Assembly: GCA_017448965.1 (NCBI GenBank)
Contig: JAFSKK010000020.1
Location: forward strand, 38,377 to 102,376
Source: Bacteroidaceae bacterium
Lineage (GTDB): Bacteria; Bacteroidota; Bacteroidia; Bacteroidales; Bacteroidaceae
Reading direction: 5' to 3'
Length of the DNA: 64,000 nt
Shown: piece after piece, positions 1 to 64,000 of the stretch
Layout of the letters: every line of letters starts with the position of its first letter
Numbering within the stretch: the first letter of the stretch is position 1
Translations under genes and position numbers: made by a program
Notes under the pieces: model-generated
Database searches by the model: none
Told to the model about the DNA's origin: nothing
What the model saw: the letters and a program-made list of their open reading frames with translations, nothing else

Positions 1-1
1 C

Positions 2-145
2 CGTCTGTATATCAATGAAAAAGGCTTGGCAAAGCTCGACATCGCTTTGGCACGAGGCAAGAAGGAGTATGACAAACGTCAGACACTGAAGGAGAAAGAG
101 GACAGAAGGGAGATAGACAGAGTGAAAAAGGCTCACATATACTAA
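2..145 (+). CDS. smpB: SsrA-binding protein SmpB (C-terminal fragment)
   Basis: This is the last 47 codons of a gene that begins before the window. The readable protein contains [18 protein letters not shown] and a basic tail, which match the end of SmpB. That RNA-binding protein pairs with tmRNA to rescue stalled ribosomes; the lysine- and arginine-rich tail enters the decoding centre. The stop at 143-145 lies 12 bp before metH, so the two genes may be cotranscribed. The assignment rests on the conserved tail only. Confidence 0.85.
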
Positions 146-157
146 CAGAAAAGGGAA

Positions 158-2935
158 ATGAGCACAAACAAAGGCATACACGACATCATCAAAGAGCGGA
201 TACTGATTCTGGACGGTGCAATGGGCACAATGATTCAGCAATATGGGCTTTTGGAAGAAGACTTCCGAGGCTCACAATTCGCCGATGTGCCAGGATTGAT
301 GAAGGGCAACAACGACATCCTTTGCTTGACCCGTCCCGATGTAATCGCTGATATCCATCGGAAATATCTGGATGCAGGCGCCGACCTCATCACCACCAGC
401 ACCTTCTCGTCGCAACGTGTGTCGATGGCCGATTATCATGTACAGGAGTATTGCCGCGACATCAATTTGGCCGCCGCAAAATTGGCTCGTCAGTTGGCCG
501 ATGAATACACACGGAAAACACCGATGAAACCGCGCTTTGTGTTGGGCGATGTAGGTCCGACGAACAAGACGCTGAGCATATCGCCAGATGTGAATAACCC
601 CGCATTGCGAAGCCTGACGTATGACGAACTGGTTGAGGCATACGTGGAGCAGATGGAGGCACTGCTGAAGGGTGGGGTGGATGCCCTTTTGATTGAAACC
701 ATTTTCGACTCACTGAACGCCAAAGCCGCCATTTATTCAGCAGAAAAGGCGATGGAAAGAGTAGGGAAGCGTGTGCCGTTGATGTTGTCCATCACCGTGA
801 GCGACACGGCCGGACGAACACTATCTGGACAAACTCTGGAAGCATTCTTGGCAAGTGTTCAACATGCCGACATCTTTTCCATCGGATTGAACTGCTCATT
901 TGGCGCACGTCAGTTGAAACCCTTCTTGAAAGTGCTGGCTGAAAAAGCGCCTTATTATATCTCAGCACATCCGAATGCTGGACTTCCCAATTCATTGGGA
1001 CTTTACGATCAAACGCCCACAATGATGGCAGAGCAAGTGAAGGAATATGTGGAAGAGGAATTGGTGAACATTATCGGTGGATGCTGCGGAACAACCGAGA
1101 AATTCATAGAACTGTATCCAGCCCTTGTCGAGGGGATGAATCCCCATGTGCCTGTTGAAAAGCCTGTGAACATGTGGCTGAGTGGATTGGAATTGTTGGA
1201 ACTCACTCCAGAACTCCGTTTTGTCAATGTGGGCGAACGGTGCAATGTGGCTGGTTCGCGCAAATTCCTCCGTCTTATCAGCGAAAAGAACTACGAAGAA
1301 GCCCTTTCCATCGCAAGAAAACAGGTGGAAGATGGTGCGCTGGTCATCGATGTCAACATGGACGACGGCCTTCTGGATGTCAAGCATGAAATGGTCACGT
1401 TCCTCAATTTGCTGATGAGCGATCCCGACATTGCCAAAGTGCCTGTAATGATCGATTCCAGCGACTGGAATGTGATTACGGCAGGCTTGAAATGTGTACA
1501 AGGAAAGAGCATCGTGAACAGCATTTCACTGAAAGAAGGTGAGAGGAAGTTTCTGGAAAAAGCCCGTGAAATCAAACGTTTGGGTGCCGCCACAGTGGTG
1601 ATGGCATTCGATGAAATGGGGCAGGCCACCACTTTTGAACGAAAAATCGAGATTTGTGAGCGCGCCTATCATCTATTGGTGGACAAGGTGGGTTTCAATC
1701 CACTCGACATCATTTTCGACCCCAACGTGTTGGCAGTGGCAACGGGTATGGAGGAACATAATGCATACGGCCTCGATTTCATCCGTGCGACCGAGTGGAT
1801 TCGACAGAATTTACCAGGAGCGCATGTGTCGGGTGGTATCAGCAACTTGTCCTTCTCGTTTCGTGGTAACAATTACATCCGCGAGGCGATGCATGCGGTC
1901 TTTCTCTATTACACCATCAGCAAGGGGCAAGACATGGGCATCGTCAATCCAGCCACACAGGTTCTGTACAGCGACATCCCCGTCGATGTGCTGACAGCCA
2001 TTGATGATGTGCTGCTGAACCGAGATGCCGGAGCAACGGAAAGATTGATTGAAATTGCCGCTCGAATCAAGGCTGAGAAAGATGCAGAAAAGGAGGCACT
2101 TAAAAATGGAGGAGTTATACCCAAGAACGCAGCGGATAATTGGCGAAACGGCACCGTGGAAGAGCGATTGAAGCACGCACTGGTGAAGGGTATTGGTGAC
2201 TATTTGGAAACGGATTTGGACGAGGCTGCTCAACGATATGATAACCCAGTCAAAATTATCGAAGGTCCCCTGATGGATGCCATGAACACCGTTGGAGAAC
2301 TCTTCGGAGCCGGTAAGATGTTCTTGCCACAAGTGGTGAAAACGGCTCGAACAATGAAAAAGGCTGTGGGCATTCTGCAACCACTGATTGAGGCCAGCCG
2401 TTCGGAAGAAGCACAGAAAGCGGGGAAAGTGTTGTTGGCGACTGTCAAAGGCGATGTACACGACATCGGCAAGAACATTGTAAGTGTGATTCTTGCTTGC
2501 AATAACTACGAAATCATCGACCTTGGCGTGATGGTGCCAACAGAAACCATTGTGGATCGTGCCATTGAAGAAAAAATCGATATCATCGGGCTTTCTGGAC
2601 TTATCACACCGTCTCTGGAGGAGATGGTGAATGTGGCTCGTGCGTTGGAAGAACGTGGTGCCAACATCCCCATTATGATTGGCGGTGCGACAACCAGCGA
2701 ATTGCATACGGCTCTGAAGATTGCGCCCGTTTATCACGGTCCAGTCCTCTGGATGAAAGATGCTTCGCAGAATGTGATAGCCAGTGCCAAGTTGCTGAAT
2801 CCTGAAACAAGGGCAGAATTGACCGATGAATTGGATAAAAAATATGCCGAACTCCGTTCCGAAAAAGGGAAAGGGGAGTCCGACATGGTGAGTTTGGAGG
2901 AGGCACGAAAGAGAAAGCCTAATTACTTTGATTGA
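158..2935 (+). CDS. metH: Cobalamin-dependent methionine synthase lacking the reactivation domain
   Basis: Transfers a methyl group from methyltetrahydrofolate to homocysteine through cobalamin. Domains in order: homocysteine-binding barrel (about 1-325) with zinc ligands Cys246, Cys309 and Cys310; pterin-binding barrel (about 350-620); four-helix cap (about 650-740); B12-binding Rossmann domain with DVHDIGKN, where His768 is the lower cobalt ligand, then SGLITPS and IGGATTS. The protein ends at 925 residues just after the B12 domain, whereas the E. coli enzyme has about 1227 with a C-terminal AdoMet reactivation domain. No separate reactivation protein is encoded here. The stop is clean and the last residues look like the natural interdomain linker, so this is probably the lineage's split form rather than a truncation. 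Confidence 0.95.
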   Translation: MSTNKGIHDIIKERILILDGAMGTMIQQYGLLEEDFRGSQFADVPGLMKGNNDILCLTRPDVIADIHRKYLDAGADLITTSTFSSQRVSMADYHVQEYCRDINLAAAKLARQLADEYTRKTPMKPRFVLGDVGPTNKTLSISPDVNNPALRSLTYDELVEAYVEQMEALLKGGVDALLIETIFDSLNAKAAIYSAEKAMERVGKRVPLMLSITVSDTAGRTLSGQTLEAFLASVQHADIFSIGLNCSFGARQLKPFLKVLAEKAPYYISAHPNAGLPNSLGLYDQTPTMMAEQVKEYVEEELVNIIGGCCGTTEKFIELYPALVEGMNPHVPVEKPVNMWLSGLELLELTPELRFVNVGERCNVAGSRKFLRLISEKNYEEALSIARKQVEDGALVIDVNMDDGLLDVKHEMVTFLNLLMSDPDIAKVPVMIDSSDWNVITAGLKCVQGKSIVNSISLKEGERKFLEKAREIKRLGAATVVMAFDEMGQATTFERKIEICERAYHLLVDKVGFNPLDIIFDPNVLAVATGMEEHNAYGLDFIRATEWIRQNLPGAHVSGGISNLSFSFRGNNYIREAMHAVFLYYTISKGQDMGIVNPATQVLYSDIPVDVLTAIDDVLLNRDAGATERLIEIAARIKAEKDAEKEALKNGGVIPKNAADNWRNGTVEERLKHALVKGIGDYLETDLDEAAQRYDNPVKIIEGPLMDAMNTVGELFGAGKMFLPQVVKTARTMKKAVGILQPLIEASRSEEAQKAGKVLLATVKGDVHDIGKNIVSVILACNNYEIIDLGVMVPTETIVDRAIEEKIDIIGLSGLITPSLEEMVNVARALEERGANIPIMIGGATTSELHTALKIAPVYHGPVLWMKDASQNVIASAKLLNPETRAELTDELDKKYAELRSEKGKGESDMVSLEEARKRKPNYFD

Positions 2936-2957
2936 TAAGATGAAATAACACGAATCC

Positions 2958-3776
2958 TCAATTCATCGTTTTCGCTTTGTTCCACCACGCATCCATCTGT
3001 TCTAAGGTCAGGTCTTTCAAGTCCAGGCCTTTTTCTTTGGCTTTGGCTTCCACATAATTGAAGCGTTTGATGAACTTCTGGTTCGTATGTTCCAGCGCAT
3101 TATCAGGATTGATTTTGTAGAGGCGTGCTGCGTTGATCAAACTGAACATAACATCGCCAAATTCTTCAGTGGCGTGTTGCTTGGCAACCGCTTTTTCTTC
3201 TTCGGTTTCGGCTTTGTTGTAGAGCGCATCCATCTCTTCCTCAAACTCCGTGATTTCCTCTTTCACTTTTTTCCAAACATCTCGACGTTCTTCCCAGTCA
3301 AAACCCACATTGCGAGCCTTGTCCTGAATACGATAGGCCTTGATGAGTGAAGGGAGTGCATCGGGCACACCAGCAAGAACAGTCTTGTTGCCATCTTTCT
3401 CCTTGGTCTTGATTTGCTCCCAGGTACGTTTCACATCGCTGGCTGTTTCCGCCTTCACATCACCATACACATGTGGATGGCGGAAAATGAGTTTGTCGCA
3501 GAGGTGATTGCAGACATCGGCTACATCAAACGCATTTTTTTCTTCGCCAATCTTTGAATAAAAAACAATGTGGAGCAACACATCGCCCAATTCTTTGCAA
3601 ATATTGGCATTGTCATTCTTGAGGAGCGCATCACAAAGTTCGTAGGTTTCCTCAATAGTGTTGGCGCGCAACGATTCGTTTGTCTGTTTTCTGTCCCAAG
3701 GACATTTTTCGCGGAGGTCGTCCATCACATCGAGCAGACGTCCGAAAGCCTCCATCTTTTCTTGTCTTGTATGCAT
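2958..3776 (-). CDS. mazG: Nucleoside triphosphate pyrophosphohydrolase MazG
   Basis: Hydrolyses nucleoside triphosphates to monophosphate and pyrophosphate, a house-cleaning and stringent-response-related activity. The 272-residue protein has two MazG domains. The first begins with LREKCPWDRKQTNESLRANT followed by the metal-binding EETYE, and KELGDVLLH later supplies the ExxD pair. The second half repeats this with EEFGDVMFSLINAARL. Length and layout match the two-domain E. coli MazG. It is convergent with metH, with 22 bp between the stops and no obvious hairpin. A TAnnTTTG promoter lies about 50 bp upstream of the start. Confidence 0.94.
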   Translation of the reverse strand: MHTRQEKMEAFGRLLDVMDDLREKCPWDRKQTNESLRANTIEETYELCDALLKNDNANICKELGDVLLHIVFYSKIGEEKNAFDVADVCNHLCDKLIFRHPHVYGDVKAETASDVKRTWEQIKTKEKDGNKTVLAGVPDALPSLIKAYRIQDKARNVGFDWEERRDVWKKVKEEITEFEEEMDALYNKAETEEEKAVAKQHATEEFGDVMFSLINAARLYKINPDNALEHTNQKFIKRFNYVEAKAKEKGLDLKDLTLEQMDAWWNKAKTMN

Positions 3777-3827
3777 AATGAGTTCTGATGAATTTCTTTA
3801 TTTTCTTTTCAATTTATAACTTCGCTG

Positions 3828-3835
3828 CAAAGGTA
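3828..3835 (-). promoter_or_regulatory. Bacteroidetes -7 promoter element for mazG
   Basis: The minus strand reads TACCTTTG, matching the TAnnTTTG -7 box of the Bacteroidetes primary sigma factor. No clear TTTG -33 box is seen at the expected distance, so only the -7 element is supported. Confidence 0.6.
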
Positions 3836-3925
3836 CAATTTTTTCTTCACTCACAGAAATGGAGTAGTCATTCATTTTTCTTATTTAACATAACCGCGAT
3901 TAAACTCAAAAAGTGAAATAAAAGG

Positions 3926-3945
3926 ATTGTGTATGCTTACACAAT
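3926..3945. promoter_or_regulatory. 20-bp inverted repeat upstream of the TonB receptor
   Basis: ATTGTGTA and TACACAAT face each other across four bases, 30 bp before the preferred start of the outer-membrane receptor. Position and symmetry suit an operator or an RNA hairpin in the leader. No regulator can be named. Confidence 0.35.
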
Positions 3946-3975
3946 ATGTGAATGGGTGTTTTCGTTATTCTTTTT

Positions 3976-6381
3976 ATGATGATTAGACACATTATTTATA
4001 AAAATACAGGAACGGCATTGTTGCTGTTTGGGCTTGGCGTGTTGTGTGCACAAGCACAAACAGTGATTATTAAAGGCAAAGTAATTGATGACAAGAAATC
4101 TCCTCTTGAACTGGCTCAGGTTCGTGTGGAAGGTACTGGATGTGGAGCTGTTTGTAATTTGAAGGGCGAATATCGTTTTTCTTGCGAAAGCAGCGATTCC
4201 ATGGTGGTTATTTTCTCCATGATTGGTTATGAAACCAGGAAACGTGTGCTGGAAAATCCAGTGGATTCTGTGACGTTGAATGTCATGTTGCCCTCGTTAG
4301 GTTATGAACTTGGCGAGGTTGAAGTGACAGATATCCGTCGGCAGACAAGCACCATGACTGATGTGAGCATGCAGGATATGCGTCACATGGGCAATGCCTC
4401 TGGAGGGGGCGTGGAGAAACTCATCACGAGCCAGGCAGGTGTGTCCACGCATAATGAGTTGTCTTCCCAATACAATGTACGAGGCGGCTCTTTCGATGAA
4501 AACTCTGTGTATATCAACGGAATAGAAGTTTACCGTCCCTTGCTGATTCGTAGTGGCCAACAGGAAGGTTTGAGCATCATCAACCCGGACATGGTGGAGC
4601 GTATCGGTTTTTCTGCTGGTGGTTTTGAGGCCAGATATGGCGAGAAGATGTCGAGTGTGCTGGACATTACCTACAAGAAAGTGCAAGGTTTTGAAGGCAG
4701 TGTGAGCGCCAGTTTGTTGGGCGCCAGTGGTTATGTGGGATTTGGCTCAGAAAAATTCTCAATGACACACGCCGTGCGTTACAAAACCATGAAAAATTTG
4801 TTGGGTACACTGGAGACGAAGGGAGAATATGACCCAAAGGACTTTGATTATCAGACCTATATGAGCTGGAGTCCTAATCAGCGATGGACGTTTGATTTGA
4901 TGGGTGTAATTTCGACGAACGATTATGACTTCACACCAAGCGACCGCACCACCAAGTTTGGTACAGCCGAGGATGTGAAGGAATTTAAGGTGTATTTCGA
5001 TGGCAGCGAACACGACAAATTCCACACCTATTTTGGTGCTTTCTCTGCCACCCATAATTTCAACAAAATGAACTCACTGACCTTCAACTGGTCAGGCTTC
5101 AAGACAAGAGAACGGGAAACTTACGACATCAATGGTGAATACTGGCTGAACAACGAAGGTGACACCGAAAGTTTAGGCATCGGAACCTATCATGAACATG
5201 CGAGAAACCGTCTTAATGCCAGCATGATGAATGTCGGCATCACTGGCCGCAACCGTTTGACCAGTCACGATTTCCGCTATGGCTTATTGATGAAGATGGA
5301 AAAAGTGGATGAAACCATGCGGGAATGGGAGATGAGAGATTCGGCAGGATACTCACTCCCCCACTCGTCTGATCGTTTAGACCTCATCTACAATATGACT
5401 TCACTAAATAGTGAAAAATCAAAGCATTATGAGTTTTATTTTCAAGACACTTTCCGTAAAGAATATGAGGAAGGAAGTTTGGTGCTGAACTATGGTGCTC
5501 GTCTGACACACTGGGACTGGAACAAGGAAACACTCTTCTCGCCCAGAGCCACCATAGCCTTCACACCTGCAAACAACGACAATTTAACGTACCGCTTCTC
5601 CACCGGTGTGTACTATCAGACACCCTTCTACAAGGAAATGCGCGACACCACCACCGTGAACGGCAACACAACAGCTTTCTTGCGCAAGGACATCAAGTCG
5701 CAACGAAGCATCCATTTCGTGTTGGGGATGGAGTATAAGTTCCGCGTGAACATGCGTCCATTCAAGTTCACAGCCGAGGCATACTATAAGGCATTGGACG
5801 ATCTGATTCCCTACAATATTGACAATGTGCGTGTTGTGTATTATGGCGGAAACATCTCGAAAGGTTATGCAGCAGGATTGGACATGAAGATATATGGAGA
5901 GTTTGTGCCCGGAACGGATTCTTGGTTGAGTGTGGGCATCATGAAAACGGCTGAAAAGATTAACGATGGACAGTATGTACCACGTCCTACTGACCAGCGG
6001 CTGAATTGTGCTGTTTTCTTCAGCGATTATTTCCCCAACACCGACCGTTGGAAAGTGACCGTGCAGGGACATTATGCAGGTGGACTTCCCTTTGGTCCTC
6101 CACACTCTGGACGTGAGAAACAGGTGTTCCGTATGCCAAGTTATCGACGTGTTGATTTAGGCATCAGCTACCGACTGCTCAAGAACGAAGACCGTCACAT
6201 CTACACAGGCGTTGGCCGCGCATTCCGCAACATTTGGCTGGGCATTGATGCCTTCAACCTCCTCGACATTTCCAACGTGAACAGTTATTATTGGGTGACA
6301 GACATTACAAATCATCAGTATGCAGTGCCAAATTATCTGACACGACGACAAATAAATGCACGTTTATTGTTTGAGTTTTAA
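3976..6381 (+). CDS. TonB-dependent outer-membrane receptor with carboxypeptidase-like N-terminal domain
   Basis: Predicted outer-membrane barrel importing an unknown ligand with energy from TonB. A signal peptide ends near CAQAQ. A carboxypeptidase-regulatory-like beta-sandwich follows (IIKGKVIDDKKSPLELAQV), then a plug domain (YNVRGGSFDENSVYINGIEV, about 160-230) and a long barrel. The C-terminus NARLLFEF ends in an aromatic residue, as usual for barrels. I prefer the ATG at 3976 because it gives a normal signal peptide; an in-frame ATG at 3952 would add eight hydrophobic residues. No SusD partner is adjacent, so this is a stand-alone receptor rather than a polysaccharide-utilisation pair. 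The substrate cannot be inferred. Confidence 0.88.
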   Translation: MMIRHIIYKNTGTALLLFGLGVLCAQAQTVIIKGKVIDDKKSPLELAQVRVEGTGCGAVCNLKGEYRFSCESSDSMVVIFSMIGYETRKRVLENPVDSVTLNVMLPSLGYELGEVEVTDIRRQTSTMTDVSMQDMRHMGNASGGGVEKLITSQAGVSTHNELSSQYNVRGGSFDENSVYINGIEVYRPLLIRSGQQEGLSIINPDMVERIGFSAGGFEARYGEKMSSVLDITYKKVQGFEGSVSASLLGASGYVGFGSEKFSMTHAVRYKTMKNLLGTLETKGEYDPKDFDYQTYMSWSPNQRWTFDLMGVISTNDYDFTPSDRTTKFGTAEDVKEFKVYFDGSEHDKFHTYFGAFSATHNFNKMNSLTFNWSGFKTRERETYDINGEYWLNNEGDTESLGIGTYHEHARNRLNASMMNVGITGRNRLTSHDFRYGLLMKMEKVDETMREWEMRDSAGYSLPHSSDRLDLIYNMTSLNSEKSKHYEFYFQDTFRKEYEEGSLVLNYGARLTHWDWNKETLFSPRATIAFTPANNDNLTYRFSTGVYYQTPFYKEMRDTTTVNGNTTAFLRKDIKSQRSIHFVLGMEYKFRVNMRPFKFTAEAYYKALDDLIPYNIDNVRVVYYGGNISKGYAAGLDMKIYGEFVPGTDSWLSVGIMKTAEKINDGQYVPRPTDQRLNCAVFFSDYFPNTDRWKVTVQGHYAGGLPFGPPHSGREKQVFRMPSYRRVDLGISYRLLKNEDRHIYTGVGRAFRNIWLGIDAFNLLDISNVNSYYWVTDITNHQYAVPNYLTRRQINARLLFEF

Positions 6382-6399
6382 TAATAATGTGTAACTTTG
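6370..6399 (+). promoter_or_regulatory. Bacteroidetes promoter for panB
   Basis: TTTG at 6370-6373, 18 bp, then TAACTTTG at 6392-6399. The -33 box overlaps the end of the receptor gene. The start codon of panB lies 24 bp after the -7 box. Confidence 0.75.
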
Positions 6400-6422
6400 C
6401 CACTCGTTAAAAAAACAATAAC

Positions 6423-7244
6423 ATGGCAGGATATTTAGTAGAAGACCAGCGAAAGGTCACTACGCATCGATTGATTCAGATGAAAGCCGAGGGCAAGAAG
6501 ATTGCCATGCTTACATCGTATGATTACACAACAGCTACCATCACCGACAATGCCGGCATTGACATCATCCTCGTGGGCGATTCAGCCAGTAATGTGATGG
6601 CTGGAAACTGGACAACCCTCCCTATTACACTCGACCAGATGATTTACCACGCAAAGGCTGTCGTGCGTGGTGTGAAGCGTGCATTGGTCATTTGCGACAT
6701 GCCTTTTGGCACCTACCAGGTGAATGAGACGGAGGCTGTCACTAATGCCATCCGCATCATGAAGGAAACCCATTGTGATGCCCTCAAGCTCGAAGGCGGT
6801 GTGGAAATCATCCCTGCCGTTCGTAAGATTTTGGATGCCGGTATTCCAATCTGTGGACATCTCGGCTTGACCCCTCAATCCATCAACAAGTTTGGTACCT
6901 ATACCGTTCGTGCCAAAGAAGAGGCAGAAGCACAGAAACTCATCAGCGATGCTCATGCCTTGGAAGATGTTGGTTGTTTTGCTGTCGTACTGGAGAAAAT
7001 CCCTGCTAAGTTGGCAACACAGGTGGCAAGCGAACTGAAGATTCCCGTAATTGGTATTGGTGCTGGTGGTGGATGCGACGGTCAGGTGCTGGTCATTTCC
7101 GACATGTTGGGCATGACACGCGGATTCTCTCCGAAATTCCTGCGCCGCTATGCCGACCTTAACACCGTGATGACCGATGCCATCGGACATTATGTGGAAG
7201 ATGTGAAAGAAGGCAACTTCCCCAATGAGAACGAACAATATTAG
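6423..7244 (+). CDS. panB: 3-methyl-2-oxobutanoate hydroxymethyltransferase
   Basis: Makes ketopantoate from alpha-ketoisovalerate and methylenetetrahydrofolate, the first committed step to pantothenate. The 273-residue protein shows family signatures: [28 protein letters not shown] (metal-binding Asp), [26 protein letters not shown] and [15 protein letters not shown]. Length is normal. It has its own promoter. panC and panD lie about 4 kb downstream in a separate unit, so the pathway is split. pgk follows after 63 bp and may be partly cotranscribed. Confidence 0.96.
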
Positions 7245-7307
7245 AAATTTGAAAAGATAAATTCAGTAATAAACATTTTATACTTAACATTAAAAATCCA
7301 AACGATT

Positions 7308-8576
7308 ATGACAATCAATGAGTACAACTTTGCCGGCAAGAAGGCAATCGTGCGTGTAGATTTCAACGTGCCAATTCAGAATGGTGTCATCACTGACGAC
7401 ACTCGTATTCGTGGTGCAGTTCCCACCCTCAAACTCATCCTTGAAAAAGGTGGTGCCCTCATCATCATGTCTCACATGGGTAAGCCAAAGGGCAAGGTAA
7501 AGCCAGAGCTTTCTCTGAAGCAGATTGTTCCTGCTGTGAGCGAGGCACTTGGTGTTCCTGTTCAGTTTGCTGACGACTGCCAGAAGGCTGACGCTCAGGC
7601 TGCTGCTCTGAAACCAGGTGAAGTGCTCCTTCTCGAGAACCTCCGCTACTATCCTGAAGAGGAAGGTAAGCCTGTAGGTGTTGAGAAAGGTACTCCTGAA
7701 TATGACGAGGCTAAGAAGGCAATGAAGGCAAGCCAGAAGGAGTTCGCAAAGAAGCTCGCTTCTTACGCTGACTGCTGGGTGATGGACGCCTTCGGTACAG
7801 CTCACCGTAAGCACGCTTCTACTGCTGTCATCGCTGACTACTTCGACAAGAAGGACGTGATGCTCGGTCTCCTCATGGAGAAGGAAGTACAGGCTGTTGA
7901 CAACGTGCTCAACAACATCAAGCGTCCATTCGTTGCTATCATGGGTGGTTCTAAGGTTTCCACCAAGATTGGTATCATCGAGAACCTCCTCGGCAAGGTG
8001 GACAAGCTCATCCTCTGTGGTGGTATGACTTACACCTTCATGAAGGCTCATGGTGGTGAAATCGGTAACTCTATCGTTGAGCTTGACAAGCTCGATGTAG
8101 CTCTTGGCGTTGAGAAGATGGCCAAGGAGAACGGCGTAGAGCTCGTACTTAGTGAGGATTCTGTATGCTGCACAGGCTACGACTTCTCTACATTCTCTGT
8201 GAAGCCAGGTGCTGAGATCAAGGTGTTCCCATCTAACGCCATCGAAGCAGGTTGGGACGGTCTCGATGTTGGTCCAATCAGCCGTGAGAAGTTCGCTAAG
8301 GCAATCGAAGGTGCCAAGACCATCCTCTGGAACGGTCCTGCTGGCTGCTTCGAGTGCGAAGAATTCACTCCAGGTTCTCGTGCTGTAGGTGAGGCTGTTG
8401 CTAAGGCAACTCAGGAAGGCGCATTCTCACTCATCGGTGGTGGTGACTCTGTAGCATGTGTGAACAAGTTCGGTCTTGCTGACAAGGTTTCTTACATCTC
8501 CACTGGTGGTGGTGCACTCCTCGAGGCCATCGAAGGCAAGGTGCTCCCAGGCATCGCAGCTGTGAAGGGTGAGTAA
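7308..8576 (+). CDS. pgk: Phosphoglycerate kinase
   Basis: Glycolytic enzyme producing ATP and 3-phosphoglycerate from 1,3-bisphosphoglycerate. Visible motifs include the N-terminal [27 protein letters not shown], the [12 protein letters not shown] nucleotide-binding segment, [10 protein letters not shown] and the C-terminal [12 protein letters not shown] with STGGGALLE. The 422-residue length is typical. Codon use is strongly biased (ctc, ggt, gct, aag dominate) compared with most neighbours, as expected for a highly expressed gene. No consensus promoter is clear in the 63 bp before it. A hairpin follows the stop. Confidence 0.97.
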
Positions 8577-8606
8577 GCAACTCTCTGTTTTTTCAGTAAC
8601 AATCAA

Positions 8607-8643
8607 GAAGTGGCAATCTGCATCCGTGCATGGTTGCCACTTC
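8607..8643 (+). terminator. Hairpin after pgk
   Basis: Perfect 10-bp arms GAAGTGGCAA and TTGCCACTTC enclose a 17-nt loop that itself contains TGCA repeats. The tract after it is pyrimidine-rich but not a run of T, so termination may be partial. Confidence 0.6.
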
Positions 8644-8665
8644 CTCTATCCATTGTCGATAAAAA

Positions 8666-9985
8666 TTGAAGGTACTCCTATTATTTTTCTTCTTATCGTG
8701 TCTTGCAGCACAAGGGCAGCCGGCGGTGACTAAAGATGACACCGTCAACATTGCCGATGTATCACAACCCAAGCATTGGGGCTATGAAACGGAATTTCAG
8801 GCAGGGCAGGTGCTGGTGTTAGACAACTACCAGAAAGCCTATATGCTGAGGAAGTCCGACTACTCGGCTGCATTCAAGTTCAATCATGTGTCGTTGCCTT
8901 CCGACAGCGATGCCTATGCTCACGACTACCACTACCCCACCTTCTCCATCGTCGGCAAATTCAGCAAAAACAATGGTGCTTCCATGCACCGCAACATCGA
9001 CTATCCCCACTGGGACAACTTGGATGAAACTCATTATGAGTTGTCTCCTTACAACACGCATCTGGGCAATTCCTTTGCCATCTTTGGCTCCTTCTCCTAC
9101 CCTCTCCACCGTAGTCGCCATTGGGAGATAGCCCTCAGCGGCAATCTGGGCGTGGCCTACTCCACCCGCAAATACGACAAGCACACCAGTGTGGACAATG
9201 ACATGATAGGCTCACACCTGCTATTTTATGCAGGTGGCGGTGTGAATGCCACCTATCGTTTCGCCCCCTCATGGGGCATCAAGGCAGGTCTCGACTATTG
9301 GCACATCAGCAACGGCAGCACTCGCCAGCCCAACCGCAGTGCCAATGTGCTTGGCCCCACACTCGGTGTGATCTATTATCCTTATTATGAAGCATTGCTC
9401 AAAGATCGCCAAACTTACATCCCTCCCAAATTCAAGCCCTATTGGTACCTAAACTTCAAAGGTGGCGTGGGCGCAAAGACACACATAGAAGATTGGGAGC
9501 ACACCCAATACTGGCTCACAAAAGACCATCCTGATTGGCGAACGGAGCACTTCACACTCTATTCCGTAGCATCCTTCCAAGCCGATGCCATGTATCGCTA
9601 TTGCCGCATCGGAGCCATAGGCGGTGGTGTTGACATCCAATACTATTCCAGCTATGCCCATATTCGCGACCTCGACATCGAGAGGGGTCACAACTGTACC
9701 CATAGTCCTTGGACGATAGCCCTCGACGTGAAACACACCCTTTTCTATGGAAACATCTCGCTCTCACTGGGTGGAGGCATGTACCTCTACAAGCAACTGG
9801 GCGATTACTCCAAACGCAACGACCCCTTCCTCTTCAACCGCATCGGTGTTCACTACACCATTCCGCAACTGCACTCCCTAACAGCAGGCATCGAAGTGAA
9901 GGCACATCTCACCCGAGCCGACTGCGCTGAGCTGGTCATCAGCTATCCCATAAGACTCAGCTCCAAGCCCAAGCAGTCGCTATGA
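8666..9985 (+). CDS. PagL-like outer-membrane acyloxyacyl hydrolase candidate
   Basis: The protein begins with a signal peptide (MKVLLLFFFLSCLAAQGQ) from a TTG start at 8666; no ATG gives this signal. The middle contains DYWHISNGSTRQPN. Its His213-x-Ser215-Asn216 agrees with the catalytic HxSN of PagL, the outer-membrane enzyme that removes the 3-position acyl chain from lipid A. Alternating aromatic strands on both sides suit a beta-barrel. At 439 residues it is much longer than Pseudomonas PagL (about 170) but similar in kind to Bacteroidales acyloxyacyl hydrolase-like proteins. The third catalytic residue, a Glu about 12 residues after the Ser in PagL, is not evident, so activity is uncertain. 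Confidence 0.65.
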   Translation: MKVLLLFFFLSCLAAQGQPAVTKDDTVNIADVSQPKHWGYETEFQAGQVLVLDNYQKAYMLRKSDYSAAFKFNHVSLPSDSDAYAHDYHYPTFSIVGKFSKNNGASMHRNIDYPHWDNLDETHYELSPYNTHLGNSFAIFGSFSYPLHRSRHWEIALSGNLGVAYSTRKYDKHTSVDNDMIGSHLLFYAGGGVNATYRFAPSWGIKAGLDYWHISNGSTRQPNRSANVLGPTLGVIYYPYYEALLKDRQTYIPPKFKPYWYLNFKGGVGAKTHIEDWEHTQYWLTKDHPDWRTEHFTLYSVASFQADAMYRYCRIGAIGGGVDIQYYSSYAHIRDLDIERGHNCTHSPWTIALDVKHTLFYGNISLSLGGGMYLYKQLGDYSKRNDPFLFNRIGVHYTIPQLHSLTAGIEVKAHLTRADCAELVISYPIRLSSKPKQSL

Positions 9986-10085
9986 CTACGCTATGCTTAC
10001 GGAGATTGACACTTCGTCCCATTTTATAATTACCTCCTTCAATCCCAGATGGTAGTAGCTGGCAAAGATATAAAAATGATGGCGA

Positions 10086-11009
10086 TTACTTCACTTGCTC
10101 TACCACAAATCCCGATTTGCGAAGCTGGTTGACGATTCCCTCTGAACCTGTCAGGTGACCAGCTCCAAAGACAAAGAGCGTTGGTGCTTCCTTGATGGCT
10201 TCGGTGATGATGGGCATCCACTTCTTGTTGCGGTCGGCATAGAGGGCGGGACAGGCCTCTGCTACTGGCTGTATGAAACGTTCGAAGCCTTCGTAGTCGC
10301 CCGCAGACCAATAGTCGCACATAGTCTGTAACCCTTCAAACTCTTTCAGCACTTTCTGTTTGTGCTCGTCGAAGTTGTTGAGCAGTTCCATGAGCGTATC
10401 GACTTGCGCATCGATGGATTGACTCTCGTGTTCTTTGGCTTCGTCCACTTCTTCGGGCTTTGGCTGACGGTCCAGATTGCCAACCTTCCATCCGCGGGCT
10501 TTGGCCCTTTGCATACAGGCTCCATCCATCATGTTGCCGTTACGAATGGCTGGATATTTCTGCAAGGTCTCCATATTAATGATCGAGTAAAACAAAAACG
10601 TAAAATAGAAAGGCTGATAGTGCAAGTATTTCTGTGCTGCGGAATCGGCCAGATTGATGTGGAGCAACTCCTTCGTCCTTTCTTGCAAGATATTCATTTT
10701 CTCTTTGCCCAGGATGTCGGAGATGGTCTTACCGTCGGGCAGTGTCACCAACTGTTGGCCTGTGGCTCGTCTGTCTTTTTTATTTTGTGGGTCGGAAAAG
10801 TCTTCCTCCACATACAACTGCTGACATTGATTCTCGGCTTCCAGAAAGGCGGGAATACTGTCGAGCAGGTCGCCTGACAGTACATGTACCGAGCCCAGCA
10901 TGTACGAGGGTTTCTCCAGCCCGTTGCCGCTGATGCGGAAGATGAACTGGGCATTTGCTGCGATGCCTGCCATGAAAAACAGGGCGGTAATCATTATTTT
11001 CTTGTTCAT
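10086..11009 (-). CDS. TraB/GumN family protein (secreted)
   Basis: A 307-residue protein with a signal peptide (MNKKIMITALFFMAGIAANA). GSVHVLSGD near the N-terminus and VFGAGHLTGSEG near the C-terminus are the two GxxH-type motifs of the TraB/TIKI superfamily, whose animal members are metalloproteases. The role in bacteria is mostly unknown. I chose the start at 11009 because a near-perfect promoter lies directly upstream and predicts a short leader; a longer reading frame up to 11231 would run through that promoter and through a palindromic repeat. No operon partner: its neighbours are a convergent gene and a divergent panC. Confidence 0.85.
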   Translation of the reverse strand: MNKKIMITALFFMAGIAANAQFIFRISGNGLEKPSYMLGSVHVLSGDLLDSIPAFLEAENQCQQLYVEEDFSDPQNKKDRRATGQQLVTLPDGKTISDILGKEKMNILQERTKELLHINLADSAAQKYLHYQPFYFTFLFYSIINMETLQKYPAIRNGNMMDGACMQRAKARGWKVGNLDRQPKPEEVDEAKEHESQSIDAQVDTLMELLNNFDEHKQKVLKEFEGLQTMCDYWSAGDYEGFERFIQPVAEACPALYADRNKKWMPIITEAIKEAPTLFVFGAGHLTGSEGIVNQLRKSGFVVEQVK

Positions 11010-11037
11010 AGTTCTTAATGGTTTTGTTTTGGGCATA

Positions 11038-11069
11038 CAAAGGTACGACAAAAGAATCGTAACACCAAA
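11038..11069 (-). promoter_or_regulatory. Bacteroidetes promoter for the TraB/GumN gene
   Basis: On the minus strand TTTG (11066-11069), 20 bp, TACCTTTG (11038-11045). Spacing and both boxes are consensus. Transcription should begin about 20 bp before the start codon at 11009, which settles the start. Confidence 0.85.
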
Positions 11070-11160
11070 TATTGTATCTACTATTATTTCTCTATTGACA
11101 AGAGATACAATTACCTTACTGATTCCAATTTGGAAGAAAAAAGGAACACCTCCACTCACT

Positions 11161-11243
11161 CCTCCAAAACCGACCTCCCCGACATCGGTCGACCGATGTC
11201 GGGGAGGTCGGTTAACCGATGTCGGGGACATCGGTTGAGAGGT
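11161..11243. repeat. Palindromic array with 23-bp spacing
   Basis: Positions 11168-11213 form a perfect 46-bp palindrome centred between 11190 and 11191. Immediately after it, 11214-11236 is a second hairpin with 10-bp perfect arms and loop GGG. The segment ACCGATGTCGGGGA starts at 11192 and again at 11215, exactly 23 bp apart, and its complement starts at 11177. The core of 14 bp plus linker of 9 bp (GTCGGGGAG, GTCGGGGAC) is the same design seen in other intergenic arrays of this window. It lies between the divergent promoters of the TraB gene and panC. Confidence 0.85.
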
Positions 11244-11299
11244 TGTTGAAGTATGTATTTTGACACAGCCTCATGATGAATCTGAGTCGAAAGGGCTTA

Positions 11300-11365
11300 C
11301 GTTCGACAATAAAAGTAAAAACTTGGAGTTTTCCTTTGTATTGTTCTCACTTATCCGTACCTTTG
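11300..11365 (+). repeat. Diverged copy of the promoter-bearing palindromic element
   Basis: Read on the minus strand this matches the 68-bp elements upstream of the slyD-like gene and valS: the GGTACGGATAAGTGAG arm, the A-rich centre and the ATTGTCGAACG arm are all recognisable, but the centre has diverged and the outer end of the second arm is lost. Confidence 0.7.
11335..11365 (+). promoter_or_regulatory. Bacteroidetes promoter for panC
   Basis: TTTG (11335-11338), 19 bp, TACCTTTG (11358-11365), 24 bp before the panC start. The promoter lies inside the repeated palindromic element. Confidence 0.85.
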
Positions 11366-11389
11366 CACCACTTTTTCAAAAAGAAGGTA

Positions 11390-12259
11390 ATGGAAATCAT
11401 CAATTCAGTCAAGGAACTCAAGGCCAAGGTTTCTGCCCTGAGAAGTGATAACAAGACCGTCGGACTTGTGCCGACGATGGGTGCGCTCCATGCAGGTCAT
11501 GCATCGCTTGTGAGAAGAAGCGTCAACGAAAACGATGCCACTGTGGTGAGCGTGTTTGTCAATCCCACCCAATTCAACGACAAAAAGGATTTGCAGGCTT
11601 ATCCACGCACGTTGGAGGCCGATTGCGCACTGCTTCAGAGCATCGGTGCCGACTATGTGTTTGCCCCGTCGGTGGAGGAAGTATATCCAGAACCCGACAC
11701 GCGTTCGTTCTCCTACCCTCCCACCGACACGGTGATGGAAGGAGCTTTTCGTCCTGGACACTTCAATGGCGTGTGCCAGATTGTGAGCAAACTCTTCATG
11801 TTCGTGGAGCCCGACAAGGCCTACTTCGGAGAGAAGGACTTCCAGCAGATTGCTGTCATCAAGGCTATGGTGGCTGACTATGTGTCACGCGATGCCGAAT
11901 GGGCAAAACGCCTCGAAATCTGTCCCTGCCCCATCGTGCGTGAGGAAGACGGCCTCGCCCTCTCCAGCCGCAACACGCTGTTGGCAGAGAACGAAAGAGT
12001 CATTGCTCCCAACATCTACAAGGCGCTGAAAGCCAGCGTTGAGTTCAGCAGAAGTCATACGGTAGAAGAGACGCGTCAAATGGCTATCAATCAAATCAAT
12101 GCCGTAGAAGGGCTCGAAGTGCAGTATTACGACATCGTGAATGCCCTCACGCTCGAAAGTGTCTCCTCGTGGGACGATGCAGAACACATCCAGGGCTGCA
12201 TCACCGTCTTCTGTGGTGCCACCCCCATCCGACTCATCGACAATATCAACTACAAATAA
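11390..12259 (+). CDS. panC: Pantothenate synthetase
   Basis: Condenses pantoate and beta-alanine with ATP to give pantothenate. The start at 11390 ([10 protein letters not shown]) is set by the promoter 24 bp upstream; a frame extending back to 11273 would include the promoter. Motifs: [16 protein letters not shown] (the HIGH-like ATP site), [32 protein letters not shown] and ALSSRNTLL (KMSKS-like loop). At 289 residues it is normal length. panD starts 9 bp after its stop, so the two are one operon together with the phosphatase that follows. Confidence 0.96.
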
Positions 12260-12268
12260 AGAGCGTCT

Positions 12269-12622
12269 ATGCAGATAGAAGTGCTGAAATCGAAGCTGCA
12301 TTGTGTGAGGGTGACGGAAGCCAACCTCAACTACATGGGCAGCATCACCATCGACGAAGACCTGATGGATGCCGTCGGCATCATTGCCGGCGAACGCGTC
12401 TACATCGTCAACAACAACAACGGCGAACGATTCGACACCTACGTCATCAAGGGCGAACGCGGTAGCGGCTGCATCTGTCTGAACGGAGCTGCCGCCCGCA
12501 AGGTGCAGGTGGGCGACATCGTCATCATCATGGCCTATGCCACCATCACTCCCGAGGAAGCCCGCACCTTCCAACCCCAAATTGTCTTTCCCGACCAGAA
12601 CACGAATAAAATCGTCAGATAA
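12269..12622 (+). CDS. panD: Aspartate 1-decarboxylase
   Basis: Provides beta-alanine for PanC by decarboxylating aspartate. The proenzyme cuts itself between Gly24 and Ser25 (context NYMGSITID) to create the pyruvoyl group; both residues are at the positions known from E. coli. [20 protein letters not shown] (with the conserved Tyr) and [13 protein letters not shown] are intact. 117 residues, normal length. Its last base is the first base of the next start codon (TAATG), showing tight coupling to the phosphatase gene. Confidence 0.96.
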
Positions 12623-13092
12623 TGAACAAAATCCTCTTTATCTGTTTGGGCAATATCTGCCGTTCGCCGATGGCAGAAGCGGTGATGCGGAAACTGGTGA
12701 AGGAACGTGGTTTGGAAGCGAAGTATGAGATTGACTCTGCAGGACTCATCCGCTACCATGAAGGAGAAGGGGCTGACCCACGCATGAAGTTTCACGCCCA
12801 AAGGCACGGATATCTGCTGACACACATTTCACGCCCTGTCAGAGAGTTGGACTTCGAACTGTTCGACCTCATCGTGAGCATGGACGAAAGCAACTGGGAA
12901 CGACTGCACAGGCTGGCTCCATCTGTGGAAGCGGAAACCAAAATTGTGCGCATGACGGATTACTGCCGCACACACGTCATCGACCATGTGCCTGACCCCT
13001 ACTACGGCGGCGACCAAGGGTTTGAGAACGTGATTGAAATTTTGGAAGATGCTTGCCAGGGACTGCTGGAAGAACTGGAGAGCAAAGTTTAA
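12622..13092 (+). CDS. Low-molecular-weight protein-tyrosine phosphatase
   Basis: 156 residues. The P-loop ICLGNICRSP near the N-terminus supplies the nucleophilic Cys8 and Arg14, and DPYYGG near residue 130 carries the general-acid Asp. This is the arsenate-reductase-fold phosphatase family, often linked to tyrosine-kinase control of exopolysaccharide export. Here it is translationally coupled to panD by a one-base overlap, with no kinase nearby, so the substrate is unknown. A strong bidirectional terminator follows. Confidence 0.93.
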   Translation: MNKILFICLGNICRSPMAEAVMRKLVKERGLEAKYEIDSAGLIRYHEGEGADPRMKFHAQRHGYLLTHISRPVRELDFELFDLIVSMDESNWERLHRLAPSVEAETKIVRMTDYCRTHVIDHVPDPYYGGDQGFENVIEILEDACQGLLEELESKV

Positions 13093-13117
13093 GGTTTAGA
13101 GTTTAAGGTTTAAAGAT

Positions 13118-13164
13118 AAAAAGTCCGCTCAATCTGCATGATGCGCAGGTTGAGCGGACTTTTT
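13118..13164. terminator. Bidirectional terminator between the phosphatase and the porin gene
   Basis: AAAAAGTCCGCTCAA (13118-13132) pairs perfectly with TTGAGCGGACTTTTT (13150-13164). The stem has A and T runs on its two sides, so it can act for both convergent genes. Short GTTTAAG-type repeats precede it. Confidence 0.9.
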
Positions 13165-13187
13165 GTTTAACTTGTTAAAGTATCCGT

Positions 13188-14720
13188 TCAGAAGCGGAAA
13201 CCGGCTGTGGCCATGAGTTGTGAACGGTTGTTTTTGATGGACGTAGCTTTGAGATTCTCATCATCGAAGGCGTAGAAGTCACCCTTCTGTGCCTGATACT
13301 GCCAAGCAAGGTCAAAGTATCCACCCTTGTAGCGATAGCCAAGACCCACCGTGAAGCGGTTGGTGGCCCCCCAGTTGGTATAGTCGGTTTCGGTGTAGAT
13401 GCCGTCATATCCAATCGTGCGGAAAGCATTCTTCTTGAAAGGCGATGAAACGAAGTTGTAACCGGCACGGAGTGAGAGGGCTTCGATGGGCTTGAATTCG
13501 ACACCGACCTTCAGCGTGTGCTGTCCACGAAGAGTCTCCTGAGTAATCTTGTTCGTGTTGCGGAAATAATCGGATTCGTGGTTACCCACTTCGCTGTATT
13601 TGGCTGTGCTCAAATCCTGAAACTCATACTCTGCGCCGATGGCGAACTTGTTGCCGATGGTGTGGCCAATGCTGGCGCTAAACTTCCAGGGAGTACGGAA
13701 GTTATAGTCGTATTCCCCATTCTCGAGGTAGCCAATCCTATCGTCGTTGTAGTAGAGCGTTCCACCATTGGAATCAGTCAACCGATACCAGATGGGAGTG
13801 TGGACAGAGACACCAAAACGGAAGGGGCTGTCCTCAATAGGACGGCAGATAAAGCCAAGTTTCACATCGAAACCATCGCCATTGGTTTTGTACCAGTTGG
13901 TGAAGTCGTAACTATTGCCATTACCATCCACCTCACGATAGAACGACTCACGGTCATACTCGATATCGTACACGCCAACAGAACCACCAAAGAAAAACTT
14001 GTCGCTCACATTGAAAGACACATTGATGTCTGCCTGAATGTTGCCTCCAAAGGTCGCCTTCTCAAAATAGGCACTGTGCGCTCCGACGCCATTGTACAAG
14101 GCATTGTCATAATCGTCCCTGATTTTTTCTCCGTCAGCATCGACAGCATCCACCAACACCGTGTTATCCTCAGCCGTTGCCAGTTTCAGCATTGTGCCGA
14201 ACCATTCATCATAAGCATAACCTGCACGTCTTGCATCGCCCATCGCCCAATTGGCCATATCGGCAAGCTGATAAGTCTGACTGAAAACGCCATCCAGATA
14301 CTTCACGTCGGTCAACTGGTTGCTTAGGTAGTTGCGTTTCTTTTGGTAGTTCACGCCAAAGTTGACAAACTGAAGCCCCTGGCTGGAAGGGTTGTCCATA
14401 TCGAAGGCGATAATCACACCACCCTGATCGAGCGACATGCGCGCCTTGTCATGACCCATCGCACTCTTTGACGTGAAGAGTCCACTCAGAGACAAAGACA
14501 CGTCACTTTTGCGATACATACCTGTTCCCGCAGGGTTGGTGCTCATGACGCTGATGTCGCCTCCTAATGCACCGAGGGCACCACCCATCGCCACAAAACG
14601 TGCTGTTCCATTCAGGTCGCTGTTCACGATGTTTTGTGCATCGTAACTGTCTTGTGCGTATGCCACACTCGCCACACTGACCAGTGCGCCAAGCAAAAGA
14701 TATTTCCTATTTCTTTTCAT
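13188..14720 (-). CDS. OmpP1/FadL/TodX-family outer-membrane transport protein
   Basis: 510 residues with signal peptide MKRNRKYLLLGALVSVASVAYA, which sets the start at 14720 rather than the upstream in-frame ATG. After the signal come DAQNIVNSDLNGTARFVAMG, GALGALGGDISVMSTNPAGT and GMYRKSDVSLSLS, the usual N-terminal pattern of FadL-like barrels in Bacteroidetes. The rest is amphipathic strands ending QLMATAGFRF, with a terminal aromatic. These proteins form monomeric 14-strand barrels for hydrophobic substrates; the Bacteroidetes members have no known ligand. Confidence 0.82.
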   Translation of the reverse strand: MKRNRKYLLLGALVSVASVAYAQDSYDAQNIVNSDLNGTARFVAMGGALGALGGDISVMSTNPAGTGMYRKSDVSLSLSGLFTSKSAMGHDKARMSLDQGGVIIAFDMDNPSSQGLQFVNFGVNYQKKRNYLSNQLTDVKYLDGVFSQTYQLADMANWAMGDARRAGYAYDEWFGTMLKLATAEDNTVLVDAVDADGEKIRDDYDNALYNGVGAHSAYFEKATFGGNIQADINVSFNVSDKFFFGGSVGVYDIEYDRESFYREVDGNGNSYDFTNWYKTNGDGFDVKLGFICRPIEDSPFRFGVSVHTPIWYRLTDSNGGTLYYNDDRIGYLENGEYDYNFRTPWKFSASIGHTIGNKFAIGAEYEFQDLSTAKYSEVGNHESDYFRNTNKITQETLRGQHTLKVGVEFKPIEALSLRAGYNFVSSPFKKNAFRTIGYDGIYTETDYTNWGATNRFTVGLGYRYKGGYFDLAWQYQAQKGDFYAFDDENLKATSIKNNRSQLMATAGFRF

Positions 14721-14796
14721 GTGATATATGGTATTATAATAATAATGTGTAACACTCATAAGAGGCATGATATATTCTTCTTGTCATCTCAAGGCA

Positions 14797-16041
14797 CTAA
14801 CGTCGGCCACCACCGCCGCCGCCTCCACGGCTTCCACCACCGCCGCCGAAGCTACCGCCTCCACGACTGCCACCACCTCCACCGAAGCTACCGCCTCCGC
14901 CACCAAAACTGCCGGAAGAACTACGTGTGGAAGGTGTGTAAGATGGTGTGGAAGGAGCGGACTGCACAGTCGATGTGCGGCTGCTGCTGTTTTGGTTGCT
15001 GTAGGAACGTGACGGGCTATACACATTGGTGCCACGAACAGCGGTTCCACGCTGTACTGCACTGGTGCGTTCGCGGGTCATGCTGGGTGTACGCGCTCCC
15101 TCATTGGTTGAGCTGCCTGTGCGACCTGTTCGAGTGGCGGTGTAGTTAGTATAGGTACCACCACGTGTGCCGCGAACATCCTGCGCAGAAGTGCGGATTC
15201 CTTGTGAACCCACACGAGAACCTGATGCTATCGCATGGTCACCCGAAGCCATCGTACGGCTTCCTGATGCCAACGTGCGATTGCCTGCACCCATCACACG
15301 GCCACGTTCTCCACCTGTGCGACCGAGCGCACTTGTGCGTGTGGTATTGATGGAACGACCCAATGCGTTGGTGCGGAGGCGGTTGTTGGCAGCCATGTGA
15401 CCACGGGCAGAGTTGTACTGACGAGGTGCCACATTGTGGCGATACCCTCCATAGTGTACAGGATGGCTCCAACTTGGTCCCCATCCCCAATAAGTCCATG
15501 CATACGGATGATGCCAACCCCAGATGCTGCCATACCAGCAATCCCAAGGTCCCCATGCCCAACCGTATCCCCAGCCATAGTGCCAATACCACGGATCGTA
15601 GGGGTCATAAAGATAATCCCATGCACCCCATCCATAATAAAGATCCCAATAATATGGGCTGGTCAACGCATAGTAACGGGGGCTATGGAAACGAACAATA
15701 CGACGAGAGAAACGATAATCCAGTTCAGGGTCGTTCATGTCGTAGTAATCGCTTTCCACTGAATCGATGCGGGCAGACAATGAGTCGTCCAACACCGCAC
15801 CACCCGATGTCTGATACTCCCCCGTTTGTATGTAACGGCGGTTATAATCATCATCGGAACGCTGGTTGCTGTGATAATCCACGATGGAAGGTGGAGCCAC
15901 TGTTTCCGTCCTCGCACGCAACGAGGTTGATCTTTTCTGCGCTGCCTCTTTTGCCTTCTTGGATGAGGTGAAATACAGGTCATCCTGTGCCATTCCGAAC
16001 AAAGGAAGCAGAACGAGAGCCAATGTCAATAATCTTTTCAT
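14797..16041 (-). CDS. Secreted Trp/Tyr- and Gly-rich low-complexity protein
   Basis: I do not recognise a family beyond similar hypothetical proteins in Bacteroidales. After a signal peptide (MKRLLTLALVLLPLFGMAQ) comes a charged stretch (20-110). A segment of about 60 residues at 125-190 then has roughly half aromatic residues (for example YGWGAWDYLYDPYDPWYW), with His and Gly between them. A Ser/Thr/Arg-rich region follows with repeated ASGSR and ASGDH units (about 235-290), and the tail is made of SFGGGGG and SRGGG repeats ending GRR. No catalytic motif or membrane anchor is seen. The composition suggests a surface or matrix protein. The 76-bp gap to the porin gene and same orientation allow cotranscription. 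Confidence 0.6.
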   Translation of the reverse strand: MKRLLTLALVLLPLFGMAQDDLYFTSSKKAKEAAQKRSTSLRARTETVAPPSIVDYHSNQRSDDDYNRRYIQTGEYQTSGGAVLDDSLSARIDSVESDYYDMNDPELDYRFSRRIVRFHSPRYYALTSPYYWDLYYGWGAWDYLYDPYDPWYWHYGWGYGWAWGPWDCWYGSIWGWHHPYAWTYWGWGPSWSHPVHYGGYRHNVAPRQYNSARGHMAANNRLRTNALGRSINTTRTSALGRTGGERGRVMGAGNRTLASGSRTMASGDHAIASGSRVGSQGIRTSAQDVRGTRGGTYTNYTATRTGRTGSSTNEGARTPSMTRERTSAVQRGTAVRGTNVYSPSRSYSNQNSSSRTSTVQSAPSTPSYTPSTRSSSGSFGGGGGSFGGGGGSRGGGSFGGGGGSRGGGGGGGRR

Positions 16042-16129
16042 AATTTTATCTTATTTGTACAAATATTTTATAGGATAGTTTTCTCCATTGCAAAGGTCGT
16101 AATATTCTGTCAACGCACAGGTACTAAAA

Positions 16130-16156
16130 TCCCTACCACAATAGGGAAAATCCCTA
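16130..16156. promoter_or_regulatory. Inverted and direct TCCCTA repeats in a divergent intergenic region
   Basis: TCCCTA (16130-16135) faces TAGGGA (16142-16147) across six bases and TCCCTA recurs at 16151. They lie between the -7 box and the start of the Trp/Gly-rich gene, in its predicted leader, and upstream of the divergent glycosidase gene. Possible regulator site; no factor can be named. Confidence 0.35.
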
Positions 16157-16176
16157 AAAAGTCACATGTGGCGATA

Positions 16177-16184
16177 CAAAGGTA
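16177..16184 (-). promoter_or_regulatory. -7 promoter element for the Trp/Gly-rich gene
   Basis: TACCTTTG on the minus strand, about 135 bp before the start codon at 16041. No TTTG box at the usual distance. If used, it gives a long leader containing the TCCCTA repeats. Confidence 0.5.
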
Positions 16185-16302
16185 GAAAAAATCGTCCAAA
16201 AAGTGTCATGAATAGTCCTAAAATCGTTCTTTTTCACACACATCGCATCTTTATATCGACAGAAATCACTAATTTTACAAAAAATTTCAAGATTGTTAGA
16301 TT

Positions 16303-19290
16303 ATGAAGAAAAACTTAAAACTTACCCTTTGTGGCATTATGGCCATCTGTCTTGTTTGGCCCACAACAGCACTGGCCACAACGACACTCAATGTTCCTGG
16401 CCAAGCAGCCAAAGCCAAGAAGCGCACCATTGTGAAGGTGGAAACCATCCAAGTGGAAACACCTGTAGGGACTGCTCCACGTCTACCTTGGCAGGTGTGG
16501 GTCACATACAGTGACGGCACCCACGAATGGCGACAAACCAAATGGTCGAACTCCTTGCTCTCGACCGAACAACAGGAAGCCAACCCCGAATTATACCCTG
16601 TTGGCAAAGAGTACACCGTCAGCGGATTCATTATCGGCGACAACACGACCGACAACGGCTACCCCATCACCGCTAACGTGAAAGTGGTGGATAAAGCATG
16701 GGAGGTGCCAAGCCCCAAGCCTGTTGCACAACCACTTCCATTAAGCGATGTTTACATTCAGAGAAACAATCGCTTATCGCACAATCAGGAATTGGACATC
16801 AAGACACTACTTGCGCTTGACATCACACAACAACTCTACAATTATCGCGACACATACGGGCTTCCCACAGAGGGTTATACACGGTCGGATGGATGGGACT
16901 CTCCCACTACCAAACTGAAAGGTCACGGCAGCGGACACTACATGAGCGCCCTTGCTTTTGCTTTTGCCTCCTGCTCCGAACGTGGTAACAATCGCGACCA
17001 TGAAAAGAATGAACTGCGTGAGCGTATCCGCCGTATGGTCAATGAACTGCGTGAATGTCAAGAACGCACCTTTGTATGGGACAGCACCCTCAATCGCTAT
17101 TGGGAGGCACGTGACTATGCGCCAGAAGAAGAACTGAAGCAGATGAAAGGAAACTGGGCCGCCTTCGACGAATACAAAAGGGATTATTGTCACTATGGCT
17201 ACGGCTACCTCAACGCCATCCCTGCCGCCCATCCTGCGCTGATTGAATGTTATCGCGCGTACAATAATGAAGAATGGGTGTGGGCTCCTTATTACACCAT
17301 CCACAAGCAATTGGCAGGTCTCATCGACATTGTCAACAACATCGATGACAAGCAGATAGCCGACAAAGCCCTGCTCATTGCAAAAGACATGGGTTTGTGG
17401 GTGTGGAACCGAATGCACTACCGCACTTACGTGAAGACAAATGGCGACAAGGCCGAACGTCAAGCCAAGCCTGGTAACCGCTACGAGATGTGGAACATGT
17501 ACATAGCAGGCGAAGTGGGCGGTATGGCAGAATCGTTGGCACGACTTGCCGAGATGGTCAGTGACCCCACCGAGAAGGCACACCTCATAGAAGCAGCCAA
17601 CTGCTTTGACTCCCCGGCCTTCTTTGACCCCGTGGCCAAAAATGTAGATGACATCCGTACACGTCATGCGAATCAGCATATCCCAATGATTGTCGGAGCC
17701 TTGCGCTCTTACATCACCAATGGCAACCCATACTACTACAACCTTGCCTACAACTTCTGGAACCTGGTACAGGGACGCTACGCTTATGCGATGGGTGGTG
17801 TAGGCAACGGCGAGATGTTCCGGCAGCCTTACTCCCAAATTCTTTCCATGAACACCAGCGTCATGAGCGACCACCATCGCAACATGTATCCTAACCCAGA
17901 CATCAATGAGACTTGCTGCGCCTACAATCTTGCCAAACTGACCAAAGACCTCAACTGTTTTGACCCTGACAACGCCGCCTACATGGATTATTACGAACGT
18001 CTTCTCTACAACCAAATTGTCGGTTCCCTTCATCCCGACCATTGGGGAGTAACCTATCAATATGCTGTCGGCATGAATGCCATCAAACCCTATGGCAACG
18101 AGACCCCACAAGCCACCTGCTGTGGCGGCACTGGCGTGGAGAACCATGTGAAGTATCAAGAAGCTGCTTACTTCACGAATGACCAAACCCTTTGGGTTGC
18201 CCTCTATCTGCCCACGCTTGCATGGTGGGAAGACAAAGGTGTTTGCATTGAACAGATGTGCCAGTGGCCAGCTGAAAACAGCACGCTGGTTGTGAATAGA
18301 ACAGACAAGAGCAAAGATGCCACTTTTGCCATAAAACTGCGTGTGCCCTACTGGGCCACTGAAGGCTTCGACGTAAAGTTGAATGGCAAATCTATTGCCA
18401 AAACTTATCAGCCCTGTTCATACATGGAGATTCCAAGACGCGAGTGGCAAAATGGTGACAAGATAGAAGTGACAATGCCATTCACGAAACACATCAATTG
18501 GGGGCCTGACAAGATGGATATCGCTGCTACAGGCAAGAACGAGACACGCACTCCATTCAATCCCGAATGGGTGGGTGCCATCATGTATGGGCCACTCGTG
18601 ATGGCAACTCCCGACGTGAAGGAATGGAAAGATGCCGATTTCACTCTTCAGTCGAATCTAAGCGACATCCATCTGAATGGCAGCACCTTCGACAGCAAAT
18701 ATGGCGACAATCTTTTCACCCTCTCGTTGGCAGGTAAACAGTTCCAACCCGACTATTACCAAACGAGCCACTCCACCCACTATCTCCGTTTGAACGTCTT
18801 GACTGAAGCCAAACAGAAGACCAAGAAGGGCATTGACAAGACGAATCTACAACAAGCATTACAAATAGCCAAAGAGCGAGTGGATGGCCAAAATGCATGG
18901 AAAGCTCTCACCGTGAAGGTGCCAGCCTTCTCTCCTTGGGCACCTAACGGCTACGCTCGTCTGCTCACCCAAATGGAGGCGGCTCAGCAGGTAGCCAACA
19001 AGCCCGCCAAGGAACTCAGCCAAGAAGAAATTAACGCTGTCACTTCTGCCCTCAATGTGGCCATCAACACCATGCGCCCCGGCAACCTTGCCGAGCCAGA
19101 AGACCTCAACGAACTGCTTCCGCTGCTCACAGAAACGAAAACCATTCCCAACAAGACGACAGAACTGCGAGAGGCCATCAGCTATGCCGATATGGTTGTA
19201 CAATACGTGAACGATGGCTCTGGCACCCACGACCTCATCAACAAAGCGATCACTCGCCTCGTTGAAGCACGATCAGCTCTGCAGAAGTAA
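16303..19290 (+). CDS. GH127-type beta-L-arabinofuranosidase with bacterial Ig-like domain
   Basis: Large secreted glycosidase (995 residues). A signal peptide (about 1-26) is followed by a Big_4-like bacterial Ig domain (about 45-130, with LPWQVWVTYSDGTHEW). The catalytic alpha/alpha barrel of the DUF1680/GH127 superfamily starts near 155 and includes LKGHGSGHYMSALA. Glu536 and Cys538 (NETCCAYN) and Cys606-Cys607 (TCCGGTGVENH) match the zinc and cysteine-nucleophile centre known from Bifidobacterium HypBA1. A helical C-terminal region (about 840-995) is unassigned. Likely removes beta-L-arabinofuranosyl residues from plant glycans in the periplasm. It stands alone without SusC/D genes. A weak hairpin AGCGT/ACGCT with five T follows the stop. 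Confidence 0.88.
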   Translation: MKKNLKLTLCGIMAICLVWPTTALATTTLNVPGQAAKAKKRTIVKVETIQVETPVGTAPRLPWQVWVTYSDGTHEWRQTKWSNSLLSTEQQEANPELYPVGKEYTVSGFIIGDNTTDNGYPITANVKVVDKAWEVPSPKPVAQPLPLSDVYIQRNNRLSHNQELDIKTLLALDITQQLYNYRDTYGLPTEGYTRSDGWDSPTTKLKGHGSGHYMSALAFAFASCSERGNNRDHEKNELRERIRRMVNELRECQERTFVWDSTLNRYWEARDYAPEEELKQMKGNWAAFDEYKRDYCHYGYGYLNAIPAAHPALIECYRAYNNEEWVWAPYYTIHKQLAGLIDIVNNIDDKQIADKALLIAKDMGLWVWNRMHYRTYVKTNGDKAERQAKPGNRYEMWNMYIAGEVGGMAESLARLAEMVSDPTEKAHLIEAANCFDSPAFFDPVAKNVDDIRTRHANQHIPMIVGALRSYITNGNPYYYNLAYNFWNLVQGRYAYAMGGVGNGEMFRQPYSQILSMNTSVMSDHHRNMYPNPDINETCCAYNLAKLTKDLNCFDPDNAAYMDYYERLLYNQIVGSLHPDHWGVTYQYAVGMNAIKPYGNETPQATCCGGTGVENHVKYQEAAYFTNDQTLWVALYLPTLAWWEDKGVCIEQMCQWPAENSTLVVNRTDKSKDATFAIKLRVPYWATEGFDVKLNGKSIAKTYQPCSYMEIPRREWQNGDKIEVTMPFTKHINWGPDKMDIAATGKNETRTPFNPEWVGAIMYGPLVMATPDVKEWKDADFTLQSNLSDIHLNGSTFDSKYGDNLFTLSLAGKQFQPDYYQTSHSTHYLRLNVLTEAKQKTKKGIDKTNLQQALQIAKERVDGQNAWKALTVKVPAFSPWAPNGYARLLTQMEAAQQVANKPAKELSQEEINAVTSALNVAINTMRPGNLAEPEDLNELLPLLTETKTIPNKTTELREAISYADMVVQYVNDGSGTHDLINKAITRLVEARSALQK

Positions 19291-19414
19291 CAACCTACAA
19301 GCGTACACACGCTATTTTTACTCAGTGAAGAAGCCGTTTTTATAGAATAGAGCAACAAAGTTCCATCGTTTCGGTGTGTTTAGTCAAATTGTGATGCAAG
19401 TTTTTAAGAAAATG

Positions 19415-19446
19415 TTTGAGCATTCGAGGAAAATGTTGTAATTTTG
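19415..19446 (+). promoter_or_regulatory. Bacteroidetes promoter for the TPR gene
   Basis: TTTG (19415-19418), 20 bp, TAATTTTG (19439-19446), 42 bp before the start codon. Both boxes and the spacing are consensus. Confidence 0.8.
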
Positions 19447-19488
19447 CATGATTTTTGCAAAAAAAAGAAATAAAAAACAAAACATATC

Positions 19489-20169
19489 ATGGCAAAAAAC
19501 AAAAAACAAAAAGTGACAGATGAGCCAATTGCACTTGACGTACAACTGAACAAGGGCGAGGCATTCATCGAAAAGAACTGGAAGACGATTGCTGCCATCA
19601 TTGGTGCTATCATTGTGATTGTAGCAGGTGTTTACATCTACAGACACTTCATGGCAGAGAAAGAGTTGGAGGCTCAGAAGGCTATTGCAGGGGCTCAAAC
19701 CGCTTTCGCTCAGCAGCAGTATGAACAGGCTTTGAAAGGTGAAGGCACCACAAAGGGATTCCTGAAGGTAATTGATGAGTACAGCGGAACAAAAACTGCC
19801 AATCTGGCTAAATTGTACGCAGGTTTGGCTTATGCAAAGACAGACAAGGTGGACGAAGCCATCAAATATCTGGAGGACTTCTCCGTACAAGATGACGAAA
19901 TGGTTTCACCCGCAGCCATTGCCGCTCTTGGCAACCTTTATGTGAAGAAGGGCGACACAGAAAAAGGCATCACAACACTGTTGAAAGCAGCAGAAGAGGC
20001 AGATAACGATGCGTTAAGCCCAGTGTTCCTTCTTCAAGCTGGACAATTGTACGAATCAGCTGGTCAGAACGACAAGGCACTGGAACTCTACAACAAAATC
20101 AAGAAGGAGCACGTCCTCAGCCCAATCGCTCAAGACATTGACAAGTATATAGAAAGAGCTACAAAATAG
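19489..20169 (+). CDS. Membrane-anchored tetratricopeptide-repeat protein
   Basis: 226 residues. A lysine-rich cytoplasmic N-terminus (MAKNKKQKVTDE) is followed by a single membrane helix at about 35-53 (TIAAIIGAIIVIVAGVYIY). The periplasmic part is made of helical TPR-like units: AKLYAGLAYAKTDKVDEAIK, AALGNLYVKKGDTEKGITT and LLQAGQLYESAGQNDKALEL. The design (one helix plus TPR) resembles YfgM-type proteins that work at the secretion machinery, but that is inference. It directly precedes ribH, an order I associate with Bacteroidales genomes. Confidence 0.75.
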   Translation: MAKNKKQKVTDEPIALDVQLNKGEAFIEKNWKTIAAIIGAIIVIVAGVYIYRHFMAEKELEAQKAIAGAQTAFAQQQYEQALKGEGTTKGFLKVIDEYSGTKTANLAKLYAGLAYAKTDKVDEAIKYLEDFSVQDDEMVSPAAIAALGNLYVKKGDTEKGITTLLKAAEEADNDALSPVFLLQAGQLYESAGQNDKALELYNKIKKEHVLSPIAQDIDKYIERATK

Positions 20170-20194
20170 CATTGTAAAAACAGATTTCAGGGAT

Positions 20195-20250
20195 GAGGAA
20201 TCAGGAATTGGCACCACAAAAGATGGTAAACCAGCAATTCCTAATTCCTC
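20195..20250. repeat. 16-bp-arm hairpin between the TPR gene and ribH
   Basis: GAGGAATCAGGAATTG (20195-20210) and CAATTCCTAATTCCTC (20235-20250) pair over all 16 bases with one G:T wobble, around a 24-nt loop. A further AATTCCT follows. There is no T run, so it looks more like a GGAAT-based intergenic repeat or a processing/attenuation hairpin than a classical terminator. Confidence 0.6.
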
Positions 20251-20276
20251 ATTTCTAATTCCTTATAAAAAGTATT

Positions 20277-20768
20277 ATGGCAACCAAGAATCACAACCTA
20301 TCCGATTACGACATCAACTCCATGCCTGATGGCACCGGCATGAAATTTGGTATTGTCGTGGCAGAATGGAATGAGAACATCACAGCTGCATTGTTAGAGG
20401 GTGCAAAGCAAACGCTAATGAGAAATGGAGTGTTTCCTGAAGACATCACAGTGATGACGGTTCCAGGCAGTTTTGAACTGGTGTATGGTGCATCACAAAT
20501 GGTGAAAACAGGTGTGGATGCAGTCATCGCTATCGGTTGCGTCATTCGCGGAGACACACCGCACGATCGTTATATCTGCCAGGGAGTCACGTATGGATTG
20601 GCTCGTTTGAACGCGGTACAGAATGTTCCTGTCATTTATGGACTCATCACTACGCTCGACATGAAACAGGCTGAAGAGCGTGCTGGTGGAAAAATGGGCA
20701 ACAAGGGCGACGAATGCGCTGTGACTGCCATCAAAATGGTGGATTATAAAAGAAAATTGAATCTCTGA
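20277..20768 (+). CDS. ribH: 6,7-dimethyl-8-ribityllumazine synthase
   Basis: Penultimate enzyme of riboflavin synthesis. The 163-residue protein has [50 protein letters not shown] (with the catalytic His of the RGxTxHxxY motif), [11 protein letters not shown] and PVIYGLITT. Length and motifs are standard for the icosahedral lumazine synthase. No other rib gene is present in the window. The TamB-like gene follows after 22 bp. Confidence 0.96.
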
Positions 20769-20790
20769 CACACCTCTCCCTTTCGAGACA

Positions 20791-23700
20791 TTGAGGCGGA
20801 TTGAGAAAATATTACTCAACATCGTAGGCGCGGTGATTGCTATCTATGCAGCCATCGTGTTGTTGTTCAGTTTGCCTTTTATGCAAAGCGCCTTGGCTAA
20901 TTGGACAGCAGACGCTTTATCTGACCAACTGCATGCGAAGGTTGAAATTGGAAGCATCAACCTCGGATTTTTAAACAGAGTGATTGTCAATGACATGACC
21001 ATCTACGAACCGAGTGGGAAACAAATGGCAAAGGTGGCACGTATGTCGGCTAGCCTCAATTTGTTCTCATTACTCTCAGGAAACGTGGACATTGGCACGG
21101 CACAACTTTTCGGAACCAAAGCCACATTATACAAAAAGACCCCCGATAGTCCTCCAAACTATCAATTCATCGTTGATGCTTTCTCGTCTGAAGAAGAAAA
21201 ACCCACCAAACTGAATCTGCATGTCGGGTCATTGATCATGCGACATGTCGACATCACATACGACATCCTGTCGGAAGAACGTCACCCAGGCCATTTGGAT
21301 GTCAATCATTTGAACCTGAAAGATGTAGGCATGAATTTGATGTTGCGTTGTTTGACGGATGACACTCTCAACATTTCTGTACGACGACTACAAGCGAAAG
21401 ATCTCAATTCTGGGTTGCAGCTGTTAGACACACGGGCAAAACTGGTGGGTAATAAACAAAAGGCACTATTATCGGATTTCAGCCTTTCTCTTCCCCACTC
21501 CATCATTTCTACCGACTCACTACGAGTGGAGTACGGACATTTCGAGGCAGACAGCACTTTTAAATTTAGTGGCACCCCTATTCTGGGTCATATTACCCCT
21601 TCCGACCTTACTGCATTGTATAGCGATCTGTCAAACTTGACGAGAAGCATTCCTTTCACTTTTTCCGCAGAAGGCGACGAAAAAGTGATTCGTATCAACG
21701 AATGCAACATCGGAGACCTTGATGGGGATTTCCTATTGCGCGCCACAGCAACTGCAACTGGTCTATTCAGCAAACAGAAGAGGAACATCCAAGCTAACAT
21801 CAACACATTGTATGTTAGCCATCATGAGATGCTCTATTGGGCCAACGTGCTCTTTCCCGAGCATCACCAAGAAAAGATCATCAATGCTATACAATATGTG
21901 GATTACGAAGGAAGCATTAACTATGCAGCCAATGGAGACATCACCTCACAAGGCAATATCTTGACAGGAATTGGAGACACATCTTACGATTTGACATACG
22001 GTGCAGAACACTTTCTCACAGCAAATATAAGCGGCAAAAACGTCAATGTTGGCGCATTACAAGAGGACAGTCCATTAGGTACTGCATCGTTCGATTTAGA
22101 GGTTGCCATGAATTTGACCGAGACCACCCCCTTCCCCGCAGGTGCTCTAAGAGGTGACATCCACAATATCTATTATAAGGACTATAACTATCAGGATATC
22201 AAGGTGGATGTTCGAAGCACAACAACAGCTATAGAAGGTACGCTCTCTCTCAATGACAACAATGCCAAAGGTACTGCTGATTTCGCCTATACAGATTCCC
22301 CATCAAAAGGAATGGAACTTAATCTCTTGCTGGAAGAATTTAGGCTTAATCGTTTGAATCTCACTAATCAATATAACATAGAGAATGTGGACATGAATGT
22401 AACAGCCAACTTGAAAGGGGCTGATTACAACCATCTCTATGGAGCGCTCGACATCGCAGATTTCAACCTTTATGCTCCCACGGAGCATTACCATCTTGAG
22501 GGCATCAGAATAACAGCCGAGAGACAAGGTGAGAACCAAAGTCTCTACACCATCAACAGCGACTTCCTCTCTGGCAACATTGAAGGAGAGGCAAGCCTAC
22601 TTGGTGTTGCACAAAGTTTCAGCAACCAGATAGCCCACCATCTCCCCATCCTTGTATCCCCCACACAGGCAGAACCTGCCCGCTTTGACTATGATTTGAC
22701 ATTGAGCGACACACCATTGCTACACTATTTCACGAATGTGGACTTTGCCCTCTCACACCCCATCCACATCTACGGAGCAATGGATACGAGGGTTCAGGAG
22801 ATGTCTTTCCAACTCAATGCTCCACAAATCGAATACAACAACACCCCCTACGAACACATTGTGGTAAAATGCAACAGCACGACGGACAATATGAACTTAC
22901 GTGCAATGGCATCGACCTACCAAGAAAGCGACGATGACGAGAAGCCTTCAACCCAAACAAAACTGGAATTGAATGCCGATGTACACAACAATTACATAGG
23001 CAGTAACTTGCACCTTAGCATCAGTGGACACAACAACATTGATTTACAACTGATGCCAATGGTGCATTTGCACGACTCCTTGGGAAGCATGAAGACAGAC
23101 ATCACCCTTCATCCATCCCAAGCCGTTATCAACGACACAACATGGACGGTTTCACCAGCCACCATTTCTTTATATAAGAAGGATATAGAATGCCACAATG
23201 TGAAGTTTGCCAAAATGGGAACAAACAGTTTCCTCGCCATTGACGGCAAGGCTTCGCCCTCGCCTTCCGATTCATTAGTGGCAACACTGAGCAATTTGGA
23301 AATTAAGTATTTGCAATCGCTTGCCAATTTCAATGTGGTACGATTTGCAGGGAAGGCTTCTGGTAGAGCTGTCGTAAACAATGTGATGGGGGGTGGAGTT
23401 CCTGACATCAGAACAAACCTGTATGTGGAGGACATGTCCCTTCAAGAAGGCCCGTTGGGTGATGCCAACATCACGGCACATTGGGACAAGGAAGTAGAAG
23501 GCATCGTGGTGGAAGGTCGAATCATTGACCAGTACGACGTGCCTGACGCATTGACTGGACAAAAAAAGAACGTCACGGGCATCACCACGGTGGATGGCTG
23601 GATTTCTCCTGCAAAGAACGACATATCCCTTCTTGTCAACACGCAGAACACCAATGCCACATTCCTTCATGGTTTCCTTCGAGGAATCTTCAAAGAAATA

Positions 23701-25317
23701 TCAGGTTATATCACAGGGCCTGTTCGCATTATCGGACCCTTCAACAACGTCAACATCCTTGCTGATGCTGTGCCTAACATGAATCTGCGGTTACGTGCCA
23801 CCAACGTGCCTTATCATATTGAAGGTGACACCATTCGCATGAGGCCATACTTGTTTGACTTCCAGAACATCAGCATCTACGATCGCTTCGGCCATCGTTC
23901 CACTTTGAATGGTCAGGTGACTCACCGCAACATGAAGAACTTCGCCTATCATTTCAAAGCTGACCTGCATGAGTTGTTGGCATACGACGAAAAGGAGTTC
24001 AACAGCGATAAGTTCCTTGCCACCGTGTTTGCCGACGGAAATCTGACTATCGATGGAAGTGACGGACATCCGCTTTATGTCAACGCGAGTGTTACTCCCA
24101 CCAAGGGCTCTGTTTTTGCCTATGATGCTGCCACTCCTGATGCCATCACAGGAAACTCTTTCATTGAGTTCCGCGACCGCGATTCTATTACAGCCTTCAA
24201 CCCACGCTTTTTCAACAGAAGCCCCGAAGAAGAGGAAAAACCTGTAGTCAAAGACTCCCTCACCATTGTGAAAGAGGCGAAGAAAAACTACAACAGCGAT
24301 ATTTTCATCAACTTCGACATCAATCTCACTCCTGCGTGTGAAGTGAAGTTGCGCATGGACAACTTGGCCGACGATGGTTACATGCACACTTTTGGAAACG
24401 CTAAAATCAAAGCACAGTGGTATAACAAGGGTTCATTCCAGATGTTTGGCAACTACAATATCGAGTCGGGGGCATACCGTCTGTATCTGCAAGACATCAT
24501 CTTCCGCGACCTCGCCTTGCAACCCGGTTCCATGGTGGAATTTAACGGTAACCCGTTCGATGCCAACATCCATCTCCTCTGCCATCACACCATCAATTCC
24601 GTACCGATCAGCGACTTGACAAACACCACGGCCTTCTCGCAGAACAACAAAGTGAAAGTCATTTGTTTGCTCGACATCACAGGCAAACTCGGCAATATGG
24701 ACTTCAAGTTTGACATCGATCTTCCCAATGTGAACGAGGAGGTGCGCCAACTGGTTCGTTCCATGATTAACTCAGAAGAAGAGATGAACACGCAAGCCAT
24801 TTATTTGCTGGGAGTCGGACGTTTCTACCCCAACGAATACGCTCGTGCCAATGGAAACGGCAATTCGGGGCAAGCGGCCAATTCCCTGCTCTCTTCCACG
24901 CTGAGCGGTCAAATCAATCAGATGCTCAGCAACATGATGGGCAACAATCCTAACTGGAATTTCGGTTCCTCCCTCACCACTGGTGAAAAGGGATGGCAAG
25001 ACCTTGATGTGGAGGGAATCCTCGAAGGCCGATTACTCGACGAACGGCTCATCATCAATGGTGCATTTGGATACCGCGACAACGCAATGACGAACAACTC
25101 CGGATTTATAGGCGACTTTGAAGTGAAGTGGCGTATGGACCAGAAGGGCAATCTCTATGTGAAGGCCTACAACCAAACCAACGACCGCTATTTCACCAAG
25201 TCCACGCTTAACACACAGGGAATTGGCCTCTCATGGCGCCGCCAATTTGAGAGCATTCGTCGAAAAGCAAAAGCGAAAGAAAAGAAGAAGACAACAAACA
25301 AAAAACATCTCAAATAA
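20791..25317 (+). CDS. TamB-like translocation/assembly module protein (DUF490)
   Basis: 1508-residue envelope protein. It starts with a TTG at 20791; an in-frame stop at 20767 leaves no ATG. One membrane helix (about 8-30) anchors it in the inner membrane, and the rest is a very long series of beta-strands as in TamB and other AsmA-like bridge proteins that carry lipids or help insert outer-membrane proteins. The C-terminal 250 residues contain the DUF490 pattern: NYNIESGAYRLYLQDIIFRD, VNEEVRQLVRSMIN, QAIYLLGVGRF, then EGRLLDERLIINGAFGYRDN. No TamA-like barrel gene is adjacent. A LOG-like gene follows 17 bp later in the same direction. Confidence 0.85.
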   Translation: MRRIEKILLNIVGAVIAIYAAIVLLFSLPFMQSALANWTADALSDQLHAKVEIGSINLGFLNRVIVNDMTIYEPSGKQMAKVARMSASLNLFSLLSGNVDIGTAQLFGTKATLYKKTPDSPPNYQFIVDAFSSEEEKPTKLNLHVGSLIMRHVDITYDILSEERHPGHLDVNHLNLKDVGMNLMLRCLTDDTLNISVRRLQAKDLNSGLQLLDTRAKLVGNKQKALLSDFSLSLPHSIISTDSLRVEYGHFEADSTFKFSGTPILGHITPSDLTALYSDLSNLTRSIPFTFSAEGDEKVIRINECNIGDLDGDFLLRATATATGLFSKQKRNIQANINTLYVSHHEMLYWANVLFPEHHQEKIINAIQYVDYEGSINYAANGDITSQGNILTGIGDTSYDLTYGAEHFLTANISGKNVNVGALQEDSPLGTASFDLEVAMNLTETTPFPAGALRGDIHNIYYKDYNYQDIKVDVRSTTTAIEGTLSLNDNNAKGTADFAYTDSPSKGMELNLLLEEFRLNRLNLTNQYNIENVDMNVTANLKGADYNHLYGALDIADFNLYAPTEHYHLEGIRITAERQGENQSLYTINSDFLSGNIEGEASLLGVAQSFSNQIAHHLPILVSPTQAEPARFDYDLTLSDTPLLHYFTNVDFALSHPIHIYGAMDTRVQEMSFQLNAPQIEYNNTPYEHIVVKCNSTTDNMNLRAMASTYQESDDDEKPSTQTKLELNADVHNNYIGSNLHLSISGHNNIDLQLMPMVHLHDSLGSMKTDITLHPSQAVINDTTWTVSPATISLYKKDIECHNVKFAKMGTNSFLAIDGKASPSPSDSLVATLSNLEIKYLQSLANFNVVRFAGKASGRAVVNNVMGGGVPDIRTNLYVEDMSLQEGPLGDANITAHWDKEVEGIVVEGRIIDQYDVPDALTGQKKNVTGITTVDGWISPAKNDISLLVNTQNTNATFLHGFLRGIFKEISGYITGPVRIIGPFNNVNILADAVPNMNLRLRATNVPYHIEGDTIRMRPYLFDFQNISIYDRFGHRSTLNGQVTHRNMKNFAYHFKADLHELLAYDEKEFNSDKFLATVFADGNLTIDGSDGHPLYVNASVTPTKGSVFAYDAATPDAITGNSFIEFRDRDSITAFNPRFFNRSPEEEEKPVVKDSLTIVKEAKKNYNSDIFINFDINLTPACEVKLRMDNLADDGYMHTFGNAKIKAQWYNKGSFQMFGNYNIESGAYRLYLQDIIFRDLALQPGSMVEFNGNPFDANIHLLCHHTINSVPISDLTNTTAFSQNNKVKVICLLDITGKLGNMDFKFDIDLPNVNEEVRQLVRSMINSEEEMNTQAIYLLGVGRFYPNEYARANGNGNSGQAANSLLSSTLSGQINQMLSNMMGNNPNWNFGSSLTTGEKGWQDLDVEGILEGRLLDERLIINGAFGYRDNAMTNNSGFIGDFEVKWRMDQKGNLYVKAYNQTNDRYFTKSTLNTQGIGLSWRRQFESIRRKAKAKEKKKTTNKKHLK

Positions 25318-25334
25318 ACCTAAACCCTACAACA

Positions 25335-26363
25335 ATGAAAAAGATTTATTTGGCAGCACTCACGCTGCTTGTTGCAGTCACATCCTGCAATCAACAAAAA
25401 CCGACCACTCCTACCAACGAACTCTTCACGGAGCAAGCATTGGAGTATCTCGAAACCGTTCCTTACGATGTCAACCGCACATCACTCTACAGCGCGGCAG
25501 ACCTCTATGCCGGTTATGATCCCACAAAGCCTGAGACTTTTGAGACTTGCTATGACACCAAGGTGTACCAACACTACATCGAGAAGGGCAAGCAGGCTCA
25601 GGATGTGGAGGAATCGTTGGCACGCACCCTCCACGATCACGGCATCCACGTAGCCCTCGACGAGTTCTTCCGTCAGCACGACCCACGTCTCTGCGTCGGC
25701 ATCATGGGTGGACACGCTTTGTTGCGCACCGACCCCATGTATAAGAAGGTGGTGCTTTTGAGCAAGCGCCTCACCGAACAGGGCTTCATTATGCTCAGCG
25801 GTGGTGGTCCTGGTGCGATGGAGGCAACCCATCTGGGCGCTTGGATGGCAGGCAGAACCGAAGAGGAAGTCAACGATGCGGTCGAGATGCTGGCAAAGGC
25901 TCCTTCCTTCAAAGACGAGGGTTGGCTTGCTTCATCTTTCGAAGTGATGAAGAAATACCCTTTGGAGGGCGACTATGTGAGCCTTGGCATCCCCACTTAT
26001 CTGTATGGTCATGAACCATCAGCGCCGTTTGCCACCCACATTGCCAAGTTCTTCGAGAACAGCATTCGTGAGGACCTCATCCTTACCGTTGCGTTTGGTG
26101 GTATCATCTATACTCCTGGAAGTGCTGGCACGATGCAGGAAATCTTCCAAGATGCTGTGCAGAACCACTATCTCTCGTTTGGCTATTCAAGCCCGATGAT
26201 TTTCCTCGGCACAGATTTCTGGACAAAGGAGATGCCTGTCTATCCTTTCTTGCAGGAGTTGGTTGAGAAGGGCAAGTACAAGAATTTGCAACTGAGCCTC
26301 ACAGACAACTTTGACGAGATTGAAGGTGAACTGAAGAAATTCCGCGACACCAAGAAGGATTGA
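25335..26363 (+). CDS. LOG-family (lysine-decarboxylase-like Rossmann) protein with lipoprotein signal
   Basis: 342 residues. The C-terminal two thirds match the LOG family: VGIMGGHALLR, LSGGGPGAMEATHLGAWMAG and TPGSAGTMQEIFQDA, the last standing where typical members have PGGxGTxxE. LOG proteins release free cytokinin bases or act as nucleoside-monophosphate phosphoribohydrolases in the cytoplasm. Here the N-terminus MKKIYLAALTLLVAVTSC ends in a lipobox with Cys18, which would send the protein through Sec and anchor it by lipid. That location is unusual for this fold. An additional segment of about 90 residues separates the signal from the Rossmann part. The start is supported by the signal itself. 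Confidence 0.75.
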   Translation: MKKIYLAALTLLVAVTSCNQQKPTTPTNELFTEQALEYLETVPYDVNRTSLYSAADLYAGYDPTKPETFETCYDTKVYQHYIEKGKQAQDVEESLARTLHDHGIHVALDEFFRQHDPRLCVGIMGGHALLRTDPMYKKVVLLSKRLTEQGFIMLSGGGPGAMEATHLGAWMAGRTEEEVNDAVEMLAKAPSFKDEGWLASSFEVMKKYPLEGDYVSLGIPTYLYGHEPSAPFATHIAKFFENSIREDLILTVAFGGIIYTPGSAGTMQEIFQDAVQNHYLSFGYSSPMIFLGTDFWTKEMPVYPFLQELVEKGKYKNLQLSLTDNFDEIEGELKKFRDTKKD

Positions 26364-26380
26364 CAACGGACAAACAAAAA

Positions 26381-26421
26381 GAAGGGCAACCTTTCGCTAC
26401 ATTCAGCAAAGGTTGCCCTTC
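26381..26421. terminator. Bidirectional terminator between the LOG gene and uxaB
   Basis: GAAGGGCAACCTTT (26381-26394) pairs perfectly with AAAGGTTGCCCTTC (26408-26421). A-rich sequence lies on the left and T-rich on the right, fitting two convergent genes. Confidence 0.88.
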
Positions 26422-26439
26422 TTGTGTTTATTTCTGTCT

Positions 26440-27918
26440 TCAGAGAATGGTCTTTACTGCTTCGAGCATGCCTTTCTCCTGAATGAGATCGAGGTCTTTC
26501 TTGACGAGCGCGGTGAGGCCAGGAACCGTCTTGTTGAGGTCTTCCTTCCAGATGTTCTCTGCAGCAAGCACTCCTTCAGCCACCTTTTGTGTGTCGCCCG
26601 TTGCCCACAGGTCTTTGAGCAATTGCATGATTTCAGGTGCATCGTTGGGTTCGATAGGAGCACCGTCGGCACGCGTTCCACCTTTGTAGTAGGTGATGAT
26701 GGCGGCCAAACCGAAGACGAGACCTTGAGGAAGTTCTCCCTTTCGCTCCAAGTAAACCTTCACGCCAGGGAGGTCGCGAGTCTCGTATTTGGGGAAGGAG
26801 TTGAGCATGATGCTCGTCACCTGATGGTCAACGTATGGATTGTTGAAGCGCTCCAGCACGTCGGTGGCAAACTGCTGCAGTTCCTCCATCGGCAAGTTGA
26901 GCGTCTGCATGAGTTCGTCGAATTGCACCTTGTGGATGTATTTGCCCACCACCTCGTCGTTGCAGGCATCGCGCACGATGTTGATGCCGCTCAAATAAGC
27001 CACAGGAGACAGCACCGTATGAGGACCGTTCAGCAAGGTGACCTTCCTTTCGTGATAAGGCTTTTCGCTTGGAGCGATAAGCACGTTGAGACCTGCCTTC
27101 TCGGCTGGGAATTCAGCCTTGAGGTCGTCGATGTCCATGTTCTCAGGCTTCTCTATCACCCACAAGTGGAAGGCTTCACCCTGCACGACAAGATTGTCGG
27201 CATAGCATATTTTCTGCTGAATCTCAGCAATTTCCTTGCGTGGGAAACCAGGCACGATGCGGTCGACGAGCGTCGCGCACACATAGTTGTATTTTGTGAA
27301 CCACTCCTTGAACGCTGCATAGTCGGCACCAAAGTCATCCTTCCACAACTCGATGTATTTGTAGATGCAGTCCTTCAAGTGGTGTCCGTTCAGGAAAATC
27401 AACTCGCAAGGCATGATAATCAGACCCTTATCGGCAGCACCATTGAAGGTCTTGAAACGGCGATAGAGCAACTGAGTGAGTTTGCCTGGATAGGAAGATG
27501 CAGGAGCGTCAGCAAGTTTGCACTCTGGATCGAAAGCGATGCCCGCCTCAGTCGTGTTCGAGATGACGAAACGGATTTCAGGCTGCTCGGCCAGCGCCAT
27601 GAAGGCCTGATTCTGCGAATATGGATTCAGCGCACGGCTGATGCAGTCGATGCGGGTGAGCGAGTTCACTTTCTCGCCATTCAGACGACCCTGCAGGTTG
27701 ACGTGGTAGAGGCAATCCTGACCGTTGAGCCAGTCAACCATACCACGCTCGATAGGCTGCACCACCACCACTGAGGCGTTGAAGTCAGTCTTCTGATTCA
27801 TGTTGTAGACAATCCAATCCACAAAACAACGAAGGAAATTTCCTTCGCCAAACTGGATGATTCTCTCCGGTGCATGGCTCTTCGGAGCCGTGCGAGCGTT
27901 CAAAGCTTTAAGTGCCAT
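26440..27918 (-). CDS. uxaB: Tagaturonate reductase (altronate oxidoreductase)
   Basis: NAD-dependent enzyme of the galacturonate branch, reducing tagaturonate to altronate. The 492-residue protein is of the mannitol-dehydrogenase superfamily: IQFGEGNFLRCFVDWIV (nucleotide binding), RFVISNTTEAGI, MPCELIFLNGHHLKDCI (with the Lys and Asn/His of the active site region), LVDRIVPGFPR and LLNGPHTVLSPVAYLSG. Length is normal. It has its own perfect promoter and stands alone; uxaA and uxaC are not in the window. With the nearby arabinofuranosidase it fits growth on plant cell-wall sugars, though the two are separate units. Confidence 0.93.
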   Translation of the reverse strand: MALKALNARTAPKSHAPERIIQFGEGNFLRCFVDWIVYNMNQKTDFNASVVVVQPIERGMVDWLNGQDCLYHVNLQGRLNGEKVNSLTRIDCISRALNPYSQNQAFMALAEQPEIRFVISNTTEAGIAFDPECKLADAPASSYPGKLTQLLYRRFKTFNGAADKGLIIMPCELIFLNGHHLKDCIYKYIELWKDDFGADYAAFKEWFTKYNYVCATLVDRIVPGFPRKEIAEIQQKICYADNLVVQGEAFHLWVIEKPENMDIDDLKAEFPAEKAGLNVLIAPSEKPYHERKVTLLNGPHTVLSPVAYLSGINIVRDACNDEVVGKYIHKVQFDELMQTLNLPMEELQQFATDVLERFNNPYVDHQVTSIMLNSFPKYETRDLPGVKVYLERKGELPQGLVFGLAAIITYYKGGTRADGAPIEPNDAPEIMQLLKDLWATGDTQKVAEGVLAAENIWKEDLNKTVPGLTALVKKDLDLIQEKGMLEAVKTIL

Positions 27919-27949
27919 AGATTTCTAATTAGTTATGAAAAATGATGTG

Positions 27950-27981
27950 CAAAAGTACGCATTTTATTCCACACAGACAAA
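27950..27981 (-). promoter_or_regulatory. Bacteroidetes promoter for uxaB
   Basis: On the minus strand TTTG (27978-27981), 20 bp, TACTTTTG (27950-27957), 32 bp before the start codon. Confidence 0.85.
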
Positions 27982-28079
27982 TCCCCACTCCTTTTTTGCG
28001 GAAATCTGCCCGCTAAATGCCCTTCAGCCGCCCGTGCAGGGAGGGGGTCGGTTCATCTGCCACACCCTCTCAAACGGCA

Positions 28080-28240
28080 CTGTCGTTGCTGTAATTACCT
28101 CCACGTCGCTACCGTAATTACGGTTACGCCACTACCGTAATTACGTTTACGACGTTGCCTCCGCGGGCTTTACGTCGTTGCCCTCGTGAGCCTTTCGACG
28201 CTACCCTCGCGAGCCTTACGACGTTGCCTCTAAAGCGCGG
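28080..28240. repeat. Seven-unit 23-bp tandem array
   Basis: Units begin at 28080, 28103, 28126, 28149, 28172, 28195 and 28218, exactly 23 bp apart. The left part of each is close to ACGACGTTGCC. The right part contains a core that differs between units but is usually self-complementary: GTAATTAC in the first three, CCGCGG in the fourth, CTCGTGAG and CTCGCGAG in the next two. Unit 28111-28124 is a perfect 14-bp palindrome. The array fills much of the 522-bp gap between uxaB and the TMEM43 gene; the rest of the gap holds only the two promoters and A-rich DNA. No reading frame is maintained. Confidence 0.9.
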
Positions 28241-28345
28241 CATCAACTCTTTCTCAACCACTTATTCGGGAACAAGCGGCACTGGATGCATTTCATCACC
28301 CTCAAAGGGAAAAAGAAGGAGAAAAAGAACAAAAAACAAAAAATG

Positions 28346-28378
28346 TTTAGCATATATGAAAGAAAAAGCATAACTTTG
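28346..28378 (+). promoter_or_regulatory. Bacteroidetes promoter for the TMEM43 homologue
   Basis: TTTA (28346-28349), 21 bp, TAACTTTG (28371-28378), 62 bp before the start codon. The -33 box deviates by one base. Confidence 0.65.
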
Positions 28379-28440
28379 CAACGAAAACTACAAAAGTTAC
28401 ACATTATATTACTATTTACAAATTCTAAAAATCTTAACTT

Positions 28441-29757
28441 ATGGCTTATCAAGAAAAAACAACCACGGGTTATGGTACCCGTGTGGGCAATTCGCTCAAG
28501 TCGGTTCTCATGGGATTTGTCATGATTATCGGCGCAACCATTCTGCTTTTCTGGAATGAGTTCAACTATGTGAAGCAGGACAACAAACTCGATGCTGTTC
28601 AGGAGGCTTGTGTTGACATGCCTAACCCTGAGAAGAAGAGCGCCGAATTTGAAGGCGAAGTGGTGTGCGCCACTGCTATGGCAACCACTGAGGAAGTGCT
28701 GACCGACCAGGAATTTGGCATCAGCGAGAACGCTATCGGCCTCATTCGCAAGGTAGAATACTACCAGTATGTTGAGCACTCTGAGTCAAAGTCAGAAGAC
28801 AAGCTCGGCGGCAAGGAGGAGACTACCACCACTTACACTTACAAACCAGAATGGGTGAGCAGCCCTGTGAACAGCGCTGACTTCAAGGATCCTGCCTACC
28901 AGAACAAGAACTTCACACTGGCTCAGGTGGAAGAGCAGAAGGTTTACGCCAAGAACGTATCTTTCGGCGCATACGTGCTGAGCGAGTCTCTCATCTCATC
29001 CATCAGCTCAAAAGAGGCTGTTGAACTCAACGTCAACCCACAGTTGCTGCAGTCAATCAACACTTCTGTTGCTAACACTTTCTTCGCTGTGAGAGGTGTT
29101 TCTGCCGGTGCTGCTGCACCTGCTCCTCAGCCTGCTGTTGCTGACAGCACTGCAGCTGCTGCCGACAGCGTTGCAACGAACAACAAGGTTGACCTCGAAT
29201 ACGTTCACCAGGCTGGCAACACACTCTACTACGGCCGCAGCGCAAACGCTCCTGAGATTGGCGACGTGCGCATCACTTTCGAGAAGGTGGTTCCTGCTAA
29301 GGTGACTATCATCGCACAGGTTGACGGCAACACCTTCAAGTCTTACAAGACCAAGTATGGCTCATACCAGACTCTCCGCATGGGCAAGATGACTTCAGAG
29401 GAAATCTTCCAGGATGACCACGAAAGCAACAGCATGTGGACTTGGATTCTCCGCATCGTCGGCATCCTGCTCGTTATCTCTGGTATCAAGAGCCTCTTCT
29501 CATTCGTAGAGACCCTGCTCAAGGTGGTTCCATTCCTCTCAAGCCTCTTCGCATTCGGTGTGGGCATCATCAGTACCATCGTCGGCCTTGTTTACTCACT
29601 CATTGTGATTGCTATCGCATGGGTGCTCGCACGTCCACTCGTGGGTATTCTCATCTTAGTCGTTGCAGGTCTCCTCATCTGGGTATTTGCCTTCAACGGT
29701 AAGAAGAAGCTGGCCGAACTCGCCAACAAAGGCAAGGCAGCCCCAGCAGCAGAATAA
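28441..29757 (+). CDS. TMEM43 (LUMA) family membrane protein
   Basis: 438 residues. Membrane helices lie near 22-40 (VLMGFVMIIGATILLFWNEF) and in a C-terminal cluster of about four (330-425). The large loop between them contains the TMEM43-like pattern GLIRKVEYYQYVEHS, KPEWVSSPVNSADF, YYGRSANAPEIGDVRITFE and GKMTSEEIFQ. The family is best known from the human inner-nuclear-membrane protein; bacterial members have no defined role. An Ala/Pro-rich insert (about 218-245) is specific. Codon use is strongly biased toward ctc, gct, aag and cgc, as in pgk, suggesting high expression. It has its own promoter and a terminator. Confidence 0.82.
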   Translation: MAYQEKTTTGYGTRVGNSLKSVLMGFVMIIGATILLFWNEFNYVKQDNKLDAVQEACVDMPNPEKKSAEFEGEVVCATAMATTEEVLTDQEFGISENAIGLIRKVEYYQYVEHSESKSEDKLGGKEETTTTYTYKPEWVSSPVNSADFKDPAYQNKNFTLAQVEEQKVYAKNVSFGAYVLSESLISSISSKEAVELNVNPQLLQSINTSVANTFFAVRGVSAGAAAPAPQPAVADSTAAAADSVATNNKVDLEYVHQAGNTLYYGRSANAPEIGDVRITFEKVVPAKVTIIAQVDGNTFKSYKTKYGSYQTLRMGKMTSEEIFQDDHESNSMWTWILRIVGILLVISGIKSLFSFVETLLKVVPFLSSLFAFGVGIISTIVGLVYSLIVIAIAWVLARPLVGILILVVAGLLIWVFAFNGKKKLAELANKGKAAPAAE

Positions 29758-29784
29758 AGAACAAGCATTCTCGCAATAACTGAC

Positions 29785-29826
29785 AAAGGTCTGGGTAACA
29801 CATCAACAGGTTATCCAGACCTTTTC
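29785..29826 (+). terminator. Terminator after the TMEM43 gene
   Basis: AAAGGTCTGGGTAAC (29785-29799) pairs with GTTATCCAGACCTTT (29810-29824) with one wobble and a 10-nt loop, followed by TT. Confidence 0.85.
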
Positions 29827-29875
29827 ACTCTCCAAAACATCTAACCAAAAAACAACCTAACCTAACAGACAAAAC

Positions 29876-30466
29876 ATGAAAAAGCTCTTATTCATTCCCA
29901 TCGCTCTCGCAACCCTCATCGTAGGGACATCATGCGGCAACAAAGCTTCAGACACTTCAGGCGGAGAATCCGAAGATTCTGTCTTCATGCTCGACGGTCC
30001 CGGCTCGGAATACGTGCCCACAGCTGAAGAAATGGAGGCAGCCGTGCTGGCGCAAGCACAGAAAGTCTATGAGGCCGTACACAATGCCTATGCCAGCGAA
30101 GATTGGCAAGAACAATCCAACAAACTCGACAAACAGTTCTGCTCGAAGGATTGGAACGCCACCGTTGCAGCCGTTGTTGAGAAGGACAAGGACGAAGACT
30201 TTGGCTTCTTCGATGCCGACTACTGGGTGATGGGACAAGACTTCGACGAGAAGAATCTGCATGCCACCGACTTCTATGTGGAGAAACTCCTGATGGACGA
30301 CACGCCTTGGCAAGCAGCTGTGACACTCAAACTGCACAACTTCGGCGTTATACCTGTACGCGTGAACTTCGTGATGGAAGACAGCGAGTGGAAAGTCGAT
30401 GACTTGACCGACCTGAGCAACGACCTCGACTGGAAAGCAAGCATGAAAGAATATCTGGCAGAATAA
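29876..30466 (+). CDS. Small lipoprotein of unknown function
   Basis: 196 residues. MKKLLFIPIALATLIVGTSC is a lipoprotein signal with Cys20. The mature part is acidic (many Glu and Asp) and seems to be one small alpha/beta domain: a helix near 45-80 (MEAAVLAQAQKVYEAVHNAY) and a C-terminal strand set (VTLKLHNFGVIPVRVNFVME, then DSEWKVDDLTD). That ending resembles DUF3828-like or NTF2-like domains, but I cannot assign it with confidence. cdd starts 16 bp after its stop. Confidence 0.6.
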   Translation: MKKLLFIPIALATLIVGTSCGNKASDTSGGESEDSVFMLDGPGSEYVPTAEEMEAAVLAQAQKVYEAVHNAYASEDWQEQSNKLDKQFCSKDWNATVAAVVEKDKDEDFGFFDADYWVMGQDFDEKNLHATDFYVEKLLMDDTPWQAAVTLKLHNFGVIPVRVNFVMEDSEWKVDDLTDLSNDLDWKASMKEYLAE

Positions 30467-30482
30467 AGACCATTCACCCAAC

Positions 30483-30962
30483 ATGGAATCGCAATCTATC
30501 CATCTATCGTACCTCATCAAGCAGGAAGACGAACTCACTCAGGAAGAGACCAAACTCTTGGATGAGGCTCGTCGTGCCACCTATCGCAGTTACGCACCCT
30601 ATTCTCACTTTTCTGTGGGAGCCGCAGTCGAACTGGAAGATGGCACCATCGTCTCTGGCAGCAATCAGGAGAATGCAGCCTACCCTTCTGGACTTTGTGC
30701 CGAACGCACCGCAGTCTTCTATGCCAACTCACGCTATCCAGACCTTGCCATCCGTCGCATCTGCATTGCAGCAAGAGATACGGAAGGTGACCTGCTCCAG
30801 CGCTACATCTCTCCCTGTGGTGCCTGCCGTCAGGTGCTCCTTGAGGCCGAACAACGTGCCCAACACCCCATCGAAGTGCTCCTCTACGGCACCCAAGGCA
30901 TCTGTTGTATTCACAGCATCAAAGACCTCCTTCCACTCTGCTTCGACGACAGTTTTCTGTGA
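30483..30962 (+). CDS. cdd: Cytidine deaminase
   Basis: Deaminates cytidine and deoxycytidine for pyrimidine salvage. 159 residues with SHFSVGAAVELEDG, SGLCAERTAVFYA (zinc ligand Cys and catalytic Glu) and SPCGACRQVLLE (two zinc-ligand Cys), the layout of the short homotetrameric class. It follows the lipoprotein gene by 16 bp and ends in a strong terminator. Confidence 0.95.
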   Translation: MESQSIHLSYLIKQEDELTQEETKLLDEARRATYRSYAPYSHFSVGAAVELEDGTIVSGSNQENAAYPSGLCAERTAVFYANSRYPDLAIRRICIAARDTEGDLLQRYISPCGACRQVLLEAEQRAQHPIEVLLYGTQGICCIHSIKDLLPLCFDDSFL

Positions 30963-31000
30963 GTCCCTCAAAGACTGTAAAAACAGATGAAAAACATCAA

Positions 31001-31043
31001 ACGGAAAAATTTTATTGAAAAACGATAAAATTTTTCCGTTTTT
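31001..31043 (+). terminator. Terminator after cdd
   Basis: ACGGAAAAATTTTATTG (31001-31017) pairs with CGATAAAATTTTTCCGT (31023-31039) over 17 bp with one wobble, followed by TTTT. Confidence 0.9.
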
Positions 31044-31044
31044 A

Positions 31045-31076
31045 TTTGGTGGATATTTTTTATTGTTTTACCTTTG
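31045..31076 (+). promoter_or_regulatory. Bacteroidetes promoter for the DUF2975 gene
   Basis: TTTG (31045-31048), 20 bp, TACCTTTG (31069-31076). It begins two bases after the cdd terminator. The DUF2975 start lies about 88 bp further on, giving an A-rich leader. Confidence 0.85.
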
Positions 31077-31164
31077 CACCGAAAAAAGTTATCGAATAAC
31101 AATAAATAAACAAACTAAAACAATAAAATTACTAACAACCAAAACAAAGAAAGGGTACAAAAAA

Positions 31165-31854
31165 ATGAAAAAGAAGTTCAACATCTATTGTGGCCTGCTG
31201 ATAGCAGCCATCGTGTTCGGAATCGGCATCCACATGTTTGAAACATGCTACCACATGTACACTGGTGGCAAGGCAGGCATTGAAGCTGCAAGGAAGGGGA
31301 GAACAATGGGCGCCAAGCATCAACCTTTTGAGAGTCTTCAAAGAGTATATAGAATGACAGGGGTGGAAATGATGCCTAAGGGTGAACACATCATGGATTT
31401 TGCCACGGGAGACAGCATCGTCAATCTGAAAACAGGAGAGAAAATGCCCATCTCGATAGCAGCAGGCATTGTAATGCCTGAAAATGGCAATAGCAGCAGA
31501 ATGATTGTCATGCAGGGCATCGGTCATCTGAGCTTCTTCCTGATTATTGTCTTCTTGGTGGCATTCATCAAACTGGTTGTCACTGTGAACAAAGGAGGCA
31601 TCTTCGAGAAAAGCATGGAGAGGCAACTGGCTTGGGGCGGATGGGCTGTGTTCGGCATGTACGTGCTGGGCTGGATCGGTACGCTCTACAATTACATCCT
31701 CAACGTGCAGGAGTTTGAATTTGAAGCATACAACCTGGAAATCCTTCAAAAGCCCGACATCGCCCTGCTCTACTCCGCTTTCGGCATGCTGCTGATGGGA
31801 CAAATCTTCAAGATTGGCCGTCAGATGAAGGAAGAACAGGAGTTGACGATATAA
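31165..31854 (+). CDS. DUF2975-family membrane protein
   Basis: 229 residues, four predicted membrane helices: about 8-25 (LLIAAIVFGIGIHMFETC), 115-140 (LSFFLIIVFLVAFIKLVVTV), 155-175 (WGGWAVFGMYVLGWIGTLY) and 195-215. A soluble loop lies between helices 1 and 2. The start at 31165 (MKKKFNIYC) is preferred because the in-frame extension to 31015 would run through the promoter and terminator. DUF2975 proteins are typically encoded beside a short XRE regulator, exactly as here, suggesting a regulator plus membrane partner pair of unknown function. Confidence 0.75.
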   Translation: MKKKFNIYCGLLIAAIVFGIGIHMFETCYHMYTGGKAGIEAARKGRTMGAKHQPFESLQRVYRMTGVEMMPKGEHIMDFATGDSIVNLKTGEKMPISIAAGIVMPENGNSSRMIVMQGIGHLSFFLIIVFLVAFIKLVVTVNKGGIFEKSMERQLAWGGWAVFGMYVLGWIGTLYNYILNVQEFEFEAYNLEILQKPDIALLYSAFGMLLMGQIFKIGRQMKEEQELTI

Positions 31855-31888
31855 AGTTTAGAGTTTAGAGTTTAAAGTTTAGAGACTC

Positions 31889-32092
31889 ATGATCATCGTG
31901 AACTTAGACGTGATGATGGCACGTAGGAAGATGTCATCAGGAGAATTGGCTGAACGCATCGGCATCACGCAAGCAAACCTGTCGGTGCTGAAAACGGGAA
32001 AGGCGAAGGCTGTGCGCTTCTCCACCTTGGAGGCGATTTGCAAAGTGCTGGATTGCCAGCCAGGCGATATATTGGAATACAAAGAGGAATAA
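31889..32092 (+). CDS. Short XRE-family (Cro/C1-type) transcriptional regulator
   Basis: 67 residues that are essentially one helix-turn-helix domain: SGELAERIGITQANLSVLKT holds the recognition helix, followed by FSTLEAICKVLDCQPGDILEY, the end typical of YozG-like regulators. It follows the DUF2975 gene by 34 bp of GTTTAGA-type repeats and precedes the CPBP protease by 12 bp, so all are probably one unit. Likely autoregulates this operon; that is inference. Confidence 0.85.
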   Translation: MIIVNLDVMMARRKMSSGELAERIGITQANLSVLKTGKAKAVRFSTLEAICKVLDCQPGDILEYKEE

Positions 32093-32104
32093 GAAATTGA
32101 TAAC

Positions 32105-32929
32105 ATGAAAAAAATAATTTATCCTATCCTGGCTGTGGTGGCATTTCTGGTGATGCAGACGTTAGCAGGAATTGGCCTTGTGGTGTTCTTTCTTGTGTTG
32201 CAACCAGAATTGCTGAAGACCATCAGAACGAGTGGTTTTGAAAACATTATGAATAGTCAACCAGCTATCATTTCGTTGGCCATTGATTTGAGTGGCATCG
32301 CCACCATAGCCATCATTGGTCTGTTAGGCATGATTAACTGGAAACAGGTGCTGAACGTCAAAAACATCGAATGGAAATGGGGCACGGTGTCCATTGTAGC
32401 CGCTATCCTCGGCATCTTTGTGCTCGACATCATGGAGGAGATGATTGATCTGCCAAACCTGATGGAGGATCAATTCATCGCGATGTCCCGTTCGTGGTTA
32501 GGCATATTGTCCATCGGTGTGGTAGGCCCCATCATCGAGGAGTTCATCTTCCGCGAGGGCATCTTGGGTTATATGCTGCGCAACGGCATGAACAAATGGG
32601 TGGCCATCACGGCAAGTGCGCTGTTGTTTGGCATCATCCACATGAACCCCGCACAAATTCCTTTTGCTGCTGCAATGGGATTTATCTTTAGCATCATATA
32701 CTATAAGACGGGGAATATCGTTATTCCTAGTATATTGCACATTCTGAATAACAGTTTCGTGGTGGTGATGATGTACATCATGGGCGATGCTGCCAAGGAC
32801 GTGAGTTTCACAGAAGGGTTGGGAGGATATCCCATAGTCATCGTTCACCTCATCGTGTATCTCACTATCTGCACCACGCTGTTTCAGAAATTCTGGAAAA
32901 ACTATCAACCTAAAAGAATCAACAACTAA
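32105..32929 (+). CDS. CPBP-family intramembrane metalloprotease
   Basis: 274 residues, about seven membrane helices. The catalytic motifs of the CAAX-processing/bacteriocin-processing family are present: EEFIFR (Glu145, Glu146, Arg150), FGIIHMNPAQ (zinc-binding His) and HILNN near 217. The bacterial proteins cleave or sense membrane peptides, often in bacteriocin immunity. It sits in a run with a DUF2975 protein, an XRE regulator and sppA, three of the four being membrane proteins and two proteases. Confidence 0.88.
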   Translation: MKKIIYPILAVVAFLVMQTLAGIGLVVFFLVLQPELLKTIRTSGFENIMNSQPAIISLAIDLSGIATIAIIGLLGMINWKQVLNVKNIEWKWGTVSIVAAILGIFVLDIMEEMIDLPNLMEDQFIAMSRSWLGILSIGVVGPIIEEFIFREGILGYMLRNGMNKWVAITASALLFGIIHMNPAQIPFAAAMGFIFSIIYYKTGNIVIPSILHILNNSFVVVMMYIMGDAAKDVSFTEGLGGYPIVIVHLIVYLTICTTLFQKFWKNYQPKRINN

Positions 32930-32944
32930 AACAAAACCAACGAT

Positions 32945-34729
32945 ATGAAAAAGTTTTTCAAGTATGTATGCGCCACCGTTGTGGGCGTGTTTATCGCAGT
33001 CGCCATCGTGGTGATCCTCTCGATGCTGAGTCTGGTGAGCATGGCATCAATGGGTAGTGCAACCGCTAATGTGAAGGATAACAGTGTGCTGGTGATTCAA
33101 CTACAAGGCAGCATCAGCGAACGCAGCGATGAAAATCCTTTTGCAGAACTCTTTGGCAATAACGCTCTGAAGGAACAAGGCCTTGATGACATTCTCTTGG
33201 CAATAGACCATGCCAAGAAGGAAAAGAAAGTGAAGGGCATCTATCTGGAGGCGGGCACTTTTGCTGGAGCCATGCCAGCCACTTTGCAAAGCATCCGCAA
33301 GGCTCTGGTCGATTTCAAGAAAGAAGGTAAGTTCATTGTGGCGTATGGCGATGTTTACACACAGGGTGCCTATTATGTTTGTTCAGTGGCCGACTCCGTG
33401 ATTGTCAATCCACAAGGAATGATTGACTGGAGCGGATTGAGCAGCACCGTCACCTACTACAAGGAACTGATGGAGAAAGTGGGTGTTGACATGCAGGTGG
33501 TGAAGGTGGGCACCTACAAGAGTGCCGTTGAGCCTTTCCTCTTGAAAGAGATGAGCGATGCCAACCGTGAACAGATAGAAACCTACGACGGTGAAATCTG
33601 GAAAGAGATTACCCAGGCAGTCAGCAAGAGCCGTGGCATCAGCGTGGAGCAACTCAATGTGTTGGCAGATTCAATGATGCTTTTGCAAGATGCACGACTG
33701 TATCAGAAGACAAAATTGGTGGACAGGCTTGCTTACAGCGATGCGGTGCCACAAACGATTGCAACCATGATGAAGGTTGACAGTCCTGATGACTATAATA
33801 CAGTCAGCGTGAAGGATTTGGCCAGGATTGCTGAAAGTAAGCCTAAAGGTATCAGCGGCAATGTCATCGCGGTCTATTATGCGGTGGGCAACATCGTGGA
33901 AGAGGCATCTTCCGACTGGAACACAGAACCTGAGATTGTGGGCAAGAAGGTCATCAAGGACTTGCAGAAACTGGCTGATGACGATGATGTGAAAGCCGTG
34001 GTGCTGCGCGTCAACTCTGGTGGCGGTTCCGCATACGCAAGTGAACAGATTTGGCATCAGGTGATGAACATCAAGACTAACAAACCCATCGTAGTCAGCA
34101 TGGGTGATATGGCTGCATCGGGCGGTTACTATATCAGTTGTGCAGCCAACTACATCTATGCAGAGCCTACCACCATCACGGGTTCCATCGGCATCTTCGG
34201 CATGTTCCCCAATGCCAGCGAACTGCTCAACGACAAACTGGGTGTTCATTTCAGCACGGTGAAGACAAACGAGCACTCCGACTTTGGCGACATCAGCCGT
34301 CCGTTTACAGAGCAGGAACGTGCCATCGCACAGCGTTACATCAACAGCGGCTACGAACTCTTCACGAAACGTTGTGCTGACGGCCGCAAAATGAAGCAAG
34401 ACGATATCAAGAAAATTGGCGAAGGCCGTGTTTGGACAGGCATTCACGCCAAGCAAATAGGGTTGGTTGACGAATTGGGCGGTCTGAACGAAGCGATTTC
34501 CAAAGCCAAGCAATTGGCCAAGGTGGACGAGGCTTCCATCATCAACTATCCTGCCAAGTCCACCGTGTTCGACAATTTGATGAACGAGATGCAAGGAAAC
34601 AGTTATGCCGACAAGCAACTGCGTCAGACCATGGGCGAATACTACATCTTCTACTCCAACATCCAGCATCTCAACCAAAGAACAGGCATCCAAGCCAGCA
34701 TGCCTTATTTCTTGACTTTTCATCTCTAA
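32945..34729 (+). CDS. sppA: Signal peptide peptidase SppA, 67K type
   Basis: 594 residues, the long duplicated form. An N-terminal membrane helix (about 8-32) anchors it facing the periplasm. The first half carries VGTYKSAVEPF with the general-base Lys and the second half DMAASGGYYISCAANYIYA with the nucleophilic Ser, matching the cross-domain Ser-Lys dyad of E. coli SppA. It degrades leftover signal peptides in the membrane. The gene starts 15 bp after the CPBP protease and ends in a strong terminator. Confidence 0.94.
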   Translation: MKKFFKYVCATVVGVFIAVAIVVILSMLSLVSMASMGSATANVKDNSVLVIQLQGSISERSDENPFAELFGNNALKEQGLDDILLAIDHAKKEKKVKGIYLEAGTFAGAMPATLQSIRKALVDFKKEGKFIVAYGDVYTQGAYYVCSVADSVIVNPQGMIDWSGLSSTVTYYKELMEKVGVDMQVVKVGTYKSAVEPFLLKEMSDANREQIETYDGEIWKEITQAVSKSRGISVEQLNVLADSMMLLQDARLYQKTKLVDRLAYSDAVPQTIATMMKVDSPDDYNTVSVKDLARIAESKPKGISGNVIAVYYAVGNIVEEASSDWNTEPEIVGKKVIKDLQKLADDDDVKAVVLRVNSGGGSAYASEQIWHQVMNIKTNKPIVVSMGDMAASGGYYISCAANYIYAEPTTITGSIGIFGMFPNASELLNDKLGVHFSTVKTNEHSDFGDISRPFTEQERAIAQRYINSGYELFTKRCADGRKMKQDDIKKIGEGRVWTGIHAKQIGLVDELGGLNEAISKAKQLAKVDEASIINYPAKSTVFDNLMNEMQGNSYADKQLRQTMGEYYIFYSNIQHLNQRTGIQASMPYFLTFHL

Positions 34730-34751
34730 GATAAAAAAGCATAAACAAAAA

Positions 34752-34792
34752 GAGCGGCGGTTAAGGCTTTCGTCCTAACCGCCGCTTTTTTT
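34752..34792. terminator. Terminator between sppA and kdsD
   Basis: AGCGGCGGTTAAGG pairs with CCTAACCGCCGCT around a short loop, followed by seven T on the plus side and preceded by A-rich sequence for the opposite strand. Confidence 0.9.
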
Positions 34793-34800
34793 ATCTCCAC

Positions 34801-35745
34801 TTAATTCATAATTGCAAAGTAGTCAACAATGCCGACCAGTTTGCCATGATCGGTCACAAGAAGAGAGTGAATCTTGTGATTGCGGAACATCTGCTGGATG
34901 GTGGTAAGTTTCGCCTCTGGCGAGATGGTTTTAGGTGTGGTGGTCATCGCCTCGCTAACAGGCAGATTGATGAAGTTTTCACGTGCACCTTCCACCGCAC
35001 GACGAATGTCACCATCGGTAATAATACCCAGAATCTTTTCGTCCTCCATCACAATGCCAAGTCCCAATTTGCCGCCACTGATGATCATAAGCGCATCGGA
35101 CAAGCGCATGGTAGGAGGAACAATGGGGAAGTTTTCCGTGTACATTACATCTTTCACACGCACCAGCAACTTACGGCCAAGCGACCCACCTGGATGGAAC
35201 TGCGCAAAGTCTTTGGCTCGGAACTTTCGTACTTCCATCAAGGCGCATGCCAGCGCATCGCCCAAAGCCATTGCGGCTGTGGTGCTGGATGTGGGTGCTA
35301 AATTCAGAGGACATGCTTCACGTTCCACTTTGCACAAGATGTGATAATCAGAGTGTTGCGCCAACAAGGAACCTGCTTCACTTGTCATTGACACGATAGG
35401 AATATGACGATCTTCGAGCGAAGCAATGATGCGCAACAATTCATCCGTAGTGCCCGAATTGCTGATCATCAGCAGGATGTCATTATTCATGATCATGCCC
35501 AAATCGCCATGAAGTGCATCAAGAGCATTGAGATAAATGGCAGGGGTACCTGTCGACGCCAACGTGGCAGCAATCTTAGCACCCACATGTCCCGACTTTC
35601 CCACTCCCGTCACCACCACATGGCCTGTACAATGGTGAATCAGGTCAACCACTTGCTCAAAGTTGTTGTCCAATTGTGGTATGAGATCGAGCAGAGCCTG
35701 TGCCTCATCGCGCAGACATCGCTCAGCATAAATTTTGGAATTCAT
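34801..35745 (-). CDS. kdsD: Arabinose-5-phosphate isomerase
   Basis: Converts ribulose 5-phosphate to arabinose 5-phosphate, the first step to KDO. The SIS domain (about 25-175) contains VTGVGKSGHVGAKIAATLAS, LNALDALHGDLGMI and SNSGTTDELLRI. Two CBS domains follow (about 205-314). The 314-residue length fits the KpsF/GutQ/KdsD family. kdsA lies just upstream on the same strand (35 bp), so both KDO precursors are made from one unit, which supports kdsD over the capsule or gut paralogues. Confidence 0.92.
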   Translation of the reverse strand: MNSKIYAERCLRDEAQALLDLIPQLDNNFEQVVDLIHHCTGHVVVTGVGKSGHVGAKIAATLASTGTPAIYLNALDALHGDLGMIMNNDILLMISNSGTTDELLRIIASLEDRHIPIVSMTSEAGSLLAQHSDYHILCKVEREACPLNLAPTSSTTAAMALGDALACALMEVRKFRAKDFAQFHPGGSLGRKLLVRVKDVMYTENFPIVPPTMRLSDALMIISGGKLGLGIVMEDEKILGIITDGDIRRAVEGARENFINLPVSEAMTTTPKTISPEAKLTTIQQMFRNHKIHSLLVTDHGKLVGIVDYFAIMN

Positions 35746-35780
35746 CTTTAGTCAATTAGTGAGTCATTGTTCTTTCCCCA

Positions 35781-36539
35781 TCACTCATTCATCAGACTGG
35801 CAATCACACGGTCGAGGTCGGAGAGATAAAGCATATTCGGTCCATCAGAAAGGGCATTGTCAGGATCGGGATGCACCTCAAAGAAGAAGCCGTTGGCTCC
35901 AAACGCCTTAGCCGCCAATGCCATAGCAGGCACAAACTCGCGATTACCACCCGTCTTGCCTCCAGCGGCACCAGGACGTTGCACAGAATGGGTGCAGTCC
36001 ATGATGACCGTATCGGTAAAATGGTGCATATCAGCAATGTTGCGGAAGTCAACAGCAAGATTGTTGTAGCCGTAGATGTTGCCTCGTTCTGTCAGCCATA
36101 CATTGTCATTCCCGCTCTCGCGCACCTTCTGCACAGGATATTCCATATCGAGACCTGAAAGGAATTGTGCTTTCTTGATGTTGACGATGCGTCCTGTACG
36201 AGCCGCCGCTACCAAAAGGTCGGTCTGGCGACACAGGAAGGCAGGAATCTGCAACACGTCAGCCACCTCACCTGCAGGCTGTGCCTGATAGCTTTCGTGG
36301 ATGTCGGTCAAGACACGAAGTCCATACTTCTCCTTGATATTGGAGAGCATCTGCATGCCTTTTTCCAATCCAGGACCACGATAAGAGTGGATGCTCGTGC
36401 GATTGGCTTTGTCAAAGGATGACTTAAAAATGATGTCAAGGTCATATTTCTCGTTCAACCGGACGATTTCCTGAGCCACCTCTTCGAGGCAGTCCATCGA
36501 CTCTATGACACAGGGACCTGCAATGATGGTAGGTTTCAT
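35781..36539 (-). CDS. kdsA: 3-deoxy-8-phosphooctulonate synthase
   Basis: Condenses arabinose 5-phosphate with phosphoenolpyruvate to KDO-8-phosphate for lipid A-core. The 252-residue barrel has IAGPCVIES, FKSSFDKANRTSIHSYRGPG, DIHESYQ, IPAFLCRQTDLLVAAA, NIKKAQFLSG and FFFEVHPDPDNALSDGPNM. Cys in the GPCVIES segment is conserved in both metal and non-metal classes. Its product pathway partner kdsD follows directly. Confidence 0.96.
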   Translation of the reverse strand: MKPTIIAGPCVIESMDCLEEVAQEIVRLNEKYDLDIIFKSSFDKANRTSIHSYRGPGLEKGMQMLSNIKEKYGLRVLTDIHESYQAQPAGEVADVLQIPAFLCRQTDLLVAAARTGRIVNIKKAQFLSGLDMEYPVQKVRESGNDNVWLTERGNIYGYNNLAVDFRNIADMHHFTDTVIMDCTHSVQRPGAAGGKTGGNREFVPAMALAAKAFGANGFFFEVHPDPDNALSDGPNMLYLSDLDRVIASLMNE

Positions 36540-36560
36540 AAGGAGAGGGGGTTTTTGATA

Positions 36561-36980
36561 TCAGAAAGGATAATTCCCGTTATTTTCAGAAGGTGCAACA
36601 GCAGCAGGAGCAGCTGGCTGCTGAGTAGATGGTGCTGTTGAAGATGTCGAAGGCTTTGGAGACAAAAGTTCCATATTGTCCACCATAATGTCGATGGCTT
36701 TTCGGTTCACACCTTGGCGGTCAGTCCAATTACGAGATTGTATTTTGCCTTCAACATAGAGTTTATCCCCTTTATGCACATATTTCTCCACTCTTTCTGC
36801 CAACTGACGCCAGAAAATACATGTATGCCATTCCGTCCGTTCGGGTACTTGTGTCCCGTTCTGCAACGTATAGCCACGTTCTGTTGTGGCAAGACTTACT
36901 TGTGCCACACACACACCTTGGTCGAGATATTTCACTTGTGGGTCTTGACCCACATTACCAATAAGCATTACTTTATTCAT
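36561..36980 (-). CDS. ssb: Single-stranded DNA-binding protein
   Basis: 139 residues. An OB-fold begins [20 protein letters not shown] and contains [22 protein letters not shown] and [11 protein letters not shown] Ser/Thr/Pro/Ala linker follows, and the tail NNGNYPF is a variant of the acidic DDDIPF protein-interaction tip that keeps the terminal Pro-Phe. The start overlaps the aroC stop by four bases (ATGA), so it is translated with aroC. As it lies outside the rpsF-rpsR context, it may be a second SSB. Confidence 0.92.
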
Positions 36981-38053
36981 AGTGTCACTGTTTTGTTCAA
37001 TAGATAATGGTCAAGAATCGTCATGGCTGCCATCGCCTCCACAACAGGTACTGCACGTGGCAACACGCACGGATCATGGCGTCCCTTCACTTCGAGTGTG
37101 ATTTCTTCGCCATCCACCGTCACGGTTGGTTGTGGGCGCAACTGGGTGGCTACAGGTTTGAAGAGCACACGGAAATAGATATCCTGTCCATTAGAGATGC
37201 CTCCCTGGATTCCGCCCGAATGGTTGGTGTGGGTGCTGATACGTCCACCAGCATTGTAGAAGATGTCGTTCTGTTCAGAGCCACGCTGCCCCACTCCTTC
37301 GAAACCTTCGCCATATTCAAATCCCTTCACGGCATTGATACTTAGCATGGCAGCGCCAAGTTCGGCATGGAGTTTGGAGAAAGCTGGTTCACCAAGTCCG
37401 ACGGGACATCCCTGAATGACACAAGTGATGATACCACCTATCGTGTCGCCATCAGCCTTCACTTTGAGGATGAGCTGTTCCATTTGCTGAGCGGCATCGC
37501 GATCGGGACAACGGACAGAATTCCGTTCTATCTGCGTGAAGTCATGCCGGTGGTAATCACGGTCTATCGCAATATCACCCACCTGCGATGTGTAGGCTGT
37601 GACGCGGATGCCCAACTGTCGCAAAGCCAATTTGGCCAATGCGCCACCCACACAACGGGAAATGGTCTCGCGTGCAGAAGAACGTCCGCCACCACGATGG
37701 TCTCGCAAACCATACTTCTGGGTATAGGTGTAGTCAGCGTGAGATGGTCGATAAACCTGACGCACATTCTCGTAGTCAGTGGAATGCTGGTTAGTGTTTC
37801 TTACCAGAAAACCAATGGGACATCCCGTTGTTTTCCCTTCAAACACACCCGAGAGCAGTTCCACACGGTCACCCTCTTGGCGTCCTGTCGTGATGCGGCT
37901 CTGTCCGGGTCGACGACGATCGAGTTCCGACTGGATGAAGTCCATATCGACAGCAATGCCTGCAGGCATCCCGTCCACCACTCCACCGATTCCTTCACCA
38001 TGACTTTCGCCATAAGTGGTCAGCGTGAAAATATGTCCAAACGTGTTTCGCAT
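36977..38053 (-). CDS. aroC: Chorismate synthase
   Basis: Final step of the shikimate pathway: EPSP to chorismate with reduced FMN. 358 residues from [20 protein letters not shown]; a frame reading further back to 38227 crosses the upstream slyD-like gene and is not real. Motifs: [57 protein letters not shown] and [13 protein letters not shown]. The gene follows the slyD-like gene by 10 bp and overlaps ssb by four bases, so the three form one operon driven by the promoter near 38680. Confidence 0.96.
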
Positions 38054-38063
38054 CGTTTCCACA

Positions 38064-38630
38064 TCATTTATTACCACAGCCGCCACAGCCTCCGCTACAG
38101 CCACCATCACAACTTCCACCACATCCAGCACACTCGCTCGAAGCATTGAGCACATCAGATATTTCCTCGTTGGTGGCAGGTCGGCTATCGATGACATGAC
38201 CCACAAAATGCAAATCTTGTCCTGCACGTGGATGGTTCAGATCGATAGTGATGGCGTCTTTCTTCATCTCGATGATGGTCGCATTGAAACGGCTACCATC
38301 TTCAGCCATCATAGGCACGACGGCACCCTCATGCACATAGTTGAAGTCGATTTTACCATCCACCATGAAGACGGTCTCTGGCACATCAAACATCAGTTCG
38401 TCGTTGAAATCGCCGTATGCATCGGCACAAGGAATCACGAAATCGAACTCATCACCACGCACGAGATTGCGCACATTCTCCTCAAACTTCGAGAGCACCA
38501 ATCCCAATCCTGTGATGAACTGGAACGGGTGACGGCGGTTCGCCACTTCAATGGGTTCTTCATCTTCCTCACCATCTTCAATGGCATAGAGCCTGTATGC
38601 AAGCGTCATGTATTTGTTATCTACTTCCAT
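38064..38630 (-). CDS. SlyD-like FKBP peptidyl-prolyl isomerase with Cys/Gly-rich tail
   Basis: 188 residues. The FKBP/IF (insert-in-flap) layout of SlyD is present: [20 protein letters not shown], then the flap domain [20 protein letters not shown] through [14 protein letters not shown], closing with [20 protein letters not shown]. The tail after about residue 165 is rich in Cys and Gly (seven Cys in [18 protein letters not shown] units), like the metal-binding tail of E. coli SlyD that delivers nickel. Chaperone and isomerase function is likely; nickel or other metal handling is inferred from the tail. It heads an operon with aroC and ssb. Confidence 0.88.
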
Positions 38631-38670
38631 TTTTTTATGTCTTAATGATTGTTTTCAAAAATTAATGTTG

Positions 38671-38701
38671 CAAAGGTACGGATAAGTGAGCACAATACAA
38701 A
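38671..38701 (-). promoter_or_regulatory. Bacteroidetes promoter for the slyD-like/aroC/ssb operon
   Basis: Minus strand TTTG (38698-38701), 19 bp, TACCTTTG (38671-38678), 40 bp before the start codon. It lies within one arm of the repeated palindrome. Confidence 0.85.
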
Positions 38702-38745
38702 AGAAAAAACTGTTTTTCTTTTTATTGGCGAACGAGAGTACCTTC
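38671..38745. repeat. 68-bp promoter-bearing imperfect palindrome, copy 1
   Basis: From GGTACGGATAAGTGAGCACA at 38675 to GAGTACC ending 38742. The outer GGTAC and GTACC, the inner AAGAAAAAAC and GTTTTTCTT and the CAATA and ATTG segments pair with each other. It differs from the copy at 42441-42508 at four of 68 positions by my alignment. Flanking bases (CAAA and CTTCG) extend the symmetry. Confidence 0.85.
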
Positions 38746-38805
38746 GGCGAAGCCAACGATAGTGAAAAAAAGAGACAGAACCAATAATATATCACACAAA
38801 ATGCG

Positions 38806-38813
38806 TATCTTTG
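38806..38813 (+). promoter_or_regulatory. -7 promoter element for the DUF2807 lipoprotein
   Basis: TATCTTTG, 35 bp before the preferred start. No clear -33 box. Its position shows that the ATG at 38849, not the earlier one at 38762, is the start. Confidence 0.65.
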
Positions 38814-38848
38814 CAAACAAAATCAATCGAACTAACACTTTCTACTCT

Positions 38849-39586
38849 ATGAGATACGGAACAATTCTCACCTTGGCAGCAGCACTTATGCTGGCATCAT
38901 GTCAAAATAAAAAGAATGAAGAAGGCGGTCAGACCGATGAAACGACAAGCGAACAGACGGTCGTCAAGAAGAATATCATCAAGAAACGCATCAACATTCT
39001 GAGTGACTTCAACTATCTGACCAACCTCGGATGCATCGACATCATCTACACCCCTGGCAACTACTCCATCGAAGTGGAGGGCGACAGCACCACGCTGACA
39101 TACCTGAGCACAGTGTTTGACAGCAACCTGCTCACAGTCAGTCTCAAAGGCGATGCCAACACAGGATTGAACGTGTATGGCAACACCAGCAACGTCAAGA
39201 TGTACATCTCCTGTCCCTCTTTGGAATGTGTGAGTGTTTGTAGCAACGGAGGCTTCGAGAGCCAAGCCACATGGCGTGGAGACAACCTGCAAGTGGGAGT
39301 GCTCGGCACGGGAGCAGTGAATCTTGCCACCGTAGAATGTACCACATTCAGTCTTCAGTCAAGCAATACGGGTCCTTTCAAGATTGCCAATCTGAAGGCT
39401 GACGATGCGGTGTTCATGTCAACCAGTTCTTCGACCATCGAAGCAAATGTGGATGTGAAGAACCTCACCGTCATCAACGAGGGAAAGCAGACAATGACGT
39501 TCAAGGGGCAGGCTCTAAACACCCTCGTCAAGAACAAAAAAGACCCAAATCTTCATCTGGACTTGAACACCCCTGTCATCAAGTAA
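38849..39586 (+). CDS. Lipoprotein with DUF2807 (GIN) beta-solenoid domain
   Basis: 245 residues. MRYGTILTLAAALMLASC is a lipoprotein signal with Cys18, and the start is supported by the promoter. The mature part opens with a charged linker, then short repeating strands such as GCIDIIYTPGNYSIEVEGD, LLTVSLKGDANTGLNVYG, NVKMYISCPSLECVSVCSNG and LQVGVLGTGAVNLATVEC. This is the pattern of the DUF2807 putative auto-transporter adhesin head domain, common in Bacteroidetes as surface or periplasmic lipoproteins. Function unknown. A terminator follows. Confidence 0.8.
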   Translation: MRYGTILTLAAALMLASCQNKKNEEGGQTDETTSEQTVVKKNIIKKRINILSDFNYLTNLGCIDIIYTPGNYSIEVEGDSTTLTYLSTVFDSNLLTVSLKGDANTGLNVYGNTSNVKMYISCPSLECVSVCSNGGFESQATWRGDNLQVGVLGTGAVNLATVECTTFSLQSSNTGPFKIANLKADDAVFMSTSSSTIEANVDVKNLTVINEGKQTMTFKGQALNTLVKNKKDPNLHLDLNTPVIK

Positions 39587-39591
39587 AAAAA

Positions 39592-39639
39592 AAAGTGGCG
39601 TGGCAATGTGCTTATCTTCACACATTCCCACGCCACTTT
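39592..39639. terminator. Bidirectional terminator between the DUF2807 gene and valS
   Basis: AAAGTGGCGTGG with AATGTG pairs with CACATT and CCACGCCACTTT, with one unpaired C on each side, and is preceded by a run of ten A for the minus-strand gene. Confidence 0.9.
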
Positions 39640-39664
39640 CATTTTCGCAACAATTCCTGCGCGT

Positions 39665-42415
39665 TTATTTCTTCAACTTTGCCAGACTTTCTGTCAAAGA
39701 GGCAATCTTGGTTTCAGCATCGCTCTGCTTCTTGCGTTCGAGTTCCACCACTTGTGCGGGTGCATTGGCCACGAAACGCTCGTTGCTGAGCTTCTTTTTC
39801 ACACCGATCAAGAAGCCCTGCAGGTGCTTCAGTTCGGCCTCCATCTTCTGGATTTCAGCCTCCGTGTCGATAAGGTTGCCAAGTTGAACAGCATATTCAG
39901 CGGTGCCAATCATGAAGGCAGAAGTGCCATCGCTCTTAGCATCAACATACAGCATGTCAGCCAGCGAAGCCATCTTCTTGATGATGGTGCCGAGAGCGGA
40001 GCAACGGGTCACATTGTTGTCATCTATGGTTCCGGCAACCACTTCCAAAGTCAGCGGCTCGCGTGGAGAGATGTTCTTGCTCTGACGAACGGCACGAACA
40101 CCTGAGATGATTTGCTTGACCTCTTCATATTGAGCAATCAGACGAGCCTCATCCGCTGTGGGCGCATCAAGAATGAGCGGGTCAACCATGATGCTCTCGC
40201 CATCCTTACGCTCTGCGATGTGCTGATAGAGTTCCTCTGTGATGAACGGCATGAATGGGTGGATAATCTTCATCAACTGCTCGAAGAAACCGAGTGTTGC
40301 CTTGAAGGTCTCAGCATCAATCGGTGCCTGATAAGCAGGCTTGATCATCTCAAGATACCAGCCTGAGAACTCATCGGTGAAGAGTTTGAACACCGCCATG
40401 AGTGCCTCGTTGAGGCGATACTTCGAATAGAGGTCGTTGATCTCTACCAAGGCAGTCTTGATGAAAGCCTCCATCCAAGCAATGGTCTTCTTGTTCTCGG
40501 CAGGTTGTTCGAGCGACTCCGACACTTCCCAGCCCTGCACCAGACGGAATGCATTCCATATCTTGTTGCAGAATGCAGCACCCTGTTGGCAGAGCTGCTC
40601 GTCGAAGAGGATGTCGTTACCTGCAGGTGCAGACAGAAGCATACCCATGCGCACACCATCCGCACCATACTTGTCGATAAGACCCAGCGGATCAGGCGAG
40701 TTGCCGAGTGACTTCGACATCTTTCTGCCCAATTTGTCACGCACCACACCCGTGAAATACACGTTGCGGAATGGCACGTCCTTCTGATATTCCTCACCTG
40801 CCATAATCATGCGTGCCACCCAGAAGAAGATGATGTCGGGGGCAGTCACGAGATCGCAGGTTGGATAGTAGTAGTTGATTTCTTCGTTGCCCGGATTGTT
40901 GATGCCGTCGAAGAGCGAAATAGGCCAGAGCCATGAAGAGAACCATGTGTCGAGCGCATCCTCATCATGTCGGAGCTGATCGATGGTGATATTCTCAAAA
41001 CCTGGAATCTTCTTCGCCTCTTCCAATGCCTCTTCGGGTGTCAATGCCACCACATACTTCTCCTCCTCATCCTCAGCGGTAGGCAAGAAATAGGCAGGAA
41101 TGCGGTGTCCCCACCAGAGCTGGCGACTGATGCACCAGTCCTGAATGTTCTCCATCCAGTTGCGGTAGGTGTTCACATATTTGGTGGGATAGAACTTAAT
41201 CTTTCCTTCGAGTACAGGTGGCAGAGCGATGTCGGCAAAATGCTTCATCGAGAGAAACCACTGCTTGCAGAGACGAGGCTCTACGGCTGTGTCCTGATTG
41301 CGCTCAGAGTAGCCCACCTTGTTGTCGTAGTCTTCAACCTTCTCCATCAGACCGGCCTCTTTCAGGTCGATGGCAATCTGCTTGCGCACGTCCATTCTGT
41401 CCATGCCCACATACAAGCCAGCCTCCTCCGAGAGCGTTCCGTCAGGATTGAAGATGTCAATAGTTTCCAGATTGTGCGCCTTACCCAGTGCGTAGTCATT
41501 CACATCGTGCGCAGGAGTGACTTTCAGACAGCCAGTACCGAACTCAATGTCCACATAGCGGTCTTCAATCACAGGAATCACACGGTTCACCAGCGGCACA
41601 ATCACCTTATGGCCACGCAGCCACTGGTTTTTCGGGTCTTTCGGATTGATACACATGGCGGTGTCACCCATGATGGTCTCAGGACGAGTGGTAGCCACCA
41701 CAGCATAGTAGCCCTTGGCATCCTTATGAATGATGTTGCCTTCCTTCTCCAACGTGTCAATCGACACCTTCTTACCCACCGAAGTCAGGTTCTCAGGGTC
41801 AGCCACATAATACTTCAAGTGATACAGGTGGCTCTTCTCGTCACGATAAATCACCTCCTCTGTCGAGAGCACCGTCTGTGCCTTCGGATCCCAGTTCACC
41901 ATGCGGAGACCACGATAAATCAGTCCCTTCTTGTAGAGGTCAACAAACACCTTCAGCACACTCTCGCTGCGCTTCTCGTCCATCGTGAAGGCAGTTCTGT
42001 CCCAGTCGCACGAAGCACCCAGACGGCGCAACTGCTTCAGGATGATGCCACCGTGCTCGTCCGTCCAAGCCCATGCATGCTTCAAGAACTCCTCACGAGT
42101 GAGGTCACGCTTCTTGATGCCCTGTTCAGCCAGACGATTCACCACCTTCGCCTCAGTAGCAATCGAAGCATGGTCAGTGCCCGGCACCCAACAAGCGTTC
42201 TTACCGTCAATACGTGCCTTACGGATGAGAATATCCTGAATCGTATTATTGAGCATGTGACCCATGTGCAACACACCCGTCACGTTAGGTGGCGGAATCA
42301 CAATCGTATAGGGTTCACGGCTGTCTGGTTTACTCGCAAAGAGTTTGTGGTCAATCCAATACTGGTACCACTTTCCCTCCACCTCGGAAGGGCTATAGTT
42401 TTTTGCTAATTCCAT
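39665..42415 (-). CDS. valS: Valyl-tRNA synthetase
   Basis: Class I aminoacyl-tRNA synthetase charging tRNA-Val. From [20 protein letters not shown] it is 916 residues; a frame back to 42466 would cross the promoter. Motifs: [16 protein letters not shown] (HIGH motif as HMGH), the editing domain with [12 protein letters not shown] and [44 protein letters not shown] and [15 protein letters not shown] (KMSKS). The last 70 residues are the coiled-coil tRNA-binding arm ([17 protein letters not shown]). Standard length and complete. Confidence 0.97.
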
Positions 42416-42436
42416 TGGTTTGTCAAATTTTGACTG

Positions 42437-42467
42437 CAAAGGTACGGATAAGTGAGCACAATACAAA
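42437..42467 (-). promoter_or_regulatory. Bacteroidetes promoter for valS
   Basis: Minus strand TTTG (42464-42467), 19 bp, TACCTTTG (42437-42444), 21 bp before the start codon, inside the repeated palindrome. Confidence 0.87.
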
Positions 42468-42510
42468 AGAAATAACGTTTTTTCTTTTTATTGTCGAACG
42501 AGAGTACCTT
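42437..42510. repeat. 68-bp promoter-bearing imperfect palindrome, copy 2
   Basis: Spans 42441-42508 with the same ends and length as the copy at 38675-38742 and nearly the same sequence (differences at the A/T centre and one base in the right arm). Placed directly upstream of valS in the same orientation relative to the gene. Confidence 0.85.
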
Positions 42511-42644
42511 GCACGGAGCGAACGGTACGGTTTTTCCCACAAACTACAAAATATCATCATATAGAAAGGGAAGTGAACATAAAATTGTGCACTCCGCTAT
42601 TTGGGGTTGATTAGAGACAGTATTGTTTTAGTAGTAGCCTTAGA

Positions 42645-43523
42645 TTACATGTCGGACACATCCCATATACGGATGGTCTTGTCATTCGATGCTGAAACTA
42701 TTCTCTTGCCATCAGGACTAAAAGAGGCTGAATAGACAGAACTAGTATGCCCCTCTAAGATTCTAATCGCAGTACCTGTTTCCACATTCTTCTTTTGAAT
42801 CGGGCTACTACTTTCTATCATTTCTTTTAAAGCACCACGTCTTTCCTCATCATATATCTTTTTCGTCTGCGTAATAAGGGTTTTTACGGGCAAGAGCTAA
42901 ACTCATCTCATTATTATTCAATTCTTCACATTTTACTTCTATGTCGGTAATAAGCTGTTCTTGCTCCCTTTTGGATGCGAGCAGCCTCCTCTCGCTTCAT
43001 TCTTTCCTCTTCCTCTCTCCTTCTTCTCTCTTCCTCACGCTTCCGTTCTGCTGCCTCCTGTCTGCGCTTGGCCTCCAGTTGCAATTGCTCCAAATAAGCC
43101 TTGATAGATGTCACCAGCTCGTCAAGTGCCTTTTCTGGATTGATATAATACTGTATATAACTGAGGTCTGCTATACGGAAAAGCACCTTTTTGTTGTAAG
43201 GTGAGTCGTCAATACGCAAAGGTATGATGATTTTCTTTAATTCTGCAGCACTAGCTATTTCCTTGCTAGTCCAAGGAGAAATGTTGGAATTGACCGTAGA
43301 AACAAACAAAAAGATTTTGGACGCTTCGATATTGGTCACAATCTTCTCTACGAAGTCATCTCCCGAATAAATGCCTTCCTCGTCAAACCAATAGCTGATG
43401 CCCTCAGCCGTGAGTCTCTCCTTAATGGCGGAGACCACATTGCCAGGTATCACGTTCTTGTTCTCATCCATATAATCCTTGCGACTATAGCTGATGAAAA
43501 CATCATATTTTTCCGTCTTCCAT
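42645..43523 (-). pseudogene. TIR-domain protein with WD40 remnant, three frameshifts
   Basis: The intended start is the ATG at 43521-43523 (MEDGK). After one extra A in a five-A run (T run 43508-43512 on the plus strand) the frame continues as YDVFISYSRKDYMDENKN, the classic TIR strand A. The TIR domain follows with YWFDEEGIYSGDDF, FVSTVNSNISPWTSKEI and IIPLRIDDSPYNKK, then a Lys/Glu/Arg coiled coil. A second shift near 42966-42972 (extra G) restores EQEQLITDIEVKCEELNNNE, and a third (extra A, T run 42881-42885) restores [20 protein letters not shown]. The end is a single WD40 blade ([20 protein letters not shown] to IRIWDVSDM) and a stop, so the propeller is cut short. TIR-WD40 proteins act in NAD-linked immunity or signalling. 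A promoter is still present. Confidence 0.8.
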
Positions 43524-43548
43524 ATCCGTTTAGGTTAGTTTTCAATTG

Positions 43549-43580
43549 CAAAGGTAAAAAACATTCACAAAAGAAACAAA
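43549..43580 (-). promoter_or_regulatory. Bacteroidetes promoter for the TIR-WD40 gene
   Basis: Minus strand TTTG (43577-43580), 20 bp, TACCTTTG (43549-43556), 25 bp before the original ATG at 43523. Its perfect state indicates that the decay downstream is recent or that the frameshifts are sequencing errors. Confidence 0.8.
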
Positions 43581-43635
43581 AAAGGCAAGAATTATTTTCC
43601 TGCCAAATTATTGTTTTGCGGATTTCCCAAAAAGG

Positions 43636-43878
43636 TCAGCAACCTTTTTCGCGCATGAATTCGTCTGCCACATACAGGTCTCCATAGAGATAGAGACCTG
43701 TGGATTTGTCATGTAAAACAGCACAGGTTTGGCTTTCGTAGAATAGCTGTAGCGCCTTGACTGGGTCGATGTTCAGCCGACGTGCCAACTCCATGGAAAT
43801 GGCTCCGATCCGGTTGCTCATGATGATTTCCTGTATGACGGGAGACTTCACTGGGTCTTCATAAGGTTTCTGTTCCAT
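43636..43878 (-). CDS. Small protein, third gene of the DUF3990 module
   Basis: 80 residues, helical: SPVIQEIIMSNRIGAISMEL, ARRLNIDPVKALQLFYES, then CAVLHDKSTGLYLYGDLYVA. The pattern (helix, short-acid-linked helix, LHD..TGLYL.....VA) is that of small proteins I associate with DUF3990 genes in Bacteroidales; a DUF3791-type label is possible but uncertain. Its start lies 20 bp inside the end of the DUF3990 gene, so the two are translationally coupled. Likely role as antitoxin or partner is inference only. Confidence 0.6.
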   Translation of the reverse strand: MEQKPYEDPVKSPVIQEIIMSNRIGAISMELARRLNIDPVKALQLFYESQTCAVLHDKSTGLYLYGDLYVADEFMREKGC

Positions 43879-44350
43879 CGAATATCAAGTATTTACGGGT
43901 TATCTCTTGGTCAAGCAGGCACATTTGGTTGTTGGGACGATGTTCAGACAGACAGCGTAAAGCAGTGTCAACATCCATCAGTCCTGCCATGTATAGGTTG
44001 ACGGTATCAACAACACGGTCGTTTGACACGCCACCTTCTATATAGTCGTATGCTTTTGCCACTTGTAATCCTCTTCGGCTTGCCACGATGAACTCCAACC
44101 AGTCGCTGTCATAAGCATCAAACACCTTGCAACGGGCTTCCGACAAGATAGCCTCACGATTCAGACGGTATCTGTTCAAGATTGGCGACTGCTTCCTGCG
44201 ATTTGCCATCTGGAAAGCCCAATCCACAGCCTGCTTCCGAAAATCCATCACATAAAAGCCCTGGCCAAAATCCAAGTTGGGACGTCCCATATTACAGATG
44301 GGTTGCTCCACCACCTCGGTGCCACCGTGATACACAATGATTTCTTTCAT
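43859..44350 (-). CDS. DUF3990 protein, ADP-ribosyltransferase-like candidate toxin
   Basis: 163 residues from MKEIIVYHGG. The N-terminal IVYHGGTEVVEQP has His8, NLDFGQGFYVMDFRKQAVDWA has Tyr33, and DSDWLEFIVASRRG has Glu86. These can fill the H-Y-E places of the diphtheria-toxin-like ADP-ribosyltransferase fold, to which I believe DUF3990 belongs; the assignment of Glu86 is my inference. The gene overlaps the preceding small gene by four bases (ATGA) and the following one by 20 bp, a tight three-gene unit as in toxin-antitoxin or effector-immunity modules. No signal peptide, so it acts in the cytoplasm. A frame extending further upstream overlaps the small gene and is not preferred. Confidence 0.72.
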   Translation of the reverse strand: MKEIIVYHGGTEVVEQPICNMGRPNLDFGQGFYVMDFRKQAVDWAFQMANRRKQSPILNRYRLNREAILSEARCKVFDAYDSDWLEFIVASRRGLQVAKAYDYIEGGVSNDRVVDTVNLYMAGLMDVDTALRCLSEHRPNNQMCLLDQEITRKYLIFDGTETL

Positions 44351-44586
44351 TTCTGCTCCTCCCATTTTTTCAGGCATTCCACCATTCCTGCAGCGATATT
44401 CTCTCGGCTTTCCGTATGAAGTGTTTCGTAGCATGGAAGAATATAGCGTTCTATCATGTCCACGCGTTTCATACGCTGATACCCATTGATGTAGGAAGTG
44501 TTCAGCAAGCGAGCCGAGGCTTCTATGCAGGTGGCGACAAATGCCATCATCACTTGCATTTTCGGTATTTCCACAAGGTATTCCAT
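44347..44586 (-). CDS. DUF3791-like small protein, first gene of the DUF3990 module
   Basis: 79 residues. The C-terminal half, IERYILPCYETLHTESRENI followed by an amphipathic helix, fits the DUF3791 pattern (YIl..Ye.LHT). The N-terminal half is a helix with FVATCIEASARLLNTSYING. It is the promoter-proximal gene of the unit, with a leader of about 40 bp after a perfect promoter, and its stop overlaps the next start. Antitoxin-like position; function unknown. Confidence 0.65.
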   Translation of the reverse strand: MEYLVEIPKMQVMMAFVATCIEASARLLNTSYINGYQRMKRVDMIERYILPCYETLHTESRENIAAGMVECLKKWEEQK

Positions 44587-44634
44587 GTCGATGCTCTGTT
44601 TTTAACCCAATAAGGATTATTACTTTTTCACTGG

Positions 44635-44666
44635 CAAAGGTAACAAACTTTCACATAATTAACAAA
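44635..44666 (-). promoter_or_regulatory. Bacteroidetes promoter for the DUF3990 module
   Basis: Minus strand TTTG (44663-44666), 20 bp, TACCTTTG (44635-44642), 48 bp before the first start codon. Confidence 0.85.
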
Positions 44667-44786
44667 AAAGGTGGGGATTATTTTTGAATGGGCAAGATTG
44701 TTCACATACGGATTAGCGAAACCTTCACATCCGGCTTGGGGTTCACGCCACAAGCGGCTTGTCCCCGACTCCACAAAGGAAGTCGT

Positions 44787-44862
44787 TCATAACTTATGAA
44801 TATTTGTTCATAACTTATGAATAATTATCCGTAAGTTATGAATAATTGTCCATAACTTATGA
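44787..44862. repeat. Four-unit 21-bp palindromic array
   Basis: CATAACTTATG begins at 44789, 44810 and 44852, and the variant CGTAAGTTATG at 44831: exactly 21 bp apart. With flanking TT and AA it forms a 15-base odd palindrome in the first two units. Linkers are A/T-rich. It lies in the 628-bp gap between the DUF3990 module and the permease gene, directly before a degraded gene end. Confidence 0.88.
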
Positions 44863-44893
44863 ACAACTTCTGCGATTTGTAGCCTTTTGGAGG

Positions 44894-45067
44894 TTATTTG
44901 ATGAGAATCTTGCGACCACCTTTGATGTAGATGCCCTCATGAGTTGGACGGGTAAGTTTGCGACCCTGCAAGTTGTAGAGGGAACCATCTACTTCGTCGA
45001 GAAGGATAGCCTTAACGGAGGTTGTGCCATCTTGGTCAATTTTTGCGACTTTTTTACTTTGCGATAT
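44894..45067 (-). pseudogene. C-terminal remnant of a secreted Bacteroidales protein
   Basis: Reading the minus strand from just after an in-frame stop near 45070 gives about 55 residues ending GSLYNLQGRKLTRP, THEGIYIKGGRKILIK, stop. This is the C-terminal pattern (YNLxGxRV...GIYIxxGRKxxxK) found on many secreted Prevotella-type proteins, where it serves as an export or anchoring tail. There is no start codon and the upstream part is missing: the frame runs into a 23-bp tandem array. So this is a leftover of a larger gene. Confidence 0.75.
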
Positions 45068-45180
45068 CGCTTACACTTACTATCTGTGTTAAGTGTAAGT
45101 GGCAATCTGTATTAAGTGACAGTGGAAGCTCGTATTAAGTGACAGTGGAAACTCATATTAAGTGACAGTGGGTTTCTATA
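45066..45180. repeat. 23-bp tandem array next to the gene remnant
   Basis: TTAAGTG begins at 45089, 45112, 45135 and 45158, exactly 23 bp apart. Three units share TTAAGTGACAGTGG and the linker is close to AAnCTCnTA. A preceding partial unit (45066-45088) shares the linker part and contains the inverted sequence CTTACACTTA. The array abuts the broken end of the secreted-protein remnant and reaches within 35 bp of the permease stop. Confidence 0.88.
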
Positions 45181-45214
45181 GTATCTTCCAGCTGTAAATT
45201 TGTGGGACAAACGT

Positions 45215-46462
45215 CTATTCGTAGCGGATAGTTTCCGAAGGTTTGCCGATGCTGATGAGATGGGAACTGCCCCAAATGACAAGGGTGGAGAGGATGAGCG
45301 TGACGGCATTGATGGCAAGAATGAGGAGCCAGTCGAAGCGGATGGGTACAGAGTCGATGTAGTAGATGGTGGGGTCGAGCGAGATGAGACGGTAGTGCTG
45401 CTGCAACCAACAGAGGAGCAAGCCGACGAGGTTTCCCCAAAGAAGACCCTGACCCACGAGCATGACGCTGAAATGGATGAAGATTTTGCGAATGGTGGCG
45501 TTGGTGGCTCCCATCACTTTGAGGGTGCCTATCATGTTGATGCGTTCGAGCATGATAATGAGCAGGCCGCTCACGACGGTGAAGGCACTGACGAGCAGCA
45601 TGAGCACGAGGATCATGACAACGTTCATGTCGAGCACGGAGAGCCAGGCAAAGGTGTGGGCAGCGATTTCCTTGATGCTGAACACACCATAGGTGACACC
45701 GTTGCGATCGGTATCTTTGCAGAGGAGTTGCAGACGCTGAGCGAGAAGGTCAACATGGTCGAAGTCGCTGACGGTGATTTCCAATCCTGAGGACATTTCA
45801 TCATCCCATCCATTGAGTTTCCGCACGGTGTAGATGTCGGTGATGACGTAGTTGCGGTCGTAGTCGTTCATGTTGGTGGAGAAGATGCCAGCTATCTTGA
45901 ATCGACGTGCCCGCATGGCTTCTTCACCCATAAAGTAGGCGAAAATCTTGTCGCCCACATGTACACCAAGGTCGCCTGCCACTTTCTCGGAGATGAGCAG
46001 TTCGTTGGTAGCTTCCTTGGAGGTGAACGTGGGCATCTTTCCTGCTGTCAAGGCGTGACGGAAGAAGGTAAGGTCGTAGTCTTCCCCCACTCCTTTGAAG
46101 GTCAATCCACGAAAGTTCTCTTCTGTCTTCAGAATGCCTATCTTCGTGGCGAACTTCTGGATGTGCCCCGTTCCATGCACTTGTCTGACCCGACGAATCA
46201 GAGTGTCGTTGGTGAGCACGGGCATCATCTCGTAGTTCTGATTCTGTGTAAGGCTAAGCACCTGTATGTGGCTTCCGAAGCCAATGACTTTGGAACTGAC
46301 TTCGTGCTTGAAGCCCAACACCACAGCCAAACTCACCAGCATGACCGCCACTCCGATAGCCACACCAAGCATGGCTATACGAATAGCAGGACGGGAAAAT
46401 CGTTCCCCGTCCTTGGCCTTATCTGCATAAATGCGTTTTGCTATGAATAGTTCGAATCCCAA
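45215..46462 (-). CDS. LolC/LolE-like (FtsX-type) ABC transporter permease
   Basis: 415 residues. A membrane helix near 28-50 (AIRIAMLGVAIGVAVMLVSL), a large periplasmic domain, then three helices at about 270-300, 320-345 and 365-395, as in LolC/LolE, the inner-membrane parts of the lipoprotein-releasing complex. LERINMIGTLKVMGATNATI is the coupling-helix region conserved in the family. The start is a TTG at 46460-46462; no ATG exists before residue 31. The LolD-like ATPase is not adjacent. The 5' end adjoins a GTTGAAAATTGAAA repeat. Confidence 0.82.
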   Translation of the reverse strand: MGFELFIAKRIYADKAKDGERFSRPAIRIAMLGVAIGVAVMLVSLAVVLGFKHEVSSKVIGFGSHIQVLSLTQNQNYEMMPVLTNDTLIRRVRQVHGTGHIQKFATKIGILKTEENFRGLTFKGVGEDYDLTFFRHALTAGKMPTFTSKEATNELLISEKVAGDLGVHVGDKIFAYFMGEEAMRARRFKIAGIFSTNMNDYDRNYVITDIYTVRKLNGWDDEMSSGLEITVSDFDHVDLLAQRLQLLCKDTDRNGVTYGVFSIKEIAAHTFAWLSVLDMNVVMILVLMLLVSAFTVVSGLLIIMLERINMIGTLKVMGATNATIRKIFIHFSVMLVGQGLLWGNLVGLLLCWLQQHYRLISLDPTIYYIDSVPIRFDWLLILAINAVTLILSTLVIWGSSHLISIGKPSETIRYE

Positions 46463-46493
46463 CTTTCAATTTTCAACTTTCAATTTTCAACTT
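46460..46493. repeat. Short GTTGAAAATTGAAA direct repeat spanning a gene junction
   Basis: On the minus strand a 14-bp unit is present twice plus a partial third. It encodes the last residues of the aminotransferase (KLKIES) and its stop, and ends in the TTG start of the permease. Similar simple repeats occur near 13090, 31860, 47765 and 53910. Confidence 0.7.
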
Positions 46494-47681
46494 CCCGGGA
46501 TATACCTCGAGTGCTTTGCGAAGCACGAAGAGGGCACGAGTGAGGTCTTCCTTCTTGAGCACATAGGCTATACGCACTTCGTTCTTGCCTGCTCCTGGCG
46601 TGGTGTAGAATCCTGCTGCGGGTGCCATCATCACAGTCTCACCTTCGTAGTTGAATTCGGAGAGACACCATGCACAGAATTTCTCACAGTCGTCGACGGG
46701 AAGACGTGCAACGGTGTAGAATGCTCCCATCGGGATGGGAGAATAAACGCCTGGGATGCGGTTCAATCCGTCAATCAGGCACTTGCGTCGTTCCACATAT
46801 TCATCGTAGATGTCACGACTATACGATTCCGGGGCATCCAAACTGGCTTCGGCTGCTATCTGCCCAATGAGCGGAGGTGAGAGACGTGCCTGGCAGAACT
46901 TCATCACTGCCTTGCGAATTTCTTCGTTCTTGGTGATGAGTGCACCGATGCGGATGCCGCACTCGCTATAGCGTTTCGACACGGAGTCGATGAGCACCAC
47001 GTTCTGCTCGATGCCTTCGAGATGGCAAGCAGAAATGTAAGGAGAACCCGTGTAGATGAACTCGCGATACACTTCGTCGGAGAAGAGGTAAAGGTCGTAC
47101 TTCTTCACGAGGTCGCGAATCTGATTCATCTCACGACGCGTATATAGATAACCCGTCGGGTTGTTGGGGTTGCAAATCAGGATGGCACGTGTGCGCTCGT
47201 TGATGAGTTCTTCGAACTTCTCCACTTTGGGAAGCGAGAAACCCTCATCAATCGTGGTGGCAATGGTACGAATCACCGCACCGGCAGAAATGGCGAATGC
47301 CATGTAGTTGGCATAGGCTGGTTCGGGCACAATGATTTCGTCGCCAGGATTCAGACAGGCCAAGAAGGAGAAGAGCACAGCCTCGCTACCGCCGCTGGTG
47401 ATGATGATGTCGTCGGCTGTCAGGTTGATGTCGTACTTGGCATAGTAGTTCACCAGCTTTTCACGATAACTGCGATAACCCTGTGAGGGGCTATACTCCA
47501 AGATTTTACGGTCAATGTTCTTGATGGCATCCAGTGCCACCTGCGGTGTGGGCAGGTCTGGTTGTCCGATGTTCAGATGGTACACTTTCACGCCACGCTT
47601 CTTGGCGTCTTCTGCAAGAGGTGCCAGTTTGCGGATAGGCGAACTGGGCATCTCGGTTCCTCGTATAGAGATTTTTGGCAT
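46473..47681 (-). CDS. Class I/II pyridoxal-phosphate aminotransferase (aspartate aminotransferase-like)
   Basis: 402 residues of fold-type I. Motifs: LNIGQPDLPTP, YSPSQGYRSYREKL, ITSGGSEAVLFSFLACLNPG, EPAYANYM, LICNPNNPTGYLYT, LFSDEVYREFIY and DSVSKRYSECGIRIGALI, where the Lys of SVSKRYS binds PLP. R in the C-terminal NEVRIAYVLK binds the substrate carboxylate. Probably aspartate or broad-range transamination; the exact substrate cannot be read. The promoter upstream contains part of the repeated palindromic element. Its last codons and stop lie in a simple repeat shared with the permease start, 10 bp apart. Confidence 0.9.
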   Translation of the reverse strand: MPKISIRGTEMPSSPIRKLAPLAEDAKKRGVKVYHLNIGQPDLPTPQVALDAIKNIDRKILEYSPSQGYRSYREKLVNYYAKYDINLTADDIIITSGGSEAVLFSFLACLNPGDEIIVPEPAYANYMAFAISAGAVIRTIATTIDEGFSLPKVEKFEELINERTRAILICNPNNPTGYLYTRREMNQIRDLVKKYDLYLFSDEVYREFIYTGSPYISACHLEGIEQNVVLIDSVSKRYSECGIRIGALITKNEEIRKAVMKFCQARLSPPLIGQIAAEASLDAPESYSRDIYDEYVERRKCLIDGLNRIPGVYSPIPMGAFYTVARLPVDDCEKFCAWCLSEFNYEGETVMMAPAAGFYTTPGAGKNEVRIAYVLKKEDLTRALFVLRKALEVYPGKLKIES

Positions 47682-47724
47682 ATCTGTTTTGTAATGTTAT
47701 AATTCCTTTTGTCAATAAATTGTG

Positions 47725-47756
47725 CAAAGGTACGGATAAGTGAGTGAATAAACAAA
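47725..47756 (-). promoter_or_regulatory. Bacteroidetes promoter for the aminotransferase/permease operon
   Basis: Minus strand TTTG (47753-47756), 20 bp, TACCTTTG (47725-47732), followed outward by GGATAAGTGAG, the same arm as the 68-bp repeated elements. The rest of the element is absent. Confidence 0.82.
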
Positions 47757-47794
47757 TTTGGAATGTAAAATGGTAGATGTAAGATGTAAAAATC

Positions 47795-49717
47795 CTATAG
47801 TTCCTCCTCTGGAAGCGTCAAGATGAAACGGGCACCATCGGTATAGTCAGCATCAATGTTGAGGTCGCCGTCCAACATCATGGCCACACGTTTGCAAAGC
47901 GTCAATCCCAGACCGATGCCCTCTGTGAAGTCGTCGAGTTTTGTGAACTGGGCAAAGATACGCTGATGATCTTCTTCGGCAACACCGATGCCTGTGTCGG
48001 TCACGATGAAGTTGACGGTTCCGTTGCCATTTTTCGAACAACTGATGGTGATGAATCCCTCGCGCGTGAAACGGTTGGCATTGTCGAGCAGTTCGCGCAG
48101 AATGTTAAAAAGCCACTTGCGGTGAGAACGGATGCTGAACGAATCGGGCAAACTGCTCTCCACCTTCAGCTTGACAGTGCCTGGATTCTTGAGTTTGAGC
48201 GAGTCAGCCACTTCATGGCAGAGTTCATTGCACTTCACGTCATCCCCTCTTTCCAGTGTGGTGCGGTCTTCGAGATAGGAAGCGGCCATGAGCATGCTAA
48301 TGATGCTCTTGAGATTCTTAGAGTTCTCTTGCATGGCATCAATGATGGTGACCATCTCTTCTTCAGTGATGAAGTCGGTTCCCTCGCGCAACACCTGAGC
48401 AAATCCCGTGATGATGTTGAGAGGTGTTCGCACCTGATGAGTGATGTCCTGCATGAAAGCCGTCTTTTTCAGCACAGCCTCCTGTGCCAGTTCGTTCGCT
48501 TTCACTTGTTCCTCATTACGCTGCTCTATCTCCGCATTCATGAGCTCTATGTCGCTGATGTGATTGGAGATGGATTGCTGCATCTTGGAGAAACTGTTCT
48601 GCAAGGTTCCAACGGCATCGACACGGTCGCTCAACGGCAGCCGTTCAGAGAAGTTTCCTGTGGCAATGTGACGTGCCTGCTGAGCCAAGTGTTCCATCGG
48701 CACAATGGCACTTTTCACAATATGTCTGCACAGGAAGAGCATGAGGATAAGGCCTACGACGATGATGCCAAGCACAATGTAGAAGAGTCGGTTGTATCCG
48801 CTGAAGATTTCACTTTCAGGGAATACTACTGCAAAACTCCATCCCGTGCGGGCAAGAGGACGGAAGAACACGTAGGAATCCACACCGTCAATCTCCACTT
48901 TACGCATTCCTTCCTTGCCGCTGATCATGTCTTTGCCCAATGCGATGACATCAGCCTCACGTTCAGGGTCGCGGTCGCTGAAGATGGTCTTTCCGCTCAA
49001 CTTCATTGTGTCGGGATGCATGCAGTAACCGCCGTCCTTGCTGAGCATGAAGAAATAGGAATGGGGCGATGGATTTTTCTTCGCAAACTCCAACGACAAG
49101 CGCTGCATGGAAAGATCGGTGGACACCACACCCATGATATTCCCTTCATTATCGAAGAAAGGCTTGCTGTAGGAGGTAATCATCACCTTTACAAAAATGT
49201 TGTCGAGGTAGAAATCGTAGAATGGGTCTATCCAATGTGCCTCTCCTGTTTCGCGAGCTTTTGTGTACCAATCCATCTCGAAATAACGGTAGAGGTCACT
49301 ACCCTCCTGCTCCACGTAAATGGAGTCTTTCTCTCTGTATGCGTAGATGGAGAAATACTCGCCCTTCTCCTTAAAGTAGTTGGGTTCGAAGGCAATGGAG
49401 CAGCCATAAAAGTCGGAGTTCAGTTCAACAATGCTGCGTGCATACACCTCAATCGAATCTGGTTGCGGATGTGTGCGCGCAAGCCAAAGCGTGTTGTTGG
49501 TGGCAATCTCCACATCGGCCAGCATTTCGGTCAAATCGAGAATGTTGTTGTTCAACACTTTCTCGGCTCGCTGCATGGCATCCTGACGAATGTATGTGCG
49601 AGTCTGGAAATAGAGAAATCCGAGCGACACCACAAAGATGAGCACTGCAAAGAGCAACACCCACAAGGAGATGCGCATAGAGAGAGAATGGCGTATTTGA
49701 GTCAATGGATTTTTCAT
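47795..49717 (-). CDS. Membrane sensor histidine kinase with Cache and HAMP domains
   Basis: 640 residues. Helix 1 (about 17-38), a periplasmic double-Cache-like sensor (about 45-300, with CSIAFEPNYFKEKGEYFS and VVSTDLSMQRL), helix 2 (about 308-330) and a HAMP linker (about 332-385). The dimerisation domain carries ITHQVRTPLNIITG with the phospho-accepting His427. The ATPase domain has LRELLDNANRFT (N box), VTDTGIGVAEED and GIGLGLTLCKRV (G boxes). No receiver domain is fused and no response regulator is adjacent. It overlaps its upstream paralogue by four bases and probably arose with it by duplication. Confidence 0.9.
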   Translation of the reverse strand: MKNPLTQIRHSLSMRISLWVLLFAVLIFVVSLGFLYFQTRTYIRQDAMQRAEKVLNNNILDLTEMLADVEIATNNTLWLARTHPQPDSIEVYARSIVELNSDFYGCSIAFEPNYFKEKGEYFSIYAYREKDSIYVEQEGSDLYRYFEMDWYTKARETGEAHWIDPFYDFYLDNIFVKVMITSYSKPFFDNEGNIMGVVSTDLSMQRLSLEFAKKNPSPHSYFFMLSKDGGYCMHPDTMKLSGKTIFSDRDPEREADVIALGKDMISGKEGMRKVEIDGVDSYVFFRPLARTGWSFAVVFPESEIFSGYNRLFYIVLGIIVVGLILMLFLCRHIVKSAIVPMEHLAQQARHIATGNFSERLPLSDRVDAVGTLQNSFSKMQQSISNHISDIELMNAEIEQRNEEQVKANELAQEAVLKKTAFMQDITHQVRTPLNIITGFAQVLREGTDFITEEEMVTIIDAMQENSKNLKSIISMLMAASYLEDRTTLERGDDVKCNELCHEVADSLKLKNPGTVKLKVESSLPDSFSIRSHRKWLFNILRELLDNANRFTREGFITISCSKNGNGTVNFIVTDTGIGVAEEDHQRIFAQFTKLDDFTEGIGLGLTLCKRVAMMLDGDLNIDADYTDGARFILTLPEEEL

Positions 49718-51204
49718 GAGGCTGAGGTTTCTTTGTTCGACAATTCGGACGGGGTTCCATGCTCAGAAGCATCGAGCAGTTGATTAAGCAAACGTGTGAT
49801 GGTTTCCGTGTTTTCCAACATATCATCCACGTGTTCCTTCATCTCTTCTGGAGTAAACTGAGCATAGCCATTACGGATGAGGTCACTCTCCACCGATATG
49901 AGGTGGACAGGGCGCGACATCTGGTCGGTCATGTTATTGATGAAAGCCGTTTTCACACGGTCGGCTTCCTGAGCCATTTCATAAGCCTTCTGCAGTTCGA
50001 CGTTTCGCTCCTTCAGCTTTTCGGTGGTGCGGTTCATCTCGTTCATGTGGTGTGCCAACGAGCGTTGCATCAAAGAGAAACTATGTTGCAAATGTCCGAT
50101 TTCGTCACGTCGCTGGTCGTCGGGCACCTGCACATTATACTCACCTTCTGAAATGCGCTGTGCCAAACCTGAGAGTTCCTTGAGAGGTCGCAAATTGTGG
50201 CGAATGATCAGCACACAGAACACACACAGCAACAACAGACCCACCAGCGTGATGAGCGTAAGATAGCGCTGCAAACTATTGTAAGGTTCAAATATATCCT
50301 GTTCGTCACAAACGATGGCAACACTCCAATCCGTATGCTTGAACGGTTTGTAGAAAACATAGAGTTCTTTGCCATCGCGATGCAACACCTTATAGCCACT
50401 CTCGCCATTCACCATCGCTTCGCCCAACGCCTGTAGTTCCTCATCAGGCTCCTCAAGTGTAGGAGTGAATATCGTCTGATAGAAAAGTTTGGTAGAATCA
50501 GGATGCACCAAGAATGTGCCCCCTCGACCCAACAAAATGCTGTACGAATGCGGGAAGGGCTTTGCCTCGCTAATCGTGTGTGAGAACCACTCCAGCGACA
50601 AGTCCACCGACAACACGCCCACCGTCTTGCCATCGCGATCGTGGATAGGTTGGCAGAACGACGTGATGACTTCTGTCACCTGAATGCCACCGGTATCATA
50701 CTCACGGAACGGTTCGACCCAATAGGGCTGTTCAAGCAGATAAGGGATGAGATACCAATCCATGCAGTAATATTCATAGAGGTCACTACCCTCTTGTTCC
50801 GTATCGATGAATTCACCACTGCGGTGGCTATAGGCAGAGAAATACTTGCCCTTCTCCTGATAGAAATAGGGGTCGAATGCAATGGAGCAACCACACAGAT
50901 TCGGATTGTGCTCCAAGATGGTGCGGCTGAGTGTGAACATCGAGTCGGGTGTTTCGATGTGTTGTTCCACCTGCCACTTCATGTTGTGGGCAGCCACTTC
51001 CACCTCATGCAGCGTGTTCTCCACATGCAGCAAAGTGCCCTCCAGCGTATGCGTGGCTTTCTCTACGGCTTCGTCCTTCACGGCGATGCGCGAATAGTAG
51101 AACAGAATGCCTAATGCCGTCATGAACAGCGCCACCATGCACACAAAGACCCACAGGCTCAACCTTGCCGTTAATGATTGTCGTATGTATTGTATGATAT
51201 TCAT
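49714..51204 (-). CDS. Degenerate sensor kinase: Cache-HAMP protein without catalytic His or ATPase
   Basis: 496 residues, clearly a paralogue of the next kinase: CSIAFDPYFYQEKGKYFSAY, EQEGSDLYEYYCMDWY and VLSVDLSLEWFSH match the sister's Cache region. Helices at about 15-37 and 310-332 and a HAMP segment are kept. Where the sister has THQVRTPLN, this protein has TDQMSRPVH, and both centre on residue 427: His is replaced by Asp. The protein ends 70 residues later, with no ATP-binding domain. It may form heterodimers with the active kinase or act as a signalling subunit. The gene lies 28 bp after the binding-protein gene. Confidence 0.88.
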   Translation of the reverse strand: MNIIQYIRQSLTARLSLWVFVCMVALFMTALGILFYYSRIAVKDEAVEKATHTLEGTLLHVENTLHEVEVAAHNMKWQVEQHIETPDSMFTLSRTILEHNPNLCGCSIAFDPYFYQEKGKYFSAYSHRSGEFIDTEQEGSDLYEYYCMDWYLIPYLLEQPYWVEPFREYDTGGIQVTEVITSFCQPIHDRDGKTVGVLSVDLSLEWFSHTISEAKPFPHSYSILLGRGGTFLVHPDSTKLFYQTIFTPTLEEPDEELQALGEAMVNGESGYKVLHRDGKELYVFYKPFKHTDWSVAIVCDEQDIFEPYNSLQRYLTLITLVGLLLLCVFCVLIIRHNLRPLKELSGLAQRISEGEYNVQVPDDQRRDEIGHLQHSFSLMQRSLAHHMNEMNRTTEKLKERNVELQKAYEMAQEADRVKTAFINNMTDQMSRPVHLISVESDLIRNGYAQFTPEEMKEHVDDMLENTETITRLLNQLLDASEHGTPSELSNKETSAS

Positions 51205-51232
51205 CGGTAGATAATTGATATTTGACTATTCT

Positions 51233-52183
51233 TCACTTCCCCATGAGTTCATCGTATGTGACCTCGCGTTTCAGCATGCCGCTCTCCATCATCAGTCGAC
51301 TGGCACGCTTCACCATATCAGGACGCACTCTGAACTCCCGTTTGCCCGAATCAGGGTCTTTCTGCAAACGCAGTATCTCTTGCAGCATCAAACGCTGCAT
51401 CACGCGGTTCGTCGGCACATTGTCTGCCTTCACATATTTCATCACGATGTCGAGCGCTTCTTCTGGATGCTCAGCAGCCCATTCCCAGCCTCGACGGCTC
51501 GCTGCCGCAAAAGCCTTCACCTGCTTCGGGTGGCTTTCATAATAGCTCCGCTTCACATACACACCGTTCTCCTGAATGTTGTAGCCATGATCCTTGAAAC
51601 GGTACAGACCCTCTTCTTGCATCTTGAAATTGGCCTGCCTCAGTTGGTAATACTCGTTGTAACTCACCACAACCATCGCATCCACCGCACCCGAAAGGAA
51701 CAGGTTGACATTGCTCGTGAAATAAACCCACTTGTAGTTCATGTTTTCCCGCGTGTTCAGCGTTTGCATCAGATAATTCGGTTCAGAGTTATACACAGCC
51801 ACCTTCATGCCCTTCTGTTTCACAGGGTTCTTTCCCCAACGGGACACGATGAGATAACTGCTGTTCATCGATGTCTGGAAAATGTTGACCAACTCAGCCC
51901 CTTGATTGCCCATCAGGTCCACTGCCGCCATCAGAGCAAACATGCCAGCATCACACTCATCTGTCTCCAGACGGTGGTACACCGAACTCGTCAACGAAGG
52001 ATGCTGAATCTTCACATCCAGCCCAGCATCGTGGTAGAAGCCCTTTTCCTGAGCTACATAATAACCCGCAAACTCGGCTTGTGCTGTCCACGCTGTGGTG
52101 AACAAAAACGGTTCGCCTGCATGTGCCAACATTGGCACCATCATCAGCAGGCACATCATATTATATATATACAATTTTCTCAT
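51233..52183 (-). CDS. NMT1/THI5-like periplasmic substrate-binding protein
   Basis: 316 residues with signal peptide MRKLYIYNMMCLLMMVPMLAHA. The type II binding-protein fold begins TTAWTAQAEFAGYYVAQEKG, FYHDAGLDVKI, then DECDAGMFALMAAVDL and NENMNYK-like hinge regions, matching the NMT1/ThiY family that binds thiamine precursors, sulfonates or nitriles. No permease or ATPase gene is nearby; instead two Cache sensor kinases follow in the same operon. The protein therefore probably serves as a ligand-sensing subunit rather than a transporter part. The promoter is so close that the leader would be only a few bases. Confidence 0.85.
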   Translation of the reverse strand: MRKLYIYNMMCLLMMVPMLAHAGEPFLFTTAWTAQAEFAGYYVAQEKGFYHDAGLDVKIQHPSLTSSVYHRLETDECDAGMFALMAAVDLMGNQGAELVNIFQTSMNSSYLIVSRWGKNPVKQKGMKVAVYNSEPNYLMQTLNTRENMNYKWVYFTSNVNLFLSGAVDAMVVVSYNEYYQLRQANFKMQEEGLYRFKDHGYNIQENGVYVKRSYYESHPKQVKAFAAASRRGWEWAAEHPEEALDIVMKYVKADNVPTNRVMQRLMLQEILRLQKDPDSGKREFRVRPDMVKRASRLMMESGMLKREVTYDELMGK

Positions 52184-52190
52184 AATGCGC

Positions 52191-52221
52191 CAAAGTTACG
52201 GAGAAGTCAAGAAAGAACAAA
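52191..52221 (-). promoter_or_regulatory. Bacteroidetes promoter for the sensor operon
   Basis: Minus strand TTTG (52218-52221), 19 bp, TAACTTTG (52191-52198). Only 7 bp separate the -7 box from the ATG, predicting an almost leaderless transcript. Confidence 0.78.
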
Positions 52222-52307
52222 GAAAAAGTCCATCTTTTTTGTCATTTGGGATTCTTTTTCGTCATTCACTCCTGAAATCACCACCCCAACAGACACTCCT
52301 CATCTAC

Positions 52308-52385
52308 ATCGTCGCTAAGCCCACGAGGGTAACGACATAAGGCCCACGAGCATATCGACGTCAAGCTCACGGAGGAAACGACAGT
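52308..52385. repeat. 23-bp tandem array related to the one at 28 kb
   Basis: CACGAG begins at 52322 and 52345 and CACGGA at 52368, exactly 23 bp apart. The linkers AACGACATA, ATCGACGTC and AACGACAGT are the reverse complement of the TACGACGTT linkers of the array at 28080-28240, and the cores AAGCCCACGAGGGT and AGGCCCACGAGCAT match its CTCGTGAGCC-type units. So the same repeat family sits here in the opposite orientation. It lies in the 305-bp gap between the divergent sensor operon and aguB; the rest of the gap holds the two promoters. Confidence 0.87.
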
Positions 52386-52441
52386 CTATTTATAGAAGAG
52401 AAAGAAAAGGGGCAGATTCCCAACTTTTTTCGTTCCAATCG

Positions 52442-52471
52442 TTGTCATCTCGAAAAGTTTTCATACTTTTG
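52442..52471 (+). promoter_or_regulatory. Bacteroidetes promoter for aguB
   Basis: TTG (52442-52444), 19 bp, TACTTTTG (52464-52471), 17 bp before the ATG at 52489. Confidence 0.7.
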
Positions 52472-52488
52472 CGAGAAATTTGGAAAAG

Positions 52489-53364
52489 ATGAAAGTCGGA
52501 ATCGTACAACAAGCGTGCCAAGAGGGCACGAAAATGAATGTGGAGAAACTGTGCAACAACATCAGGAAAGCTGCTTCACAGGGAGCTGAACTGATTGTGC
52601 TACAGGAACTGCACAACTCGCTGTATTTCTGTCAGACAGAGAATACGGAACTGTTTGATTTGGCGGAAACCATCCCTGGCCCTTCGACCGAAACTTACGG
52701 AAAACTGGCGAAGGATTTGGGTGTGGTGATTGTCACGTCACTCTTCGAGAAACGTGCCGTAGGTCTCTACCACAACACGGCTGTTGTGATTGAGAAGGAT
52801 GGAAGTATTGCAGGAAAGTATCGAAAGATGCACATTCCTGACGACCCTGCTTACTATGAGAAGTTCTACTTCACCCCAGGAGACTTGGGTTTCCACCCCA
52901 TCCAGACGAGTGTTGGATGCCTTGGGGTGCAAGTGTGTTGGGATCAGTGGTATCCGGAAGGGGCACGACTGATGGCACTACAAGGAGCACAACTCCTCAT
53001 CTACCCCACCGCCATCGGATATGAGTCATCAGACACTCCCGAAGAACAAGCCCGCCAACGTGAGGCTTGGATGACAGTGCAACGTGGACATGCTGTGGCT
53101 AATGGATTGCCTGTCATTGCGGTCAATCGCACAGGACATGAACCTGATCCTTCGGGCCAAACCAATGGCATCCAATTCTGGGGCAGCAGTTTTGTGGCAG
53201 GACCACAGGGAGAAATACTCTATCAAGCACCCATCGAGGAAGAAGTGGTACAAGTGGTAAACATTGACCTGCAACGTAGCGAAAATGTGCGTCGTTGGTG
53301 GCCTTTCCTCCGCGACCGTCGCATTGAGAAGTTTGGTGGTTTGACTCAACGATTCATCGATTGA
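52489..53364 (+). CDS. aguB: N-carbamoylputrescine amidase
   Basis: Nitrilase-superfamily enzyme releasing putrescine, CO2 and ammonia from N-carbamoylputrescine, the last step of the agmatine route to polyamines. The Glu-Lys-Cys triad is visible: Glu40 (VLQELHNS), Lys in YRKMHIPDDP and Cys in GVQVCWDQWYPE. The specific signatures HIPDDPAYYEKFYFTPGD and RTGHEPDP are of the carbamoylputrescine type. I start at the ATG 52489 (291 residues); a TTG three codons upstream is possible. The usual partner, agmatine deiminase, is not in the window. Confidence 0.93.
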   Translation: MKVGIVQQACQEGTKMNVEKLCNNIRKAASQGAELIVLQELHNSLYFCQTENTELFDLAETIPGPSTETYGKLAKDLGVVIVTSLFEKRAVGLYHNTAVVIEKDGSIAGKYRKMHIPDDPAYYEKFYFTPGDLGFHPIQTSVGCLGVQVCWDQWYPEGARLMALQGAQLLIYPTAIGYESSDTPEEQARQREAWMTVQRGHAVANGLPVIAVNRTGHEPDPSGQTNGIQFWGSSFVAGPQGEILYQAPIEEEVVQVVNIDLQRSENVRRWWPFLRDRRIEKFGGLTQRFID

Positions 53365-53388
53365 TCGTACATGTAACATTTGACATAA

Positions 53389-53428
53389 AAAAGGCGGCAG
53401 CATCTTGCACGAGATGCTGCCGCCTTTT
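53389..53428. terminator. Bidirectional terminator between aguB and the V-ATPase operon
   Basis: AAAAGGCGGCAGCATCT (53389-53405) pairs perfectly over 17 bp with AGATGCTGCCGCCTTTT (53412-53428), loop of six. Confidence 0.93.
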
Positions 53429-53453
53429 GTTGTGTCAGTGTATGCGATTGATG

Positions 53454-53975
<522 letters not shown>

Positions 53976-53979
53976 AATG

Positions 53980-54354
53980 TTAGGAGGTACGTTTCTGCTT
54001 GCATCTTTTGATGATGGCAGCGAGTATGGCTCGAATCTCTTGGCAATCCAATATGATTGAATCGTATTCCGTATCTGTCAAGAATCCAGTTCTATGAAGC
54101 AATGTTAGCCAATACTTGGTTTCATTGCTTTCTTTCAAGGAAATGGAGCATTTATGGATAAAATCATCATTGGATTCTGCCCCAATCGCTTCGCTATAAT
54201 TCGCTCCGATGGAAGTTCCACAACGTAACAGCTGTTTACTCATTGTGCATTCACGCTTCTCTTCTTGAAGATAATTGCACAATCGCACAATTCGTACAGC
54301 GAAGTCAAGAGACCTATTGTAGGTGAGGTTCAAATCCATTTCTGCGGAAGCCAT
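53980..54354 (-). CDS. Four-helix-bundle protein (S23/23S rRNA intervening-sequence type)
   Basis: 124 residues, all helical. DFAVRIVRLCNYL, KQLLRCGTSIGANYSEAIGA and FIHKCSISLKESNETKYWLT followed by DCQEIRAILAAII are the signature of the small four-helix-bundle family first found in intervening sequences of 23S rRNA genes. It forms pentamers and probably binds nucleic acid or protein; its function is unsettled. Here it is embedded between subunits I and K of the V-ATPase operon, 12 bp after the I stop region and bordered on both sides by simple repeats, so it looks like an inserted gene carried along in the transcript. Confidence 0.88.
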   Translation of the reverse strand: MASAEMDLNLTYNRSLDFAVRIVRLCNYLQEEKRECTMSKQLLRCGTSIGANYSEAIGAESNDDFIHKCSISLKESNETKYWLTLLHRTGFLTDTEYDSIILDCQEIRAILAAIIKRCKQKRTS

Positions 54355-54366
54355 ACATTTTACATT

Positions 54367-56247
54367 TTACATAACCCGAAAGGGTTTGTATTCTTTTCCG
54401 TTGCCTTCGAAGTCAGCGTTTTTGAAGTACTCCACAAAGGTGAGTCGCATGGGGTGAACGAAGGAGGAAATCATGCAGAGACCGAAGTTGATGCCGTGAC
54501 CGAAGAGCAGGATGATGATCATTACCAACTCATGAACCACGGGTACATCAGGACTCATTTCCGTTGCCAACTGGTTGAACACGGAACCCAGCACACCACC
54601 TGTCAATCCGAGTGCAAAGAGACGGATGTAAGAAAGGAGGTCACCGAGCAATCCTGTGGACATACCGTAGGTTGCCCAAAGTCCTGCACCCAAGTTGCTG
54701 CCCACACCCAATGCCTTGCCCAGCGCAGAATCCTTCTTGTAGGCATTCGGGCTGTTGAGGAAGAAGATGCCGAGGGCAGAAATGGCGATGAGTGCGTAGA
54801 GCACATACTGCACGGGCTGAGAAAGTTCTGCACCGAAGAGTGGAAGTCCGAAGAGGATTGTAGCACTCAGGAGCGCCACCACCCACGAGAACTTGCCCAC
54901 ACCATAGACGAAGCCATAGTTCTTCACCGCCTTGCATCCTGCCAGCGTCATACCCAGCAACACCTGAATGAGACCGATGATGACAGAGATGACCATCATG
55001 GGCGAGTAGCCGAAGAAGCTCTCCTTCATGGAGTCGTTGATGAAGTATGGCTGCATGGGCTTGATGAATTCCCAATCCACCGTCGAGAGGTCAATGCCGA
55101 AGAAGGTGCCTGTGACGAATCCACAGATGCAGGTCATACCACCCAGCAATGCACCGAGCTTGCCGTATGCAGCAAAATCAGGCTTGGCAAAGATGAGGGC
55201 GATGCTAGCACCGAGAATCAGCAAGCCATAACCCATATCGCCCATGCACAATCCGAAGAAGAGCATGAAGAAGGGGGCAAAGAACGGCAGTGGGTCAATG
55301 TCGTGATAGTTCGGCAGGGAGTACATGCGCAGAATTGGCTCGAAGAGTGACGAGAACTTGTCATTCTTGATTTGGATAGGCACATTGTCGTCGAACGCAG
55401 GGTCTTCCATCTCATAGAAGATATGCTGCTTTTCGAGGTAATCCACTACCCCATCGGCTTTCTCCTTCAAGGTCCAGCCAATCATCAGTTTCACGGCACC
55501 ATTCACGAGGTTCTCGTTGCTGAGATGCACCTTCGAGAGCTGGATGTCGTTCTCATTCGCCACCTGTCCTGCCTCGATGGAAGGACGGTCAACGGCATTC
55601 ACCTGCAACAGTTGTTCGTGGATGCTCGCCAGCTGTTCGCTGAGCACCTTCTGCTTCTCCTGATAGACAGAGAGCGATTCCTCAGGCAAGAACAGACGTT
55701 CAGCTGTGATTTCAGGCTCTGTATCCTCGTTGGAGAACGCCACGAAGTAGGTTCGCTTATTGATTTCGTTGACAGGTGTGGCAAAATACTTCTCGCCCCA
55801 CTCTGCCTTATACATCTTATTATTGACAGCATAGAAGTAAGGCTTGTAGCCTGATTTCTCCAACTGTCGGATGCTGTCCCAACTGAATTCACCAAAGGGT
55901 TCCAGCTGCTGAATAGCATCCTCTGTGGCATCCATGCTGTGCTTCACGCTATTCTCGTCCTTCAGCAGACGCTCCACCGTCTCAATCAGCGCCAATCCTC
56001 TGGAAGCATCGGCTGGCTGAGGGGTGTAGGTAGTGGAAGGCTCATAGGATTCAGCAGCATAGTCAAGTGCCTTGAGTGCCTCCTTGTAGCGCACGGCAAG
56101 GTCGAGACCTGCTTGCAGTTCGTCGCTGGTGGCACCCTGTTGCAGCTCCTCCACATGGATGACACCCAACTCGCGGATGTCGCTGATGAACTGGTCATAT
56201 TCCCCACTGGTGATGAGGAACGTGAGTTTCTTCATGTCTTGTATCAT
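54367..56247 (-). CDS. ntpI: V-type ATP synthase subunit I (stator membrane subunit)
   Basis: 626 residues. The N-terminal cytoplasmic half (1-300) has coiled-coil segments near 90-120 and 190-230. The C-terminal half has about eight membrane helices, beginning LPFFAPFFMLFFGLCMGDMG, with GLWATYGMSTGLLGDLLSYI, RLFALGLTGGVLGSVFNQLA and the ending ISSFVHPMRLTFVEYFKNADF. The Arg of YIRLFALG is the essential half-channel arginine. The start at 56247 overlaps the subunit D stop by four bases. Confidence 0.94.
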   Translation of the reverse strand: MIQDMKKLTFLITSGEYDQFISDIRELGVIHVEELQQGATSDELQAGLDLAVRYKEALKALDYAAESYEPSTTYTPQPADASRGLALIETVERLLKDENSVKHSMDATEDAIQQLEPFGEFSWDSIRQLEKSGYKPYFYAVNNKMYKAEWGEKYFATPVNEINKRTYFVAFSNEDTEPEITAERLFLPEESLSVYQEKQKVLSEQLASIHEQLLQVNAVDRPSIEAGQVANENDIQLSKVHLSNENLVNGAVKLMIGWTLKEKADGVVDYLEKQHIFYEMEDPAFDDNVPIQIKNDKFSSLFEPILRMYSLPNYHDIDPLPFFAPFFMLFFGLCMGDMGYGLLILGASIALIFAKPDFAAYGKLGALLGGMTCICGFVTGTFFGIDLSTVDWEFIKPMQPYFINDSMKESFFGYSPMMVISVIIGLIQVLLGMTLAGCKAVKNYGFVYGVGKFSWVVALLSATILFGLPLFGAELSQPVQYVLYALIAISALGIFFLNSPNAYKKDSALGKALGVGSNLGAGLWATYGMSTGLLGDLLSYIRLFALGLTGGVLGSVFNQLATEMSPDVPVVHELVMIIILLFGHGINFGLCMISSFVHPMRLTFVEYFKNADFEGNGKEYKPFRVM

Positions 56248-56888
56248 ACAGCAACAGCCTCCTTTCCTTCGAGAGAAACGTCCTGTTCCTCCCCTTTCTT
56301 TCTCGCCTCCTGCAGAGACTTCAGAATCTTTTGTGAAGACTTGGAGAGGTTCTCCTCGTCCTCCATGAATCGCTTGATTTTACGTATCGCCTCCTGATAG
56401 CCAGGTATCTGCACCTTCTCAAAGAGGTTGACCTTCTGCGTGGTCTTTCTACGTGCATGGTCGAGAAGTCCCAACTTGGCAAGCACGAACTCACGTTCCA
56501 CAGCGGTCTTGGCCAATCCCTGCAACAGATTGATGCCGTCGAAGTACCACTTCGGGGCAGAGAACAGTCCGAAAGGCTTTACGTCCAGTTCGATGTTGTT
56601 CAGCACAGGCACACGTACACCTGCCACCTTCTTCACATCGAGCTGCACATCTTTCAGGCTGACCAGCGACGTGTCGAACTCACCCCAAAGGGCATACATC
56701 GACTCGTAGCCACCAATCTGCTGTTGCAGTTTCTTCTCCAAGGCTTCCGCTTCCTGCTTGCTTCGTTTCACCTCCAGACGCAGCGCCGTCTCCTTGTTCT
56801 TGATAATGGGCAAGGTGCGCTGTCGCATCTTGAGGTTCTTCTCAATCTGCTGAAGCGATGTCTTGTTATATTGAAACTTTATCGCCAT
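56244..56888 (-). CDS. ntpD: V-type ATP synthase subunit D (central shaft)
   Basis: 214 residues, mostly two long helices: ALRLEVKRSKQEAEALEKKL near the N-terminus and KVNLFEKVQIPGYQEAIRKI with FMEDEENLSKSSQKILK near the C-terminus, forming the rotor coiled coil inside the A3B3 head. The middle KKVAGVRVPVLNNIELDVKP is the conserved D-subunit turn. Three bp after subunit B and overlapping subunit I by four bases. Family length is about 210. Confidence 0.92.
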   Translation of the reverse strand: MAIKFQYNKTSLQQIEKNLKMRQRTLPIIKNKETALRLEVKRSKQEAEALEKKLQQQIGGYESMYALWGEFDTSLVSLKDVQLDVKKVAGVRVPVLNNIELDVKPFGLFSAPKWYFDGINLLQGLAKTAVEREFVLAKLGLLDHARRKTTQKVNLFEKVQIPGYQEAIRKIKRFMEDEENLSKSSQKILKSLQEARKKGEEQDVSLEGKEAVAV

Positions 56889-56891
56889 ATA

Positions 56892-58220
56892 TTATTTCCA
56901 ATAAATGTCGGTAAATTCTTTCTTGATGTTGACTTCCTCAAGCTTGAAGTACTTCTTGAAGAGTGACCACGTAACATCCAGCATTTCAGTCGTATCGAGA
57001 TTGACGTCAATAGCCAGCAACTTGCCTGCATACTCCTTGGCGAAGTCGAGGCAACGATTGTCGTAGTCGGTCAAGTCGAAACCATTCTCCAGCTTCGTCT
57101 TCGCATTGGCTGCATCGGAGTAAAGACGGATGGCAGCGTTCATCACCTGCGAGTGATCCTTACGGGTCTTCTTACCAGCCACGAGCTGCTTCAGACGAGA
57201 GAGTGAACGGAATGGGTCAACAATCACCTTACCCACATCGGAGTCACGACGCAGATAGAGCTGACCCTCTGTAATGTAACCCGTATTGTCAGGCACAGCA
57301 TGAGTGATGTCACCACCAGACAGCGTGGTCACAGCAATAATCGTGATGGAGCCACCACCTGCACTCTCGGGGAACTGTACAGCCTTCTCGTAAATCTTTG
57401 CCAAGTCTGAATAGAGCGAACCAGGCATAGAGTCCTTCGAAGGAATCTGGTCCATACGGTTCGACACGATGGAGAGCGAGTCGGCGTATGAAGTCATATC
57501 CGTCAGGAGCACCAGCACCGTCTCGTGCTTCTCCACAGCGAAGTACTCAGCAGCTGTCAATGCCATATCTGGCACAAGCAGACGCTCCACAGCAGGGTCT
57601 TCAGTGGTGTTCATGAAGGCAATGATACGGTCGAGCGCACCAGCATTCGAGAACGTGTTCTTGAAGAAGTAGTAGTCGTCGTTGGTCATACCCATACCGC
57701 CGAGGATGATTTTGTCCACCTTTGCACGGAGTGCCACCAATGCCATCACCTCGTTAAACGGTTGGTCAGGGTCAGCAAAGAATGGAATCTTCTGACCAGA
57801 CACCAAGGTGTTGTTCAGGTCGATACCTGCAATACCCGTTGCAATCAGTTCGGATGGCTGCTTACGACGCACAGGGTTCACGGATGGGCCGCCAATCTCC
57901 ACGTCCTTACCCTCAATCTCAGGACCTCCGTCGATAGGGTTTCCGTAGGCATTGAAGAAGCGTCCTGCCAGCTGCTCGCTCACCTTCAGCGATGGCGCCT
58001 TGCCGAGGAACACCACTTCCGCGTTGGTTGGGATGCCGCCCGTACCTTCAAACACCTGCAGGGTCACGTCGTCGCCTGCAATTTTCACTACCTGAGCCAG
58101 CTTGCCGTTGATGGTAGCAAGCTCATCATATCCCACTCCCTTCGCTTTGAGGGAGACAGTGGCCTTCGTTATCTGGCCAACCTTAGTGTATATCTTTTGA
58201 AAAGCTGTAGCCATAGTCAT
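56892..58220 (-). CDS. ntpB: V-type ATP synthase subunit B (regulatory)
   Basis: 442 residues, the non-catalytic head subunit. N-terminal beta-barrel (1-75), then IDGGPEIEGKDVEIGGPSVN, PSELIATGIAGIDLNNTLVS, FFADPDQPFNEVMALVALRA, LLTDMTSYADSLSIVSNRMD and SIPSKDSMPGSLYSDLAKIYE-like segments. As expected it lacks a P-loop. Two in-frame ATGs (58220 and 58214) are possible starts; the first abuts the subunit A stop directly. Confidence 0.95.
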   Translation of the reverse strand: MTMATAFQKIYTKVGQITKATVSLKAKGVGYDELATINGKLAQVVKIAGDDVTLQVFEGTGGIPTNAEVVFLGKAPSLKVSEQLAGRFFNAYGNPIDGGPEIEGKDVEIGGPSVNPVRRKQPSELIATGIAGIDLNNTLVSGQKIPFFADPDQPFNEVMALVALRAKVDKIILGGMGMTNDDYYFFKNTFSNAGALDRIIAFMNTTEDPAVERLLVPDMALTAAEYFAVEKHETVLVLLTDMTSYADSLSIVSNRMDQIPSKDSMPGSLYSDLAKIYEKAVQFPESAGGGSITIIAVTTLSGGDITHAVPDNTGYITEGQLYLRRDSDVGKVIVDPFRSLSRLKQLVAGKKTRKDHSQVMNAAIRLYSDAANAKTKLENGFDLTDYDNRCLDFAKEYAGKLLAIDVNLDTTEMLDVTWSLFKKYFKLEEVNIKKEFTDIYWK

Positions 58221-59963
58221 TTATGCGGCAAGCATTGCCTTGATTTGTGAAACAAAGTCGTTATATTGTTCGCTCTTGAACTGTGAGTAGTTCATCTGCT
58301 TGCAGAGGTTGATGAGCTTACGGAAGTATGCCACACAGTCCTCGAAGTGGTCGAACTGGAAGTCGGTCTCGCAGATTTCCGTCACCATATCGAGAATGGC
58401 CTCCTGACGCTCCAAAGAAGTCACGGCATCCACCTCATCGAAGGCATCCTGCTGGAGGAGCACGAAGTCGATGATTTCGGACTTCCAGAACACTACGTGG
58501 TAATCCACTGGCACACCGTCATCACCCAAGATGTTAATCTGCTCGGCAATCTCCTTACCACGCTGCATACGGGTCTTCAGGTTGAGCACCTTTGGAATCC
58601 ACTTGTCGTTGATGGTCTTGGCGATATAGTCAGCGAACTCAGGATATTCCAGATACTTAGAATAAGAATCGATAGGATTCACGGCTGGGTAGCGCTTCTT
58701 GTCGGCACGATCCTGCTCCAATCCGTAGAAGCAACGAGCCACCTTCTTGGTGTTCTCCGTCACAGGCTCCTTCAGGTTACCACCAGCAGGTGACACCGTT
58801 CCGATGAAGGTGATGGAACCAATCTCGCCGTTGTTCAGATAGACATATCCTGCACGTCCGTAGAAGTTTGAGATGAGGGCACCCAAGTCCATCGGGAATG
58901 CATCAGGACCAGGCAACTCCTCCATACGGTTCGACATCTCACGCAACGCCTGAGCCCAACGTGAAGTGGAGTCAGCCATCAGCAACACACGCAGACCCAT
59001 CGAACGATAGTACTCTGCCATCGTCATTGCCGTATAGACAGAGGCCTCACGGGCAGCCACAGGCATGTTCGACGTGTTGGCGATAATGATGGTACGCTCC
59101 ATCAACTTGCGACCCGTGTGGGGGTCATCCAATTCTGGAAACTCGGTGAAGATTTCCACCACCTCATTCGCACGTTCACCACAGGCTGCAATAATCACGA
59201 TGTCAGCCTCTGCCTGTTTCGAAATGGCATGCTGAAGCACAGTCTTACCCGTACCGAAAGGACCCGGGATGAAACCCGTACCACCTTCAACGATGGGGTT
59301 GAACGTATCAATCGTGCGCACACCCGTCTCCAACAATTTGAATGGACGTGGCTTTTCTTTATAGTTCGTCATGGCAAACTTCACAGGCCAGTGCTGCACC
59401 ATATCCACCTTCACCTCAGTGCCGTCCTCCTTCTCGAGTACAGCCACCACATCGTGAATCTTATACTTGCCAGCAGCCACGATGCTCTTCACCTTTGCCT
59501 TGCCCTCCATCTGGAAGGGAGCCATGATTTTGAGTTTCTGCGAGTTCTCTTCCACCTCGCCGAGCCATGCAGAGCTTTCCACTTCATCGCCCACTTTGGC
59601 GAGTGGCAAGAAGTCCCATTCACGCTCCTTGTCGAGGGGTTCCGTGTACTGACCACGCTTCAGGAAGACACCCTCCATCTTGTCGAGGTCGTTCTGCAAA
59701 CCGTCGTAGTTCTTTGACAACATGCCAGGACCCAACTGCACTTCAAGCATGTGTCCTGTAAATTCGGCTGGCGCACCAACCCTGAGTCCACGTGTCGATT
59801 CGAACACCTGAACATACACGTCACTGCCCACCACCTTGATGACCTCACTCATCAGCTTGTCGCCACCTGTCTCGATGTAGCAGATTTCACCCTGCTTCAC
59901 AGGACCATCGACAGCCAGTGTCACCATGTTGGCAATAACGCCACTAACAGTTCCTTTTGTCAT
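58221..59963 (-). CDS. ntpA: V-type ATP synthase subunit A (catalytic)
   Basis: 580 residues. The P-loop is GPFGTGKTVL, a Thr-for-Ser variant of the usual GPFGSGKT. The non-homologous insert (about 110-200) typical of A subunits is present, then ACGERANEVVEIFTEFPEL (catalytic Glu), SVYTAMTMAEYYRSMGLRVL, LLMADSTSRWAQALREMSNR, and GSITFIGTVSPAGGNLKEPV. Complete and of normal length. It follows the DUF2764 gene by 43 bp. Confidence 0.96.
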   Translation of the reverse strand: MTKGTVSGVIANMVTLAVDGPVKQGEICYIETGGDKLMSEVIKVVGSDVYVQVFESTRGLRVGAPAEFTGHMLEVQLGPGMLSKNYDGLQNDLDKMEGVFLKRGQYTEPLDKEREWDFLPLAKVGDEVESSAWLGEVEENSQKLKIMAPFQMEGKAKVKSIVAAGKYKIHDVVAVLEKEDGTEVKVDMVQHWPVKFAMTNYKEKPRPFKLLETGVRTIDTFNPIVEGGTGFIPGPFGTGKTVLQHAISKQAEADIVIIAACGERANEVVEIFTEFPELDDPHTGRKLMERTIIIANTSNMPVAAREASVYTAMTMAEYYRSMGLRVLLMADSTSRWAQALREMSNRMEELPGPDAFPMDLGALISNFYGRAGYVYLNNGEIGSITFIGTVSPAGGNLKEPVTENTKKVARCFYGLEQDRADKKRYPAVNPIDSYSKYLEYPEFADYIAKTINDKWIPKVLNLKTRMQRGKEIAEQINILGDDGVPVDYHVVFWKSEIIDFVLLQQDAFDEVDAVTSLERQEAILDMVTEICETDFQFDHFEDCVAYFRKLINLCKQMNYSQFKSEQYNDFVSQIKAMLAA

Positions 59964-60006
59964 ATCTTGTTCTTTGATTTTATTCCGATTATTCCGAATA
60001 CTCTGA

Positions 60007-60879
60007 TTATGCCATCAAGTCTCTCACATGGGGTGCTTTAGCCTGAAACTCTTCGGGCACTCTCGCCTCCCCTCGCAGATTCTCAATAATCTGCCGGAAG
60101 GTCTCCTTACCTTGTTCCACGTCCAGCTTGTCCCAACGTGCCAGCATGTCGAGTTTGCAAAGGTAGGCGAACACGGCCTCGATGGAGAACACATTGAAGA
60201 AAGTTTTCTCTTCCAGCCATAGCCACTTGAACGCATCCATCTTCTTCTCCTTCTCCACAGGATCCTCACACTCCACAATCTTCATCAAGTCTGCCACATA
60301 GTCATACTCGGCAGTCAAGTTGAAGTCTTTCGTGTTGTTCGTCAAGATCATCTCCGTCACCTCGTCCTCGCCCTGGATGTAGTCAGCCACATTCCAGCCG
60401 TTCTTGCGAGCCAAGAACGCCGTGAGGATGTTCGTGATGTCCAGATTCAGTTTGTACCACTGGCGCACCATCTTGTTCGGACACGTCTCGATGGCATACT
60501 GATAGAACTTGTAGAGCATGTCGTCCTCGGGGAAGTAACCCTCCTTATCCTTATTATATGCGTACTCGCGCGCGAACATACTCATGAAGGCAGGATAGCG
60601 ATGCACGTTGAAGTTCATTTCCTTTGCCGAGGTCATCAAATCGACATACTGTTCCATGGACAAGTTGCCGTTCTGCTCAATCTCCGCATTCGGATTCTTC
60701 AACAGCTTCACCAGGTTCGCACAGTCGTTCTTGAGGAAGAAGTAATAGAGCACCTTCTTGTCGCCGTCCGACAAGACCGCATCCAGCTCCTCTCTCATGT
60801 CGTCCATGCTGACCCCGCGCTTCGTATCCTCCAGCGTGATGTCAGGCAGACCCGCCATTAAACAATAGTAATTTCCCAT
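60007..60879 (-). CDS. DUF2764 protein in the V-ATPase operon (subunit C-like position)
   Basis: 290 residues, helical and acidic. MGNYYCLMAGLPDITLED at the N-terminus, DDMREELDAVLSDGDKKVLY, DDMLYKFYQYAIETCPNKMV, LDITNILTAFLARKNGWNVA and FSIEAVFAYLCKLDMLARWD. The gene takes the place where subunit C (the d-like funnel linking shaft to ring) lies in other V-type operons, and its helices with NILTAFLARKNG recall that family (inference). DUF2764 is known to accompany these operons in Bacteroidetes. Four bp after subunit E. Confidence 0.8.
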   Translation of the reverse strand: MGNYYCLMAGLPDITLEDTKRGVSMDDMREELDAVLSDGDKKVLYYFFLKNDCANLVKLLKNPNAEIEQNGNLSMEQYVDLMTSAKEMNFNVHRYPAFMSMFAREYAYNKDKEGYFPEDDMLYKFYQYAIETCPNKMVRQWYKLNLDITNILTAFLARKNGWNVADYIQGEDEVTEMILTNNTKDFNLTAEYDYVADLMKIVECEDPVEKEKKMDAFKWLWLEEKTFFNVFSIEAVFAYLCKLDMLARWDKLDVEQGKETFRQIIENLRGEARVPEEFQAKAPHVRDLMA

Positions 60880-60882
60880 ACC

Positions 60883-61473
60883 TTAGAAAATCATTTCCAC
60901 CAACTGTGGACGCAAGAAATTCTTAAAATACTCCTCAAACTCTGCTTCGCCGAAGTTCACCTTGTAAGAGCCATCGGCAGGAGCCACCGTGAACAGCGTC
61001 TTCTTGCCGTTCACCTGCTCAATCTTCACGCCCTTGTCCAGCAACGCCTTTGCCTTCTTTGCAAACAGCACTTTCAGACTTTGGGCATCCTCTGTACCGA
61101 TGACGATGTCCTCGTTGGCACCCCATTTCTCAGCCAGCTTCAGCATGAACTCATTCATGAAATCCTTGTTGCCAGCGATGTCGGCAGCAGCAGCCTTCAC
61201 CACCTTGTCACCTACCACATCGGTGATCTCGCTCTTCAGCGCATTCAGCGCCTGAGCAGCATACATCTTGATTTCACTCTTCATGTTCTCCTCCATGCCC
61301 TGGGTGTTCTTCTTGGCAGCCGCCTCAATTTCCTCAGCTTGCGCCTTTGCGTCAGCAACAATCTGAGCAGCCTTCTCATTCGCCGCAGCGATGATTTTCT
61401 CGGCCTCGGCATTGCCCTTCTCCACTCCATCCTTCAGGAGTTTCTCTGTCAATTCTTGAATTTTATTTTCCAT
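60883..61473 (-). CDS. ntpE: V-type ATP synthase subunit E (peripheral stalk)
   Basis: 196 residues. The first 70 form a long Ala/Glu/Lys helix (KGNAEAEKIIAAANEKAAQI, VADAKAQAEEIEAAAKK) that makes the peripheral stalk. The C-terminal globular part contains LAEKWGANEDIVIGTEDAQS and ends FEEYFKNFLRPQLVEMIF, the usual E-subunit closing. It is the first gene of the operon. No consensus TAnnTTTG promoter is visible upstream, but an inverted repeat lies 24 bp before the start. Partner subunits F and G are not found. Confidence 0.9.
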   Translation of the reverse strand: MENKIQELTEKLLKDGVEKGNAEAEKIIAAANEKAAQIVADAKAQAEEIEAAAKKNTQGMEENMKSEIKMYAAQALNALKSEITDVVGDKVVKAAAADIAGNKDFMNEFMLKLAEKWGANEDIVIGTEDAQSLKVLFAKKAKALLDKGVKIEQVNGKKTLFTVAPADGSYKVNFGEAEFEEYFKNFLRPQLVEMIF

Positions 61474-61496
61474 ATTATTGTTGATGTTTGTACATA

Positions 61497-61518
61497 TTTC
61501 GGTACAAATTTAGACAAA
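61497..61518. promoter_or_regulatory. Inverted repeat upstream of the V-ATPase operon
   Basis: TTTGTAC (61497-61503) and GTACAAA (61512-61518) are perfect 7-bp arms around eight bases, 24 bp upstream of the subunit E start. Possible operator or leader hairpin for the whole operon; no regulator is identifiable. Confidence 0.45.
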
Positions 61519-61687
61519 AAAATCCACATACTCCCACACCCTCCCGATTATTTCACAAAAAAAGAATCAAAAAGAACCATTTCACTCCCCATTTATCATT
61601 TTATCATCTGTTATTTCATCTACAACTTATCTTTTAGCGCAGCCCCATTTTCTTTTGCTTCGAGAGGGCATCGACGAGGCACTAATA

Positions 61688-61779
61688 GTTACAAATGTAA
61701 CACCACCAGTGTTACAAATATAACATCTCAAGTGTTACAAATGTAACACTGCCGTTGTTACATTTGTAACACATAAACA
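61688..61779. repeat. Four-unit 23-bp array of a GTTACAAATGTAAC palindrome
   Basis: The 14-bp palindrome begins at 61688, 61711 (one base changed), 61734 and 61757 (complementary centre ATT), exactly 23 bp apart, with 9-bp linkers that differ (ACCACCAGT, ATCTCAAGT, ACTGCCGTT). A partial copy GTTACAAATC begins at 61790, out of phase. It lies in the 536-bp gap between the V-ATPase operon and the thioredoxin-like gene. Nothing else is recognisable in that gap apart from the inverted repeat near 61500. Confidence 0.9.
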
Positions 61780-62009
61780 ATCGAATCGTGTTACAAATCA
61801 TCGGGGAAAAACCGCCAATCCTCTCAACGATGCTCAAATGTGCGGGCCATTATATTTTATACAATGAGTATATAGGCTATTGCCAAGAGTTTATTTGTGT
61901 GCCTATTTGCAACTTCGCAGTCGATTAAGAAAATTTAACGTCCCCGATGTCACATTTCTGTGTGAACGTCGTATAAAATATAGTAGGGACAAATATAAGC
62001 GAAACGAAC

Positions 62010-63554
62010 ATGAAGAAAACCATCATCACCGCACTGCTTGCCTTGGTTGGAATGACGGGACAGGGGCAAGAGGTGTTCTTCCGCACAGACTCGGCAGTCA
62101 TCAAGGGACGCATTGAGGGCTATTCATCGACTATGGGTTTTCAGAATCTGACGGCGCAGGTGACGGATGTTTTCACGGGAGAACTGAAGACAGCGACTGC
62201 AGAGATACGGGAGGATGGGACATTTGAGAAAAGGATTTTGCTTCATCATCCTATCATCAACTGGTTTTACACAAGCGAAATACATATTGGCAAACAACAA
62301 GTGCCTTTCTATCTCTGTCCTGGTGATACTTTGGACATAACGGTTAGTTTTCGTGATGGAGATGTGCCTGATTGTGAATACAGGGGAGGACACTTCGCAG
62401 AGGTCGCACGACTGCTGAAAGTCAGAAGCGACTATCTCGGCCTGGTAAAGCTATGCCGTTTCTTTGAAGGCGATATCGAAGCCTATAACCGCTTTGCCGA
62501 CTCGCTCTATACGGATCAGCGGCATATGGTGGACGACATTGCCAATAAGCACCACTTCACCTCTTTCGAACGCCGACTGGCACAATGCAACATGGCAGCA
62601 GTTTTCGGAACCGCCTATCTCAGCTATTTCAGTCAGATTCAGGACAAGATGGCAAAAGATGACCCTGCGGCTCCATATACAGCGGGTAATGCCATGATGG
62701 AACGTCTCAGCCTCCCAGAAATCTATCCTCTGCTGAGGCGGTTGCCTAATAATGATTCGCTAATGCTCGCCACCAAATTTTTTCAATGGTATTTGAATGG
62801 TCTCGAGTTTTCAGCACCTCTTCGTTATCCCCTATTTGTAAAACGTGGGACGGTATGGGGAAACAGTAGGGATGAGGTAACGGAGCAACTTTCATTGTAT
62901 CGCGACACTGGACGACAGTTGTTTGCTTCGGAGAACGACGTATTGCCGATGCAATTGTTACAACTCCATTCCATCAACGAGGCTATTGGCGATTGGTTGG
63001 AAGCAGGCACAGCGGAAGAAGATTTCTGTTCGGTGCAGTCCTTCCTCACGCATCCCGCGCTTCAAAAGAAGGCACAACAGATTCTTAACGAGCAGGCTGA
63101 TATGGATGCCGCACTCCCCTTGCCAGCAGGCGATGCAGCAGACTTCGTGAAAGACATCCTTGCACTATACCCAGGTCGCTATATCGTTCTGGATTTCTGG
63201 GCTATGTGGTGCGCCCCGTGCAAAGCTGAGATTCGGACAACCAAAGACTTCCGGCATCGACTGCATGAACGCTCGGATGTCAAATTCGTTTTTCTTGCCA
63301 ATGAGCACAATCCTAATCGCGAGGATTACCTCGCATTTGTCCGCGAGAATCTGGAGGGAGAGAAATATATCATCATCGATGACAACCGTTTCCATCAACT
63401 CCAAGAATTGTTCGGCTTCAATGCCATTCCCTTCAACGTCACCCTCACGCCCGATGGTCGCATTGTCCGCGACGGTCTCCTCCTGCGTGCCGCCGAAGCA
63501 GGGTACGACAGTTTCATTCTGATGCTGGAAGAGATGAAAGAAAGACTAAAATAA
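62010..63554 (+). CDS. TlpA-like secreted thioredoxin-fold protein
   Basis: 514 residues with signal peptide MKKTIITALLALVGMTGQGQ. Residues about 25-115 form a beta-rich domain of the DUF4369-like type common before such thioredoxins. A helical middle (120-375) is unassigned. The C-terminal thioredoxin fold contains YIVLDFWAMWCAPCKAEIRT with the CAPC redox pair and NAIPFNVTLTPDG with the cis-Pro. Likely a periplasmic disulfide reductase or isomerase. In Bacteroidales such proteins often occur in tandem; the next gene starts six bp later with a similar N-terminus. Confidence 0.85.
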   Translation: MKKTIITALLALVGMTGQGQEVFFRTDSAVIKGRIEGYSSTMGFQNLTAQVTDVFTGELKTATAEIREDGTFEKRILLHHPIINWFYTSEIHIGKQQVPFYLCPGDTLDITVSFRDGDVPDCEYRGGHFAEVARLLKVRSDYLGLVKLCRFFEGDIEAYNRFADSLYTDQRHMVDDIANKHHFTSFERRLAQCNMAAVFGTAYLSYFSQIQDKMAKDDPAAPYTAGNAMMERLSLPEIYPLLRRLPNNDSLMLATKFFQWYLNGLEFSAPLRYPLFVKRGTVWGNSRDEVTEQLSLYRDTGRQLFASENDVLPMQLLQLHSINEAIGDWLEAGTAEEDFCSVQSFLTHPALQKKAQQILNEQADMDAALPLPAGDAADFVKDILALYPGRYIVLDFWAMWCAPCKAEIRTTKDFRHRLHERSDVKFVFLANEHNPNREDYLAFVRENLEGEKYIIIDDNRFHQLQELFGFNAIPFNVTLTPDGRIVRDGLLLRAAEAGYDSFILMLEEMKERLK

Positions 63555-63560
63555 AACCAA

Positions 63561-64000
63561 ATGAATATGAACAAGCAAACCATCATCACCATTCTGCTCG
63601 TCTTCGCCACAATGGTGGGTAATGCACAAATCAAATCTGGTCTCGACCTCTGCCTGAGGGACGAGGTGACGGGCGAATGGCTCATCGGGCTGTTTGACGA
63701 GTATGCCATCTACGACTGTGAGTATTGGGAGTATGCCGAGGCGGGGAAAGGCCGCTATGTGCTGACCAAAGACGGGCTACGAAAGGAGATACGGCTGAAG
63801 AAGAACAGCGTCACGATAGACGATGTGAAACATAGGACATCGACATTGACTTCTAAGTATTTGCCAGATTATCCATCCAAGGATGAAACAGGGTGGCCAA
63901 AGGGCCTACCTGCAGATGAGGATAGTGTCACACTGCGTGTTTGTGTAAACACGAATAGAGAGAAGGCTGAATTTGTGACATTCATTAACCGAATGTTCAA
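63561..64000 (+). CDS. Start of a secreted protein of unknown function (runs off the window)
   Basis: 146 codons without a stop. MNMNKQTIITILLVFATMVG followed by NAQ is a signal peptide very like that of the preceding gene. The visible mature part (GLDLCLRDEVTGEWLIGLFD, EYAIYDCEYWEYAE) is rich in Asp, Glu and aromatics. It starts six bp after the TlpA-like gene, so the two are cotranscribed, and it may be a relative that also ends in a thioredoxin domain, but that part is not in the window. Confidence 0.7.
   Translation, partial: MNMNKQTIITILLVFATMVGNAQIKSGLDLCLRDEVTGEWLIGLFDEYAIYDCEYWEYAEAGKGRYVLTKDGLRKEIRLKKNSVTIDDVKHRTSTLTSKYLPDYPSKDETGWPKGLPADEDSVTLRVCVNTNREKAEFVTFINRMF

Follow-up and report, generated by a model that had tools for sequence, protein, structure and literature searches.

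Repeat arrays of 21-24-bp period in a Bacteroidaceae genome: shared loci with cores that differ between species

The window, a stretch of 64,000 nucleotides from a Bacteroidaceae bacterium, carries six arrays of short repeats (Table 1). With a probability of about 0.5, we read them as non-autonomous MITE- or BIME-like families, near BrickBuilt, whose cores are recognized by a putative trans-acting DNA-binding factor. The families are dispersed, the units of family F1 are exactly spaced, distant species have arrays at shared loci, loci and whole units are gained and lost, and the dialects of the cores are nearly pure. One slot with one spacing holds different cores in different species, which argues for a single mechanism behind arrays of differing sequence, as a preliminary description of this DNA had proposed. 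The excess of periodicity that it expected was also found, whereas an undescribed class, divergent placement, independent sequences and simple templated duplication were not upheld. Below, G000 is the genome of the window and G036 its sister genome.

Table 1. Repeat arrays of the window
Array	Position	Strand	Basis
F1, three 23-bp units	11169..11237	.	core of CCGAYRTC-CCC-GAYRTCGG type + 2-bp spacer
F4, about seven 23-bp units	28080..28240	.	sequence and period
F3, four 21-bp units around TTCATAASTTATGAA	44780..44870	.	inverted ends GAAGTCGTTCATAA/TTATGAACAACTTC
F5, 23-bp units	45066..45180	.	anchor CTTCCACTG (minus strand)
F4-like, about three 23-bp units	52308..52385	.	CCCACGAGC...TAACGACATAAG
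F2, four 23-bp units	61688..61779	.	GTTACANNTGTAAC-like + 9-bp linker

Periodicity of the arrays

All six arrays were confirmed as real, and periodicity of this kind lies well outside what chance gives, as judged from lag islands against shuffled DNA. Tandem Repeats Finder reported a period of 23 at 11181-11236, 28091-28144 and 28147-28228, 45082-45171, 52317-52383 and 61688-61772, and a period of 21 at 44788-44863. The rows of 21-23 bp in the window hold 2.3-4.0 copies each, and four copies are reached in one row out of seven. Non-coding DNA was then taken from a 1.18-Mb sample of G000 and compared with 20 Altschul-Erickson (dinucleotide) shuffles. The 70,181 bp contained 22 lag-23 islands and 13 lag-21 islands, the latter partly derived from 7-bp repeats; shuffled DNA had at most one island at any lag. 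The 21-24-bp period was in excess in G000 and in its relatives. In G000 all 82 intervals between F1 units measured exactly 23, and in G036 33 of 34 did.

Anatomy and dispersal of the families

The period is 23 bp in F1, F2, F4 and F5, 21 in F3 and 24 in F6. Elements contain one to six cores, often three or four. Dyads of about 12-21 bp are present in F1, F2, F3, F4 and F6, and by eye none is clear in F5, whose anchor is close to the frame motif of F1 and F6. The 14-bp core and 9-bp linker of the preliminary description fit the 61688 family; the 11161 family divides as 21+2 and the 44787 family as about 15+6. The array sequences had also been called unrelated. Those at 28080 and 52308 appear by eye to be one family, so full independence fails.

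In the F1 array of the window, units 2 and 3 have an inverted (GGG) centre; degenerate arms of the frame lie at about 11150-11168 and 11237-11251. It gave 76 match rows across the genome (each place counted on both strands), one of them at G000:C37:5751 with 96% identity over 128 bp. Within the F4 array the palindromic core switches from GTAATTAC to CTCGCGAG, and linker and 23-bp register run on. This array is also present in G036 (L010), and F4-like elements occur at other loci; by eye, L012-L015, L017, L019, L023 and L025 lack it upstream of this gene's counterpart.

F1 and F6 arrays can carry an inverted TTCCACWRCCTC motif as a frame. Three complete F1 elements of 97 bp each have terminal inverted repeats of the MITE type; the ends of F3 were judged by eye. 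By eye, no target-site duplication was seen at the three F1 elements, and empty sites are not clean. Exact TTCCACNNCCTC was found 52 times in 1.18 Mb, compared with about 2.4 expected from composition, and 28 of these copies lie at most 60 bp from a detected array. TTCCACWRCCTC exceeds its reversed control in G000 (105 vs 5) and in G036 (68 vs 9), and is not enriched in the carriers G013 (18/16), G007 (4/8) and G019 (5/9). A search of 1.18 of 3.03 Mb for a parent transposon revealed no exact pair of frame motifs 500-2600 bp apart.

The F1 core pattern was counted 91 times in G000, 26 times in G036 and not at all in 24 genomes of other families. Forward and reverse counts of the F3 pattern were 38 and 44 in G000, 3 and 4 in G036, 11 and 11 in G010, and 9 and 10 in G011, with none in G013 and G002. 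The F2 pattern reached 55 in G000, 43 in G036, 41 in G013, 19 in G010, 12 in G011, 5 in G007 and 1 in G016, and was absent from G002, G003 and G017. The cultured commensal Bacteroides oleiciplenus YIT 12058 carries such an array as well, with a period of 22 bp (L223).

Placement relative to genes

The arrays had been described as lying mostly in divergent or operon-border regions. Divergent placement applies to the window (4 of 6 arrays) and not to a wider sample of 783 kb, in which 41 mostly non-coding arrays comprised 9 divergent, 23 co-directional and 5 convergent cases and 4 at contig ends. The gap DNA available was 16.8 kb, 54.6 kb and 13.6 kb for the divergent, co-directional and convergent classes, respectively. 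A role as divergent-promoter insulators, hinted at by the window, was therefore discarded. The arrays of the window apparently encode no protein, as had been stated; a mechanical minus-strand ORF overlaps the array at 11161, and its true start probably lies upstream of the array edge. Elsewhere, in G000 or its relatives, F1-type arrays lie in frame in the glycerate kinase gene, in a GSCFA gene and in one further gene.

Shared slots carry different cores

Place and spacing of the arrays are kept in species in which one protein (window 28441) is only 53-73% identical to that of the window. Within a genome the core dialect is nearly pure. Among arrays of at least two units, G000 has 36 with CCC only, 3 with GAC only and 1 mixed (n=40), and G036 has 15 with GAC only and 3 with CCC only (n=18). 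Units of the GTG-NNN-CAC type number 85 in G007 and 55 in G017, where F1 units were found once and not at all, respectively. Two dialects coexist in G003 and in G010. The F1 loci compared came from F1 searches and not from random choice.

Fifteen loci were parsed at the glycerate kinase slot. Ten of them have three units in frame, with four types of core among them. In seven of the eight genomes in which both patterns were counted, the core at this slot is of the type that prevails in the genome; G003 is the exception. The two CCC genomes, G000 and G013, do not group together in the gene tree, and the glycerate kinase of G036 is closer to those of G010 and G011 than to that of G000. At another in-frame slot, the core is CCC in G000 and GTG-CCC-CAC in G007. 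At slot D the units of G036, G016 and G003 are identical, and the arrays of G000 and G036 differ despite 98.4% identity of one flank. Shared slots were found for at least 3 of 10 G007/G017 loci (L393, L395 and L397); L396 and its G003 counterpart are both of the third type. Variable arm positions were kept across the centre switch in 41 of 60 cases against a mean of 32.5, and 4 of 44 derangements were as high or higher, which is only suggestive of arms retained while the centre was switched.

Based on these observations, the cores would be recognized, as double-stranded DNA, by a trans-acting DNA-binding or mobility factor. Such a factor would bind one unit after another at steps of about two helical turns, and the dialect would come to match its specificity by turnover of elements, by conversion or by selection. 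Helical-phase protein binding, already put forward as a hypothesis, is compatible with the data. Among the genes adjoining shared arrays, no conserved neighbour was identified as the factor; the shared neighbours are glycerate kinase, GSCFA and HU-HIG and, by reading of the sequences, ypfJ-like, aldo-keto reductase and rdgB-like genes and, in 3 genomes, an Lrp-like gene. Avoidance of restriction sites as the cause of dialect switches was dropped because G000 spacers, by eye, still contain GTCGAC.

The arrays could also be selfish MITE-like repeats that a host transposase moves, recombination or conversion homogenizes and transfer of chromosomal segments spreads between species, with neither host function nor co-evolving reader. 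We regard this as possible but rather unlikely. BrickBuilt is a precedent, and the turnover of loci supports such an origin: the arrays at C18:11265 and at 11161 of the window are missing from G036 (the latter from the corresponding place), and the L277 locus is missing from G000. F3 is about tenfold commoner in G000 than in G036, and four pairs with at least 97% identity on at least one side have the same dialect. However, place and spacing persist where the window-28441 protein has diverged so far, and at glycerate kinase, in seven of eight genomes, the core tracks the genome and not the gene tree. Also under the preferred reading, part of the pattern is accounted for by loci transferred from one species to another; since interspecies exchange is strong, some switches may be imported loci and not changes in place.

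HU-HIG proteins as candidate readers

A more far-reaching and rather improbable reading is a genome-wide dialect system, in which every one of several paralogous DNA-binding proteins would recognize its own core on arrays of 21-24 bp. The leading candidates would be HU-HIG proteins of the HU/IHF superfamily. A change in the specificity of a reader would lead to rewriting of the cores at its slots, with place and spacing kept, and this would take no longer than the separation of sister species. HU-HIG matches range from 3 to 23 per genome across the 37 genomes of the genus. In 24 other families they range from 1 to 6 in 22 and reach 12 and 17 in the remaining two; weak ones among these matches may represent ordinary HU. 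Among the matches listed, 8 HU-HIG genes in 7 of 9 genomes have an array at most 600 bp upstream, where 0.11 were expected; G000, whose HU-HIG gene beside the array is at G000:C21:27157-27522, and G036 have such an array as well. These arrays are probably mostly one ancestral slot and hence not independent. Two observations count against this reading: the G000 array at this slot has the minority GAC dialect, and no array was present upstream of 3 other G000 and 2 other G036 HU-HIG genes checked.

Slippage, RNA and RAYT as alternatives

Local minisatellites that arise by slippage, with the period set by a property of polymerase or repair, are very improbable. Unit number does shift in this manner: arrays at C24:64343 differ by exactly one 23-bp unit, those of G024 and G000 at slot D by two exact units, and the substitutions that separate G000 from G036 at C24:16690 agree by eye with the adjacent unit. 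However, entire elements, including their ends and the variants specific to single units, are found again at unlinked loci, which largely contradicts a local origin. For the same reason the templated duplication suggested earlier is disfavoured in its simple form, despite the shifts by exactly one or two units.

An equally small probability is given to RNA-level elements, that is terminators, small RNAs or RNA sponges. Inverted repeats make up most cores, an F1 array lies by eye inside a longer terminator-like inverted repeat at C37:5775, and small RNAs are discussed by Subirana and Messeguer (PMC8161180). In contrast, the arrays had no Rfam match at gathering thresholds (the only Rfam RNA of the window is abiF), and gene ends are not markedly preferred. 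Complementarity of the F1 arms is not above chance: 13 cases of 100 against an expectation of 19.9, and 5 of 47 against 14.3. This lack of base-pair covariation argues against hairpins or selection for them, and by eye the two arms of the frame often mismatch each other at their variable bases. A hairpin or cloverleaf of RNA or DNA, attractive from the anatomy, was set aside on these grounds.

Movement of REP, BIME or REPIN elements by RAYT, a Y1 tyrosine transposase, via single-strand hairpins is most improbable: extragenic palindromic tandem repeats with families per genome are analogous, and the F1 carriers G003, G016, G019 and G024 have PF01797 matches, but the other carriers among the 11 searched (G036 and G025 were left out), namely G000 (85.6% complete), G002, G007, G010, G011, G013 and G017, have none, and the F1 palindrome is not kept by compensatory base pairs.

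Comparison with known systems

Arrays of constant period and variable sequence have been called enigmatic, their fixed size and free sequence being without explanation. A locus with the same three-unit 23-bp array and species-varying cores turns this into testable questions, namely what reads the core and how cores are replaced genome-wide. The pattern resembles concerted evolution, here of repeats dispersed in bacterial genomes. Sister genomes of opposite dialect are matched natural pairs for tracing the putative factor. The arrays do not form an undescribed class as first supposed, because constant-size 20-23-nt arrays (PMC8161180) and BrickBuilt (PMC4596501) are already published. The kind is thus known; we did not find a description of shared-slot arrays in distant species, in one case in frame within glycerate kinase, with three units at 23 bp and a core varying by species, nor an account of core exchange at shared slots in the literature searched, which included few subscription papers. 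Statements on published systems refer to the accessible parts of the papers.

BrickBuilt is a Porphyromonas MITE holding 23-nt repeats (Klein et al. 2015, PMC4596501). It belongs to the same order and, as here, is dispersed, with 23-nt tandem repeats in a short interspersed element with inverted ends, and most of its loci are conserved between strains. Spacer-less 23-nt direct repeats are found in F1, and the period of 23 also in F2, F4 and F5, but not in F3 and F6. BrickBuilt itself has a leader and a tail, IS5-like ends of the GAGACCTTTGCA type and 0-6% indels within elements, and is known from P. gingivalis and P. gulae. Here leader and tail with such ends were not found; the ends of F1 and F6 are TTCCACWRCCTC, as compared by reading with Table 2 of that paper. 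The units here are few and exactly spaced and form several core families. Furthermore, BrickBuilt is always intergenic, unlike the F1-type arrays in frame in genes.

The 20-23-nt tandem repeats of bacteria (Subirana and Messeguer 2021, PMC8161180) likewise have a constant period near two helical turns, are species-specific and mostly non-coding, and comprise several families of different sequence per genome. Their 52-nt class has short conserved motifs, often with the reverse in one repeat, similar to the arrays here. The Bacillus scan set a minimum of four repeats, which many of the present arrays would not reach, and the part consulted does not mention an exchange of cores at shared slots. 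Rickettsia palindromic elements (PMC10969869) are also short palindromic repeats in frame in metabolic genes; they are about 150 bp long, and a 23-bp period is unmentioned in the part available. REPIN/RAYT (PMC3116915) shares dispersed palindromic repeats and a proposed co-evolution with a trans-acting enzyme; its anatomy is unlike, and RAYT was not detected in 7 of the 11 carriers. The Neisseriaceae DNA uptake sequence (PMC3630211) is one short motif in thousands of copies for transformation, with no spaced shared-slot arrays in the accessible text, and has in common with the arrays here the species-specific dialects of a dispersed motif.

Results

Period and array families

Repeat finding and reading of the sequences recovered the six window arrays at the positions and periods claimed in the preliminary description. 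The genome (G000; 3.03 Mb, 74 contigs, 85.6% complete) was sampled by stretches. A lag scan of 1.18 Mb, with coding arrays counted too, detected 68 arrays in the lag range 19-29, of which 37 were at 23, 15 at 21 (a lag to which 7-bp repeats add, as they do to 14, 28, 35 and 42) and 9 at 24. In the nearest relative, the sister genome G036, 36 arrays were found in 0.57 Mb, 15 at lag 23, 8 at 21 and 6 at 19. The claim that the period exceeds chance held in non-coding DNA: G000 contained 22 lag-23 and 13 lag-21 islands against a maximum of one, whatever the lag, among 20 dinucleotide-preserving shuffles, and G036 contained 13 and 6 versus none. For the panC region, 80 named loci, nearly all with Bacteroidales titles, were kept out of 586 relatives. 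In their non-coding DNA the counts peaked at lag 22 (19), lag 21 (17) and lag 23 (9), with 0 in shuffles. Thus, 21-23 bp periods are common in the order, and 23 is prominent in G000.

Heptamer tandem repeats form a second repeat class, close to gene boundaries in the window. At the heptamer array G036:C13:6641 the interval is 64 bp longer than in its G000 counterpart.

Array families and associated features in the window and beyond
Feature	Place	Strand	Description
F1 array	window 11161		21-bp dyad ACCGAYRTC-CCC-GAYRTCGGT + 2-bp spacer
F2 array	window 61688		GTTACANNTGTAAC + 9
F3 array	window 44787		TTCATAASTTATGAA + 6
F4 array	window 28080		
F4 array	window 52308		assigned by eye
F5 array	window 45066		without clear dyad
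F6 array	outside window		CGGTSTGASTCASACCG + 7, period 24
Heptamer repeats	window 13084-13115, 31855-31884, 46460-46493, 53910-53965		
abiF RNA	window 61812-61847	+	RF03085, 40.7 bits; adjoins F2 array
Fragment between F3 and F5 arrays	window 44896-45040	-	presumably resembles type IX secretion C-terminal signal
28-bp family	G000:C13:44650-44726, G000:C5:7894-7966		with AGCGAAGCGATAACTTC, about two units
HipBA-like pair (presumed)	G000:C21:27650-28980, G036:C20		between two GAC-type F1 arrays

The window arrays belong to families that recur across G000. Whole four-unit F3 elements, with unit-specific variants and inverted ends, were present at unlinked loci in both orientations, which argues that arrays spread as elements. 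Three complete F1 elements in 783 kb, recognised with up to one mismatch in their inverted TTCCACNNCCTC ends, measured 97 bp each; one element of unrelated 23-bp units was likewise 97 bp. F6 and F1 share this frame. Its exact motif occurred 52 times in 1.18 Mb versus about 2.4 expected, 28 of them at most 60 bp from a detected array, and those elsewhere included one framed single-unit F6 element. TTCCACWRCCTC was counted genome-wide in 12 genomes and compared with a control, giving 105 versus 5 in G000, 68 versus 9 in G036, 23 versus 6 in G025, 20 versus 8 in G016 and 17 versus 3 in G003. Counts were 6-12 versus 2-7 in G002, G010, G011 and G017, and without clear excess in G013 (18 versus 16), G007 (4 versus 8) and G019 (5 versus 9). 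Among the matches listed, the start-to-start distance between facing motifs was 85 bp in several loci of F1 and 87 bp in several of F6; distances of 110 and 131 were also present.

Successive loosely matched F1 units in the collected loci kept a spacing of exactly 23 bp in G000 (82 of 82 intervals) and in G036 (33 of 34, with a single interval of 46). The F1 arms vary at the YR positions, and this variation does not follow base pairing. Arms were fully complementary in 13 of 100 units, where independence predicts 19.9, and in 5 of 47, where it predicts 14.3. Base pairing is therefore not the conserved property in F1.

Core dialects

F1 loci from F1 searches and sampled stretches were compared by their central trinucleotide, read on either strand. 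Among loosely matched units, CCC made up 111 of 132 in G000 (GAC 13), and GAC 45 of 56 in G036 (CCC 8). By array, G000 had 36 CCC-only, 3 GAC-only and 1 mixed (n=40), and G036 15 GAC-only and 3 CCC-only (n=18). Whole-genome pattern matches agreed, with GAC in 21/26 units in G036 and CCC in 29/33 units listed in G013. GAC was found in G002 (11/11), G003 (9/9), G010 (13/13), G011 (22/24), G016 (8/8) and G025 (5/5), and CCC in G019 (3/3) and, among matches listed, G032 (2/2). F1 turned up in 14 of the 61 searched genomes; all 14 belong to the genus of G000, and none of the 24 from other families had it. The pattern CGRYGTGSSSCACRYCG, which spans two more core types, gave 85 units in G007, 55 in G017, 24 in G003 and 6 in G010; the remaining 33 of 37 genomes searched, a set outside which G036 and G025 lay, had 0-2 (G000 and G013 none). 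G007 had one F1 unit and G017 none.

Slots shared between genomes

The aligned parts of G000 and G036 share about 90% identity. This divergence is mosaic, with blocks of 97-100% identity, a sign of recent exchange. Both flanks of 15 F1 arrays of G000 were located in G036 material. In seven arrays all comparable units were of the other dialect, and four had the same dialect with at least 97% identity on at least one side; one was mixed and one unit shorter, two were absent from G036 and one was unalignable. Starting from G036 gave two further pairs, one array absent in G000 and one without a resolved comparison. Five of the seven switched pairs, with 15 units in all, differed at the central base of the trinucleotide in 15/15 and at one adjacent base in each; nine arm positions had no difference. 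Flank identity of the seven was 74-98%. Values of 74-75% (glycerate kinase pair) and 98.4% on one side (C67:35491) indicate that simple vertical descent does not hold for some pairs. The flanks of the presumed HipBA-like pair are about 97-98% alike between G000 and G036 despite the 90% average, and a GTG-CCC-CAC type array follows.

The clearest slot shared by distant species lies in glycerate kinase (PF02595; gene found in 30/46 genomes), where 10 of the 15 loci parsed out of 16 carried three in-frame units at 23-bp spacing. Cores were CCC in G000 and G013, GAC in G036, G003, G010, G011, G016 and G025, GTG-CCC-CAC in G007 and CGRTGTG-GGG-CACAYCG in G017; the parsed loci of G024, G021, G005, G004 and G043 had no such insert. 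The core was the genome-majority type in 7 of 8 genomes with both patterns counted, G003 being different. The gene tree with the insert removed did not unite G000 and G013, both CCC, and placed G013 with G003 and G024 (0.989; with G024 alone 0.575). A second in-frame slot, in conserved coding sequence (open frames of 359 and 407 aa), had three units in each of two genomes, of CCC type in G000 and of GTG-CCC-CAC type in G007. A GSCFA gene contained a slot in G002, G003, G010, G011 and G016. Following the stop codon of another gene, a GTG-CCC-CAC array in G007 occupied the place of F5-like and F3 repeats in G000. At slot D, one framed CCC unit in G024 compared with three in G000, the gap being exactly 46 bp. 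Place and spacing can thus persist while core and unit number change. Genes beside other F1 slots we take to be ypfJ-like, aldo-keto reductase (slot D) and rdgB-like, and presumably an Lrp-like regulator gene (G000:C68, L297, and relatives; three genomes).

Discussion

The arrays are dispersed elements of fixed period and variable unit number, framed in two families. Their loci are gained and lost, slots are shared between genomes, and cores fall into dialects. A factor acting in trans would read each unit. With a period of 23 bp, about 2.2 helical turns, adjacent units lie nearly on the same helix face. The arm sequences of F1 are more readily explained by a putative factor that recognises double-stranded DNA by its sequence than by base pairing.

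HU-HIG proteins (PF18291) are candidate readers, as a lead only. Matches numbered 3-23 per genome in 37 members of the genus, 1-6 in 22 of 24 genomes of other families, and 12 and 17 in the remaining two. An array lies upstream of one HU-HIG gene in at least 7 of 9 genomes among the matches listed, plus G000 and G036, probably through common descent. Its dialect is GAC in G000 (there the minority type), G036 and G011, and GTG-CCC-CAC in G007 and G016. No array lay upstream of the five further HU-HIG genes that were checked, three in G000 and two in G036. RAYT is unlikely as the agent in G000.

Dialects may change through element turnover or conversion, import of loci, or selection for a changed reader. 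Import accounts for part of the pattern; the data do not separate the three.

The preliminary description regarded the repeats as an apparently undescribed class. This does not stand, as two papers already report constant-size repeats of 20-23 nt and BrickBuilt (PMC8161180, PMC4596501), and the arrays are a variant of a published kind. For core exchange at shared slots, no published account was found in the literature searched. Subirana and Messeguer describe repeats of constant size and variable sequence in many bacterial groups, remark on two helical turns and suggest that small RNAs or a protein that polymerises may be involved (PMC8161180). BrickBuilt of Porphyromonas gingivalis, of the same order as G000, is a MITE with inverted ends and 23-nt tandem repeats (PMC4596501). 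The RPE of Rickettsia are palindromic elements that share the in-frame position (PMC10969869), and DUS are a dispersed motif with dialects (PMC3630211).
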